From: Absidia repens
Taxonomy: Eukaryota; Mucoromycota; Mucoromycetes; Mucorales; Cunninghamellaceae
Assembly: GCA_002105175.1 (NCBI GenBank)
Contig: MCGE01000056.1
Location: 1-64,000, forward strand
Direction: 5' to 3'
Length of the DNA: 64,000 nucleotides
This document shows, one piece after another, positions 1 to 64,000 of this stretch; within the stretch, counting starts at the first letter, position 1; each line of letters begins with the position of its first letter. The notes beneath the pieces were generated by a model that saw only the letters and a program-made list of their open reading frames with translations, was not told where the DNA came from and made no database searches. The position numbers and the translations under genes are program-made.

Positions 1-110
1 TATGAAGAATTAATAATGAAAAGAGAGAAAAGAAAAAGAAAGAAAGCGAAACAAAAATAGGGCGTAAATAAATATTTCACGTGTGCGGAATTTGAAAAAG
101 GTGAAAACTA
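1..110 (-). repeat. Composite intergenic repeat, truncated copy a
   Basis: A purine-rich stretch runs into a CACGTG core at about 78–83, followed by a GCGG-AATTTGAAA motif. This is the same terminal layout seen in the repeat copies at about 19.8, 41.3, 47.5 and 50.9 kb. Only the CACGTG end lies inside the window; the rest is off the left edge. Boundaries are approximate. Confidence 0.6.
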
Positions 111-1053
111 CCCATTTTAGTGAATAGTATGAGCACACAACGTCATTAACATGCCGGCTTCCATCTCATAACAGTTCCCCTCACCATTCAATATCAGTTG
201 TATTGTGACACCCTCTTCTTTTTACATTAATCCCCATCAGTCAACGATGACGCTCCCTTCTTTTTTTTTTTTTTTTTTTTTTTTTACAGTAGCCAACAAT
301 GGCCAGCAGCGCCAAATTTGTCGCTGTCTCTTGTTTCTACAAAAATCACCGTCATTCAACATATGCAGCAAGTTGGTTCTAATATCATGGTCTTTTTTTC
401 CCCATCAAACATGGGGCAATTTGGCCTAGTTTAGGTTACCTCCTTCAATGTGTTGTAGAATAGATTGTCACTCACCGTATCATAGCTCATTGCTTACCTT
501 TTAACTCTAAATAAAATATGTTTTATCATTTTTGCAGGTTCTTAGCAGATCCATTCCATCATAAATACAACATATATAACGAACCTGTACTGCGTGTAGT
601 ACAAGTGGAATGTTGACAAGGCCTACTTACCTTCAGTTAATAAAATCCAGTCATTCTTTTTGAAAGTGTGAGAAAGTTTATATCCCCCTTTTGCTTTCGA
701 ACCTTGTTTAACTATTGGATGCTCGACAAGCAACGATTATTATTTAAATGACACTTTATTATATAGTAAATATAAATCACATAAACAAATAGGATAGAGA
801 AAAATCTACAATAAAATTAAAAAAAAGGTATGTATGCTAAAAGCCTTCAATTTAACGAAACAAATAAGGATGAAAAAAAAAAATAGACAAAACGAAGCGA
901 AGTGCAATTCATAACTAGGCTGAAATAAAAAAGGGATTGAATCTATGGATGATTATGATGCTATGTAATAGCTAATAATTTGATGAATGGAATAGAGTAA
1001 ACATGCAATAAAGGTTGTAATGATAGGACGATGATTATGTTGATGACTTTGTG
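111..1053. other. Intergenic, no gene seen
   Basis: No convincing coding sequence. A run of about 30 T lies at about 256–285. The stretch immediately downstream of the transporter stop (about 780–1050) is A-rich and is probably its 3' untranslated region. Confidence 0.5.
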
Positions 1054-1926
1054 TTAACGATGAATAGTAACATGGCCAACATCAAATTCCTGAGCCTCCT
1101 TTTCAGAACAAGCGGAAGAATTCAGACTTTGATTATTTGTAGGTAAAACTTGTTGTTCGACTTTTTTCCCATCGAGTACCCATTTTTTCAAAAGCTCGAC
1201 TTCAATATTTCCGAGAATAAGTTGTTCAACATGGTAAAGTAAAAGTGGGGTGGACAAAACACCGACTGTGCCTGGATCACCGTTTTGGTATAAAACATTG
1301 ATCAGGGGAACACCCATCGCCACTGTTTTTGTAGCTCCACAATACTATATAAATAAATCAAAAATTGAGTACGATGACAAAACGTTATATTATGACGAAA
1401 GACGATCACTTACCATAACAGCCACAGTGTCCTCCCTAGAATAGCGTAATTGCTTGACCCAATTAGGAGTCGAAATAAACCGAGGTAAAGGCAAACGAGC
1501 AAGAACCAGGCAAGTCAAAGAAAAAGAAATATAAAAGATGGCATTGATCACGGCAATGATAACAATATCTTTGGCTGTTACAGCGGAAAAGGAACCAGAA
1601 TACACAGCGTCCGAAAACACTGACCACACCATAATCAAAAGAGCGACACTGGACACATCAGATAAACGGCACTTTTCTTTAATTTTGGCCACTTTATCGG
1701 TAAATACCCATTGAATAGCTTGACCAACAATTAATGGAGCCAATACAGTCAATCCCAACTGTTTAAGCACTGACCCAAAATCAACCACACCGCCTACTTG
1801 ACTACCACTTTCATCTTCAGGGGTGGCATCTAAAAGCGGACCTTGGAATGTAGAGACTAGTGCAGGAGAGACAAAGATACCTGAATTGAATTAAATAAAA
1901 TGATTAGATTCGATCACCTTGATCCC

Positions 1927-1965
<39 letters not shown>

Positions 1966-2057
1966 GAGAACATTTCCGAGAGCAGCATTCATTAAGGCTG
2001 AGATGATAAAAGAAGTAAAGATTAGCAATCAAGTTCGAATGTAATGAGTAGGTGAGA

Positions 2058-2088
<31 letters not shown>

Positions 2089-2978
2089 AGGACACTTACC
2101 GGAAGCTTCATTTCCTTTTGCATTTTTAGTCATGACCACATTTGAGGAGACGGTAGTCGGAGTACTTGCAGCAATAACTACACCAATCAAAAGTAATGAA
2201 CTCATTGGGACTTGCGCCTTGAATAATAACAGGACGAGACCGAAAACGAAGAATGGGATCAACACCAGATTGATGACTTGGATTAGAAAATGTAATCGTA
2301 TACGTAAAATTGTTTGTGCCAAGATTTTCGTTCGCTAAAAGTTCAAAAGATGATTTAATGACATGGAAAGATACGGGATGTCAAGTTGTTATTTTTTTTT
2401 TTTTTTTTTTTTTTTACCAATGATAATCCAGATATTAAAAAGATCACAATAACCGCTCCTATAAAAAAAATCATGCAAAAAGTCGGTATTTGAATTCTAG
2501 TCTATAGCAGCATCAACCATTATTTGGGTGCCTTACCCCATTTTATAGACCATTCAGCGCGAATATAGCCACCTTTTCTTGCAACATCAGGGAATTGACT
2601 GGCCAACAAAATTACAAAAGCCAGTCCAAGTAAAAACCAGTATTTTTTCAGTAGTGCACGTGCTTTGATACCCAGTCGAGATTGCCAACTTTTTTTACTA
2701 CTATCACCACTATTATTATCATGTTGATGAGGCTCATTTTGTTTTTGTGATGCAATGGTAATGGATTTTTCAGAAAAGGATAGTGACCTTTTTTTCCTTG
2801 AATCATCATCAGTATCACTTGGATGATCATGGTGTGAAGGAGGGATGGTGGCCTCACTAGCAAACGATGTGTTAGATTGTAGTTTAGATTCGTTCATCAT
2901 TAATTTCAATAAACTAAACAACAAAGAAGGAGAAGAAGAAGTCCTTTGTGAATGGAAGTGAGCCTTTTTTTTAAACAT
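1054..2978 (-). CDS. RCH1: SLC10A7/Rch1-type solute carrier (bile acid:sodium symporter-like)
   Basis: Six exons on the minus strand: 2978–2537, 2458–2418, 2334–2100, 1997–1965, 1880–1414 and 1344–1054. They sum to 503 codons, giving 502 residues. The N-terminus (about 110 residues) is polar and low in complexity; after it come roughly ten hydrophobic segments. The segment around the fifth junction reads CGATKTVAMGVPLIN, typical of the SBF-like/SLC10A7 family. Fungal members (Candida Rch1) sit in the plasma membrane and damp calcium influx; the human homolog also affects Ca2+ homeostasis and glycosylation. The calcium role here is inferred from family only. Introns 2 to 4 contain long T runs just after the donor or inside the intron. 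The start at 2978 is the first ATG of an open frame that joins in phase to every later exon. Confidence 0.88.
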
Positions 2979-4862
2979 TCAAGGAAAAAAGAAGGAGAGG
3001 CTAAAAGATGTGAGATAAAAAAAAAAAAAAAAGGTTTTCGTAAGGGGAGCACAAAAAAAGGAGTGTAAGGGGGTGAAAAGAAAAAGAGATAGAGAGAGAT
3101 AGAGAGAGAAAAGAGAGAAAATCCACTCGTCAAGAGTAACAGTTTCCTTCAAAAGCAATAAAGAAAGAAAAAGAAAAAAATAAAAAGAAGCATGAAACAG
3201 AAATGAGGCGCTTTTAGTCTTGATGGATTTTCAAGAAAGGAGTACGATAGATTATCATAGGGGGAGGGAGGGACGGAAGTGATTTGATGAGAACAAAGTT
3301 TGATAAGGAGATTTCTCTTTACTTGTATACATCAAAGGGGAAGGGGGAAGGGAGAGTATAAAATTTTTATCAACTCCAAAAAAAAAAAAAAAATGAAGAA
3401 TGATTCCTATAGTATCATAATAATTCCTTATTTTCTAGTTTCTCCATTAATATGGAGCACTCATGTATTGTACATAGAGCGCACCACAGTAAAATATTGT
3501 ATTGCTCATTACGGGGATGCTTTTCTATAGAATAATGGATATTATATTTTTTTTTCTTGTTCATTTCCAAAACGGTCTTCCAACCAAAAATAATTATGCA
3601 TTGGTTATTATTGCCTGCTTGAATTCAAATACCGATAGAGTATGTATAAATGATAAAGGTCTCCTTTTTACACATACGATCATCCATATGGACTTTAACT
3701 GTCAATTATACGATATCCTTTTTTTTCTTATTTATTTCAGAAGGTCGAGTAAAAATAAAGAAATTCTGTCAGCATTTGATCACTATATTCTCATTAATAA
3801 CGCATGGTGGCATTTTCCATAACTCTTTAATCGAAAATTCTTCCTTTGATCGATCATCATCACTATAACGTCAATTTAACAGAACCGCCTCACAGAAAAA
3901 AAAAAGAAGAAGAATACCAGAACCGATCGACAAGACATCTGCTTCTAAATTTAGGTCTTCTGAATTGTTGGCATTGACCACACCCCACAAAATAAATCAA
4001 CATATTTCAATGGCCGCCGTCTTTGATTCATAATTTGATTACAGTACTATCGTACCAGTGTTACATTTTTAAAATAGTCTTGTGACAAAGATATCATAGT
4101 AGTAGTGTAATCTTGGTTTTTTTTTTTTATCCAATTTGTCATGCCGCGGTATGCTACATTTGACAATATATAATCATTTCCGCCCACTTGATTCGCAAAA
4201 GAAAACACATGGATGATCCCTCTTTTTTTTTTTTTTTTGTGCATTTGGCTTCATGCGATCAATGTTTCTTTTTTTTTTTTTTTTTTTTTTTCTGGAATAG
4301 GCGTTTTTTATGTTTGATAACAAACACAACACCAGTGCAAAAGCAAAAGGAATATCAAACAGCCTAGATAAATCTCCAACTCCGATAGCCCCCCAGAGCT
4401 TACCTCCTTTTCTTTAATAGCAATTGATGATCGCTAACCTTATGATTGTGGCGCGTGATTCTCCTCCAATACTGATTAGATCTCATTTTCCCAAAAGTAA
4501 AAGTACTACCGTCAAAGGAGGAGAAAAAAAAAAAAACGTGCGATTTGTGATATGATGATTAATATTTCTGTTCATTCTCCCTCGATTCAACTTTTGTACC
4601 GGCTCTTGGGTAAACCCTTTGTCTATGTTTTACTATGTATCCGGTATTTGTAATGCCCCTATCTTCATGTCATCCTCAGCAAGAAACCTAAATATAGGTC
4701 TCATGGACAATGTTACGGATATTATTTACTTGGCAATAAAAATTTTAACCACGTAATACGATTTTGAACGTGCAAAGGAAAAGGGTTACGTGGTGGGTTG
4801 TCGGTTTTGAATGAGGGATCGAAAAATGGCAATGACAAGACGTACGTTGACAATACCCCCCC
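2979..4862. other. Intergenic, no gene seen
   Basis: About 1.9 kb upstream of the transporter gene. It is A/T-rich with purine-rich tracts near 3040–3180 and T runs near 4219–4236 and 4267–4290. Short open frames here have no family signature and biased, run-derived composition. Confidence 0.5.
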
Positions 4863-5760
4863 CATTCAAATCCCGCCCACGTGAATGTTTATTTACTCCC
4901 AATTTTTTTTATTTTATTTTTTCGCTCTTTCTTCTTTCATTCGTCACAGTTGTGACATCTATGGGGTTATGGTGGACTTGGGCTAGTGTCAGGATTAGTT
5001 GAGAAGCGTTTTCAGAATAGCGATTACAATATGCATGAGGAAACCCTTTCATTTTGGATTCAGGATTTAGAACTACCAATCGTTCGTTGTCTTTTTGGAG
5101 TCCCTCATTAGTTTAGTTTAGTCTTTAGTTTGTACCTACTTTTAAATAAAATATCTCTCTTTTTACTTGCTTCAGTTAAAAATGTCCAATTAGTCTCTCT
5201 CATGTCTTGTGTAGTAGATCCCTTTTTTATTGTTGGGCCTGCCATCAGATAGTACTGATCGTTGTTGTGCTTCAATAACAATTGTCCCGTTAATTATTCT
5301 CAAGTTTGGTATTCTACCGGACAACATAATATATCCCTTATAAAAATCAATCGTTCCTTTAGACTAGCCTTGACCGTTCTTAAAATCTCACATCAGTCAA
5401 TAGATCCTTTCGTTAAATCTCATACTACAGTGAACCCCTAGTCTTTTCTTTAGCTTTAGTACCTATCAATGCACCCTAGTCTTTTCTTTAGCTTTATTAT
5501 TGATCAATACACCATAGTCTTTTCTTTAGCTTTGGTATCCAACAATACATTTCGAATAAAATATTCTTTTTATTAACAATTCTCTGACCCATCATATAGT
5601 AAAAAAAAAAAAAAAAAAGTCATTATTATAGCTATTTTGTGAGTGTTGTACCAGACACTCACTCTTTATTTCACCCATTCTTAAACACCCCCTTGCAACC
5701 CCGCCCCCCGAACCACTTGACAGTTTTAGATCCCTTATTAACAAACTAGCTATATTCCCG
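4863..5760 (+). repeat. Composite intergenic repeat, copy b
   Basis: Starts at ATTCAAATCCCGCCCACGTG and runs through the family's conserved block (ATGCATGAGGAAACCCTTTC, then TTTTGGATTCAGGATTTAG). It then shows modules that each carry an AATAAA-like signal (5144–5150, about 5552). The block at about 5548–5600 matches in reverse the 46.86–46.90 kb part of copy g. The right end is fuzzy. No open frame of note. Confidence 0.7.
5436..5549 (+). repeat. Three tandem 38-bp units inside repeat copy b
   Basis: The string CTAGTCTTTTCTTTAGCTTT, or a close variant, begins at 5438, 5476 and 5514, an exact 38-bp period, with diverging tails between units. I did not see this array in the other copies of the composite repeat. 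Confidence 0.8.
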
Positions 5761-6386
5761 GTCGATCAATCATATCTGAAATATGTTGTGCATGTATGGT
5801 CGTCAGGACTATAGAAAATTTTGCACATCTTTCCATGATATGATACATAGATTATCAATGTAGGAACCGCTTGAGGTCCCAGTGACTATGTTGGACAGTG
5901 TCACACCGCTTGATAGGAAACACAGCTGTATTCACGTTTTTAATGTATCATTGGTAACAATCAATCTGGACCATGTCTCCGGGCAACCCTTCACGAGACA
6001 GGACATACCTGAATATATTCAGCTCATTATTCAGTTTACGTTCTTGCGCAACTGCATCCTATTCCTTTTGCCCCTAGTTTTCCAATACTGTATGTATTTC
6101 CCACCGCCATTGACATACGTATTTGCTCTGTCTTATCTTAATGTTGAATTGCCTCCCTTTTTTTCCAAATTCATTCAAAGACAACCTTGTTGATTTTATT
6201 CATATATTGTTTTTATAAAAAAATAAAAATAAAAAAAAAAGCGAGAGAGTAAGAGATATGAGGGAATATAAACTAAATGAGAATGATTTGTACAGTACAC
6301 TAATGTAAATATGTGAGGTAAAATGAGAAGGGGGAGGGGAGACTGATTTGACTATATATATTAACAACTAAGCACAGAGCGACGTC
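5761..6386. other. Intergenic, no confident gene
   Basis: Holds an open frame at 5882–6193 with a hydrophobic, low-signal protein that resembles nothing I recognise. The last 200 bases before 6387 are A-rich and fit the 3' region of the BRPF-like gene. Confidence 0.4.
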
Positions 6387-6565
6387 CTAGGCTTTTTGGG
6401 ATTTCTTTTTCAATTTGCAGACATAATCATAGGCCGCTTTCACTTCCGCGTATCTTGACTTCTTCTTCTTTTGAGGCATTCTGGCATGCGCCAGCATGAC
6501 TGTGTCGTTTTCAGAGTTCCCAAATTTGCCAATATCCGTTTGCTTGATCCATCCCCTACCATAAA

Positions 6566-6601
<36 letters not shown>

Positions 6602-9356
6602 GAGTTTTAGATTCTGTCACTATATGATTTTCAATTCACTTACCACTGATGGTTTTCAGGCACCTTGTAAAACTTGACCAAAACATTTCGTTCGCCGGTA
6701 CGATTTTGCAATATTTGTTTGGAGACGTCAGTGCGTTGCAAATCAATAACCTAATAAGATAAACACATAATCAATGAATGAATAATCATTTTAAACCATT
6801 TCTTCTCTTTCATTTCTTACTTCTGCAGGATGATATGGGAAACCAGGTACGCGCGCCCAAACAATCTCACCAGGTTTTGCCTTGTAAAGTTTTTTCTTTG
6901 GTGATTGAGATGCCGCTTTCGGTTTCGTTGTGGGTGTTCCTGATGATGATGATTTTTGTTGGAGATTGTTGCCAGACGTCAATGGTGATGATGAGACTGA
7001 TATATCGGGTAAGACTCGCCTGGGTCGGTTGCGGCTGATGCTTTGACTAGATGGGGCCTCGAATTCAAGTTTAGGTAAACGCAGTCTTCTTGTGTGAGCT
7101 TCACCGATATCCACTGATGACAAAGTCCGTTTGCCGTTGACTGGTTGAGCAGATGCAGATTTTCTCTTTGCATTGTGTTGTCCGTCATTGCCGTTTTCGC
7201 TATTGTCGTTGTCGTCTGTTGATAAATATTGATATCCACGCGGAGCACGCAGAGTAGAGCTTTCACGTATCGCTTTTGGATATTGTACACCTTTCATCGC
7301 AAGACTGCCCAGTCGAAGACTTTTGACTTCGTGGCTGATTTTTTTGTTTTTCGTTGAGCTTTTAATCAATGATGTCAAATCGGAAGATCCTGTACTTCTT
7401 GTTATTCGTCGCCTTGGTGATGGAGATGATAACGATGGTGATGATGGTGATGATGATGTTGTTGATTGCGCTGACGATAAGGACGATCCTAATGACGAGG
7501 ACGATGATGGTGTTAATGGTAGCGATTTTGAATCTTGTCCTTGAGATGGTTTCAAAGTTGATGAATCCTTTTCAAGACCTTGTCGCGCTGAGTCTTCAAT
7601 TGGTGTTGGTTTCGCTCCAAAAGCTGCTTTCAAAGCCGCCGCTGTTTTTGCTGCCGTCGATTCTGTATCTGGAGGTGTTTCTGTTGTTGTTGGAACTGCT
7701 TTGGTTGCCGGTGGTTTGGTAGTTGGTGGTGGTAGTGGTACTGTTCCAGCTCTCCGTTTCGATTTTCTGATGGGTGTAGGTTCTGTGACCAATCTCCCGG
7801 ATTTGTGCGCTTTTCGAGTCTTCGGGAGAGTTCCATCGAGATCCACGTCTATTGGTGCAGTTGCGGATGATCGTAATGATCGTTTAACCTGAGTTGGTGC
7901 CACTGTGATTTTTTTCTGCCGGCTACCACGTGCCTGTCGTTCCTTGGTTGTTGAAGTTGCACTGGCCAATTTTTCGCTTGCTGGGATTGTTTTATCGGGT
8001 ACGTCAACAATTTCCGGCTGTTTTTCATGAGCCAAAATACTCGCTGCTGCTGTTGTTGGTGGTAATGGTTCGGTATATGAGTAAGAGAATAAATCAGCAT
8101 CAATCCCTACCCCCAAAGTACCAGACTGTCGCGAGATATCCAACATTTTGTATTCCTCCCGAGCCTGAATCAATAGTTTCGTCGCCACTCCTTCCATACG
8201 ATGAGCCAGTCTGTAGTAAGGTGTGTCCATCTTATTGTATGCCTTGCTATTCGCCCAAATCAACGAGAGGTCATTCTAGATACATATATAAAGGAATATG
8301 AGATCGCGTTTCATCATTATGGCGGCTTTTTTTATTTATTTCATTTTTCCTTTCTTACCTCCACAGCATCGATTGTCGTATATTCATGGCCATGGAACTT
8401 CTCAATAATGTCTGAGAACGCCATAGGATTGTCAATGACATCACGATAATCAGGCGCCACATCCGGAGTAACAGGGTATAAAAAGAATTCCTTCTTGTCC
8501 ATTCTAAGCACAGTTGAAAAAAATCAACCAATGAGTACTGGATTGACCTATTTTCCATGCCTTTTTCTAATCTTTTCGCTTACTCCAAAAGTTGATTCAA
8601 AACGGGTTTGACTATATATTCCACCGGGAAAAGGACCATTTCGATAGATTCCTTTTGGCGTCGTAACCTTTCCAACTTGAGTTTTTCACGTTTTTGGACC
8701 TGTTCAGAGAGCATACGGACACGTTCCAGATCTGATCGTAAAATCATCATTGCCTATTATGTAATGCAAATAAAAATATATTGTAAGTATACATTTAGGG
8801 ATGATATAAACAAGCACCTAATTTTCTTTTTCCAGTTTCACTACCTCTGCGCGCTGTGCCATATCAAATTCATTTTTCTTAAATTGAGAGGAAGACGCAG
8901 TCCAAGGCTAAGATAAAATAAAAACAACTCGTTATTAATAATTGATTGATTTTTTTCTTTTCACAAATACATACCTCCAAATGAAGACGTTTCAGCAGAG
9001 GAGCACCACGACGAGATTCACGCTTCAATGACCAGTACCGGCAAATGCTTGCAATCAAATCAGATTTTTTTCTCAAGTTAGTAGCTTGTCGGACATTCTT
9101 GATGTTTTCCAATTTTGTCAGAATATAGTCAGGAGCAATAGGAGCACCGGCAGAATAGTGATGTTGATGGGCTCTGGCAGCTTTGAGACTTGGTGTCAGT
9201 TGTTGCGTCCCGGTGATTGAATAAGACTTGCGTTTCTTGATGCCCCGGTGTCGTTTCTTGCCTTTTCGTTTCAAGCTTTTAAAAGTTGATCTGCCATCAT
9301 GACGTTGGTGGTCGAAGATATCGCTGTCGTCGTCTTCACTGTCATCATCATCATCG

Positions 9357-9388
<32 letters not shown>

Positions 9389-11513
9389 GTCGGTAAAATT
9401 GGCTAAAGTCATTTCATCCACATGGCGTTGTTTTGATGTATAGTTGAAGCGTAAGCGACCCCGGTTCCTTTGCGATTTGGGATCAAAAAATTTCTGAGCA
9501 GCTAATACACAACGTTCCACATCCACTTCATCACGGTAATCACGAGGAGTATGGCGATCACAATAAGCCTTGAGTTGCACACTGTCATAATGAGTACTAT
9601 GAGATTTCATTCGCATACACAGTCGAGCCCATCTTGCACATGTCACATGGAAGGCAGTAAAGCAATGCTTGTTGTCACATTGGATGCAGGCGCCATGCCG
9701 TTTCTTGCATATGTAGCAGGTCAATTTCCATCGGCTTTTGGGGATACTGTCAATATTGTCAATTGGTTCCATATAGATACCGTTGCTGATCCCAATTTCA
9801 GGAATCCAAATAGCGCAGAGTAGATGACCCCATTTGTTTGTGTTGGTTTGTTTGAAAGCACCACCTTCGTTTGGACAAAATAAACATGATACTGGTTTAT
9901 CAGGTGACACCATGCATTTTCGACATAGCCATTGACCTTCAGGAATATATGGCACACCATAACAATCTAACATGATAAAAATATATTATAATTTTGAACC
10001 CATAAAACGTCCATATAAAGATATTTTTTTTACCTTGATGTACCGCTAAATTGCATCCATCACAGAATACGATAGCATTGCTGTTTTCACACTCCCCATC
10101 TTCGCAAATAGCGCAAGTAGAATCTTCAGGGAGAGTTGTACCAGTCTCGGCTTGCTTTGGCAGATGCTTGACCTAAGTGTATATGAAAGGGTATGTCAGT
10201 GTCAGTGCGCATATACTGATTTCCTTCCCAAGGCAGCCTAGCTATCATAATGGGAGCACACTTACCAAATCAAACCATTCCTTTTCCAGTTTGTCTATCA
10301 CATTTTCAAAAAAACTGCATGAAACTTGGCCGAGATTTTCTTTTTGACGTTCTTTGTTGATCATTTTAAGCCAAGCTTCATCTATGGAGTAAAAAACAAA
10401 ACAAAAAAAAAAAAAAAAAACGTGTAACTATGTCGATCTTCATCATATATATATATATTTGTTTGTACCTTGTTCATCCATGTCGTATTCTACCATATCA
10501 AATAATGCTTCTTCAGTCGGTTCTATAGAGACGTAGAAACAAAAACACGAAATGTGAAAATTAAGTATCCTAATTCAAATGTATCATTGTGCTTCATTTT
10601 AGATCTTACCCGTATACCGAATATAGTGATTTGCAGGCCGAGAGTAATTCCCAGGTTTTGTATCAGTTAAAGGTGCATTGCTGTTGCTGTTATCAGGATC
10701 ATCATCGCCGTCGTCGTCGTCATCATCATTGGTATCAGATTCACAAATTGTACCGTTTCCGTCCACGTCGCCATCTTGATGCGAGTTGCGTCGATTGATC
10801 GAGTGCCGTTTCTTCTTTTCCTTTGGTGTGGACGTCGTTTTCATATCACCAGCCACGATCTTGAATTTTGGTTTGGGTAATGCGTTCAAATCCACAGCAC
10901 CAGACTCCGTAGTGTGATGAACTTGTAATCGAGAGGATAGAGCTGGGTAGGTATCGTTCTGTTGAGGTGGTTCAGAAAGTGATTCCTTCCATAATGCCCC
11001 CGTTGTTGACGTTGTATCTTGTTCAGTTGCGATAGAAGTTGAAGGAGACGACGATACCATGTTTGCCTCGCCATTTCCTATGACTTTTGAGATGGGTGAA
11101 TCGGAATCAATAGTCGCTGCTGCCGTTCCATTAACTGCTGATTCGTCCGGTACGATAAGAGAAGTTGATGAAATAGTGAGATCAGCCAGGGGCGGTGGTT
11201 CTGAAGTCGCGATAGGAGATGGTGCCTTTGTTGAGGAGATATCGTTTGGCTGAGCTGAGGAGAGGTATGTTTCAGGTTGTCGGATAACGAAGAGAGCCTG
11301 GTTGATATTGAGATCAGGATAGAAGTCTTTGTAGGATCGTTCTTCTCTTGGTTTATATTTTGCCGACGATGGTGTTGGCGTTGGTGTGTGAGAAGAAGTT
11401 GCCGAGGGTTGCTGATGGCTTTCAGTATCCAGATATGGTGCATCTTGTTCCATGGCAAATTGTCTCTTTTTTGGCCGCCCTCTTCCACCACGTCCACGGG
11501 TTTTGAATGGCAT
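6387..11513 (-). CDS. NTO1: BRPF/Nto1-like chromatin scaffold (PZP, bromodomain, PWWP)
   Basis: Eleven exons: 11513–10610, 10522–10469, 10381–10266, 10172–10034, 9966–8975, 8907–8845, 8753–8584, 8503–8359, 8275–6821, 6750–6644 and 6555–6387. They sum to 1438 codons (1437 residues). Order of parts: disordered N-terminus with an [14 protein letters not shown]-hook-like patch; enhancer-of-polycomb-like stretch [13 protein letters not shown] (about 310–325); PHD–zinc-knuckle–PHD module (about 378–525; [24 protein letters not shown]); run of about 17 Asp; bromodomain (about 790–890; [20 protein letters not shown]); long Ser/Thr/Pro-rich linker; C-terminal PWWP ([16 protein letters not shown]). In known systems this protein holds together a MYST-family H3 acetyltransferase complex (NuA3 in yeast, MOZ/MORF in animals) and reads histone H3. 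The exon 6 donor (8845) was chosen because the next GT would follow an in-frame TAG. Confidence 0.93.
6571..6599. repeat. (AC)n microsatellite in the last intron of the BRPF-like gene
   Basis: About 14 AC dinucleotide units lie inside the intron between 6643 and 6556. Confidence 0.9.
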
Positions 11514-12027
11514 AGGTCGAATAGTGTCCAGTTTGTAACAACGAAAAAGAAGAGTTGAAGAATAGAATAAAAGAATAATCCCCTAAATTTCCGCTGATAA
11601 AAGGTTAAAAACAAAAAGAGAGAGAGGTTAGTATCTGATCTGAAGGAAGGGTAAATCCGTGGTAGTGTAGTATAAAAATTTCACGCGTTTTCATCACAGA
11701 ACACAATTTTTCATAAAGTGGCCTGACTTTCTATCTTACCCAGTGTAAATTCTTTTCTGTTTTATGATCCAAGCCTTGTCACTGAAATATAAGTAGATTA
11801 AAAATAGTTGTGAAGGAAAAAGAAGAAAAGTTGTTCTTTAAAAAAAAAATAAGCGGAGTAAGGAATATGTGTAGGTCTCGCCGTGTGAATTTGGCGCCTT
11901 CACATTTTCGACCAAAAAAAACAAAAAAAGCGTAGATGATATGTTTTAAAGGTGATCTTCACAGCGTTGTGGCTGTATATATTTATTCAAAATAAAGAGC
12001 AATAAATTACGGTTTTATATAGTTCAA
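11514..12027. other. Intergenic between BRPF-like and DOC-like genes
   Basis: About 510 bases covering the BRPF-like promoter side and the DOC-like 3' side. An AATAAA lies near 11990. No coding signal seen. Confidence 0.5.
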
Positions 12028-13571
12028 TTAAAGAAGCCGAGGCGGACTTGCAAATGATCGCGCACCAGTGTAGCCAACAAAACCAAGATACTCCAGGTCA
12101 ATATTTTCCTGGTCGTCTTCAGATCGTAGCAATTTGATGAGAACATATTTGCCAGATCTAATATATTTATGAAGAATATTTAAAGCGCATGAACACCATG
12201 TTACCGATGCAATGATGCGTCTCACCCTTTTATAAATTTACCTTTGATTGATTGAAACAACTTGTTGCAAATGATTGGATGTATTAAACCATGCAATAGG
12301 GTTATGATCGCCCATATCCAGCTTATTGGTAGTAGCCAAATAAACTTCATAGTCGTTTTTGGTAAATTGATCAAACTGACGTGTCTCTATTATTTTACAT
12401 ATAGAGAACACATATTAATATTAACTACTCTACAAACACTTTTCAATTATCTTACTGTCATAAATATTACTTTCAATATCTATTGGTTTGTCAGAGATAA
12501 ATACAAGACCCTCTTTACCTATTATGGATATAAGAAATTAGATCGGAGGAGCTAAGTATTCATAATGATGAAGATACCTACAGGGTGCAGTGAAACTATA
12601 GTATTATGTTTAATGAACAAAATATTCTTATAAGAACGGTGCTAAATTTTTTTTATATTTCGTATGCAATACATTACCCTTGTCTAGGTGACCTGACGAT
12701 AATTCTATCCAATACACATATCGTGTCCATCAGCACTCTTCCACCACAATATTTCAGTAGTATATTTACAGCACCTGCCCTCCCTGAACTATGTAAAAAC
12801 AAACTCCCGTTACAGCTCTTTTTTTTCAATCCGTTTTTTGTAATGTTTTACCAATATACCGAAGAATCGTTTCTTAGAATGTTATGAATATTATAGGCTG
12901 AACTATATTAGTTGTTATTTTTTTTTAAAAAAAAAACACTGGGTTTCAATTCATAGTTTTTGCATGAACGTCGAAAATGATATTGCTATTTACCTATGAC
13001 ATCCACCATCATTTGAAATAATTTTAAACAAAAGAAAGTAATATGAAGAACTTGGTATTGAATCCTTGTCCCTTGTGATAATTGGTGTGTGTTGATTTTC
13101 TTGGTAATTCAAGCATTGTGATGATTCCTGCCATGATGACATTTCAGTATCAAGGTGCAATGAGGGTGATAATGACGCTGACGCATATTCTTGCTGTCGA
13201 GCTTGTCGCAGTCTTATAAACCGGGTAAGATTTCGAAAGGAACGGTGATGATGATGACTATGGTGATGCTGTACTTGCAGTGACGATGGCGGAGGAAGTA
13301 TCGGTGAAAGAGATGATCCCGGCGATGTCGATGATGTCGACCATGCTGCTTCAGTTGATGGCAAGTCAGAGGCCTCCATGTGATTTTCTTCAGTGTTAAA
13401 TGTAGCCATAGTTTCATTTTCATCAAACACCCAAGATGGATTTATAGGTGATACCAGACCATCTCCTCCATCTGCTGGTAAAGTAGAAACAGATGGCATT
13501 TGTTCTTTTCGCACCGCTGATCCGAAAAACGCAACTAGTTGATAAAAGAAAGGATACATCGAGCAGGTCAT
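12028..13571 (-). CDS. DOC/discoidin-like domain protein, function unknown
   Basis: Seven exons: 13571–12994, 12902–12852, 12788–12678, 12595–12582 (only 14 nt), 12518–12456, 12386–12242 and 12157–12028. They total 364 codons (363 residues). The first 190 residues are Ser/His/Pro-rich with a short hydrophobic start. After that comes a folded region beginning SSAYNIHNILRNDSSVY and ending KLLRSEDDQENIDLEYLGF. The spacing of Asn-Ile-Leu-Arg-Asn-Asp-Ser near the start and the closing Leu-Glu-Tyr-Leu-Gly-Phe strand recall F5/8 type C, DOC1/APC10-like beta-sandwiches; that fold call is inference. With the microexon the frame is intact throughout; without it the model is out of phase by one base. 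No partner or pathway can be named. The ORF-level start could also be the second Met four codons on. Confidence 0.7.
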
Positions 13572-14325
13572 GAATTCAATAAATCAAGTGAGAAACAAAA
13601 TCAATAGCAATCTAAAACTCTCCCAGCAACAATCATTACGATACCAAGGGGGGAAAAATGCCGCGGATTAGACTTGGGCTACCATATCACATAATTTTCG
13701 GAGAAAAAATAAAGCATTGCCGGTGAGATGAATGGATATATAAAATGATAGAAGTAAAATTCATAATATATAAATTATTGCATCATAGCTTATAGCACCA
13801 ATATTATCTATACAATATTTAAAAATGAAAAAGGGCCTTTATAAACACACCTGAATCAAACAAAAAACATTTTAGCAAACAAATAAAGAGATCATTCACT
13901 AAATATTAGCGTCCATCAGCCGACAACCTTTAATTTTTTTTTAAAAAAAAAAGGTTAAAAACAGGCCCACTAGAAAGACTTATTTTTAAAATTTATCTAC
14001 TATCATGAGTTCTCTATTTTTATTATAGGAGTCAATAAACATAACGTAATATAAATCATGTGGATATCAACTCTTGAGTAACAAGCTATACTACAGTGTG
14101 TGATAAAATAGAGCAGGGAAGCGCGAAGGACCGTAACAATCCTTAGAAAAGAACTACCTTGCAACCGATGCTGTACGGTGGCAATTATTCCAAAAAAAAA
14201 AAAAAAACAATTTTGAATGCCGTTGATTGATGTAATAAAAATCAAGACCCTATGTTAAATTATGGAGGTATCTGACATGAGCTTACCAAATCCTCCAAGA
14301 GACAAAAAAAAAAAAATAAGATACA
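13572..14325. other. Intergenic, no gene seen
   Basis: Upstream region of the DOC-like gene. AT-rich, with poly(A) runs near 13950 and 14192–14206. No coding signal. Confidence 0.45.
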
Positions 14326-15010
14326 TTTTAGATCCCGCCCACGTGGAATTTTTTTTTTATTTTCCCACTTCCCCACGCTTTTTTTTTTCTCCTCTTCCTT
14401 TCATTTTCTTTTTCTTTTTTCACCATTCACTTCTTTGAGGTTGCGGTGACCTTAGATTAGTATCAGGTCTAGTTTAGTCGGGGTTTCAGCTCAGGGATTA
14501 CAAGATGCATGGGGAAATCCTTTCATTTTGGATTCAGGATTTAGGACCCACCATTAGCTAGGTTTTTGGAACCATCATTACCTTAGTTTAGTCTTGGTAG
14601 TTTTAGTTTGTCCATAGTTTGTATCTTTATCTGAATAAAAGATGTCTCTTTTTACTTATCTCAATGAAAAACGTTTCATTTGTCTTTATCGTTTCTTGTG
14701 CGATAGATCCCTTTTTTTACCATCGTCATTTTAGTTGAGTGCTGCTGACCGTTGTTATGCTTCAATAAAAGATATGTTTCTAGTCATTCTGATGTTTTGT
14801 ACAGTCATATTAGCTCCTCTTTTTACAATTGTACCTTTAGTTTTGCGCGGTATATCTTCCAGATCTCCTATTAATCTCCCTCAAAATTGTCCCACCATTA
14901 AATTCTTTGAGTGGTGACGTTCGCAGTTCAATCTTATGCTTCAATAAAATATATACAATATATACAGTCTTTCTTCAATCATTAACCTTTACTATCAGGT
15001 CTATCGGATA
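14326..15010 (+). repeat. Composite intergenic repeat, copy c
   Basis: Begins ATTTTAGATCCCGCCCACGTG and continues through GATTACAAGATGCATGGGG, then CATTTTGGATTCAGGATTTA. Three successive modules each carry a Gaa/CaaTAAAA signal, near 14633, 14764 and 14942. Same orientation as copy b and opposite to all others in the window. Confidence 0.72.
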
Positions 15011-15166
15011 TTGAACAATCTTTCGTGTATGCCAAAATATGAATTAAATAATATGCCAAATATGACGATGATTTCGGTGATGTTTAAAGGAGAGTTTCTA
15101 AATAGCGAATATCATATCGTTAGTTGGCGTTTCTTGTGAGCATGCTTCAAAGCATTACCAACATGA

Positions 15167-15211
<45 letters not shown>

Positions 15212-15789
15212 ATGGTCAATAATAGAACATTGGAATGAAGAAACTGTTCAATTAATATGCCCGTAGGATTATTTTTATCGCTTTGATAATCAAATATGAT
15301 ATAAAAGACGTAACAGCTTCAGAAGGAGCGTACAGAACAGGATGGATTTCATATTCCCTCACCACTGTTATATATTTGATGGTGAGCTTTTTTTTCCCAC
15401 TTTGATTAAAAATACATACATAAATAAAGGCAAAGATATCAAGGGCCAAAAAAAAAAAAAGGTAAAAGCAAATGAGTGATAAAAATAAATGATCTTTATT
15501 CAAAATAAAAAACACTATGCAAAATGGAAACGGATATCATTATAATTTGTACAACTACATAAAAATCCATTTCAAATGCTTCTGATACGCTGAGTAATGT
15601 AAGTTGCTCTGCAAGAGGGCCGCACACCGGGAAGGCGACAAGAGTGGCTATGAATTGTAAATAAAAATAGATGTCATCTGCCCACTTTTTATTAAAAACA
15701 CATGAATATAGAAATAAAAAGGAATCAAACTATATACTAGATGCTATTACTAATATTTATGCTAATAAAAACAGGGAAAGCTCCATGTT
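15011..15789. other. Intergenic with a 37-base poly(A) run
   Basis: A pure A run covers about 15171–15207, among the longest homopolymers in the window. No coding signal; the right part is likely the 3' region of the helicase gene. Confidence 0.5.
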
Positions 15790-18438
15790 CTATTGTAATC
15801 TACGTCTCGATAAGGCCCTTTGTCTAATTTGTTCAATTTCCTCTGCACGTCGTTTTTGTTTGTCAGCCACCGCCTTTACTTGCTCATGTCGTTGGGTAAT
15901 TGCATTTTCTTCATCATCAGGTGCAACCTTCTCAGATTCCATTTCTTCAACGTCAGGTCGATCCTCACCATTCAGCCTTGTCTTCGGCAATCGTTGCAGT
16001 CTTGTCAAACCCTCGCTTTTTTTCACCCAGTCCCAGACAATTTTGCTGACACCATTCATCACTGCCTTGCTGGTGTAAGTGACATGCATGTACATCACCC
16101 AATCCAAATCCCTGTACCGTATTTTGTGCTGATCCAACATATCCGAGAAGGAGCATAAAGGATGAAGGTGGAGCGCCATCAAAGACCCTGATGTGTGACT
16201 GTTGCTCGAATCTCCATCACCATAATATTGTTGATCCACTAACGAGTCGCCACCATCCATCAAAAAGTGCTTATCCGGGGAATAATGAGAGAAGACATGT
16301 CGATGAGTACCTTTGTTGGCAATGTTGCTAAAATAACCGGTCAGGAATGATTTCAGTATAGGCACCGCATCCACTTCGTCGTCCTTGTCGCTGCTGTCCT
16401 TGTTGCTGCTGTCGCCGTCACCATCGCCCTTGTCAGTTTCTTTCCGCCTGTGTCGTCGCTTTTGCTGGTTTTTAACGCGTGGTCCATGTGTAATAGGTAG
16501 CTCCAATTTTTCCATCACTTGCATCAACTGTTCTCGTACGCGAAGTGCTGTTTCCAAAACTTTCCCATGTATATAGTTTTCATTGCACCATTTTCGTTGT
16601 TTGGACCGATCCTTCTTGTAACGCCGCCAAGTATTCCACACGTTCAAATATGTCAGATGATCACCACTATGATGAGCGAACCGTAATTTGCATTCTTCAG
16701 CATCTACTCTTGCCAAGTCCATATCCTCTTGGCTGAGGCGAGCACCGCTACGATCACGTAAGGAGGGCGTTTTGAATAGATCCATTTCCCCCGCCAATAA
16801 ACTTGCAATGGTCACCACTTCATAACTGCATCCAAATGTCACTGCTGAAGCCACCAAAACCCGTGACAAGAAAGGAGAGAGTGGGAAGCCACTCATTTGA
16901 TCGCCTAGTGGTGTCAGTCGTCCAACGTCATCAATAGCCCCAAGTAAATACAAGTGTTTCAGCGCTGTTTTCACCAAATTTGCATCAGGAGGATCCAGGA
17001 AAGGGAAGTGCAAAACATCAATGATACCACGTTTCTTGAGCCCAAGCACCGTACTGAGAAGACTACTCCGCTGAATTTCTGGAATGCTGTTGACCCGCAT
17101 GGCTTCAAAGCTTTCCTCTTTGTAAAGTCGATACACCTTGCCTGGTCCTGTTCTTCCTGCCCGCCCCGCACGTTGAATTGCTGTTGCTTGGCTGATTTCT
17201 GTCACAAGTAAAGCATCCATACCAGTAGTTGTGTCGTGAGATTTTTCCTTTACAAATCCAGCATCCACCACGTATCGAATCCCAGGGATTGTCACTGAAG
17301 TCTACAAATATTATTTGATATTCTCTGTCAGTTATATATATATATATATGTATAATGTGATTGTCTTACCTGAGCAACATTCGTAGCAAATACGACCTTT
17401 CTTGTCCCACGCGGAGCGGATGCAAATACTGCCTTTTGATTCCATGTTTCCAAACTTGCATACAATGGGTATATGTCCAAATGAGGAAGACGATGTCTAT
17501 TGTTTTTTGTTGATAATGAGTTTGATTTTTCCTTGAGCATTTTGCACGCCTTTTCTATATCATGCTGACCAGTCAAAAACACCAAAATGCCACCTTCGCC
17601 ATCATCATCCTCATGGTGAGTAGTATGGATATGCCAAGTGGTATCAATAGCGAGATCAACAAAGGAGGATTGCAAAGCCGTGATTCGTTTAGCATCAGGG
17701 ACGTAGATGGTTTGCACAGGAAAAGTCCGTCCAGGAATAGCAAATAGCGGGCATCCATTGAAGAAATCCGAGAATTTTTCCACCTGCAAAGTTGCTGACA
17801 TGATGAGGATCTTGAGATCAGGTCGTAGTTTATGGGTTTGCTTCAATAGTCCAAGTAGTACATCAGTTTCCAGAGTTCGCTCATGTGCTTCGTCAATGAT
17901 CACCACCGAATATTGCATCAGCATAGGATCCAAAGTTGCTTCACGCAGTAAAACACCGTCTGTCATATATTTGAGCCGGGTATCTTCATTGGTGCAGTCA
18001 TCAAATCGTATGGTGTATCCAACCGTGGTTCCAAGTTTGACATTTTGTTCTTCACTGACCCGTTTAGCGACTAGCGTGATTGAAGAGACACTTATTATTA
18101 ACTGATACCGTCGTTTTAGTCTATTATTTTTTTAAAAGTCTTACCAGTCATAGCAGCGATCCGTCTAAAAATAAAAATAAAAATAATATAAATGTAAAAG
18201 CGTTAGAGAAAGACTGGCATACATATAAAATACAATATCATACTGACCTTGGTTGAGTAACACCGATCCGTTTGACATCAAGTCCTTCCAAAATATACTG
18301 AGGAATTTGCGTAGTTTTTCCGGAGCCAGTTTCACCAATAATAACTAGAATACTATATTCACGAATGGCATCAATAAGATCTTGTTTGTATTCGAAGGTA
18401 GGTAAGGCTTCACGTTGCTGTTGAATAGTATCGAACAT
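15790..18438 (-). CDS. DEAH-box RNA helicase, DHX33-like
   Basis: Four exons: 18438–18248, 18164–18145 (20 nt), 18070–17370 and 17301–15790. They total 808 codons (807 residues). Helicase motifs are complete: Walker A GETGSGKTTQ (35–44), DEAH at 130–133, SAT, then TNVAQTSVTIPGIRYVVD (motif V) and QRAGRAGRTGPGK (motif VI), followed by the winged-helix/ratchet (HA2) and OB-fold regions. The opening QQREALPTFEYKQDLIDAI resembles the start of DHX33-type enzymes, which act in rRNA transcription and ribosome biogenesis; other small DEAH helicases cannot be excluded. A charged insert (KRRHRRKETDKGDGDGD and on) sits in the C-terminal half, and a basic tail ends ALSRRRLQ. I chose the ATG at 18438 rather than the in-frame one at 18687, because the extra frame reads through a 24-base A run as poly-Phe. 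Confidence 0.88.
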
Positions 18439-18955
18439 GTTAAAAAAGCAAGGAGCAAAAAAAAAAAAAAAAAAAAAAAAAGTGAAGTTGAACCAGAATC
18501 TCCACCTACCCACCAGGAGCGGAGATGGAAAGAATCTAGCAACTGCTGCATGGGGACAATTTGGATTGGTTTGCACCATCCACTTAATTTTATCACCCAC
18601 TCGGTTTTTTGATAGAATTAGACGTCCCTTCCATTTTGCACCGTAATGGCCCGTTGAGGCTCGACTGGATTTAGTCCTGTTCGGCAAATACGCCCCTCCC
18701 AGCTAGATACATACAGTCCGTCGGGTCTAAAGACTACGCTGACACCACTGTCCTGTCAGATTGGTATGGATGGAAAGCAGGAACTATAATGACACTTCAT
18801 ATATTGAACTACCAATCAGGCGATTGGTGAGAAGTGGCTCATAGCGGGATAAAGACAGTTTGATGTATTAGTATGCATAATATAGTAACTAATGAAAAGA
18901 AAAAAAAAAGCTCCATTTATTTTTTTTTAATTATGACGGTGTGTTAACCAGAAAA
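18439..18955. other. Helicase upstream region
   Basis: Contains an A run at about 18458–18481 directly upstream of the helicase start codon. No independent gene seen. Confidence 0.45.
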
Positions 18956-19822
18956 AAGGAGGAAAAGCTCTATAGTATAGCAATAACTACACGCATAACA
19001 TGTTCTAGGGTTATTTAATAAGAGAGTGACATTCGATATCAAGTGACTTTATAATGTCTACCAGCATCCTAGGATTCTGGGGGAGAGGAGTTAGAAAACA
19101 GCTGTATGATAGGACACTTACAAAAGAATGACAATATTGGTGTTGTTACTATCTAATGGAACAGAGAATGGTTAATAAAAAAAAAGGATATATTTTATTT
19201 CAAGCATATTGATAAATACTAAACTAAAAATATGGAGTACAAGGGATTTATTGTAGGTAGCATGAAGGGGCTAGAGTGAGATCTGAAGAACGACAACCAT
19301 TAATCTAAAAGCCCGACAGCAAAAATGGGAGTTAATACATCATAGAGGACATGAGGCAGATTAAAGAAACAACTGTTATTGAAACATAACAATGGTTAAC
19401 CTAATTTAAAAAGGGTAATGGTTGCAAAAAAAAAAAAAATAGATCTATTGCACAAGACATGAGTGAGACTAATGGGACATTTTCATTGAAGCAGGTAAAA
19501 GAAGACATATTTTATTCAAATGTAGATACAAACAATGACAAACTAATACCAAACTAAGCTAATGAAGACTTCAAAAAGCCAACTAAAGGTTACAAATCCT
19601 GAATTCAAAATGAAAGGGCTTCCCGATGCATCTTGTAATCCCTTAGCTGAAAACACTTCTAAACTAGACCTGGCACTAATCTAAACCCATCACAACCTCA
19701 ATGAAGTTAAATGGTGGTAAAGAAAAAAATAAAATGAGAAGAAAGTGGTGAAAATAAAAAAATAAAAATGAGGGAAGTGGGAATAAAAATTCCACGTGGG
19801 CGGGATTTGAAATATTTTCTGT
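18956..19822 (-). repeat. Composite intergenic repeat, copy d
   Basis: Reads in plus as AAAGCTCTATAGTATAGC, then the module with GGGGGAGAGGAGTTAGAAAACAG, several TATTTTATT…GAAGCATA modules (19190, 19380, 19510), then AATCCTGAATTCAAAATGAA and finally TCCACGTGGGCGGGATTTGA at 19791–19810. Nearly full length, with the modules in the same order as copies g, h and i. Confidence 0.75.
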
Positions 19823-20150
19823 GATGGCCTTGTTGATATGAACGATTATAGCCTATTTGCTAAACTTGAATTGCTATCCGTTCTTTAGAACGCTGCTAAA
19901 GCCTGCCATTTTTCTTTTAATTCGAAGTAACTTTTAACTACGCACATTTTTTCCTCGAGGATTAATTTCATCATATATATCTATACATACACAATCACTC
20001 GATGCGATAAATACTTTGACAAAATGAGTTTTATTTTTTTATCTTTCTAACGATCTATTGTCAATGAATCATGGCCGGATAAATAAAACCAACATGAATC
20101 AATAGCAATCTAAAGTATAGCAATAATAAAAAATGGAGGAGATATCTAAA
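19823..20150. other. Short intergenic stretch, 3' side of L10a gene
   Basis: About 330 bases. No coding signal. An AATAAA on the minus strand side is plausible but not assigned. Confidence 0.4.
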
Positions 20151-21121
20151 CTAATAGAGACGGTGAGGCTTGCCCATGGTGGACTTCAAGTACAAAGACT
20201 TGACGTTTTGCCAGTTCTTCTTCAACAAGGAGACCAAGAAGTTGACAGACAAGAGAATGTTAGCAGTCAATTGATCTTCAGTCATGTTAACGTGACCAAC
20301 AGCAACACCCAAACAGAGAACCTTCTTCAATTGGAACTTGATGGTAGCACGGATATCGTTGGCCTTGTCAACAAGAGATTCAGAGTGAGACACGGGCAAG
20401 GGGAACTTACCAACCCTATCAACATCAAAAACAAAAAATCAGTGACCAAGAAAAAATAAACACCCTCCCCTTTCTCCTAATCATACACATGACCTTTTTT
20501 CTTTTTTACTTACTTGTGGAGACCGGGACCCAAAAGACGAGGAATTTGCTTGATCAAAGCTTCGGAGGCAACGAAAGCATCGTACTTCTTGGCGAGCTTC
20601 TTGATGAGCTTCTTGTTCTTGTTGAGCTTCTTCAAGTCATCAACGGATTGGAATTCCATACCGGCAGCCTTGGCTTGATCGCAATGGAAAGCATCACCGA
20701 GAACACAGACGGACAAGTTGGGACGGGGAATGTTGGGCAACTTGATGGTACCAGAGAAACGCTTATCACGTTGAGGATCGTAGTTCTTCAAACCAATTTG
20801 GAGTTCGATGGTTTCGGTGAAGTTACGCTTCTTTTCAGGAGCAGTGACGACAGCAATAGCTTCGCGCACAGCGGTACCAGTGACTTTGCTATAAAACAAA
20901 AAAAAATATACAAAGGAGTTGGTTAACATTCATTGTTCGAACAGACGAGGTATATAACTTATATATATATATAAAAAGTGAAAATGATAGAATGGATAGA
21001 AGATATTATATTCTAGGGGAATTGAGAAGCATGGATGTGGATGGATAGGAGGATGGATGAATGGATGGATGGATGGATGGATAAATGAATGGATGGATGG
21101 AATATAGTAAACTTACCTCAT
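20151..21121 (-). CDS. RPL10A: 60S ribosomal protein uL1 (L10a)
   Basis: Three exons: 21121–21117 (only ATG plus AG), 20888–20514 and 20415–20151. They sum to 215 codons, 214 residues, close to the usual 217. The protein opens [13 protein letters not shown] and ends with a stretch ending MGKPHRLY. The [17 protein letters not shown] and [15 protein letters not shown] regions are diagnostic of eukaryotic uL1. It binds 28S rRNA at the L1 stalk and helps E-site tRNA release. Strong bias to C-ending codons (AAC, AAG, TTC) fits high expression. The start codon is followed after two bases by an intron of 228 bases holding an ATGG minisatellite. Confidence 0.97.
21040..21104. repeat. (ATGG)n minisatellite in intron 1 of the L10a gene
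   Basis: Imperfect tetranucleotide array of GGAT/ATGG units with GAAT/AAAT variants, inside the intron that interrupts the gene right after the start codon. Confidence 0.9.
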
Positions 21122-21324
21122 AATGAAATGATATAAAGGAAAGAGGAAGATCAATTAAAACTGTCAAAAAATGAAAACTTTAAAGCAGATTGCGGAGATC
21201 AAAAGTATTTTTAAAAGCAGTAAATAAATAAAAAAGAGTTCGTAACCAATATTTTATTTTGAATACATGTTTATATAAAAACAATACAAAGCTAAACTAA
21301 AATGGGAAAGGGGAAACTATGAAG

Positions 21325-24300
21325 CTACCATACAGGGACACCTGAGACAATTTCCTTTGGTGGGGTAGGTTTTCCCAAGAATGCATCGCTTAAAAAGTCA
21401 TATTCTTGCTGATAGTGCTGTTTCTTGTTACCCGTAGCAATGGAGGCAGACGTAAGGCGACCTGTATAGCGTAGGAAAGATTGGTTGGAATGATGCTGAG
21501 AGTTTAGTAGTGTTGACATGAGTCGAGGTTGTACATGCATCCAGCCACCCATATTCAAAGGTTCTTCTTGGCACCAAATTACTTCTGCATTGGGATACTT
21601 GTCAACATGATCCTTGATAGGCGCATACGGGAACGGGTTCAATTGTTCGATACGAGATATGGCAACATCGTCCCACTTGTTTTGATCACGTGTGCGGAGC
21701 AGGTTGTAATAGACTTGACCAGTACAGAGAATATGCTTCCGAATTTCTTCAGGTGGTTTCAATTGACTAGGATGAGGGTCCGGGATATATGGATGGAATT
21801 TTGTATGGTCAGAAAGGTCATCCAAGGTCGATTTGGCTAGAGGATGTCGAAGGAGGGATTTGGAGAATGGAATAATCAACTAGAATATATATACAAGTCA
21901 GCATACGATTCACTTTATACTCTATCTGCTTGCCTGCCCTTCAATTTTCTTACCGGTTTCCTAAATGGTCGACAGATTTGGCGTCTTAATACATGGAAGT
22001 ATTGCGCAGGAGTTGTAGGGTATACCACTTGCATATTACAATCTTGTATTTGTCTTTGAAGTGAGGTTTCAGAAGGGAAGATATAGGGATGTTCATCACA
22101 AAGTTGCAAATACCGTTCAATTCGAGCTGAAGAATGTTCAGGTCCTTGCCCATCATAGCCATGAGGAAGGGTCATCACCAAACCAGAGCGTTGCAGCCAC
22201 TTTTGTTCCCCAGCCGCCAAAAATTGGTCCACAATACACTGTGCGTTGTTTGCAAAATCTCCAAACTGAGCTTCCCAAACCACCAAAGCATTAGGATCCA
22301 CTAGAGAGTAACCCAATTCAAAACCAAGCACCCCGAATTCAGACAATGACGAGTTTGAGATAACCAGTGTCCCTTGTTCAGCAGTAATATGGTTCAACGA
22401 CGTATAAAGTCCACCCGATTCTTGATCATGTAATACAGCATGCCGTTGAGAAAATGTGCCACGTTCCACATCTTGACCGGATACCCGAACATGGAAACCT
22501 TGCATCAATAAACTACCCCATGACAATGCTTCCGCTGTTGCCCAATCAATACCATCACCCTCTTCAAGAGACTTGCCACGGTTTTGTAATATTCGTTTGA
22601 GACTGCGATGAAGATGGAAGTTTTCCGGTACAGAGGTCAATGATTTGCCAACCAGTTGAAGTTCGTCCTTGGGCACGCCAGTGTCTTGATCAGGGAAAAT
22701 TTCTTCAGCAACTTCTTTTGGTGATTTGAATCCTATGTGTGTAAACACATATAAGTAAGAATATTGATACCATATAATTGTCTCCATCCCACTATAAATT
22801 GACATTTTCATTTTTTTTACCTGGCCATAATGATGACTGCCATTCACTTGATGTTGGTTTATATTTCTTGCTATTGGCAAAGTTTTCTTCCAATATAGAC
22901 CAGACACGCTTGGTATTTTGATCAATTTCTTCCTTCGTAAGAGTCTTTTCATTGATTAGCTTTTCTTCATATTGTTTGACCACAGGCACTTGTTTTGCGA
23001 TAGCATCATACATTTGAGGTTGAGTAAAGCTTGGTTGATCGGTTTCATTGTGCCCATGCTTTCGATAACAAACCATGTCAATCACCACATCTTTATGGAA
23101 AGTGTGTCGCCAATCCGACGCCAGTTGCATAACATACGTTACCGCCTCTACATCATTTCCATTGACGTGGAAGACAGGAGCATTGATAGATTTGGCGATA
23201 TCAGTACAATAAGGCGTTGACCTTCCAGAGATTGGATCAGTAGTAAAGCCGATTTGATTGTTGACCACGATATGAATTGTGCCACCAGTTGAATATGAAG
23301 GTAAATCAGAGAAGCCCATAGTTTCATAAACAACGCCTTGTCCAGCGAAAGCAGCATCACCATGCATTAAAATTGCCATTGCCTTGTTTTGTTCATGATC
23401 ATTGCTGTAGAATTGAAGTGCCCGAGTTTTTCCAAGTACCACAGGGTCCACTGCCTCCAAATGAGATGGATTCGCCACGAGAGAGAGATGAACTTGCTTA
23501 CCAGAGGGAGTTGGGCGCACATAGTTCATACCAAGATGGTACTTAACATCCCCTGATCCTTCCGTCGTTGGTTCTGTTGATCCACTGAATTCATTGAAGA
23601 TAGATTCGTTAGGTTTTCGGACCACATTGCTGAGTACATTCAACCTTCCACGATGAGGCATACCAATGACAATAGATTCAACACCAAGATCAACCGAGCG
23701 ATCAATCTAGTCATAATACAGTGACATAATATATTAATACCCAAATCATCATGATACTGGTATAATGTGTGAAGGTAACTTACCAAAGCTTTCATACCAG
23801 GAATAAGAGTTTCCCCGCCTTCAAGACCAAAACGTTTTTCAGAAGGGTATTTTGATGCCACAAATCGTTCAAAGCTATCAGACCAAATTAAGCGATCCAA
23901 AATCATACGCTTTTCATCCACCGAGTACTTGTATGGCACAGGATTTTCTACACGGTCACGAATCCATTCACATTCATGTCGGTCTGGAATATGGACATAT
24001 TCAATACCAATGGACCCACCTAAAATCACACATAAACCACAAAGGAAGATTAGTTGTTGTTGTTTTTGAGCAATAACGCGAATACCCCGTATCCACCCAC
24101 CTCACCACACCCTTTTTTTTTTTTTTTGTGACATACAATAAATTCTTTGCAAATGGTCAACAATTTGTCGTAAAGTCATTGTCGTTGCTTGCTCATGATA
24201 ACTTGGGAGAATACCAGGACCAATAGTAAATTTACGATCCAAATCACTATCGTTGAAGCCATAATAGGTATGTTGCAATTCAGGAGGTGACGTATGTTCA

Positions 24301-24770
24301 CGATCGGCAAATTGAATACCAAGCGGATCCAACTTGGCAATATGATGACCGCGTACCTGATAAGCCCGGCTAAGTAGTTGTATTTTCATATGATCGGCTA
24401 CCTTTTTGGAAGAAGGGTCTTGAGCTGAAGAAGAGGAGAGATGTTCACCAGGAAGCACGGGGAGTCGCGCAGAGTTGGAAGGGAAGTAAGCCAAGGATTC
24501 CGGAGCGTGCCTGGTTCCAGTACCGCCTTGAGTTTGAGACACTTGTTCAAAGTAGTTCTGCCAAGAGTTGTCCACTGAATGCTTGTCTTTTAACCACGCC
24601 TCATACATGGCATCCACGTAACCATTGGAACCCGTTTCAATGTTCTTGTTGTTTGTTGTAAAAGACAAATGTCGCCGGGAAGTCTGTGACGACAGAGGTG
24701 CCAATCTGCTAAAATTGTATGGCCGAGGAATCCGCTGGACCGTTCTTGGGAAAGCAGGAAGCCTATACAT
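21325..24770 (-). CDS. KGD1: 2-oxoglutarate dehydrogenase E1 component, mitochondrial
   Basis: Five exons: 24770–24137, 24019–23784, 23706–22821, 22732–21954 and 21879–21325. They total 1030 codons (1029 residues), the usual size. The N-terminus ([20 protein letters not shown]) is Arg-rich without acids, a matrix-targeting presequence; [14 protein letters not shown] is the E1o N-terminal region that contacts the rest of the complex. The thiamine-diphosphate domain shows [37 protein letters not shown] and VNNQIGFTT; the C-terminal half has [20 protein letters not shown] and [16 protein letters not shown]. It decarboxylates 2-oxoglutarate in the TCA cycle and passes the succinyl group to E2. 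I set the start at 24770, not the longer frame beginning at 24830, because the presequence begins there. Confidence 0.97.
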
Positions 24771-25817
24771 TTTGGATCCACAAATTAACGAGAAAATAAA
24801 AAATAAAAGTGAGGAAGGAAAAATAAACAAAAGAAAAAAATGTGGGAAAAAAATGCACGCTCATCTCATCAATGCCAACTTTTTAATCCCCGGTTTTCAA
24901 TAGGGCAAACAAAAGAAAAAGACAGAATATATCACTACTTTAAAAGGAAATTCACCTTCTAAAGATTTGCAGATAATCATTACATTGCACTGTCACATTA
25001 ATTGTTCTGTACTGGATTTGTGTATCATACGTATATAGTGTGCACTGCTGTATGCAGTAAAAAGTTTAGCAGTATCCGGCACTGGGTATATGATATGTTG
25101 CAGACTTTAACAGATCGAAAACGGTTGGTTACTGTAAAACTTGGTTGAAAAAATAATTATGAATCCCCTTTCTTTGTACCATTAACATGGTTCTGTTTTA
25201 AATATGGAAAGAAACCTTCATGTTATGATTTCTCATGATTCACTTCAAAAAAAAAAAAAAAAAAACATAAGCAAAATTGATTTGATACGATTTTCATTTT
25301 ATGTACCTTTTCCTATGAATGAAATCCAATGGTACAATGTCTTATTAAAGCGGCGATCGTAATATCGATTCAACAAGGTCAAACTAAAGAGATTCACGTT
25401 CTGAAGACCAACCAATATAATCTATCATATCTGAAACTTTTTTTTAGTTTTTCCAAATCCATTATACTGTATCACTTTTTTAGAAAGAAAGAGAAAAAAA
25501 CAAAACGGAAGAAAATGGTGATGATTGATATATAATAAAAGCACTATGTTCTACGATATTATTGGTATAGTACAGTAGAGTATTATTATAGCAATGAATT
25601 CCATTTGATATATTTTGTGCCTTACGCACGAGCCTACCTTAAATAATTTTGTTCAATTGGGTGACACACAATCGTTTTCGCATCATCCTTTCACCCGACG
25701 AAAAGTTTTCTATTTTTCGGGAAACACCGGAAATTCTGATTGGCTGAATGCCAAACTTGAAGGGGGAGTCACAGCGAACAAGGGGAAAAAAAAATCGACT
25801 AGGTTATGACATAAAAA
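24771..25817. other. Divergent intergenic region between KGD1 and phosphate carrier
   Basis: About 1.05 kb between two divergent mitochondrial-protein genes. Contains an A run near 25247–25264. No gene seen. Confidence 0.45.
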
Positions 25818-25896
25818 CTTTTTTTTTTCATTTCCATTTTTTTCCTTTCTCTTTTACTTTTTTTTAACCTCCCCTCTCTTATCTATACATACCATC
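25818..25896 (+). promoter_or_regulatory. Pyrimidine-rich leader before phosphate carrier start
   Basis: A nearly continuous T/C tract ends about 15 bases before the ATG. Such CT-rich leaders are common just upstream of highly expressed fungal genes; the function here is inference. Confidence 0.4.
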
Positions 25897-27294
25897 ATGG
25901 TCTCTCAACAAAAGTTCATCGCTCCCTCTGCTGCTGGTGATAACGCCGCTGCCCCTACTGGTGCCAACTTGTATGCCCGTTTCGCTTTGGCTGGTGCTGT
26001 CTGTTGTTCCATCACTCACGGTGCTATGACCCCTGTTGATGTCGTCAAGACCAGAATCCAATTATCTCCTGAAGTTTACAACAAGGGTATGATCTCTGGT
26101 TTCCGTCAAGTTGTTGCCGCTGAAGGTGCTGGTGCCCTTCTCACTGGTTTCGGTCCCACTGCTGCTGGTAAGTTTCTTAAAAATAAGATAAGATGGTGTT
26201 GAATGGTGCACCAGAAAAAAAAAGAAAAGAAAAACAGGGTCATGGTTCATTTTCTAATACAACCCATTGTTCAATAGGTTACTTCTTGCAAGGTGCCTTC
26301 AAGTTTGGTGGTTACGAATTCTGGAAGAAGACCTTCATTGATGCCATCGGTGTTGAAAAGGCCGTCGAAAACCGTACTGCCATTTACTTGGGTTCTTCCG
26401 CTATTGCTGAATTCTTCGCTGATGTTGCTCTCTGTCCTTTGGAAGCTACTCGTATTCGTCTCGTTTCTCAACCTGGCTTCGCTAACGGTCTCTTGAGCGG
26501 TTTCACCAAGATTCTCAAGGAAGAAGGTGTCATCAAGGGCTTCTACTCTGGTTTCGGTCCTATCCTCTTCAAGCAAGTTCCTTACACTATGGCCAAGTTC
26601 GTTGTCTACGAACTCGCTTCGTAAGTTACTTGACAAACCAGATAACCGAAGGAAAACAATACTAATATTTCTCTTTTAAATAGTGAAAAGATCATCCACG
26701 CTATTGGTACTCCCAAGGACGAACTTGCTCCCTCTACTATCACCAAGGTCAACTTGGGTGCTGGTATCATTGCTGGTAAGTGATTGAAAGAAAAGTAGTG
26801 TGTTTGTGTTCAGAGTTGTGTTTGTGTTCAAACTCAGGTACTTACGCCTTACCCTGTTCTATTTTTCAGGTACCGCTGCTGCTATTATTTCTCAACCCGC
26901 TGATACCCTTCTTTCCAAGATCAACAAGCAAAAGGGTGCTGAAGGTCAATCCGTCACTTCTCGTCTTGTCACCATGGCCGGTCAACTCGGTCCCAAGGGT
27001 CTCTTCCTTGGTTTGGGTCCTCGTATTGGTAAGAAAAATCATTTAAACGGAGACACATGATTGATCAGATACTTATTTTTGTTTATTTATATTTTTTTTT
27101 TTAATCTAGTCATGGTCGCTACTTTGACTGCTGGTACGTATATCATCAAAATAAATAATGGAATATAGTGAACGACCTAGAAACTAACGCTTTTTTTTTT
27201 TCTTCTTCTTTTCTTCAACTTAGGTCAATTTGCCATCTACGGTGACATCAAGCGTGTGTTGGGTGCTACTGGTGGTGTTGAAATTGCCAAATAG
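25897..27294 (+). CDS. MIR1: Mitochondrial phosphate carrier (SLC25A3 family)
   Basis: Six exons: 25897–26167, 26278–26620, 26684–26775, 26870–27028, 27110–27133 (24 nt) and 27224–27294. They total 320 codons (319 residues). Three mitochondrial-carrier repeats with signatures [10 protein letters not shown] (repeat 1), PLEATRIR (repeat 2) and [10 protein letters not shown] (repeat 3); six helices are expected. The [14 protein letters not shown] and YELAS regions are those of Mir1/PiC proteins, which import phosphate with protons across the inner membrane for ATP synthesis. Codon choice is strongly biased (GGT, GTC, AAG, TTC), implying high expression. An AATAAA at about 27339 likely serves as polyadenylation signal. 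Confidence 0.96.
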
Positions 27295-27935
27295 ATAGAT
27301 TAGTTTATGTTGATTGTTTATAGATATAGTTACTAAAATAAAATATATTTCCCTATTGTTTGTTTTAATACTTTGTCTCATGTACATATGCTTTTTATGT
27401 TGACGTTGTTAATAACCAGATACAATGGATGGATTGATAGCTAGATGTGTTGTGGAAATGTCAATATTATAATACATTTCAGAGGAGCAGATGTAGCACT
27501 AGTCAACTTGATAGAAATCATAGTATGCTTTGTAATGTCCATATCTTCCCCTGCCATATGATGAAATTAATCACTTCAGTACCACATTACATCATCAAAT
27601 TTTCTCCCTTTGTTTTGCTTTTGAGACGATCGCTTCTACCTATGACTGTGAGACCATCAACAATTCTGTTCCCCTGATATTCCCCTTCCCATTTCGCTTT
27701 CCCTTTCTTTCATCATTTATTGTCACCGCTTCATCATGTTGTGACTTTGACATTTTACTAATAAACCGTTCAACTAACATTGTATGCATAAAAATGATAA
27801 AAGTGATGGTTTTTTTTTATTACAAATGAGAATGCAAAAGTAGGATATGTCCAAATAAAAATAAAAAATAGTAAATAGAACGAAATGTAATAAAAAGATA
27901 AGATAAAAATAAACAGCTAAACTACAAAATATAAA
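27295..27935. other. Convergent intergenic region
   Basis: Lies between the 3' ends of the phosphate carrier and Mrt4 genes. It holds 3' untranslated sequence for both; no gene seen. Confidence 0.5.
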
Positions 27936-28819
27936 CTAAGCATCTACTTCTACAACTTGTCCTTGATGATAGTAACATGTCAGGTCCACACGGAATTCGG
28001 CCAATTGACGGTAGAAGAGTTTCTGCCATAAACAAAACAAAAAAGTATAAGTATGTATCATCATCAATATTCATGATTTTATATATGCTTACCAACAAAT
28101 GGGCTTGGTTAGTGGACAGTGTTTCCCCATCACGACAGATAGTATAAGGGAAATGTAAGGTAACAATACCATTCTTTAAAGATGTGGGCATACCAAGAGA
28201 TCGTACCAAAGGTTCCATGTTGTGAGGCATAGGGTCGACACCACGCTTGACAGGGCCTTCAGGAATAATTACTGTTTCATTTGCAATGTTTCCAGACCGA
28301 GCGTAATCAGGTTGTGTGTAGTTGGTGAAGTACTGTTGGATTTCTTGGGGTGACTTATCGGTGAAGAGTAAACCAACTTCACTGTGCAATTGTTTGGCAA
28401 TAGCTGATAATCCTTCCTTGTATTCTTCTTCCGCCGTTGTTCCCAAAGCCTTGGCCATTACCCGGTTGCGACCCATAAAAAAGCGAGAGGATGACTTTAA
28501 TTCGTTGCGTACTTCTTTCAAAAACGCATTGCGCATATCCTTGACCGCAAACACCCAGATATATTCGTATCGGTCAACACATTCATGGATCTAAATCAAA
28601 TTAGAATAAAGGTTAACTAACACAAGCTCAATGGATGTATATGTGTATTTGAGCACTTACTTGTTCGATCAACTTTTCCTTTCCTTCGTGACCCTTCTTG
28701 TCAGTTTTGGTGAGGGATACTATGTCAGACAGGTAAAATAGGTGAGTCAGGGCGACAAATACAGTACAAGTATAATATTTCGTTTACTTACCAACGGTAC
28801 TACGCTTTGATTTAGGCAT
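27936..28819 (-). CDS. MRT4: Ribosome assembly factor Mrt4 (uL10 family)
   Basis: Four exons: 28819–28792 (28 nt), 28719–28661, 28590–28093 and 28022–27936. They total 224 codons (223 residues). The start MPKSKRSTVVSLTKTDKKG and the segment KSSSRFFMGRNRVMAKALG are characteristic of Mrt4, which occupies the stalk-protein P0 (uL10) site on pre-60S particles in the nucleolus and is later replaced by P0. The C-terminal acidic stalk peptide of P0 is absent, which separates it from P0 itself. It ends near KLFYRQLAEFRVDLTCYY, where Mrt4 proteins usually stop. Confidence 0.93.
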
Positions 28820-29564
28820 GTTGTCAGAATGGGACGAAGTAATTAATTTATAAAAAAAGATCAAGAAAAAAAAAAATCAAAAAAAACTAGAGCTCTGAAT
28901 AAAAAGGAAATTGTCAAAGCCACAGGTGAAAGCGGCGTTTGAAATAAATAAAGTAGTGGCATGAAGTTTAAAAAGTAAATATGGCAGAAAGGAGCCAAGT
29001 AGACCCCAAATGGCATGATCAAATATTATATAAGATAAAATGATGAAGAATATAATGTACATATGTATTATTGCATTATTGATGCTCCACATACAGAACC
29101 ATCCCTCATATGTTATGAGACAAAATTTCTCGCTAAAATTGGACCCCTGGATCCCTTATTCAACCAAATATTCCTTAATAAACCGTGTGCAGTAGGGAAC
29201 CTAATTAACGACATTCATACCTGGAATAACAATACCTTTCTGAAAAGCATTGATTGCTGGCTCTGAGATATCGTAATTCGAATAATGATTTTTTTGACCT
29301 CCTAGGCGTCATACATTTTGGGGGAGGTTGGATGCAAATTTGGGTATGCTCCCCTTTCTATAGATGAATGATAACGCATTGTGCCATTACTATAAAAGAT
29401 AGGATATACTAAAAAGCGCACTTCAGTTTGAGTCCAGCAATCTGGTACTAGTATGTGGAGTGGTAGACGGCTAAATGTAAACAAAAAACCCCGACCTTTC
29501 AGTGACCTTTCAAGTGGTAAATGGAGGTTCAGTAGGGTCAGCTCTAATCAATAGAGGTGTTAGT
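28820..29564. other. Intergenic, no gene seen
   Basis: Upstream region of the Mrt4 gene. No coding signal; a G-rich patch near 29325. Confidence 0.4.
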
Positions 29565-29985
29565 AGTAAAAAAAAAAAAAAAAAAAGATCCATTACAAAT
29601 GACATAAAAGAGACTAACGGGACATTTTTCATTGAAGCTGGTAAAAGAGACATATTTTATTCAGATGTAGATATTAATGATGGACAAATTAAAACTAATC
29701 GAAACTAATGTCTTTAATAAAACCTATTAATGATGGTTCCAAATCCTGAATCCAAAATGAAAGGGTTTCTCCATGCATCTTGTAATCCCTAATTTGAAAA
29801 CCCTTGTAAACTAGTCCTGACACTAATATGAGGTTACCATAACCTCATAGAGATTAAAATCGTGAAGAAAAAAAGAAGAAGAAAACTGGAAGTGAAAAGA
29901 AAAGAGAGACAAAAAAAAAAAAAAAAAAAATACGGCAGTAAAGAATAATATCCACGTGGGCGGAATTTAAAATATCTTACTGTGG
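29565..29985 (-). repeat. Composite intergenic repeat, short copy e
   Basis: After an A run (about 29568–29586) it carries only the CACGTG-proximal part: ACATTTTTCATTGAAGC, the CATATTTTATTCAGATGTAG module, AATCCTGAATCCAAAATGAA and TCCACGTGGGCGGAATTTAA at 29951–29970. The distal modules seen in copies d, f and g are missing. Confidence 0.72.
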
Positions 29986-31195
29986 GCTCTCATTGTCCAT
30001 TTCCCTGATCAATAACTTTTTCATCCAAGTGAAAAAAAAAGCAGAAAAAAAAAAGCTTCAGAAGACATATATCATGCTACAGATAATATGGCTATGCACG
30101 TACGAATAATTATATTGCCCATAATAACTCTGTAGTTACGCTTCCCTCGTTGATACGTTATGGCGGGTTTCGACTGTATGTATTTCATCTCTATCAAAAA
30201 CTAGTACTCAATTTTTTTCGAGTCAATGTTTTTGAATTTGGTCACCGTTCAAAACCCCATCCTTTAAAATAATCCGGTATTGAGAGTTATGATGTCTTGG
30301 CTTATATAGGGTACCTTTAGTACTAATGTATCATATCATTCTCCATATTAAAATTCCGCACTGGAACAATTTTCTGCCTGAACTAATGTCCATATCTTTC
30401 GTTCATATTTGACGGAAATCATTTTGCACTTACCACAGTCCCAGAATACTGTCTGTACCAAGTACCAGTGCAGGAACGGATTTTTTCTTTTTTCATTGTC
30501 ATCAAATGTGAGGCTGTGTTAGCTACAGAGAAGGTTCGAGTCGTTTGTCAAAGTTACATGTTTTGAATATATGTGGTGTTAATAAAACTATAGTAAGGCC
30601 TATAATTGTATGACGTAAAAATGAAAAAGTAAGAGACAGTAAAAGGTTTGCAGTGAAAGTCTCATTTTTTCAAAGTGACATGATCAAAACGGCCCATCCT
30701 TAAAAAAAGGGACAATTAAAGACCCGCCACCAGCTGTGTAGCTACAATCTGAGGCACGTCACCATTAAAAAAAAAAGTTGCAGAAATCCCTAAAGTGAAA
30801 TTTCTCTCTTCTTCTTTAACCAACAGATGTGTAGAAGCCTATTCTTTTATCAATAATTTGTCCCATATTCATCTATTTGGGTTTTATATCCCCCCTTTAA
30901 CCTTTCGTCATTTAAAAATTTTTGTCTTTTTCTTTCTTCTTTTTTTTTTTTTTGTCGTTCTCTCTACTTCTCCCCCCTCCTCCCACATTATACTATATCG
31001 TTAAATTGTACTTCTTATACACACCTACTCTCTTTCTGTCACCCCTCATTCACTCTTTCTTTATTCGGCCTACTGAAGGAATATCTAATTCTTTTTTTTA
31101 TTTGACAACAAAAAAATAACATCAACCACTCATCTCTTCTTTGCTTTGCGATCAACCAACTGTGTTTATTATTACCATTGCTATCATCCTTACTT
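29986..31195. other. Intergenic, capping-enzyme upstream region
   Basis: About 1.2 kb without a gene. Pyrimidine-rich from about 30900 to 31130, which may be the leader of the capping-enzyme gene. Confidence 0.4.
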
Positions 31196-33086
31196 ATGGC
31201 CTCTGTACAGTCTTCACCACCAACATCCACATCAGTATCCGGACCATCTACTCAGCATGAATCACTACTTTTACCCGAGTCTATTGGAAAACGCGTTGAT
31301 CCGACTTATTCACAAACATTGCACTCTCGTGTAAAGGAACTCCTTCATACAACACATAATGGGTAAGGCACAAGATGAACAAGTTTAGTTATACTTTAGT
31401 TTGATATACTAAGCTTTTTTCTTTCTTTTCTTCTTCTCCTAGGTTTCCTGGTTCTCAACCCGTCTATTTTGAAACCAAACACTTGGCTATCCTGGAACAA
31501 GAAGACTACTTTGTATGCGAGAAAAGCAACGGTGTACGGTGTCTCTTATTCTTTGTCCATTCTCCTAGAGGGCCTGCAGCGTTCATGGTAAGTCTATGGT
31601 TGTTATTTATTTATCGTGTTTTTGGTACAATTTTCACTAATATGTATGTTTGCTCAGCTTGATAGAAATCAAAACTGGTATTATATTCCCAACATATTAT
31701 TACCTGTGCGTGGAAGAGATAATGAATATCTCAAGGAAACGTTGATGGACGGTGAACTTTTGATGGAAAAGGATTCTTCAAAAGTAAGTATGTTATTAAG
31801 AAAACAACAGAAACGTGGGTATAGATATGTTGATACTAATCTGCCATCTATTATTATTCTTCATTGCAGAAACCGTGTCAGTACTCAGTCTTCGATCTCA
31901 TGGTTATCAATGGGTCATCTGTTACTCAACGATCATTCAACTCAAGGCTTGGGGTAAGAATATTTTGTATTTCTTTATATGTAGTAGTCAATCTTAACAT
32001 TTTTTCTTCTTCTTCTTCTGCATAGATGTTAAAGCAAGATGTCATTGACCCTTACAAAGCGAGTTTACTATCGCAATCAGATCCAAGCAAAACTCCCCCC
32101 TTTAGGTATGTGATATTGAAAATGAGAAGAGTAAAATGCTGATTATACTCATTGTTTTATTTATATATGTTTAGAATTGAACACAAAAAGATGGAACGAT
32201 CCTATGGATTACCGGTGGTTTTTGATCGGATGTCAAAATTACAGAACAATGGCGACGGCATTATATGGACGCCTGTGAAGTGTCCATACGTACCCAATAT
32301 ATGTGAAAAACTGTAAGTTTTGGGCTTATGTGATTATAAAATGGATTTTACTCACGTCTCATTTTATACTTATATTTTAGATTGAAATGGAAACCACCTG
32401 AAAAGAACACTGCTGATTTTCGAATCAATGCCAAATGGAGCAAGGATCATAAGCCTATTTACTCTTTAGATGTACTCTCTCACGTCACCTATAAATTTTT
32501 TGATCATTTCCAACCTGATCCTGATTGGGCTTTTGAGTAAGTGAAGCAACAAATTCAAATTTTTTTCTTTACTCATAATCATGTTTTTTTTTTTTTTTTT
32601 TCAGATGGAAAGATCAGCCGCCTGATGGTAGAATTGCGGAATGCTGGTATGTATAATAAATGTGGCGAAGTTAACAACACTCGACTAAGCAGCTAACGGT
32701 CCATTGACTATTTTCTAGGTTTGATCCAAAATGGAAGGTCACCATTGTAGTAGAAGGATATGCACCAACGACAAGGACAGGTGGCTGGAGGTAAGATAAA
32801 GAACAAAATAAAAAGTGGTCAGCTCCTCATCTTGCTTATTATCATTAGATTTGTGCGATTCCGTGATGACAAGGATGCAGCCAATGAAGAAAACGATGTC
32901 AAGAAAATACTCCACAATATTCGGGATGGTGTCTCCAAAGAACAACTTCTTGGCCATATGCAATACATACGTGACGCTTGGAAGGCTCGTGAAAAGGTCT
33001 ACCACCACCTTCGTTATCTCATCTACAAAATCGTGGACGACTCTCAATATCAAGTGGATCTAGTTTGTCAGGTGGTCAATCTTTGA
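31196..33086 (+). CDS. CEG1: mRNA guanylyltransferase (capping enzyme alpha subunit)
   Basis: Ten exons: 31196–31362, 31443–31587, 31658–31783, 31870–31953, 32026–32105, 32175–32312, 32381–32536, 32605–32646, 32719–32790 and 32849 to the frame's stop at 33086 (415 residues). Nucleotidyltransferase motifs: VCEKSNGVR with Lys83 as the expected GMP-accepting lysine, LMDGELLME (motif III), YGLPVVFD, and [14 protein letters not shown] (motif V); an OB fold follows, ending near [14 protein letters not shown]. It transfers GMP to the 5' diphosphate end of nascent mRNA in the nucleus. Motif I is KSNG, with Asn where KxDG usually has Asp. The last roughly 30 residues of this frame look unnatural, and a one-base shift at 32992–32995 opens the long frame described next. 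Confidence 0.9.
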
Positions 33087-35341
33087 CTACTCCTACTGGT
33101 ACAAGCCCAATACTTCCTTCTCCTGCTGTAGACAGTAATATGTATGGATCTGGATATTTTTATCGTGATCACCAAAAATCAAGGCACAATTCAATAGACT
33201 CAGCATCAACATCAGCGGATCGACGATCATCAGCAGTGGACATTACAACGGATTCAGGATCAACAGAACCGCACTACGTGGAGGGAAATAATGACACAGC
33301 ACACATTGGGACACAATCATTACCTGGATCACGACGTCAATCACTTGAATCATCAATAAAGCGGGACAATAATGGAAATACGGACGACGATATAGAACGA
33401 AAACGACACAAATCACTTTCAGATCTTGACAAAGCTCGCAAACAACAATTGGAAGACAATAGACGACAAGTGAAGGAACATTTGGACAAAAAAATTTCGA
33501 ATGATGAGCCAACCATGACTTCTCATACAGTCACCACCTCTTCACCAACGACTGATGATATCACCAAGACGTCCACTATCAAGAACTCGCTGAAAAGTGG
33601 CTCATCAATGACGAAACATAGTGCAGTACCAATTTCACCTACCAAAACAATGGCGTCCTCTCACTCGTTGCCTACTGTGTTTGAAGAAGAATTGCCTAAA
33701 GCAAATACTCGACGACGTAAAACGACCGACATTGGGGACAACGGAGAACGGAAACTATATACGGATGAAGACGACACGGATACACCAGAAACCAAAAAAC
33801 TTCAAAAAGTGGAGGAAGCAACAATGTCACCATCAACTTCGTCGCGAATCAACCAACACAGGGCGGATGACTTGGCGCCTCAACGATCACAACAAGCGTC
33901 AGTATCGAACGAACCTTTGGACAAAAGTAGCTTGAATAACGACGATAGTGGAAATTTGAAAACAACAAAACAACAGCAACCAACAGCGAATTCATTGGAA
34001 TCGAGGAATGATGACCGGCCACAGAACCATGGTACCATGTTTAAAAGATATGACCCAGCACGGTCTTCGCCACCTCCAGCATCAATACCCCTATCACCAA
34101 TATCATCGAATTCACAGCAGCATGGGATGCCTTCCAGCAGTCACCGGTCTTCTAGCCATAGTATCCACACCTTGTTGACATCCTCCGTTGAACCAATACC
34201 ACCTCCACCACCTCCGCCTATCAAAAATGAACCAGCAACAACAGCAAATCATGACCAGTCTACCAACTCGAGTGCGTCTCATTCCTACAGATTGTCTACC
34301 ATCCTACAAGAGAATAGCCACCCAACAAAAGCAGATCACAGCGAATATCAGTCAAATGAACAACAGCAGCAGAAAAATCAACACGCACAGCACTCACGAC
34401 AAAATCAAAATATGCCAGGGATAGAAAGGCACAAGGCTGCGAATACCCCAAGCTCCTCCTCATCCGTACAATTCATCAATTTCCATGCCGACCGTCCACA
34501 CTCAAAGGACTCGCCACCTTCACGACAAAAGACTGTTTTTATCCAAGGAGAATATCACAACAACACCAGCAATGCGGCCTATCCATCCTATCCAGCGAAC
34601 CAAGTGCAAAGTCCAAAGCATACGACTTCACACCAGCAGCAACCTCATCCTCAACACCACCCTCAGCACCACCCTCAGCACCATCCTCATCAATATCAGT
34701 GGCAGCAACCATCAGGATCAGGAATGATATCACCACAACTCGCCGCGTCTTCCTTCAGCAAGCACAATAGTCATTTGCCTTCTCACAATGCGACGCATAA
34801 TTCTTCAACAAAATCATCACCGTCATCATCACCTAGAGGCTCACGTTCTGGACGTCAACTTGATACATGGAGGGTCTCAGGAAGCTCAGGCCATCAACAA
34901 ACACCGACTCCACCTCAACATACGGCACCCGATTATCATTATCCTTCACCCCATCCACCACCACCACCTCCACCACCATCCACCGGTGGCTATCAACATA
35001 TATCTCCTGCTCATACACCGCATGGCTATCCTCCTCAAATGCATCAATACTCGAACTATAATACACAAATAATTCACCCAGAACAAAATCAACACCCTTC
35101 AACATCAATAGCACCACCTCGATCAGATCGTCCTTATCATTTACAGCAGCAACAACCCTTTCGAACCGCAAACGAAGTACATTCTGAATATCATATCGAC
35201 CCTTCAAAAAATCAGTACCCCAGCCATCGTCCACCTCCTGCTCCTTCTCAGCCTCCATACCCTACATCAACGAACAACACACCCACTGAAGTCCCTAAAC
35301 GGAAAAGCAGCAAAGCCAAATTGGATTTTATTTTGAACTAG
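32990..35341 (+). CDS. Long disordered Ser/Pro/Gln/His-rich region, probable C-terminal part of the capping enzyme
   Basis: An open frame of about 780 codons runs to TAG at 35341 in the frame one base off from the capping enzyme. It contains no good early start codon: the first in-frame ATG is near 33140, well inside. Read from the shared AAAA (32992–32995) it begins [17 protein letters not shown] and blends naturally with the capping domain. Composition is low complexity: runs of PPPPPP, QQQQ, HPQHHPQHHPQHHP, many Ser/Thr, and a basic end KRKSSKAKLDFILN. No domain recognised. It could be the tail of the capping enzyme split by a one-base indel (assembly or real), or a separate gene starting near 33140. 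Disordered tails on capping enzymes could bind the polymerase C-terminal domain; that is speculation. Confidence 0.6.
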
Positions 35342-35733
35342 TTTTATTTACATATATATTTTTCCCATGAATCATACATTCCCTCCATTATAGTAAACTA
35401 GCTTCCACCTTCCCCTCCCATTTGCATGCTTGTTTTTTTCGGGGTGGGGTTTTTTTTTTATGTAAAGAAGCATATATGTTTTTGATTATTTTTAGTTTGT
35501 ACTTCATATGCATCTTTTTTCTTTCTTTCTTTCTCTCTCTGTCTCTCTCTTCTAGTCATTTTTTTTTAAACTTGAAATAAAAAAAAACATTTTACATATC
35601 ATCATCTTATACAGTCTTTTTGTCTCTTGTTTTGATATCGGTCAAACATGATTTGTGTCACTCATCTTTTCTTTTAAAATTCCGGCCACGTCGTTTTTTT
35701 TTTTTATATACCTCTTTCTTTCTACTTTCTTCA
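35342..35733. other. Intergenic between capping-enzyme tail and lectin-like gene
   Basis: T/C-rich. Contains AATAAA near 35576 in the 3' region of the upstream gene. No gene seen. Confidence 0.5.
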
Positions 35734-36795
35734 ATGTCTGAATTCCCGATCGATACGTACTTTTATATCAAAAATAAAAAAACGAACACGGTTCTCGATG
35801 TTTATGATGGTGCTACAACGGTACAGTAATGATCATTGGACTCAAAGGATGAATCAGTGTCCACAAACTCAATACCTAGCATGAATTGACTTGGCTATTT
35901 TTCTTTCATTGACTTTAATAGGAAGGTGCTCATATCATTATGTGGCCCCAGGCAAGTGGAAAAAAAAAGGGTTCATTGCCAGAGACGATATCATATCGTG
36001 GTGTACTATACCGTACAGTGCGGGTTTCATTAAGATCAGAATCTCCTCTTTTTTTTTTTTTTTTGTTTGTTTGAAAATAGAAAATGAATGATAACGACAA
36101 TCAGGTATATACGTTCACACAGAAAATTGAGTTAAAAGAGTATCTGACGACATATTATTTTTATGCATCATATCATATGAACATATATTAGCTCTGGCGA
36201 TGCGAAGACGGCTATTTGATCAATATGAAGTCAAAATTAGGTATGTATAAAATTCCGCATCCAAATAGACAGTAAACCAATTCAATAACATTTTTTTTAA
36301 TATATATCGAATGCAATTTATTGTAGTTTTAGACGTTCGTGGAGGTACTTTATTCAACCAACGAAGCATAAGTTTGCATATGATATGGTAGTATTTATAT
36401 CATTTCATTCTTTTTTATAGGTGATCTCAAGGCTGACACACTGATTGTGCAATATGGTCGTAAAACGACAGCGTAAGTATGGTTTACAGCTGAATAAAAT
36501 TGTTTGTTGAAGAATTGTAGTTACTAAATATGTATACTAGGGCACAAAATCAACGGTTTGGTTTTCGGGATGGTTATTTGTATGTTCTTGCTGACCCACA
36601 ATTGGTTTTTGATATCAAAGTAAGCCGACACCAATTGTACAATCTCAAATATTAATAGATTGTCTTCTATAGGGTAAAAGCAACAAGGATGGAGCCAAAT
36701 TAATACTGAACCAGCGTACGAATCAAGATAATGAATATCAGCAATGGATGTTTGAACCTTTCACTGCTCCTGAATATAATAATACATTTGGTTGA
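35734..36795 (+). CDS. Ricin-B-type (beta-trefoil) lectin-fold protein
   Basis: Eight small exons: 35734–35820, 35922–35951, 36081–36104, 36192–36240, 36327–36344 (18 nt), 36421–36472, 36541–36619 and 36673–36795. They total 154 codons (153 residues). The protein reads MSEFPIDTYFYIKNKKTNTV, then LDVYDGATTEGAHIIMWPQ, NQLWRCEDGYLINMKSKLVL, DVRGGDLKADTLIVQYGRK and FGFRDGYLYVLADPQLVFDI. Repeated Q-x-W/F and L-D/F-D units are typical of the ricin B beta-trefoil that binds sugars. There is no signal peptide, so it is probably cytosolic; the ligand is unknown. The intron after 35951 starts GC rather than GT; all phases otherwise agree. No toxin catalytic chain is present. Confidence 0.85.
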
Positions 36796-37359
36796 TGACC
36801 AATAGCAACAGTAACTTAGTACCATATCATGCCTCGTCCCCTCTTCCCCATTTACTCCTCATTATCTGCAATACAAAGTCCAAAATAAAATAAAAAAATT
36901 CTATCCAATTATATATCATAAAGTCTAAGTCTACGCAACCCCCTATCATTCTTTAAGAGAAAAATAACATGATGATCTCAAAAGAGATATTTCCAGTCTA
37001 GTGTCCACATTACTCGACCTAACGTGCTTCCCTGATCCTTTATTATTTTTTTCCTTTGCCCCGGCTAGATTTCATGCCCAGTTCCTCCTATTCTTCAGGG
37101 TTCACGCCCATAGCCCACATCATTTCAGGCCCCATTTCAAAATAAAACAAAACATGCTACTGTGTGTTCTTTGATATCTATATAATATGTTTATTGGATA
37201 AATAAAAACAATGCATACATAAAAAATAAAAAACTAGACTACTCTAAAAGCTAAACTAAGAAAAAGGAAAATAGAAGACAGTGTATGGTACAGAAGGAGA
37301 GATAAGTAAAAAGAGAGAGAGAGAGAGTGTGTGTGTGTGTGTGTTTGAGAGAAAGCAAA
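36796..37359. other. Convergent intergenic region
   Basis: Shared 3' space of the lectin-like gene and the bL17m gene. A (GA)n(GT)n microsatellite lies at about 37309–37344. No gene seen. Confidence 0.5.
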
Positions 37360-38010
37360 CTAAGTACGGGTGGCCATTTCCTTTTGGACAGCTTGTTGGA
37401 TAGATTCAATAGAATTGGAGATTTGCACCTTCTTGAGATCACGGATAAGGGATTTGGGGAGAGTAGAAGAGGCGTCATCCAAAAGACTTTGTACAGAGGG
37501 TGATGATCGATCCTTCATGACACGGGCCAATACCTTGGTGACGGATTCCTTCTTGAGGTCAGTAGGACCATCAATATATTCAATAACAGCCATAGGTGCA
37601 TTGTCCCCATACCGACTACCCATACGTTGAATGCGAGTATATCCACCTTGACGAGTAGAGAAACGAGGTGCAAGTTCATCGAATAATTTCGGTAAGGTGA
37701 CAGTTTGGTTCTAATGGATGCATTAAAAAAGATATGAAAGCTGAATAAGTATTTTTTTTTATATACAGCACATGATATCAAGTTTCAATAGACTTACCTT
37801 GAGATAGGCAATAGCTTGTTTTTTGGCCTGAACACCACCTTTTTTTCCAAGAGTGATCATGCTGTCAGCAATGGGTTGTAATTCCTTGGCTTTGGCAACG
37901 GTGGTTTCGATTCTGCCGTGTTCAATCAAAGAAGAAGCAAGATTCCGTAACAGAGCATTTCTATGAGAGGAGGTTCGGTTCAATCGTCTAACGTGTTTGC
38001 CGTGATGCAT
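37360..38010 (-). CDS. MRPL8: Mitochondrial large-subunit ribosomal protein bL17m
   Basis: Two exons: 38010–37798 and 37710–37360. They total 188 codons (187 residues). The N-terminus [20 protein letters not shown], then [24 protein letters not shown], is the bacterial L17 core, and TLGKKG fits as well; a C-terminal extension of about 70 residues (from [10 protein letters not shown]) is usual in mitochondrial versions. It is part of the mitoribosome exit-tunnel side. The start at 38010 was preferred over the longer frame from 38055, which adds poly-Phe. Divergent from the Iba57 gene with 207 bases between start codons. Confidence 0.95.
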
Positions 38011-38217
38011 TGTTTGTAAAGTTAAAAAAAAAAAAAGAAAAGGGAATGAGCGCAAAAAGTAAATAAAATCTTGTCACTGTGACCGCTGCTCAGCGGTAAC
38101 CAAAAAAAAAAAAAAGGCGGGGGATGGAAATATTTAATGGAGGGGCACAAAAAAAAAAATCACTTGCTGAATTTCTTTTTTATTTTTTCCCTCGCTTTCC
38201 TTGTGACATTCTTCCTC
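38011..38217. promoter_or_regulatory. Short divergent promoter for two mitochondrial-protein genes
   Basis: Only 207 bases separate the start codons of bL17m (minus) and Iba57 (plus). A perfect 7-base inverted repeat ACCGCTG-CT-CAGCGGT sits at 38082–38097, and A-rich runs lie on both sides. The palindrome contains CCG and CGG half-sites in inverted orientation, a layout used by many fungal zinc-cluster regulators. Binding is not shown. Confidence 0.55.
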
Positions 38218-39887
38218 ATGTATGCTAGCAAGGCATTTCTTCCACTCACAAAGTCTTTTCATGGTAAAGTCTTGTTGAAAAATAGACAAACAAACATATG
38301 TACACACATATAAAAAAAAGGGGGGAGACCTTGTCACTAACGAACACCATATTTACTTTCTTCTGTACCTTATTACTTGCAAACTAGGATCGGCACGCAG
38401 GGCATTGTCAACATCCACACCTACCGTTGCCTTGAAAGAATTGGACTCACTGCACCAAGGACACAAGTTCGCCAAAGTCCCTCATCGTCACTTGTTGGAA
38501 ATGGATGGCCCTGACTCTGCAAAGTTCCTACAAGGGTTGATTACGAATCATATGCCACTCATTTCTGCTGGCGGTGACGGGTTCTATACTGCTTTTTTGA
38601 CACCACAGGTAAGTGGCATTTGGCAACTAACAAGAAATATCTTGGTATTCAATCGTTTTTATTTTATTTTATTTTTTCATGATATGTTATGGATAGGGTC
38701 GTACGCTATATGATGCCTTTGTCTACCCGGTCAATGCTGGCGAAAATTTTCCTCACCAAAAATATATCCTGGATTTTTCTGCCATTGAAGGTCGCTCGTT
38801 ATTGAAACATTTGAAGTTATACCTTTTACGCTCCAAAATCAAAATCAGGGATGTAACCAATGACTACTCTCTCTATCATCTATGGGGATCGTCTCCACCA
38901 CCACCACCAATAAAATCAGCAACCCCCGACGTTCCCACGCCTGCCGGTACCTTGATAAAAAAGACATCGCGATGGTCGGATATTGGATGTGTTGATCCTC
39001 GTGTGCCTGGATTTGGCTATAGAGCGGTGATTCCCAATGATCAAGGTAAAACCCGTCCCCCTCCCCAAAAAAAAAAAAAAAAAAAAAAAAAAAAACAACG
39101 GAAGCTGAAGTGTTTGATGATCATGTTGTTAATTCATTCTCTCTTTTTTTTTAATATAGATGTACATAGTATGTTACCTTCGAATGAATATAGTGAACTC
39201 CCATCTGAAGAATATACTATTCGTCGCTTGCTACAAGGCATACCTGAAGGACCCGATGATATTTGGCCTGAGCAATCTTTACCATTGGAATCAAACATTG
39301 ATTATATGAATGGAGGTAAGTGAAGTACATGATACTACGGATGAAAAGATAGAATAGCAGGAGATGAATTGTTCACTCATCTTTATGACCATTATTTATA
39401 TGAAAAAAAAATTGTAGTGGATTTCCGGAAAGGTTGTTATGTTGGGCAAGAATTGACAATCCGTACTTATCATACTGGTGTTGTTCGCAAGCGCATTGTA
39501 CCTGTCCAATTTTACAAGGAAGGAGAAAGGTAACAAAAAGACAATACGTATATTATATATATACATTGGGGCGAAAATTTACTAAAGTGATTCATTTTTA
39601 TTTCATCTTACTGCGTCATGATATATAGTGTACCTGATACTCAATTTGTAGATCGAAAGATTCAGCTGCCTGACACTTACCAATGTCAATCGGATATTCG
39701 TTTGGCTAATGGTTCAAGCAAACGCGGTGTTGGAAAAACATGCTCTGGAGTACATAATATTGGTTTGTCATTGATGCGATTGGAACATGTTGAAAAGGCT
39801 GTTGCTGGTGAACCTGTCGGATTCAAGATTGATAATTCTGATCTTCTTCTTCGACCCTTCCTTCCTTCTTGGTGGCCTTCTAGTTAG
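38218..39887 (+). CDS. IBA57: Iba57-type mitochondrial Fe–S cluster assembly factor
   Basis: Six exons: 38218–38263, 38388–38608, 38697–39045, 39160–39315, 39418–39529 and 39629–39887. They total 381 codons (380 residues). The first exon plus the start of the second gives [20 protein letters not shown], a good matrix presequence that a single-exon reading would miss. The GcvT-like fold follows, with [30 protein letters not shown], and the family's folate-binding signature [17 protein letters not shown] (about 261–277). Iba57 acts with Isa1/Isa2 to make 4Fe-4S clusters for aconitase and lipoyl synthase in the matrix. An A run of about 30 bases fills intron 3 (39066–39095). Confidence 0.93.
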
Positions 39888-40279
39888 TTAGTTAGTTTTG
39901 TCTTGCCCTGTTTTATAGTTTATCTTGTGTTTATATAGCTCAATCATTAGAAAGATTCCAATAAAAAAAAATATTACTCTTTACACATCTTATTAGGATC
40001 CGTGAATACTCTCTTTTTCTTTTCTTTTTTAATAGAACAAGTCTTTTCACTATATTTTAGTCCCTCGTTTATATTTCCACAATACTTTTTTCTTATATGA
40101 TATAATCCCTCTTTACACATGTCGTGTCTTTAAATTAATACTGTCTTGTCTGAATTTAGATGTAAACTAATCGTCAAGGGTACTGTCATTTCGAGACTAG
40201 GTTTTTACTTTATGATGCGATACGCTATGAAATAATTAAGTAGTTTCCAGTCTTGTGGTGAATATGATAATTTATAGAG
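39888..40279. other. Intergenic, 3' side of IBA57
   Basis: AATAAA at about 39960 may end the IBA57 transcript. No gene seen. Confidence 0.45.
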
Positions 40280-41330
40280 AATGTAGTGCTGGTGACACAG
40301 TCTTGGTTGATTGATATGCCTGGTATAGCAGGAATAGGGTTTTATTCATATTACGTGGCATAGAACTGCCAACTACTCACTGGTGCTCGCGAGGGAAAAT
40401 TTTTATGGTGGATGAGTCAGTAGGCAGTGAAAAATAATCTGTGGCGACATATGTTAACGGCATGGTCTAGGTTCTGATAGGCGGAATAGTTAAATGTTTA
40501 CATTTGAATATTGGATGACCTAGGATTCACCGGTCAATCACTAGAATTCTAAAGGGAGTTACATTACTAAGCTAGGATGCAAGTGCTAGATAGAACAACT
40601 CACAAAATAACCGCGCTAACAAATTTGTTCAATATATACTGTGTCAGTGAATGGTTCAAAAAGACATATTTTATTGAAAAAGCTAATAGTCAATAGTAAT
40701 CGAAATGGACGATGCTAACAAGGAGTCCATTACACAAGGCATGAGGGTGAGGGGAGAGGAAACTGAAGAATAGGCCGGATTGAACAGTGCATGATACTAG
40801 TCTGAAGCGGAAATGCTTAAAAATAAGTATAAAAAAAGAGCCATTGTACTGTACACAGCGTTAAAGAGGGTAAAGGTTGTCATAGTAAAAAGAGATGTAT
40901 TGTAGAAGACATGAGAGAAACAATTTACTATAGCATGTAAAAGAGATCTCTTATACAAAACATGAGAGAGACTAATGAAACAATTTTAATTGAGGCATGT
41001 AAAAAATGACATAATTTATTGAGATGTTGAGATGTTGATACAAACTATGAACAAAACTAAAATTAAACTAAGCTAATGGAGACTCCAAAAAGCCAACTAA
41101 TGGTGGTCCAAAATCCTGAATCCAAACCGAAAGGGTTTCCCCATGCATCTTGTAATCCCTTTTCTGAAAACCCTTTTAAACTAATCCTGATACTAATCTA
41201 AGTCCACCATAACCTCATAGGAACCACAATTGTGAAGAAGGGAGGAAGGGAAAAAGAAAGAGAGACCGTATAAATAAAATTGGGAGTAAATAAAAATCCA
41301 CGTGGGCTGGATTTGAAATAGGGTTTCGTC
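40280..41330 (-). repeat. Composite intergenic repeat, long copy f
   Basis: From about GACACAGTCTTGGTTGATTG (40299) through GGTCTAGG, the TATTTTATTGAAAAAGC module (40669), duplicated ATGAGAGAGACTAATGAAAC modules near 40910 and 40965, then AATCCTGAATCCAAACCGAA and TCCACGTGGGCTGGATTTGA at 41298–41317. One of the longest copies, with an extra internal module compared with g and i. Confidence 0.72.
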
Positions 41331-42793
41331 ATTTTCTTTGGGGGCTACAAAAAAGGAAGCTATTCTCTTTTTATTTTATTTTTATTTTTACAAGGACCAA
41401 CATCCTACAACAACATTGTCTACATGGTGGTTAATTTCTCATGATGATAACCACTTTTATTTAATATTAACAATCTGGTTGTTCTTTTCTCTTGGTATCT
41501 TTGCAGAGAAGGTAGATCAATTCAGTCTAGTTTAACTAACCCCTTCATGGTACGTAAAGCACAGTAGTTTGTCTCTTATCGTAGGATAGTTTCCCCTCAT
41601 AAATTTGACGAGATTATTTGATGATATTTTTATTCTAAAGCAAGATACCCTCAATGGTACTCACATTTAGACTTGTATCATATGTAATATTATCATCAGA
41701 TTAGCTGAGTTTAGTTGCCACACCTCTGAATAAATTATATTCTGTCATTTAGTTTTTGCATCGTCTCTGTCTTGCCAAATAGGAATATCCATACTGTACT
41801 GTATAGTGCTTGTGCGTGTAGAAAAAAGAGCTAATGTGTGGTGTGTGCAAAAAAAAAAAAAGGTCTAGGTATGACATGAGGCAGCAACGATCAACGTCGT
41901 GTTCAGTGCTCTATCTGCTGTATGTTCTGCGCTTCTAAAAATATGGATCACAGGAATTTTAATTCTCAAAGCACTCTTCCTATTCTGAGTAGATGTTCTG
42001 GTGTTGCAATTCCTCGACCTTTCAGCCAAAACCGAACAGCTTCAAATGCCTACACAAAGCGTTGTTTTTTTAATAGAAACAGAAAAACCCCCAGTCAGTT
42101 ACCTTCGGCCCTTTTCACCTTCATTATCATATCGTGTTGTTTGAAGTGCTATTGTCAAGTAAAATATATATACTACAAGTGAAAAATATCCTATTGAAGA
42201 CAGACGACGGATTTTTTTTATTGTAGAAAAAACATAATAATTTTATACTAGTCCAAGTAAAGAGGACAAGTTATTCTACAGTAAGTTGACAAACTGTCAT
42301 ATATTGAAAGAAGAGGAAGGTAAGCTGGTTTCCAGCTATTGAACAAAACTATTCTACTGTGAAGGGTTGTGCCTCATTTTGTTGAGTCCAAGACTATCAC
42401 TTAACCGTTGTTGAAGGGTGTTGGGCACTGTCATGCGACGAGGGAGCCAACTATATTTGCGGCAGTTACTCCTGCTGATCATTTTGTATTAATAAATTAG
42501 CATTTGATAGATTTCATTTAAAAGGAGGAGGTCTTTGGAAATGGGTTTTGTTTTGCCAGAAGTCCTGTCGCTGCGCAGCATTTCGTTTCAAAGGGGCATT
42601 CTATTTCTCATTTATCAAAAAAAGTGACCATCGGAGAACCAATAACCAGGAGCGAAACTTGATTTTTTTTTTTTGAGGGAGACAGCCAATCAAATTCATA
42701 TCAGTGTACAAAAAAAAAAAAAAAAGTGCCCTATCCCTATTTTTTTTTTAGGATATAAAATTTCTTAACACTTTATTTTTTTTTTAATTGGGA
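41331..42793. other. Intergenic, no confident gene
   Basis: About 1.4 kb upstream of the DnaJ gene. T/A runs near 41850, 42663 and 42709. Short open frames lack family signatures. Confidence 0.45.
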
Positions 42794-44185
42794 ATGGAAG
42801 TGAACAAAGACGAAGCTCTTCGATGTCTTCTCATTGCTAAAAATCATTTGGCAAGTGGAAACAAAGCAGGTGCTCTCAAGTTTACGAATAAATCCATCGG
42901 CTTATACCCTACTGATCAAGCAAAAGCGTTTTTGGCTCAAGTCCAAACAGCAACATCGTCTTCGTCTTCATCAACAGCTAAATCAACAGGTGCCAACGTA
43001 CATCCCAGTCGACAATCTTCTACTTCTTCCACCACAACAAGTACTGCATCATCAACTGAAAAAAAACACACTCCTGAACAAGCCAAGGCCGTGAAGACTA
43101 TCCTGTCCTGTGGAACTGACTACTACAAGGTCTTATCCCTCACAAAGTCATGCACTGAAGTAGAAATCAAGAAATCATATAGAAAGGTAAACAGTACTTC
43201 AGTATGGGAAAACTACCAAGTATACTCATCTTCTGTTTTTTTAATATTACTATCATACTAGCTTGCCTTGCAATTTCATCCAGACAAGAACGGTGCACCT
43301 GGAGCTGATGAAGCATTTAAACGTAAGTAACTGGAACAAGAGTGAGGGCAGGTGGGAGGAGGTAGGGGGACGGACGGGGGAGAGTAGACACTGCTGTTTA
43401 TATTATGGATAGAAAAAATGCTTACCTAAATCATGGTGTGATTATTTTGTATTTGATTTGTAGTGATCTCCAAGGCGTTTACTGTACTTTCCGATCCACA
43501 AAAACGAGCCGTCCATGATGCTGGGGGCGGTGATCCAGAAATGCGATCTTCGTCTGCATCCTCTACTAGACAATATCGACAATATGGTGGTGGCGGTGGT
43601 ATGACCGAAGAAATGACAGCCGAAGATTTATTCGATCTATTCTTTGGAGGTGGAGGCATGCGACAGCAACAATACCGAAGGCAACAATTCCGTCACCCAT
43701 TCTTCACAGCAACCAGGCAACAACAGGCTCGGCAACACCAACACCAACATCAGTCACCGTTAGCTGGGTGGGTTCAAGCTCTACCTATTCTAGTTCTATT
43801 ACTGTATGCGGTAGTGTCTGCACTCTTCTCACAAGAATCCACGCCTTTGTATCAATTTCAACCATCCACGGATTATTCGCAGGCTCGAAAAACATTGGAT
43901 TTGAAGATTCCTTATTATGTCAACCCTTCAGCATTTACACCTGTGGCCAACGAAAATTACAAATTGAGACGTGTGGAACGCCAGGTGGAAAATGAATATA
44001 TCAATGGCCTCAATATCCACTGCCAGAACGAACGTCGACAACGCTCTTTCCGAATGACCCAGGCGCGTGGCTCTGTCTTTGGTTTTGGCTACGACAAGGC
44101 GAAGTACGAACAAGCACGGAAAATGCCGATGAAAAGCTGCGATGAAATGAAGAAACTTGGATATAACCCAGATTACATTTATTAG
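42794..44185 (+). CDS. DnaJ/Hsp40 ER-membrane co-chaperone (DNAJB12/14-like)
   Basis: Three exons: 42794–43186, 43262–43322 and 43464–44185. They total 392 codons (391 residues). It starts MEVNKDEALRCLLIAKNHLA, a TPR-like helix typical of this subfamily, then a Ser/Thr linker, the J domain (about 109–172) with HPD at 137–139, a Gly/Gln-rich region, one transmembrane helix (about 254–273, WVQALPILVLLLYAVVSALF) and a DUF1977-type C-terminal region. The layout matches DNAJB12/DNAJB14 and yeast Hlj1 relatives, which recruit Hsp70 to the ER surface for degradation of misfolded membrane proteins. Location in the ER membrane is inferred from the family. Confidence 0.93.
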
Positions 44186-45002
44186 CCTTTTAGTTTTAGT
44201 TATTTTACTTAGTTTGTAGTTATATTTATTTTAGTGGTTGTTTTTTTTTTTTCTCTCTCTTGCTTTTTAAATATCTGGGACGGATAATTTGATGTAAATA
44301 AAAATTGGGATGATTGATAGAAATTGGATCGATTTGAATTGTGAAAGAATGTATGGATGTATTTTGGTGGAGTGTATTAGTGGCGGAGCAAAGCATCGGG
44401 GGTTACTATTGATATATATATATACATATATGTTTTGTACGGCATTGGAAGGTTTCAAGTGGTGGGATGATAAGATTCTCGTAATGCTTCGCATCATTAT
44501 AAAAAGCAGGCTGGGTTTGGAAAAACGAGTGTGGAAGTTTTGGAAAGCAGGGACCACTTCTCAATATTCTGTTTTACCATATAGAAAAAGAAGATATACA
44601 CGAGTTTAAATGGATATATATAGTTTTGGATAGAAATACCTTATCGATTATGTACTTTTTTATTCATTTGAGGCGTTTATGTAATATAAACATTGCTATA
44701 AAAAAATAATTAATCGCATAGCTTGCATGCTGAATAAAAAAAAAAAAAAAATCATTGAGAGTCCTCCCTCGTTTTGTCAAACGCCAATCCAATGAAATCC
44801 TATATTCCGCTGGTTACACGCATCTCTCAAACATTGAGTATTTCAGCTTGCTTTTTTTACTTTTTTATTTTTATCTCTTTCTTTCATTTCTTTTTCACAT
44901 TTTCTATTTTTCTTCACTTTTTATTTTCACTTATAAAAATAAGAACTCTTCCTTCCCCCGTCCTTTCCTTCAACGTTTTTCCTCTGTTTTCATTTATCTC
45001 CT
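44186..45002. other. Intergenic, chitin deacetylase promoter side
   Basis: About 800 bases. T/C-rich over the last 150 bases before 45003. No gene seen. Confidence 0.5.
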
Positions 45003-46349
45003 ATGTACTCTAACCTCTTATTCCTCGGTGCCGTTGCTTTATCGGCCATTACTGCTCAAGGTTTTACCTTCAAGGAAACCTACCCTGAACCTGGGGTCAT
45101 TCCTACTGCTAAACCTGAATGGCTTGAACTCTTGAAAAATGTCAATATCACTAAGGCTCCTGTCTACAAGGTGTCTCCTGGAAAGGGTAAGGATCAAAAA
45201 AAAAAAAAAATACATGCCAGTAGCATACTCATCTCTTCCATTAATATTATAGGACCCGAACCTCAACATGAAGGTGATCCTTTCTGCGATTGGACTTTTA
45301 CTGGATGTTTTGGCAAGGAAGATCTCTACCAATGTCCTAAGGGTCAATGGGCTCCTACATACGATGATGGACCATCTGAATTCAGTGCCAAGCTCTACGA
45401 TGAACTCGACAAGACCAACACAAAGGCTACCTTCTTCATGGTCGGTGGACAAGTCGTGAAGTTCCCCGAATTGGCTTTACGTAGTTACAAGTCAGGCCAC
45501 GAAATTGCCATGCACTCCTGGTCCCACAGCTATTTGACCTCTTTGACAAATGAACAACTTGTTGCTGAATTGAAGTGGAACGAACTTGTCATCAAGGAAG
45601 TCACCGGTGTGTCTCCCCGCTTCTTCCGCCCTGTAAGTGAGCCCTCTCCGCCAAAAGCGAATTGAAAATGTTCATGATTACTGACCTTCTATTTTATTGA
45701 ACTTATTTCTAGCCCTATGGTGATATCGATGATCGTGTCCGTGATGTTGCTAAGGCTCTCGGATTCACTGCGGTGATTTGGACTCACGATACCAATGACT
45801 GGGCTATGACTGAAGACAAGACTTTCGATCCCAAGTGGGTTGATGGAAATGCTACAAAGTGGGCTAACGATGCTGCCACCGCTGAAGTGGGTGGTGTCTC
45901 CTTGGAACATGATTTATATAAGGAAACCGTCGATGCTGCCGTCAGAATCTTGCCTATTCTTGGTGTAAGTGTCATATATATATGATATTATAAAAAAATA
46001 TCAACCTATTTGTTTACTTATTTTATTATTATTATTGTTATTTTTTTTTTTTTTTTTGCAATAATAGAAATCATACAAGTTAACCACTGTCGGTGACTGT
46101 AACCAACGTCCTTCTTACAAAGAAAAAACTGCTGCTAATGCCACTTCATCTTCATCTGCTGCTTCTTCTTCTGTTGCTCCCTCGGGCGCCGCTTCTGGTT
46201 CCGTTTCTCCTTCTGCTAATGCTGTTTCCACCGCTGGTGCCTCCTCTTCCGCGGCTGCTCAAAACACCGAAAATGCCGCTGGTATGCTCTCCGTTGGAAT
46301 GTATAGTCTCGGTGCTGCCTCTCTTCTTTCCGTTGCCTTGTTGTCCTAA
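45003..46349 (+). CDS. CDA: GPI-anchored chitin deacetylase
   Basis: Four exons: 45003–45186, 45253–45632, 45713–45964 and 46068–46349. They total 366 codons (365 residues). Signal peptide at about 1–19; CE4 NodB-type domain with all motifs: TYDDGP (97–102, general-base Asp and metal Asp), metal-binding His149 and His153 in MHSWSHSYL, RFFRPPYGD, THDTNDW and SLEHD. A Ser/Ala-rich stretch and a hydrophobic end (SLGAASLLSVALLS) mark a GPI signal, so the enzyme should act on nascent wall chitin, producing chitosan, which is abundant in walls of Mucoromycota. Codon bias implies high expression. Part of the last exon and 3' region is duplicated at 49.4 kb. Confidence 0.95.
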
Positions 46350-46639
46350 TTCTCTTCCATCATTCTCACTCACTCTCCATTATTCATTTAATATTATTGC
46401 TCCTTAGTTATTAGTGTTTGTACTTCTTTTTTTTTTCATCCACAGCCTCAATAGTTTATGTACCTTATATTATGATTAAAAAATAAAAAACCAACTTGGT
46501 CAATTTATTTTATTTTTAATAAGAGTGGTAAAAATTTTATAGAAGGAGAGGGGTTGCGACGGAGACAAAAAAAAAAAAAAACGATTGATGGGCATGGTAA
46601 AGATGTCATTGAAAAGAGTACAAGTTTTTTTTTTCAGAA
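46350..46639. other. 3' region of the chitin deacetylase gene
   Basis: AATAAA near 46487. The sequence to about 46555 is repeated in altered form at about 49.4–49.7 kb. Confidence 0.6.
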
Positions 46640-47540
46640 ATCAGGGAAAAATGCTCTGTAATATAGCGGTTCCTGTACGTATTGGTGCAGTCTAGGTTCA
46701 CTAATACAATTGGTCAATTATGAATAATATTACTGTTGATCAGTCGCTGGGACTCTAGGGGAAAGTCATTATTGTGGGAAGAGAGCTAGAAAGCAGATGT
46801 TGGCTGGGGTGCTCATGGAAACAGCTACAATAATGATATCATTTACAAGACGATGGGTCAAATGATGGTTAATAAGATGGACATTTTATTGAAGCATATT
46901 GGCGGATACTAAAACTAAAGACGAGGGGTTCATTCCAATAAGAGAAGGATCTATTGGATGAAGCATGAGGGAGGCTAATGTGAGTTTTGAAGAATGGTCA
47001 ACACTAATCTAAGGTGTCTCAATAAAATGGAGAATAATATGCTATACAAGAAATGAAAGACAGTAAAAGGAGATATTTTATTGAAACATAACAAACAACG
47101 CACAATATAAATCAAACGCGGTGCATGTGATAAAAAGGGATCTATTGCACAAGACATGAAAAAGTCTAGTGGGGCGATTATTATTAAAGCAAGTGAACAA
47201 AGACGCATTTTATTCAGTTGTATATAACAAACTATGTACAAATTAACACTAAACTGAGCTAATGAAGACTTCAGAAAGTCGATCAATGGTGATCCGGAAT
47301 CCAAAATGGAAGGGTTTCCCCATGCATCTTATAATCCCTGAGCTGAAAACACTTCTAAACTAGTCCTGACACTATTCTGAGTCCAACATAACACTGTAAA
47401 AGTCGGATGGTGAAGAAACAAAAAAAAAAAAAAAAAAAAAAAGTTGAGAAAAAAGGAAAGGAACAGAAAGGAAAAGAGGGTGGGAGAAAATGAGGTAAAT
47501 AAAATGCTTCACGTGGGCGGAATTTGAAATGTTTTCTGTG
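46640..47540 (-). repeat. Composite intergenic repeat, copy g
   Basis: Starts GGAAAAATGCTCTGTAATAT and proceeds through GTCTAGGTTCACTAATAC, CAGTCGCTGGGACTCTAGGG, TATTTTATTGAAACATAAC and AATCCAAAATGGAAGGGTTT to TTCACGTGGGCGGAATTTGA at about 47508–47527. Very similar in order to copy i, with which it shares the flanking chitin deacetylase 3' sequence. Confidence 0.77.
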
Positions 47541-48099
47541 AGTGAAGATTGCGTTGGGATATTTTTTACCATCACCGTGGTGCCAAAAAAAAAAAAAAAG
47601 GAACCCCTCATTTTACGTTTCCCTTCTTTTTTATGCCCATATAACAAGATTGACATGGCATTTCTCTTCTCATGATATAAGCATTCACCATTCAGCAATG
47701 GTCGCATGGTAGCTCCCTCTTCTTTTATAATAACGTTCTCCTTCAGCAACGCTAGCACCTTGGTACCCTCGTCTGTTGGACGCAGCTTCCCCACCCCACA
47801 CGCATACACATCAGTACTCAGCCGTGGCTCACACCTGTCATGAAAACAGTACACATTATGGTGGGTTTTCTCTCATTACTCAACCCTCATGGTTCCTATG
47901 AACTTCCCTACTATTGGAATAGTTTTGCTTCGCACAGTAGAATAACTCATCCGCTCTCCTTCACTGCAGAATATTTTGTCATTCATCGTATAGTTAATTA
48001 TTCTTTTAGTTTACCTTATGCGCTATTTATCATGAAATAATAATAAAAATGTATATGATTTCAATGAATATCTTAAGTTGTTTATTACGTTCAGTAACA
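47541..48099. other. Intergenic within the repeat cluster
   Basis: A minus-strand open frame (47854 down to 47372) has a partly natural-looking N-terminal half but no family I recognise and an ending inside poly(T). I do not call it a gene. Confidence 0.4.
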
Positions 48100-49170
48100 G
48101 TTACGGTATACGTCCAGCTGTGGCGAACACAGTCTTAATTGATTGATTCTAAATGGTAGATTGAGAATGGCACAACCTTTCATATTGTGGTCAGTCGCTG
48201 GCATTATTCAATTAGGAGGAAGGGGGCGTTACTTTCTGACGGTACGTCGTTAGTTCATTAACATAATGGTGGTACAGATGGCGTGTGCTACCCAGAAATT
48301 AGGAGAAAATGCTCTACAGTAATATGTTGTGCAGAACCAGCTACACTCACGGATATGGTCTAGATTTCTTAGTATGATTGATTGAACAGGCATAGCGCCA
48401 CATTTTAGATCAAGTAACCCAAAAGTAGTAATCTGTCGCTGGGGGGGGGGAGGAACCAGTCATAGTAAATGAATTAGAAAACATTCAATTGTTAGTACTT
48501 TCACGAAACAGCTACAATATTGAGTTAGTTTACTACACAACAACTCAGTAGATGGGACAGAAAGACATGGTTTATTTGTAGAAATGCGATAAATACTAAA
48601 CTAATGGCGTGGAGTTCATTGTTACAAGGAATCTGATGGAGATAGCAAGAGTAAAACTAGTAAGAAAGTTGTAGATACTCAAAACTAATCTAATGGGACA
48701 GTTTCAAAAAGGGATTTGATATACGGTACAAAGCCACGAGAAAAATAGATGGGATATCCTCTGGTAGTATAACAATGATCAACACTAATCTTAAAGGGAG
48801 GCGATAAAAAAGGAATCAGCTGTACAAGACATGAAAGAGACTAATGGGACATTTTTCATCGGGGCTAGTAAAAAGAGATATATTTTATTCATACATAGAT
48901 GGAAACTAGGACAAACTAGAATTAAACTAAGCTATTGAAGGCTTCAAAAAGTCAACTAATGGTAGTCCCCAGATCCTGAATCCAAAATGAAAGGGTTTCC
49001 CCATGCATCTTGTTACCCCTGAGCTCAAAACTCTTCTGACCTAGACCTGGCACTAATCCAAGATCATCACAATGCCAAAACGTTGCAATGGTGAAGAAAA
49101 AAGAAGGGAAAAAAAAAGAAGGGAAAAAAAATTCACGTGTACGGGATTTGGAATATTTTCTGGAGTGTCT
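48100..49170 (-). repeat. Composite intergenic repeat, long copy h
   Basis: Begins near GAACACAGTCTTAATTGATT (48126), as in copy f, contains CTCTACAGTAATATG, CTGTCGCTGGGGGGG, the AGACATGGTTTATTTG and GAGATATATTTTATTC modules, AATCCAAAATGAAAGGGTTT, and ends TTCACGTGTACGGGATTTGG at about 49131–49150. Confidence 0.73.
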
Positions 49171-49404
49171 TGCTGAACTGCAGTTCCGATTTTTCTCGAT
49201 AAACTGTTTGCATTTCGGTGAAAATAAAAAAAAAAAATGAAAAAAATCACAAAAGGAGTTTCCAGAAATCTGGCGTGTTGATAGATAGAGTATATCTACG
49301 CACTTCAAAATAACGATGTTACCGACAACAGTGATGCAAATTAGTTTTCCCGTTGATATCGTTATGGTTGGTTCCTACTGTAATGCCCCTACCACTCAAG
49401 ATCA
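49171..49404. other. Spacer between repeat h and the duplicated chitin deacetylase end
   Basis: AT-rich. Its right part (about 49325–49380) resembles sequence right of copy e (about 30130–30180), so the repeat unit may extend past its CACGTG end in some copies. Confidence 0.4.
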
Positions 49405-49695
49405 AATCGAAAATGCCGCAGGTGTGGCCTCCATTGGAATGTAGGGTTTTGATGCTGCCTCTTCTCTTTCCATTTTCTAGTTAACCTAATGTCCTTTCAT
49501 CCTCTTCAACCCTATTATTCATTAGATATTATTGCTCCATAGTTATCAGCATTAGTATTTGTATTTTTTGTTTTTTTATTCACACTACCAATAGTCTAGT
49601 ATGTACACTAAATTGTGGTTAAAAAATATAAAACCAACTTGTTAATCTATTTTATTTTCAATATAGATGGTAGATTTTGTGAGAAGGTATTATTT
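49405..49695 (+). pseudogene. Duplicated, broken 3' end of the chitin deacetylase gene
   Basis: ATCGAAAATGCCGCAGGTGT and what follows parallels the final codons and 3' untranslated region of the chitin deacetylase gene (from about 46265), including ATTATTGCTCCATAGTTA and AAAACCAACTTG. In the copy the coding part has an early TAG in the GPI-signal region and several substitutions, and no upstream exons accompany it. It is a relic of a segmental duplication, not a gene. Confidence 0.8.
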
Positions 49696-50080
49696 TGCGT
49701 GTGGAGCTCAGGGGGGGTTGAAATTCAACAAAAACTCGGGAAAGAACAAAACGTTAGCGGTAGATGGGCGGGATATGAATATGGTCCTAAAGCAACTGCC
49801 TTCATTCTTCACGTGGATGCGTCTATGGTTTATCATATCTCCCATGACTTTGTGAGAATTTTTTATGATCGACATACAAGTCACGCAGTTGTACTGTATA
49901 ACTTTATACTGTATGTATCACCCACAACAAACAACCTGATTTCCATTACCTATTGCAATGTTTTTTGCATTCCCGGCTGTCCTTAAAGGAAAATGCAGTA
50001 TGCAAGATAGAGCATTCATTGAAAAAAAAAAAAAAAACTCAACGGGCAACCTTTTTTGTAAATATGACAGCGTAGCAGTC
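49696..50080. other. Spacer after the duplicated gene end
   Basis: An open frame here is not coding-like. An A run lies at about 50022–50036, in the position where the original has its own A run (about 46567–46580). Confidence 0.5.
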
Positions 50081-50985
50081 CGAAAGCAGTAGAAAATGCT
50101 CTGTAATATAGAGGTATCTGTACCCATGACGCAATCTAGGTTCATTCATACAATTGGTCAATTATGAATAATGCCATATTTGATATTAAGTGACCTAGAT
50201 TTGTGTATTGCTCACTGGGACTCTTGGTGGAGGGGGGGGAGTAGTCATAGTGGGGATGGGGACTAAAAAACAGATGTATGATGGGACATTCACAATAACA
50301 GTTGAACTAGTGATATCGTTTACTGTACAATAAGTCATAGAATGGTTTATAAAAAAGCATATTTTATTGAAGCATATAGTTAGATACTAAAACCAACAGA
50401 GTGGCGCTCATTGTGACAAGAGATTTAGAGGAGGGATCTATTGGAGGAAACATGAGAAGGTTCTAATGTGAGGTCTGAAAAGTGGTCAGCACTAAACTAA
50501 AAAGATAACTGTAAAAAGGAACCTAGCACTTTGTACAGAACAAGGTATGAGAAATATTGAAATGACATAGTTTAGCAAAGCACAACATCGATCAACATTA
50601 AACTAAAGTGACAATGGTAGAAGAGATTTCCTGTACGAAGACATGAGAGAGGCTGATGAGACATTTTTTATTGAAGTATGTAAAAATAGACATATTTTAT
50701 TCAATAAAGAGACAAGCGAGGAACAAACTGATACTAAACTAAACTAATGAAGAGTCAACTAATGGTGCACTCAGATCCTGAATCCAAAATGAAAGGGTTT
50801 CCCCATGCATGTTGTAATCTCTGAGCTGAAAGCTCTCCTAAACTAGACCTGATACTAATCTAAGTCCACCATAACCCCATAGAAGTTGAATAATGAAGAA
50901 AAAAAAAGAAAGAGAGAGCGGAAACAAAAATTGGGAAGAAATACACGTGGACGGGATTTGAAATGTTTTTTTTGTAGTCTTTCGA
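50081..50985 (-). repeat. Composite intergenic repeat, copy i
   Basis: From AGTAGAAAATGCTCTGTAAT through CAATTGGTCAATTATGAATA, which copy g has word for word, CTCACTGGGACTCTTGGTGG, the ATATTTTATTGAAGCATATA module and AATCCAAAATGAAAGGGTTT to ACACGTGGACGGGATTTGAA at about 50942–50961. Closest relative is copy g. Confidence 0.77.
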
Positions 50986-51979
50986 TTGGGTCTCCTCCTC
51001 CACACACAGTTACAATATATTATATTTCTATCTGAATAAAAGTATAATTTTTATCATTTTACTTTTACATTGTCTCCCATACGTTTGATTTATCTTGTCG
51101 TATGAGTATAGTCATATCTGCACCGTGCATATGTTAGTAGAAAAACAAAAGTTGATATATGCATACAAAAAAAGTATTATCATAGGTGCGAGACGAAGTT
51201 CATTAACTGTCATGGCAAGCGCTCGACTGCATGTACAATACCGAGTTTCTAAACACATGGGTGTCGTTACCCCAATCACATGCCGTCGTTCAATTTTTCA
51301 CCTTTACTTCATATTGCGTGGTTGAAGCGATTACTGTCAGTAAGCCCCGTATATTTAACACTTCCGAGAGACCGTCTCTTATGTTTCACGTTCTACATAG
51401 CTGATTTACTAATATATTTCAATAAACCAGTTTTCTATATGGGTTTATCTGAATATCATATTGAGGTGTTTTATCACAGTATATCTTGATAGCTTCTCCC
51501 ACCTTTCCTTCTGTTGCGGCCAAATCCCCCCGCACTTGATTTTTGACCAAACAGGTTGCACCCAAGCATTAGGATGCCCTCTAATCACCTTACTAAAATC
51601 AGTATCTGCATCCGCCATGATCACCCCACACCGTCACCTCTCGATCGTAAGCAGTATTTTATGCAACATGCAACACGTTATCATGTCCTCCACCCCATAT
51701 ACACTTTGTACGCAATATGCTTCAAAGCAAAGATAACCACGAATAAATATCCTGCTCATCATATAAAAAACAAAAATGGAAGCAGAAATAAAGGGTGATA
51801 TTATAATTTTATTGCCAGATATATTCTCTATTCTAAAACTTAAATGTCAAGATAAACTATTCAGCTAGAAAGACTAAGAATATATATATGTAAAAGTAAA
51901 TGCGGGGTAAAAAAAAGTGTACGTTTGTTGTCTAAAGGGGATTTTGGTGAAAAAAAACCAAAAAGGGAAGTATATGTTC
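50986..51979. other. Intergenic, no gene seen
   Basis: About 1 kb. An AATAAAAG at about 51036 follows the repeat. The frames present are short and unremarkable. Confidence 0.45.
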
Positions 51980-52460
51980 CTAAGCAGTGGCAACAAAGTC
52001 AGGGAAACATTCGTTCAGCTTCTTGTTGTGCTTGTTTTCAGCATGTTCAGTTAAACTAGAACCAAAACAAAAGAGAGAGAGAGAGTGTGTGTGTGTGTGT
52101 CGGTTAGTTAATCAAGGATACTTTGTTGTTGGGTTCAAGTCAGTGAGTAAAAGACACAATAATACTTACGCCTTTTCCCGGCTGGTACAAAGGAAAGTTT
52201 GGAAGCAGGTTTTGCAAATGATATTCTTAGCTGCGGCGTTCTATAAAACAAATGAACAGTAAATATTACAATCAACAACAACAAAAAAAAGGATGGTAAG
52301 TGACTTACCACTTTCAGTTGAGATTGAGGACCCTTGGCTGCCTTGGCGTTGCGTTCACGCTTCATTTGTGCTTTTTGACCCTATGACATAATAAATAAAC
52401 AGAGTGAATAGAAAGCAAAAGGTGACGGTATTGCATTTGTAGTCTATTTACGTTGCCCAT
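51980..52460 (-). CDS. Small ZNF706/4F5-like zinc-binding protein
   Basis: Four exons: 52460–52452 (9 nt), 52380–52309, 52240–52170 and 52055–51980. They sum to 76 codons (75 residues). The protein is MGNGQKAQMKRERNAKAAKG, then PQSQLKVNAAAKNIICKTC, FQTFLCTSREKALTEHAEN and KHNKKLNECFPDFVATA. The C-x2-C and the two downstream His (in TEHAENKH) form a C2H2 zinc site, after a basic 4F5/SERF-like N-terminus. Animal and plant homologs (ZNF706, At2g23090-like) are small and poorly understood; ZNF706 has been linked to stem-cell exit from self-renewal and SERF proteins to amyloid handling. A (GA)n(GT)n tract fills the last intron. The gene is too fragmented to appear as one reading frame. Confidence 0.92.
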
Positions 52461-53248
52461 TGTTATTGTTGATAGTAGTAGAGATGGAAAAAAAAAATTA
52501 AAGGAGAGGAACAAAAAAAAACACCTCTTTGAAAACCGGCGGGAATTGAAAAAGTTTTTTTTTTTTTTTTGCCCTGATGGTGATCCTAACAGTTTATTCG
52601 CTGTACCACCAAACAACAGTATCAGGATAGATTTCTCCTCAAATGAATCATTGTGTTGAGGAGCTTTTGATGCAAAAAAATATGTTCCGGATGAGTCAAT
52701 TTTAAATTTTTATAGTTACCCCGTTTTCATATAAAAAAAAAAAAGAAATCAGTAATATGACTCAATAACAATGGAAGAAGTGCGGTTCACAGTTCGATCG
52801 GACGTTAAATGTCTTGCGTGGCGCAACAAAAAGAGGTGATGAATTCGCCATAAAGCCCCGCAACAGTATACAGAGCAATATTGAGTACATGTGATCAAAG
52901 GCATCGTACAAAAGCATGAAGAACTCGGGTATACTAGGCCTAAAATAAAATACAACCTAAACCGGTTCAATTTCGATAACATGATTATACCACAGGGTCA
53001 TTCAATATCATTCTGAATTGGAAATTTTTATCACGACGTCTGTGTGTAATGTACTAATTTGTATTTATATACGTATACAGTACAGCACAGTTACATACAT
53101 CAGAGTATTTTAAAAAAAGATAAATATAATACTCAACTGTTGGAGTGCATGATTTTCTGGTTCATCAACGGGCCTTTTATTGTTCCTATTTTTTTTTTTT
53201 TTCTCTCTCTCTTTTTCTCTTTCCTTCTATTATTATATTTTCTTTGAA
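52461..53248. other. Divergent intergenic region
   Basis: Between the small zinc protein and the F-box gene. T/C-rich just before 53249. No gene seen. Confidence 0.45.
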
Positions 53249-54012
53249 ATGCAACTTTCTGAATTACCACCTGAACTTATACTCGAGATATACCGTTGGT
53301 TATATGATGGCACTAGTAGTCAGCAGTTACTTGACGATATCCCACAAAGGCGTTCCTGGACTTTAAACGTATTATCTACCTGTATGGTTTGTCAGTCTTG
53401 GTACACTGTAGGGTTTGAATATTTGTCTATGCGCGCCTATCCTTTCCCTCATCTCAGCTTAGCCTCATTACTTGACACTGTGGAATGCCCCATCTCACCA
53501 ACTTTGTCCGCCACTCAGCCCTCATGGCCTCAACTTTTACAGAATTCCAAACGAAACAAACTTCCTTTTCATCGCCATGTCCGTCAACTGGTTCTTAATC
53601 TCTCTTCTGTTTTAAATCCACCTTCACCACAACCACGCTTCATACCACGAAAAAACTCGAGTTTGACTTGGGAAGCCTCATGGGAAATAGGTAAAACACA
53701 TGTTTTAAAAAAATCAGGGGTAGCGGAGGGTGGGAAGGAGGGGGGGAGTGTATACAATACAGTACAATTACAGACAGTTTGGAAACTCACACTATCGATG
53801 GTTGTTTTGTGAATATTATGAATAGAACGCATCTCGGCATCAATAAAAACATTACTTGGTGCCTGCCCGAATTTAAAGTCAATGGAAATAGTGTATGATT
53901 CTCGCTACACGCCAAGAATTGCAAATCAGCGACCATCTAGGGCTTTGAGCGGATTATCAACTGCAATCTCCGACGCATTGACTCTGCATACTACTGATCA
54001 TCATCGTCATCA

Positions 54013-54043
<31 letters not shown>

Positions 54044-54742
54044 CAACACCCTTCAACATCTGCATCTTGTACATTTTTATCTCATTTGATCTTCACTTCC
54101 AGGGAGCCTATCCAACGATGCCCATGCTGTGCTGGTCGCGGTTGGGATCATTCATTACTACCATTATTGCAACATCTACCGGTCACGACATTGGAATTGG
54201 ACCATGTTTTACCATCTCGTTCTGTGTTGGAATGTCTTGCGCAGTCTAAAAGGATACATACCCTCGTGATCCGTGGTGGGGTCCTGATACAAGCTTCCCG
54301 ACTTGCTCGCTATGGATCAAACAACACTGCCAATAACAACACTACCCCACCACGTATTCCCTTGGAATTGCTCTCTCAACTACGGACCCTGGAAATATAC
54401 TTTCACAGCAACCATGATGATCATTTACAAGACGACGATCTGGATTTATTGACAATGTTCCGGCTCACCTATGATATCATCCATCCCATCCGATCTCTTC
54501 AACAATTGACCCTTCATGGGAGAGAAAAATACACCATTTCTCTTGCAACGGGTGGTGGTTCTGGCTCTCCACTGGTCAACAACGATGTATGGAACAAACT
54601 CGAACTTTTGGCAGAACGTCAACACCCTTTGAAATCCTTTGTCTTGGAAAATATCCCTGGGTTTGGCTGTCCAACTATTCAATCAAAGTTACAAAATCTG
54701 TTCACGGGTGTAGAAAAAGTCAATGTGGTTTATAGTACCTAG
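53249..54742 (+). CDS. F-box protein
   Basis: Two exons: 53249–53690 and 53826–54742. They total 453 codons (452 residues). It starts MQLSELPPELILEIYRWLYD, a clear F-box (about 3–50, with CQSWYTVGFEYL at the end), which would tie it to Skp1 in an SCF ubiquitin ligase. The rest has leucine-rich, irregular repeats (TLLGACPNLKSMEIVYDS, LLQHLPVTTLELDHVLPS, RIHTLVIRGG) that suggest a degenerate leucine-rich-repeat substrate domain. A His run of about 12 residues, encoded by CAT repeats, sits near 54009–54045. An earlier in-frame start at 53180 would add a poly-Phe leader and is not used. Target unknown. Confidence 0.85.
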
Positions 54743-55679
54743 TTTATTTATTTATTTATTTATATTGTATTTTTTTTTTTTTTGGTTTTTATAATAAAGA
54801 TTTTCATTCAACCCCGCTCCCCCCTTTTTTTTCATTTTTGTCCCTATTTTCCTTTGTCTATCTCCGCCCTATCCTTTTTATACTGCAAACTACAAGATGC
54901 ATACGACCCTTATACCAAGTAGTTAAGAAACCTTTGCCATGCTGTAACAAAAAAGGATGGTGGGTATGATACCACGATAGTTGCTAATGTTTAATGAATA
55001 TTTCTGGTGTGGTTGGTAGTTATCTTTTGCAGATTCTGTAAGGTATCATTGATTCCAAGACGACGACTACAACGTGGATGGTGGCAGCAGCAGCAGCAGC
55101 AACAACAACGACGCCAAGTATAGTACCCAGCAATACTCAATTCCAAATCACTGCCTTCAAACTTGATAGAAAAAGGACAAAACACCAACCGCAAAAAAAA
55201 AAAAAAAAAATACTGATACTATCTACTGCTTAGATGGTGGATCGCCTAGTCAAAGCAACAAAACCAACGCTTCATGAGCAAGACGCTAGGGCTTGAAATG
55301 GCTCTGATACAAACTAGGATGACATTGCGGTAGAGGATCATTAGGTTAGAAATAGGATAACGGACTATTCGCCATATGCGTAGATAGAAATGACTTTTAT
55401 CATTTTAGTTTAGCTATTCTTTCATTTATCTATTCACAATAAAAACAAAAAATTTGAACTTTTATTGACAATTGGAATCTAGGTTTATTATTTATTATGT
55501 AGAATGCGTGTACAGTGATGTACTGTACGGTAGCTTGGTTTTATGTAATGGGTGCTATTGTGGGACAGGACCAAGGTTGGATTGAATTTCAAATAATGTG
55601 TGTTCAAGAGGCCTGAGAGAAGGGAATTAAATATACATGAAAGTAGTGGGGAAATGATGATACAAAAGAGAAACGGGAT
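54743..55679. other. Intergenic, no gene seen
   Basis: Contains TTTA repeats after the F-box stop, a CAG/CAA tract near 55085–55110 (an apparent poly-Cys frame on the other strand) and an A run near 55193–55210. Confidence 0.5.
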
Positions 55680-55800
55680 TCAATGGTTTCGGCGGTCTGG
55701 CGAGCGACGTAGCCAATCAGAATGATCATTTTGATCATCATTATCTGTGTGATTATGATGATACTGACCGATATCGAAACTATAAGATGATTGCTGGTAA

Positions 55801-55834
<34 letters not shown>

Positions 55835-57946
55835 GATGTAGGTAGGGTGATGGTGATGGAGCAAAAGGAGGGGCTGCTGTTAATGGTTCTGTGTCACCCA
55901 TGATGATGGAAGATGAAGGGTAGTCCACACTGATAGGACTCATGGGCCGCATAAATGTTTTGCTGACATGTCTATCATCGTCAACATGATAATGATGATG
56001 ATGAAAAGAGAGAGGGGTGGATGACGTTGTTGTTGTGGGTGGAGACGTCAATTTATCGGTTGCTGTAGTAGTAGTAGTCGCTGAATCACGTACCATCATC
56101 TTCATCATCATTGTATCAGGATCATTATCGACATTGTGAAAAGTTTGTTGAAATGACGTGGTAGGCGCATCCATCATTCGGTGCTGAAATTTTTGCCCAA
56201 TAAAGCTAGTGACCCTTTGGCTTAGCCGTTTATGAGTTGACATTCTTTCTCGAGAAGGTGGTAATGAAAAAGATTCTTTTGCTTCGATATTGTTATGACT
56301 AGGTTGGTTGTCATTGCTTGATGAATTTGTCACTGCATTACTGGTACCATACAGTTTGCGAGGATGGAAAACGGCAATCTTTTGCATGAATTTTTTCAAA
56401 AAAAAAAGGGGGAAAGATTTTTAATTACATATATGGGCAATTTTTTTCTTCTTTTTGTGGTGTGCTACTTACAAATAAAATATATAAAAATAGACATACT
56501 ATGTTGATATTGGCAAGAATACAGTCAACAGCAAATTTGCTTGAAGCAATCACCTTCGCCTCGGTCATACCATCAATACACATGATGATAAAGGATATTG
56601 AGTAAGAGAATAAACACATGGTCATGAGCGAGTTAATATCCATAAAGTACTTTAATTTGTTAATCACCATTGCATTGGCATTGGTTTGTTGTCCATGAAG
56701 AATGATCCTTCGAAATCTGAAATAGGTCCGAATACCAAGTAATGCTGTAATAAGAACTAAAAAAAAAACAATCAGATTTTCAGTTCCCGACAGACGACCT
56801 ATTTTAAAAAAAAAAAGATATTCAGATACGTACCTTCACCAGCGTAAGCAAACTGTGGAATCACTTCTTCCAAGATGGGATCATAATGATAATACCATTG
56901 CAGTACTGGGAACATGGCCATACTTAATGCAGACCTATGATATGAATGTACGTAGATGACGAATGAGATTTTAAGACCTCCTCTCCGAATGTTGATAATT
57001 TCATTGCCCGCTCTGTACCCAATTTAGTGTCTCCAGCTGCCTTTTTTTTTTTTCTCTGATTACCACAAGATATAAAACTTGAACTCAAATGAGCTCATAA
57101 AATCCTTTTTTGCCACTGTATTGGATAAGTAGTTCCAAAAACATTGTAGCATAAAGTAGAGACTTGTTTGTAAAGAATAGGCGACAGCTTCAACATAATT
57201 TGCAGCCTTTTGAAAATAAATTTTTAAGGTTTTTTTTTAGTATGTATATATGATTTCCGTCTTACAAAGCAAAAAAAAAAAAAAAAAAAAAAATCCCTGA
57301 CCTGGTATTACCCCCTAATTAAGGAAATAAAAAATCAAAGCGTTTTTTTTTTTTTTTTTTCTTATGAAAACCTTACCAAAGCCAATTGTTGGTTTTGCGG
57401 GGACCAATACTGGTAGGGCTTTATGATTGTCTCGTTATTCTCCAGTACCATATATCCTTCTTTATATTTTACATAGGTAAAAGTAATATCTATTTCATTT
57501 CGTTTGTATATAATTAATTAACAAGACAAATGAGATCCGGTGATTTGATACACATATAAAATAAATCATTAATTACCCCACACCACTTGAGTTGTCATGG
57601 TAAGCATCATCAATATCGTCAAGACAGATTTCAATTCGCCCGAGAATATTTTTCTCGGTTGAAGGCATTGGAATCCGTCGCTTTTCCATATTGAATAAAA
57701 AAAGTAAGCAAGTGCATAGACATAGATGGTGCATCGTTCTATTAAAAAAAAAAAAAGACCCTTTCAGAATTCTTCATTCTCTCTGCAATAATCATCAAAT
57801 TATTGCCATCATCATCAATTCATATCACTAACCTAAATAGGTGAAATCACTGGATTTATAAAAAGAGCAGACATATACATATTAATGAGTCACGCTAAAT
57901 CAAGCAAAAAATGAGGGAGCTTTTAAATTTGGTACCTGAGATGCAT
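55680..57946 (-). CDS. Seven-helix membrane protein with long disordered tail, paralog 1
   Basis: Eight exons: 57946–57936 (11 nt), 57849–57833 (17 nt), 57738–57577, 57489–57377, 57206–57064, 56934–56834, 56756–56473 and 56378–55680. They total 510 codons (509 residues). Starts MHLSDFTYLERCTIYVYALA. Hydrophobic segments near 12–27, 45–64, 103–126, 144–165, 177–197, 228–248 and 255–277 make seven likely helices, followed by a tail of about 232 residues that is Ser/Thr/His/Gln-rich with a run of about 12 Gln. The topology is receptor-like, but I cannot assign it to a known receptor family. The tail shares LSQRVTSFIG and RPMSPISVD with paralog 2. An N-terminal TMD0-like domain was also considered, but no ATPase follows. 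Confidence 0.82.
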
Positions 57947-58195
57947 CGTCAAGTTTCAAATGATTAAATCAAAGACAAAGAACCAAGATAATGATAACCG
58001 AATAGAAAGAATGAACAAAAAAGAAACAAGAGAAAAAGGGAAATAGAGCCAAACGATTTTTTAGCTTTCAATATAACTCGTGTCACACTGATAGTGAAGA
58101 CATACCATAAACATCATTATAAAATGGGCGGCGTTTGAATCTCGAAAGCGAAAAAAACTAGGAGAGGTATTTTTAGTTTTTTCTACCAGAAAATT
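57947..58195. other. Divergent promoter region
   Basis: Between paralog 1 (minus) and the GPI protein (plus). 331 bases separate the two start codons. Confidence 0.5.
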
Positions 58196-58277
58196 AAAAA
58201 AAAAAATCTTTTTTTTTTTTCTTCTTCTTTTTCTTCTTCTTTTTCTTATAACAACAAATCTTTTTCTCTTTTACACC
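58196..58277 (+). promoter_or_regulatory. T/C-rich leader before the GPI protein gene
   Basis: An almost pure CTT-rich tract ends near the start codon. Similar in kind to the leader at 25818–25896. Confidence 0.4.
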
Positions 58278-58907
58278 ATGCAACTTTTAAAAATTTTTAC
58301 TTGTTTCGCCGTTGCCGTTGTATCGTCGTCATCTCTTTTCGTGCAAGCCGATGAATTCAGCGATCTCGAATCTATCCATCAACTTTTCAAACGTGAAGAC
58401 AAATTACCTTTCGACAGCCTTCCCGCCGGCAATTGTACAGCACCATCAGCATGCAGCAACATCGGTCAACCCGCGACATGTCATTGTAATGGCATTTTGA
58501 CGGTGTGTCAAAACACCCAAGGACAGTTCTGTTGGGGATCCAAGTCATTGAATCAAAACACTGGATGTCCCGCCGCCCCTTCCCCTTGCAGCGATTCCTT
58601 CAATGGCACCGCTTCTTGTCTTTGCAATTCGCAAGCAGTGCTCTGTGTCGATCAATACAACCATTATTGCTACGGTAACATTGGTGCCAACAGCGCCGTG
58701 TCCTTGGCCGCCATCCCTACAGGATCCCAATCCGTCATGCCATCCGCCTCCAACGGTTTGCCCTCCAATGCTCCAACGGCTGGTTCCTCTGGTTCGGATA
58801 ACGCCAACCCCTCCTCGTCTTCCTCTGCTGGTTCCCATTTGACCGCTACGACTCTGCAATATTCTGCCGGTGTCTTAGTGACCTTGGCTCTCGCTGCTTC
58901 CCTCTAA
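58278..58907 (+). CDS. GPI-anchored secreted protein with two six-Cys units
   Basis: Intronless, 209 residues. Signal peptide about 1–24; a KR site at 38–39 could be cut by a Kex2-type protease. Two Cys units follow: C53, C59, C68, C70, C77, C85 and C97, C104, C114, C116, C123, C131, that is C-x5/6-C-x8/9-C-x-C-x6-C-x7-C twice. Then a Ser/Asn/Pro-rich stalk and a hydrophobic end (YSAGVLVTLALAASL) with a GPI-signal look. It should sit on the cell surface or wall. The unit differs from the CFEM eight-Cys pattern and from hydrophobins. No enzyme motif; function unknown. Neighbours on both sides are the seven-helix paralogs, transcribed the other way. Confidence 0.88.
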   Translation: MQLLKIFTCFAVAVVSSSSLFVQADEFSDLESIHQLFKREDKLPFDSLPAGNCTAPSACSNIGQPATCHCNGILTVCQNTQGQFCWGSKSLNQNTGCPAAPSPCSDSFNGTASCLCNSQAVLCVDQYNHYCYGNIGANSAVSLAAIPTGSQSVMPSASNGLPSNAPTAGSSGSDNANPSSSSSAGSHLTATTLQYSAGVLVTLALAASL

Positions 58908-59869
58908 TTTTTTTTTCTTCTTCTTATTGCTGTCATTCTCCTTCCCATTTTATTTTTATTTTGTTTTTTACCCGCTTCGTCCACTAGAATTATGTTATTA
59001 TTCCCTTCCCCCCCCTCCCTCCGTCCCCTCCTCTTTTTTTTTTTTTTTTTTTTTTGATGGTCTCTTTTAGTTAAATGTTAGTTAGCTTGTAGAAGATACA
59101 TTTGATTTTGTGCATGTAGAATAAAACACGTCTTCAATCTTTTCATACTATGAAAAAAAAAAAGTCTTTTTGTGATCTGGACCCTTCGGTTAATGGATTT
59201 TAATTAAATGATTTTCCCTTTTGACACTTTTTTTTTTGGGCGTTTGTCGTCATTTTCCTCCCTATCATTCATCATCCACCTTTGTTCTATTTTTTCTTTT
59301 TTTTTTTTTTGTTCTTTTTCTACCGTCTCATACAATGGACTTCTTGGAGATCCGTCCTCTCCTTCCTCCCCCCAAAGAAAAAAAAAACGCCAAGCATCCC
59401 ACACACACATCTTTATTTTTAGGTTGCACCTATCACTACAATGAAAAATAGCACCCCCCCTGAATCTGATCTAGAGTCAGTTATCCAATCCCAAAAAACG
59501 ACAACCCTTTTTTTTTTTTTTAAGTCAACCATTCATTCCATGCTTTGATCATTTATTCATTCTCTTCATCATAGAAAGCACGGCACTTTTGATTCCCTTC
59601 CCACATCATGACCGAATCAGGTTTTTTTTTTATATTAAAAAAAGAGAATATATATGTTTTATTGGGAGTTCAAACAATTAAGAAGAGTAAATACTATGTA
59701 TAAATATGGGAGGAAGATTGTATATACGGTGACAAAAAAATAAATAAATAAATAAAACTATAACTATGTGTGTGTGTGTAAAATGGTGTGCTACTATTAT
59801 AACTAAGTGTAGAAAGAAAGAATATAAAAAAAAAGGGGGGAGGAGCAAGAAGGGGATGAACATAATTCA
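58908..59869. other. Convergent intergenic region
   Basis: 3' space of the GPI protein gene and paralog 2. AATAAAAC near 59119 probably ends the GPI transcript. T runs near 59034–59055 and 59299–59310. No gene seen. Confidence 0.5.
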
Positions 59870-61900
59870 TCAATGCATGTGTGGATACCGAGTATCATCA
59901 ACATAGTGATCACCTACATTCATTGAATATTCGCTATGTCCATCGCCACCATGGTATGGATAATGGGGTTGTTGTTGAGGAGCACTGCGGAGAGGAATAT
60001 CACTTGCACTGTTCATGTTTGTTTGAGGATCAATCACAGAAAACGTCACTGGTTGCGAAGAATAAGGGTCCCGAATCGCGATTTCCCGAGTACTATAAGA
60101 CGTGGTGGGTGAGCTAGGTTGTTGTTGGTAATAAGACGGGTAAGGAGATGGTGATTGTTGTTGATGATGATGTTGGGAAGGAGGACTACTGGCATACGAG
60201 CTATTGTTGTTTTGGTGACCAGAAGAAGGGTCGACGGAGACTGGGCTCATAGGTCGAATAAATAATTTGCTTTGCGAAGTGCTGTTACCGACATGTTGTT
60301 GCTGTTGTAACTGCTGTTGCTGTTGATCAATCGACGCTTGGCGTTGTTGTTGCTGTTGCTGTTGATGCATATCAACAAAATGAGTCACCCGTTGGCTGAA
60401 TCGACTTTGATCCATTTCGACATCCTGTCCTTGAGATTTGAATTCGTCATTGGATGTTTGTTTGGTAGATGCTTGGTTGTTGGTATTAAATTGACGTCGA
60501 GGATGGAATGTGGAAATCTATAAAGTTTTAATGAGTATACAAAATATACGCATTTGACTTTTTTTTTTTTCTTTTATGCAACTTACAAAGGCAAGGTAAT
60601 AAAAGGCGACACAGACATTGGCATTGGAGATAACGATGTCAGATGCAAGCTTGCTTTTGGCAATTGTTTGAGATGTTAACCCATCAACACAAAGAATGAA
60701 GAACGAGATACCATAAAAGAATAAGACGACACAAATCATATTGTTGCATTCCCGGAAGTAGTTGAGTTTGTTGACAATCCCCGGACTGACATTGTTGTTT
60801 TTCACTGTTCTGATCAATCGGTTGAACCGTATGTTGTTGCGAATACCCAGAAAGGCGGTAATCAAAGCTAATAATATAGAATATAAAGTATGGATTAGTG
60901 CGTTCCTATTAATTTAATTAGTATGCATGACTTACTTTCACTACTATATGCCAGCTGAGGTACAATTTCTCGATAGAGTGCATCATCACGGTAGTACCAT
61001 TGTAAAACAGGGAATAGCGCCATAGACGAGATAGCCCTAAAAAAAGACAAGAGAGCGAGAGGGTGTCAGGTTTCAAGTAGTACTTTCAATATATATACAT
61101 ATATGCTGTAATCTTACCAAAAACAAAAAAGTTGAATTCGAAGGATGACATAAAGTTCTTTTTGGCCAGTGTATTACTGAGATAGTTCCAGAAACATTGA
61201 ACTAGGAAGAACAGACCAGTTTCGAGAGAGAAAGCAATACATTGCACATAATCCATACGCTAAAGCAAAGCAATAATACAGAGAAGAGTTTAATATCAAT
61301 GTTCGCCACATAATTCTTTCTATCCCCGACTTACTGTGCTGAGTTCCTGGTGGTCCTTTGACCAATAAGCGAATGGTCTACTAACAATCATTTGTGGTGT
61401 AGCAAGGAATCCTTCCGAATATTTGATATAAGTCCCCGTTACATCTGTCAAAATCAAAATGAGAGGGATTAGGACCACTTGTTATATATATATAATCCTG
61501 ATATATTTCACTTACCTGCTGTCATCTGTACGCATGTCATTAACATTAGCAATATCGTCAGCACACTTTTGAGCTCGCCCGTAAAGATTTTGGATGGCCG
61601 CAACGATTCGAATCGATCGTTTTTCCACAGCGAATAGAACAAGTACGCGCCCAGATAAACGAACATGGTCGACCGTTCTATATTTTATTGAGGGGATGGA
61701 AAGAGAGGGTTTAGTGAGTTGGGGAGAGCGCGAAGGATAATATACACATATTGACATATTTTCTTTCATACCTAAATATGAAAAATCACTATAGCCAGTA
61801 AACAGTAGGTACAAAACAAAACAAAAAAGTGATCAGTTACTGATTACTGTCACAATCCGCGTCTATTGCAATTGTAAATGCTTTACCTTAGATGAGTCAT
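59870..61900 (-). CDS. Seven-helix membrane protein with long disordered tail, paralog 2
   Basis: Eight exons parallel to paralog 1: 61900–61887 (14 nt), 61788–61772 (17 nt), 61677–61516, 61444–61335, 61259–61118, 61036–60936, 60867–60587 and 60517–59870, about 491 residues. Starts MTHLSDFSYLERSTMFVYLG; shares KIFTGELKSVLTIL, QCFWNYLSNTLAKKNFMSS and ISFFILCVDGLT with its partner. The tail is rich in Gln (runs of 5–8) and keeps FSQRVTHFVD and RPMSPVSVD. As I read it, exon 5 is 142 bases against 143 in paralog 1, so exons 5 and 6 join one base out of phase; the missing base falls in a T-rich stretch at 61119–61130. This is an assembly indel, a real frameshift, or a misread run length. Confidence 0.75.
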
Positions 61901-62864
61901 ATTGTCCTTGATTTACAAAAGTCGTCGAGTAAAATTAGTGTGCAAAAGTGAGGAGGCAAGTATTAAAAGAAATGAAGGAATGTAAAGGGGAGGAGGTGTA
62001 AAAAAAAAAAAAAAAGAGAGGGAAAAGTAAAGAAAGTGAAAAAAAAAGAGCGTAAAGTCAAAAAAAAAAGGGAACATAAAGCGGTGTTTCAAAACTGGAA
62101 GGTGAGAGGAAACTCACATGGAAAAAAAAGGTCCAAATTAAAGTTGAGGTCACTCAAATCTCTTAAAAAGTAAGAGACCAGTCATCGTGCGCTACCAGAA
62201 CTTTAAAAGGAAAGACCCTCTCATTACCCACAAACGAAGATTTTTTATCATCAAATATGGAACAAAATGAATCCAGAGTGGTGGTCATATTGGATGTATG
62301 CATATATACCATATTACTTTTGGTGAATTTATAATAATGAACCAATATGGAATTTTCTCACTTTCATCAGCTACCTTTTTCTGTTTTTTTTTTTGTTTCT
62401 AATAAATATATATTAATTCAATTTATTTCTTGGTTATCTCTCTGTCTCTCTTTGAAGACATCGCAAAAGATGTGGCACAAAACCTACCAGACAAAAAAAA
62501 ACGAGTCTGTGTTTGTTGCCCCGCACTTTCTAATTGGTGGATCTTTAATTTCCAGGTTAAGTTTTGTACCACTTCCTGAGTCTTCGGAAATCCATACCCA
62601 AATATGCCCACGATGATATTACTGCTTAGGTGGACGCTTTATAAAGTATAGTTCTTCCACCCCCGACTAACGGTAGATGAGTTATCATGTCCTTTTGAGT
62701 TTAGAACGAAAAAAAAAGAAAGACATTGACGTTGTGTTGAACACGAGTACGAATTAGAAGACTATCGGTGTACTACGTAGGTAAAAGAGAAACAGGTTTA
62801 TAGATTCAAAGCCATAAGTATTATGAATTAGTTGCATTTGTGGCACAACTTACAGGGGAGGAGG

Positions 62865-62895
<31 letters not shown>

Positions 62896-63689
62896 CCACT
62901 GGGAAATCGAGACAATCGTTTCCAAAAATTGGCCAATTCACACCCGCTATGATGAAAAAAAAAGATTATGCAAGCCAGAAATTAAAATGAACTGCAAGTT
63001 AGGATAGATAGATTTTTTTCATGCATTGCTATTATTATATTTAATATTGTCAAAGTCAGATGTTTGCGAATTTGGAAACTATAAGCCATAAGACAACTTG
63101 ATTTCTCTTGCGTATAACTTCACCTAGATCAAAAAAAAAGTGCGCGGAAATGCAATTTTTCAATTAAAATAATAATAGAAAAAAAAAGGTCCGATACTCA
63201 TAGTGACGATGAAAAGTAAGTCGGGATGGCTCCGCTCGTAACAAAGACGATTTATCAGAAAAGACGGTTGAGGTTGCAGTTCAGCAAAAACGTAAAGTAA
63301 ACCTTCCATTTGCTGCAATTTTTTATATTCAGTTTCAAAACATTTCAACACCTTTTTAAAAAATTAGCCTACTAGGTGCCTGGGTAGGATGGATGGGGGG
63401 GGGAGGGGATGAAATTCGGCAAAGCACTCCGCCAATTGCGTTTTGATGGGCACTGCTTTGATACTCAACTAGCTTCAGTTTGGTCTTCTTGTGATTTTAT
63501 TACACCACACACATATATATAGCTAATGGAGGGTATGCTGGTGGGGCAATTAATATGAACGGTAGAGCAGTAGTAGCGTCATTTTTTTCATATTAATTGA
63601 ACTACAACTATCAACAAATAGATAGGCATCAAGGATGTAGCGCAAGTAATCATAGAAAGCCGAAAATAGTACAAAATCATCTATAACGG
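61901..63689. other. Intergenic, no confident gene
   Basis: About 1.8 kb. (TA)n at 62866–62891. A minus-strand frame at 63351–63160 (KCFETEYKKLQQMEGLLYVF) has natural-looking composition but no partner exons or family match, so it is left uncalled. Confidence 0.4.
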
Positions 63690-64000
63690 TGGATACTCTC
63701 ATAACTGGACCTACACTCATTTATATGATTGATCATGCAGGAATATAGCTATCTGGGATAGGAAGTAATCAAAGTCTGTCAACTCGTTCCTAGATATTTA
63801 GGGAGGGAGGAAAAGTGGTCATAGCGGGTGAATTATATAGCAAGTGTTTGGATAAGCACTCACTAAACAACCCCAATAATAACATTGTCTATGGTCAGAA
63901 GATGGTTGATAAATATATATATATATATATATATATTACTGAAGCATATTGATAGTTACTAAAACTTAAGACGAAGGGTCCATTGTAGCTGGAAGTCTGC
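63690..64000 (-). repeat. Composite intergenic repeat, truncated copy j
   Basis: Carries GGGAGGGAGGAAAAGTGGTC, CACTCACTAAACAACCCC, an (AT)n run at about 63911–63936, GAAGCATATTGATAGTTACT and AAAACTTAAGACGAAGGGTC, matching the distal half of copies d, g and i. The CACGTG end lies beyond the window. Confidence 0.65.

What the first reader, a model, noticed from the sequence alone, without database searches (positions are those of the whole stretch)
1..64000. Dispersed composite non-coding repeat, about ten copies in 64 kb
Copies at about 1–110, 4863–5760, 14326–15010, 18956–19822, 29565–29985, 40280–41330, 46640–47540, 48100–49170, 50081–50985 and 63690–64000 share ordered modules: a CACGTG core in a GC-rich end motif, a TGAATCCAAAATGAAAGGG block next to a CCATGCATCTTGTAAT block, and a series of TATTTTATTGAAGCATA modules. 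All lie between genes and none encodes a protein. Eight have one orientation and two the other. I see no transposase, reverse transcriptase, clear terminal repeats or target duplications, so the class (non-autonomous transposon, solo LTR, or transcribed non-coding unit) is open.
Basis: partly seen in the sequence, partly recalled or inferred. Interest (0 to 1): 0.75.

Follow-up and report, generated by a model that had tools for sequence, protein, structure and literature searches.

The report
Ancient intergenic repeat filling Absidia genome
A mould of the genus Absidia carries roughly four to five thousand old, non-coding copies of one promoter-like DNA unit scattered between its genes, and a short stretch in the middle of nearly every copy examined has changed far less than the rest, as if it still does a job.

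Summary
All ten copies exist (eight minus, two plus) and belong to a genome-wide family in a 47.4-Mb Mucorales genome, an Absidia species by protein identity. I estimate about 4,000-4,700 copies; both arms cover 14% of a 200-kb sample. I found no kept reading frame, Rfam family, tRNA or RNA covariation. Fifty sampled copies average 69% identity, maximum 80%. Their tree is nearly a star, with slight residual structure, so they spread long ago. Yet a 39-base block changed 2-4 times less than the rest of the head, in every base class, in 49 of 50 copies; the CACGTG block is also kept. The middle resembles a fungal Pol II promoter (CACGTG, TATTTA, pyrimidine tract; AATAAA absent from positions 0-250, clustered at 250-350). 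My reading: a long-dead mobile unit of unknown class whose promoter-like core is probably still under local selection. Counts per bin vary less than random, but a hold-out check went against regular spacing. Mobility class, transcription and function remain open.

The parts
3..97 (-). right arm, copy 1 (cut by the contig start)
   Evidence: profile hit E 5e-11; copy not in the profile
76..490 (-). left-arm pieces of copy 1 (76-224, 271-490)
   Evidence: left-arm profile E 2e-8 and 9e-18
4863..6013 (+). right arm, copy 2
   Evidence: E 7e-214; copy is in the profile
4687..4850 (+). outer piece of the left arm of copy 2; most of that arm is missing
   Evidence: E 9e-7
14321..15378 (+). right arm, copy 3
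   Evidence: E 6e-165; copy is in the profile
14034..14346 (+). inner piece of the left arm of copy 3
   Evidence: E 8e-9
18649..19818 (-). right arm, copy 4
   Evidence: E 2e-220; copy is in the profile
29536..29978 (-). right arm, copy 5, head only (tail missing)
   Evidence: E 3e-96, profile 2-417 of 1168; copy not in the profile
40280..41322 (-). right arm, copy 6 (two pieces)
   Evidence: E 1e-124 and 2e-68; copy is in the profile
41296..42313 (-). near-complete left arm of copy 6
   Evidence: E 6e-167, profile 8-1086; copy is in that profile
46562..47535 (-). right arm, copy 7
   Evidence: E 1e-212; copy is in the profile
47508..48012 (-). inner part of the left arm of copy 7
   Evidence: E 5e-28
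48093..49159 (-). right arm, copy 8
   Evidence: E 3e-207; copy is in the profile
49894..50970 (-). right arm, copy 9
   Evidence: E 1e-230; copy is in the profile
51009..51262 (-). left-arm piece of copy 9 (inner part missing)
   Evidence: E 5e-18
63546..64000 (-). tail of copy 10; its head lies outside the window at about 64564
   Evidence: 63546-63989 E 3e-46, and L049 2-564 E 1e-138; copy not in the profile

Best explanation
This is an old interspersed repeat family of an Absidia genome. A unit of about 2 kb with a promoter-like middle and poly(A)-signal-like modules in its arms spread to thousands of intergenic places in an ancient episode and then stopped moving. In most surviving copies the promoter-like middle (the CACGTG block, and a 39-base block that starts about 140 bases downstream of CACGTG) has been kept by selection at the copy's own site. 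I infer that this middle still binds a factor or starts short non-coding transcription, and so acts locally, for example as a boundary or nucleosome-free region between genes. Shown here: dispersal, copy number, near-star tree, block conservation, anatomy. Inferred: that the conservation is selection, that the middle is a working promoter, and the local role. The transposition mechanism is not identified.
For: 20 heads in 20 systematically placed 10-kb loci give about 4,700 copies (95% interval 2,900-7,300); both arms cover 28.4 of 200 kb. Three exact patterns on C1 give 124 plus-strand heads in 2.99 Mb, in the same range. Tree of 50 heads: terminal branches sum to 9.76, internal to 0.75. No pair above 80% among the 50; two copies used as genome-wide queries found no long match above 79% and 84%, 40 candidates scored of 3,030 and 3,750. 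The 39-base block mismatches its majority base at 4.2-8.0% per base class against 12.4-24.9% elsewhere in the head, gaps 0.15% against 1.7%, lower in 49 of 50 copies; the CACGTG block is lower in 28 of 30 copies not chosen by it. Promoter-like order: TATTTA-like motif within 25 nt of the core in 40 of 50 heads, pyrimidine fraction 0.88 after it; AATAAA 0 times in positions 0-250 and 32 times in 250-350 of 30 right arms. A relative of the right arm's AATAAA module lies inverted in the left arm in 8 of 15 copies (E 5e-7 to 0.007), 0 of 75 shuffled.
Against: No expression data and no genome of a related species were at hand, so orthologous copies could not be compared. Uneven mutation rates could mimic constraint. 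The tree is not a perfect star: 11 column pairs with |r|>0.5 against a permuted mean of 3.9 and maximum of 10, and mean r2 0.02005 against a permuted mean of 0.01937 and maximum of 0.02005, so some differences may predate dispersal. AATAAA is not commoner outward than inward over whole arms (3.4 against 3.2 per right arm; 2.2 against 2.7 per left arm). Copy orientation shows no consistent relation to neighbouring open frames (by eye). The hold-out test for even spacing failed. Four of the 20 sampled heads are decayed or partial. GC and AT skew do not flip at the copies (13 copies, p 0.68 and 0.50).
Confidence: 0.48

Rival explanations
1. A plain dead non-autonomous transposon of unknown class. 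All copies decay neutrally, and the block is conserved only because of uneven mutation or because the active lineage was constrained before dispersal.
For: Dispersal to unrelated intergenic sites without regard to gene orientation needs mobility; some copies are truncated or internally deleted; slight association between columns shows that some differences predate dispersal.
Against: With internal branches 0.75 against terminal 9.76 most differences arose after dispersal, so constraint before dispersal should not show as a strong site-specific rate. The rate drop holds in all four base classes and for gaps.
Confidence: 0.29
2. Solo LTRs of an ancient retrotransposon: promoter in U3, AATAAA in R, and the rest U5.
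For: Promoter and poly(A)-signal order fits an LTR; solo LTRs are non-coding and dispersed.
Against: The unit would be an LTR of about 2 kb with a variable left arm. In 13 copies compared, only four short non-collinear matches (48-70 bases) lie beyond -1000. Same-strand neighbours 1-2.5 kb apart have no open frame of 130 codons between them other than two that overlap the copies. No TG or duplication seen by eye at the head boundary, though age makes that weak.
Confidence: 0.09
3. A SINE-like Pol III family, transcribed from an internal promoter.
For: A conserved TAGTTTAGAAG fits the A-box formula and a conserved TTTTT follows about 90 bases later (by eye; the box formula is recalled).
Against: No tRNA, no Rfam family, no good B box by eye; longer than usual SINEs; an upstream TATA-like motif with a pyrimidine tract points to Pol II.
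Confidence: 0.06
4. Replication origins or origin-like sites that spread with the repeat.
For: Counts per bin less variable than random (102 heads in 1.49 Mb: gap CV 0.64, 0 of 5,000 Poisson draws and at most 0.2% of random-intergenic draws as low; 20 loci of 10 kb: variance/mean 0.42, p 0.013); AT-rich TATTTATTTA next to a conserved core.
Against: Nine further heads found later lay closer to known heads than random (median 1.6 against 4.3 kb, P 0.018); plus-strand heads over 2.99 Mb have CV 0.91, P 0.16; one pattern alone gives P 0.035 and another 0.20; no skew flip in 13 copies.
Confidence: 0.06

Closest known systems
Exapted ancient SINE families of vertebrates (MIR/CORE-SINE, AmnSINE1; recalled)
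   Same: Old, high copy, dispersed, with a core block conserved above the rest in many copies.
   Different: Here in a fungus, longer, no tRNA or other known RNA head found, apparent Pol II promoter anatomy, and a kept block in nearly all sampled full-length copies rather than a minority.
Solo LTRs of fungal retrotransposons (recalled)
   Same: Non-coding, dispersed, promoter plus poly(A) signals.
   Different: No sharp outer ends or target duplications seen, a modular left arm, no internal-region partner seen in the loci examined.
Named DNA transposons of Mucorales (Tc1/Mariner and others; PMC7928374, passages read)
   Same: Interspersed repeats of the same order.
   Different: That survey of six Mucoromycotina genomes gives more than 200 copies for its largest group and used library-based masking; this family has thousands of copies, and no transposase or terminal inverted repeat was seen in the loci examined.
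Foldback elements (recalled)
   Same: Modular tandem subunits and an inverted module in the two arms.
   Different: Only about 60 bases are inverted between arms; copies are not palindromic overall.

Membership tests
SINE | head derived from tRNA, 5S or 7SL RNA | tested here: not met
   ARAGORN 0 in the window; Rfam 0 at gathering in the window; one chance-level hit at E 3.9 in one copy, L036
SINE | internal Pol III A and B boxes | tested here: inconclusive
   A-box formula (recalled) fits one conserved stretch, no good B box; by eye
Solo LTR | TG...CA ends and short target duplication | tested here: inconclusive
   head boundary of 30 copies viewed by eye; outer ends fuzzy; at about 20% divergence duplications would be lost
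Solo LTR | full-length relative with the same LTR pair | not tested
   no genome-wide search for reverse transcriptase flanked by heads was run
MITE / TIR transposon | terminal inverted repeats and target duplication | tested here: inconclusive
   within-copy inverted matches found only in a few of 31 stretches, and an inner module is inverted between arms; ends not resolved
Structured non-coding RNA | conserved base pairing with covariation | tested here: not met
   RNAalifold on 50 heads, 6 windows per strand: 0 except one weak hairpin (-1.26; z -4.4 in one window, -1.0 in the overlapping one) that coincides with the conserved block; 628 of 649 cells pair, but shuffled partners give 627.9 and only 1 both-side change occurs
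Protein-coding gene or pseudogene | conserved reading frame | tested here: not met
   a 10-codon frame lies in the block, but four-fold sites in CTT and TCA hardly vary and the frame is not kept beyond it; two overlapping open frames have no Pfam match; arms outside the block not tested for coding
Helitron | TC...CTRR ends and 3' hairpin | not tested
   ends not resolved

The most novel reading that the evidence does not exclude
A fungal genome in which one non-coding repeat has become genome infrastructure: several thousand copies, most of them under selection at their own site for a short core, acting as a local promoter, boundary or origin unit between genes.
Probability: 0.3. Interest if true: 0.8.

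Novelty: new variant of a known kind. Interest (0 to 1): 0.52.

Why it matters
If the block really is held by selection in thousands of dispersed copies, this is a rare case outside vertebrates of a whole repeat family taken into service, in a mould where deletion tests may be feasible. Even without that, about a seventh of the sampled sequence belongs to a family for which my eight paper searches listed no description.

Tried and rejected
Structured RNA: the block can fold into a weak hairpin, but there is no covariation beyond shuffled partners. Known RNA families: none. tRNA: none. Micro-ORF MHGETLSFWI: rejected, because four-fold sites in CTT and TCA hardly vary and the frame breaks after the block. 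Viral collection: 0 exact matches to the 23-base block. Even spacing as a lattice: first looked strong, but the hold-out went the other way, so it is reported only as lower-than-random variance. Replication skew: none in 13 copies. Tail-to-tail dimers: the inverted signal at +600/+1400 came mainly from one locus, L009, where two copies meet tail to tail. Target duplications: none seen by eye at the head side, uninformative at this age. Literature: eight searches (listings and abstract starts seen) named no such family; only PMC7928374 was opened, by passages. Odds of the best explanation went from 0.50 to 0.48 and of the plain-relic rival from 0.27 to 0.29 for the first of these.

Full report
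OBSERVATION. The ten intervals do share sequence far beyond chance. Self-BLAST of the window gives about thirty mutual hits at 74-88% identity. A profile of the right arm finds all ten places, eight on minus and two on plus; it was built from 29 copies, seven of them in the window, so copies 1, 5 and 10 are the independent finds there. Copy 1 is cut by the contig start. Copy 10 continues past the window end, which I confirmed on 1.6 kb fetched beside it. A first, head-only search had found eight full copies plus a weak trace of the first.

ORGANISM AND COPY NUMBER. The window is the start of a 141-kb contig in a 47.4-Mb, 79-contig fungal genome. A DEAH helicase in it is 94% identical to one of Absidia cylindrospora. 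The 31-base inner block occurs 3089 times and the 21-base CACGTG block 2576 times with up to 3 mismatches, reversed controls 0. Twenty 10-kb loci at round coordinates on five contigs hold 20 heads (15 full, 4 decayed or partial, 1 cut by the locus end), or about 4,700 genome-wide (2,900-7,300). Of the 15 full heads, 13 match the 31-base pattern at the same tolerance, which scales 3089 to about 3,560 full-length heads. On C1, three exact patterns together find 124 plus-strand heads in 2.99 Mb, about 3,900 genome-wide if both strands are alike. Both arms cover 14.2% of the 200 kb and 17.4% of the window.

ANATOMY. In the canonical direction the right arm begins ATTTCAAATCCCGCCCACGTG. A TATTTA-like motif follows within 25 bases in 40 of 50 heads, then a pyrimidine tract (mean C+T 0.88), then a conserved stretch of about 200 bases, then AATAAA. 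In 30 right arms AATAAA is absent from 0-250 and occurs 32 times in 250-350. Degenerate modules of about 100 bases, several with TTCAATAAA, carry the arm to about +1,130. A left arm precedes the head in many copies. Its profile, made from 15 copies, matches nine of the 20 sampled heads over nearly all its length and one more in pieces, but those were in the profile; independent support comes from partial left arms at five other window copies and from five genome hits whose distance and strand to a known head could be checked and fit. In 13 copies compared from -2600 to -800, only four short non-collinear matches appear, so the outer end lies near -0.9 to -1.0 kb but is not sharp. The left arm contains an inverted relative of the right arm's AATAAA module in 8 of 15 copies (E 5e-7 to 0.007), with 0 hits in 75 shuffled arms. 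Over whole arms AATAAA is no commoner outward than inward, so only its position supports a termination role.

HISTORY. Fifty heads (8 window, 7 best hits to one copy, 15 from the systematic loci, 20 picked by an exact CACGTG block) average 69% mutual identity, maximum 80%. Their tree has terminal branches summing to 9.76 and internal ones to 0.75. Association between columns is slightly above that of permuted columns (mean r2 0.02005 against mean 0.01937, maximum 0.02005; 11 strongly associated pairs against mean 3.9, maximum 10), and pairwise identity is somewhat more spread than independent columns would give (sd 0.029 against 0.018). So the tree is nearly but not exactly a star. Two whole-genome searches with single copies scored 40 of 3,030 and 40 of 3,750 candidates; the best long matches are 79% and 84%, while short pieces of about 40 bases reach 88-92%. 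So the family spread long ago and shows no sign of recent movement, with only two copies used as genome-wide queries.

CONSTRAINT. The block GATTACAAGATGCATGGGGAAACCCTTTCATTTTGGATT mismatches its majority base in 4.2% (A), 6.7% (C), 8.0% (G) and 6.5% (T) of cases, against 14.3, 24.9, 20.2 and 12.4% elsewhere in the head (CACGTG block and pyrimidine tract left out). Gaps are 0.15% against 1.7%. It is the better-kept part in 49 of 50 copies: 8 of 8 in the window, 7 of 7, 15 of 15 and 19 of 20 in the outside groups. The CACGTG block is better kept in 28 of 30 copies that were not chosen by it. With a near-star tree most of these differences arose after dispersal, which points to selection at individual sites; uneven mutation cannot be excluded. 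The copies used are those that still match the full head.

WHAT IT IS NOT. No Rfam family, no tRNA, no Pfam match in two overlapping open frames, no kept reading frame in the block, and no exact match to the 23-base block in the viral collection. The conserved block can form a weak hairpin (13 pairs, -1.26; z -4.4 in one window and -1.0 in the overlapping one); 628 of 649 cells pair, but shuffling partners gives 627.9 on average and only one both-side change is seen, so there is no covariation.

SPACING. In the first 1.49 Mb of C1, 102 heads have gap CV 0.64, lower than all 5,000 Poisson draws and than all but 0.2% of draws from simulated intergenic slots. With one pattern alone the effect is weak (P 0.035 and 0.20). 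Nine further heads found by a third pattern lay nearer to known heads than random (P 0.018), against the prediction; with them the CV is 0.68 (P 0.0002), and plus-strand heads over 2.99 Mb give CV 0.91 (P 0.16) with variance/mean 0.58-0.68. I conclude that counts are less variable than random but not lattice-like; real gene positions were not modelled.

READING. The best-supported account is an ancient interspersed family of unidentified transposition class whose promoter-like core is probably retained for local function. The anatomy suggests Pol II initiation, but no transcript was seen. A plain relic with uneven mutation is the main rival. Papers: eight searches listed nothing that names this family. 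[quoted passage not shown]

Noticed in passing
window 46268-46546 and 49408-49687: About 280 bases outside the repeat are 76% alike, and a genome search with this stretch found only these two places for it; a local duplication probably carried copies 7 and 9.
   Followed up: partly
L009 2-670 (+) and 564-1650 (-): Two copies meet tail to tail and their tail matches overlap by about 100 bases.
   Followed up: partly
window 5436-5549: A short tandem duplication (38-base offset, 86%) inside the tail of copy 2.
   Followed up: no
conserved block of many copies, e.g. about window 5031-5060: A 10-codon open frame reading MHGETLSFWI; judged to be chance.
   Followed up: yes
conserved block, any head: The block coincides with a weak 13-pair hairpin without covariation.
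   Followed up: yes
immediately upstream of heads at window 49159, 29978, L005 and L018: A further related stretch of about 45 bases just before the head in some copies only, variably kept.
   Followed up: no
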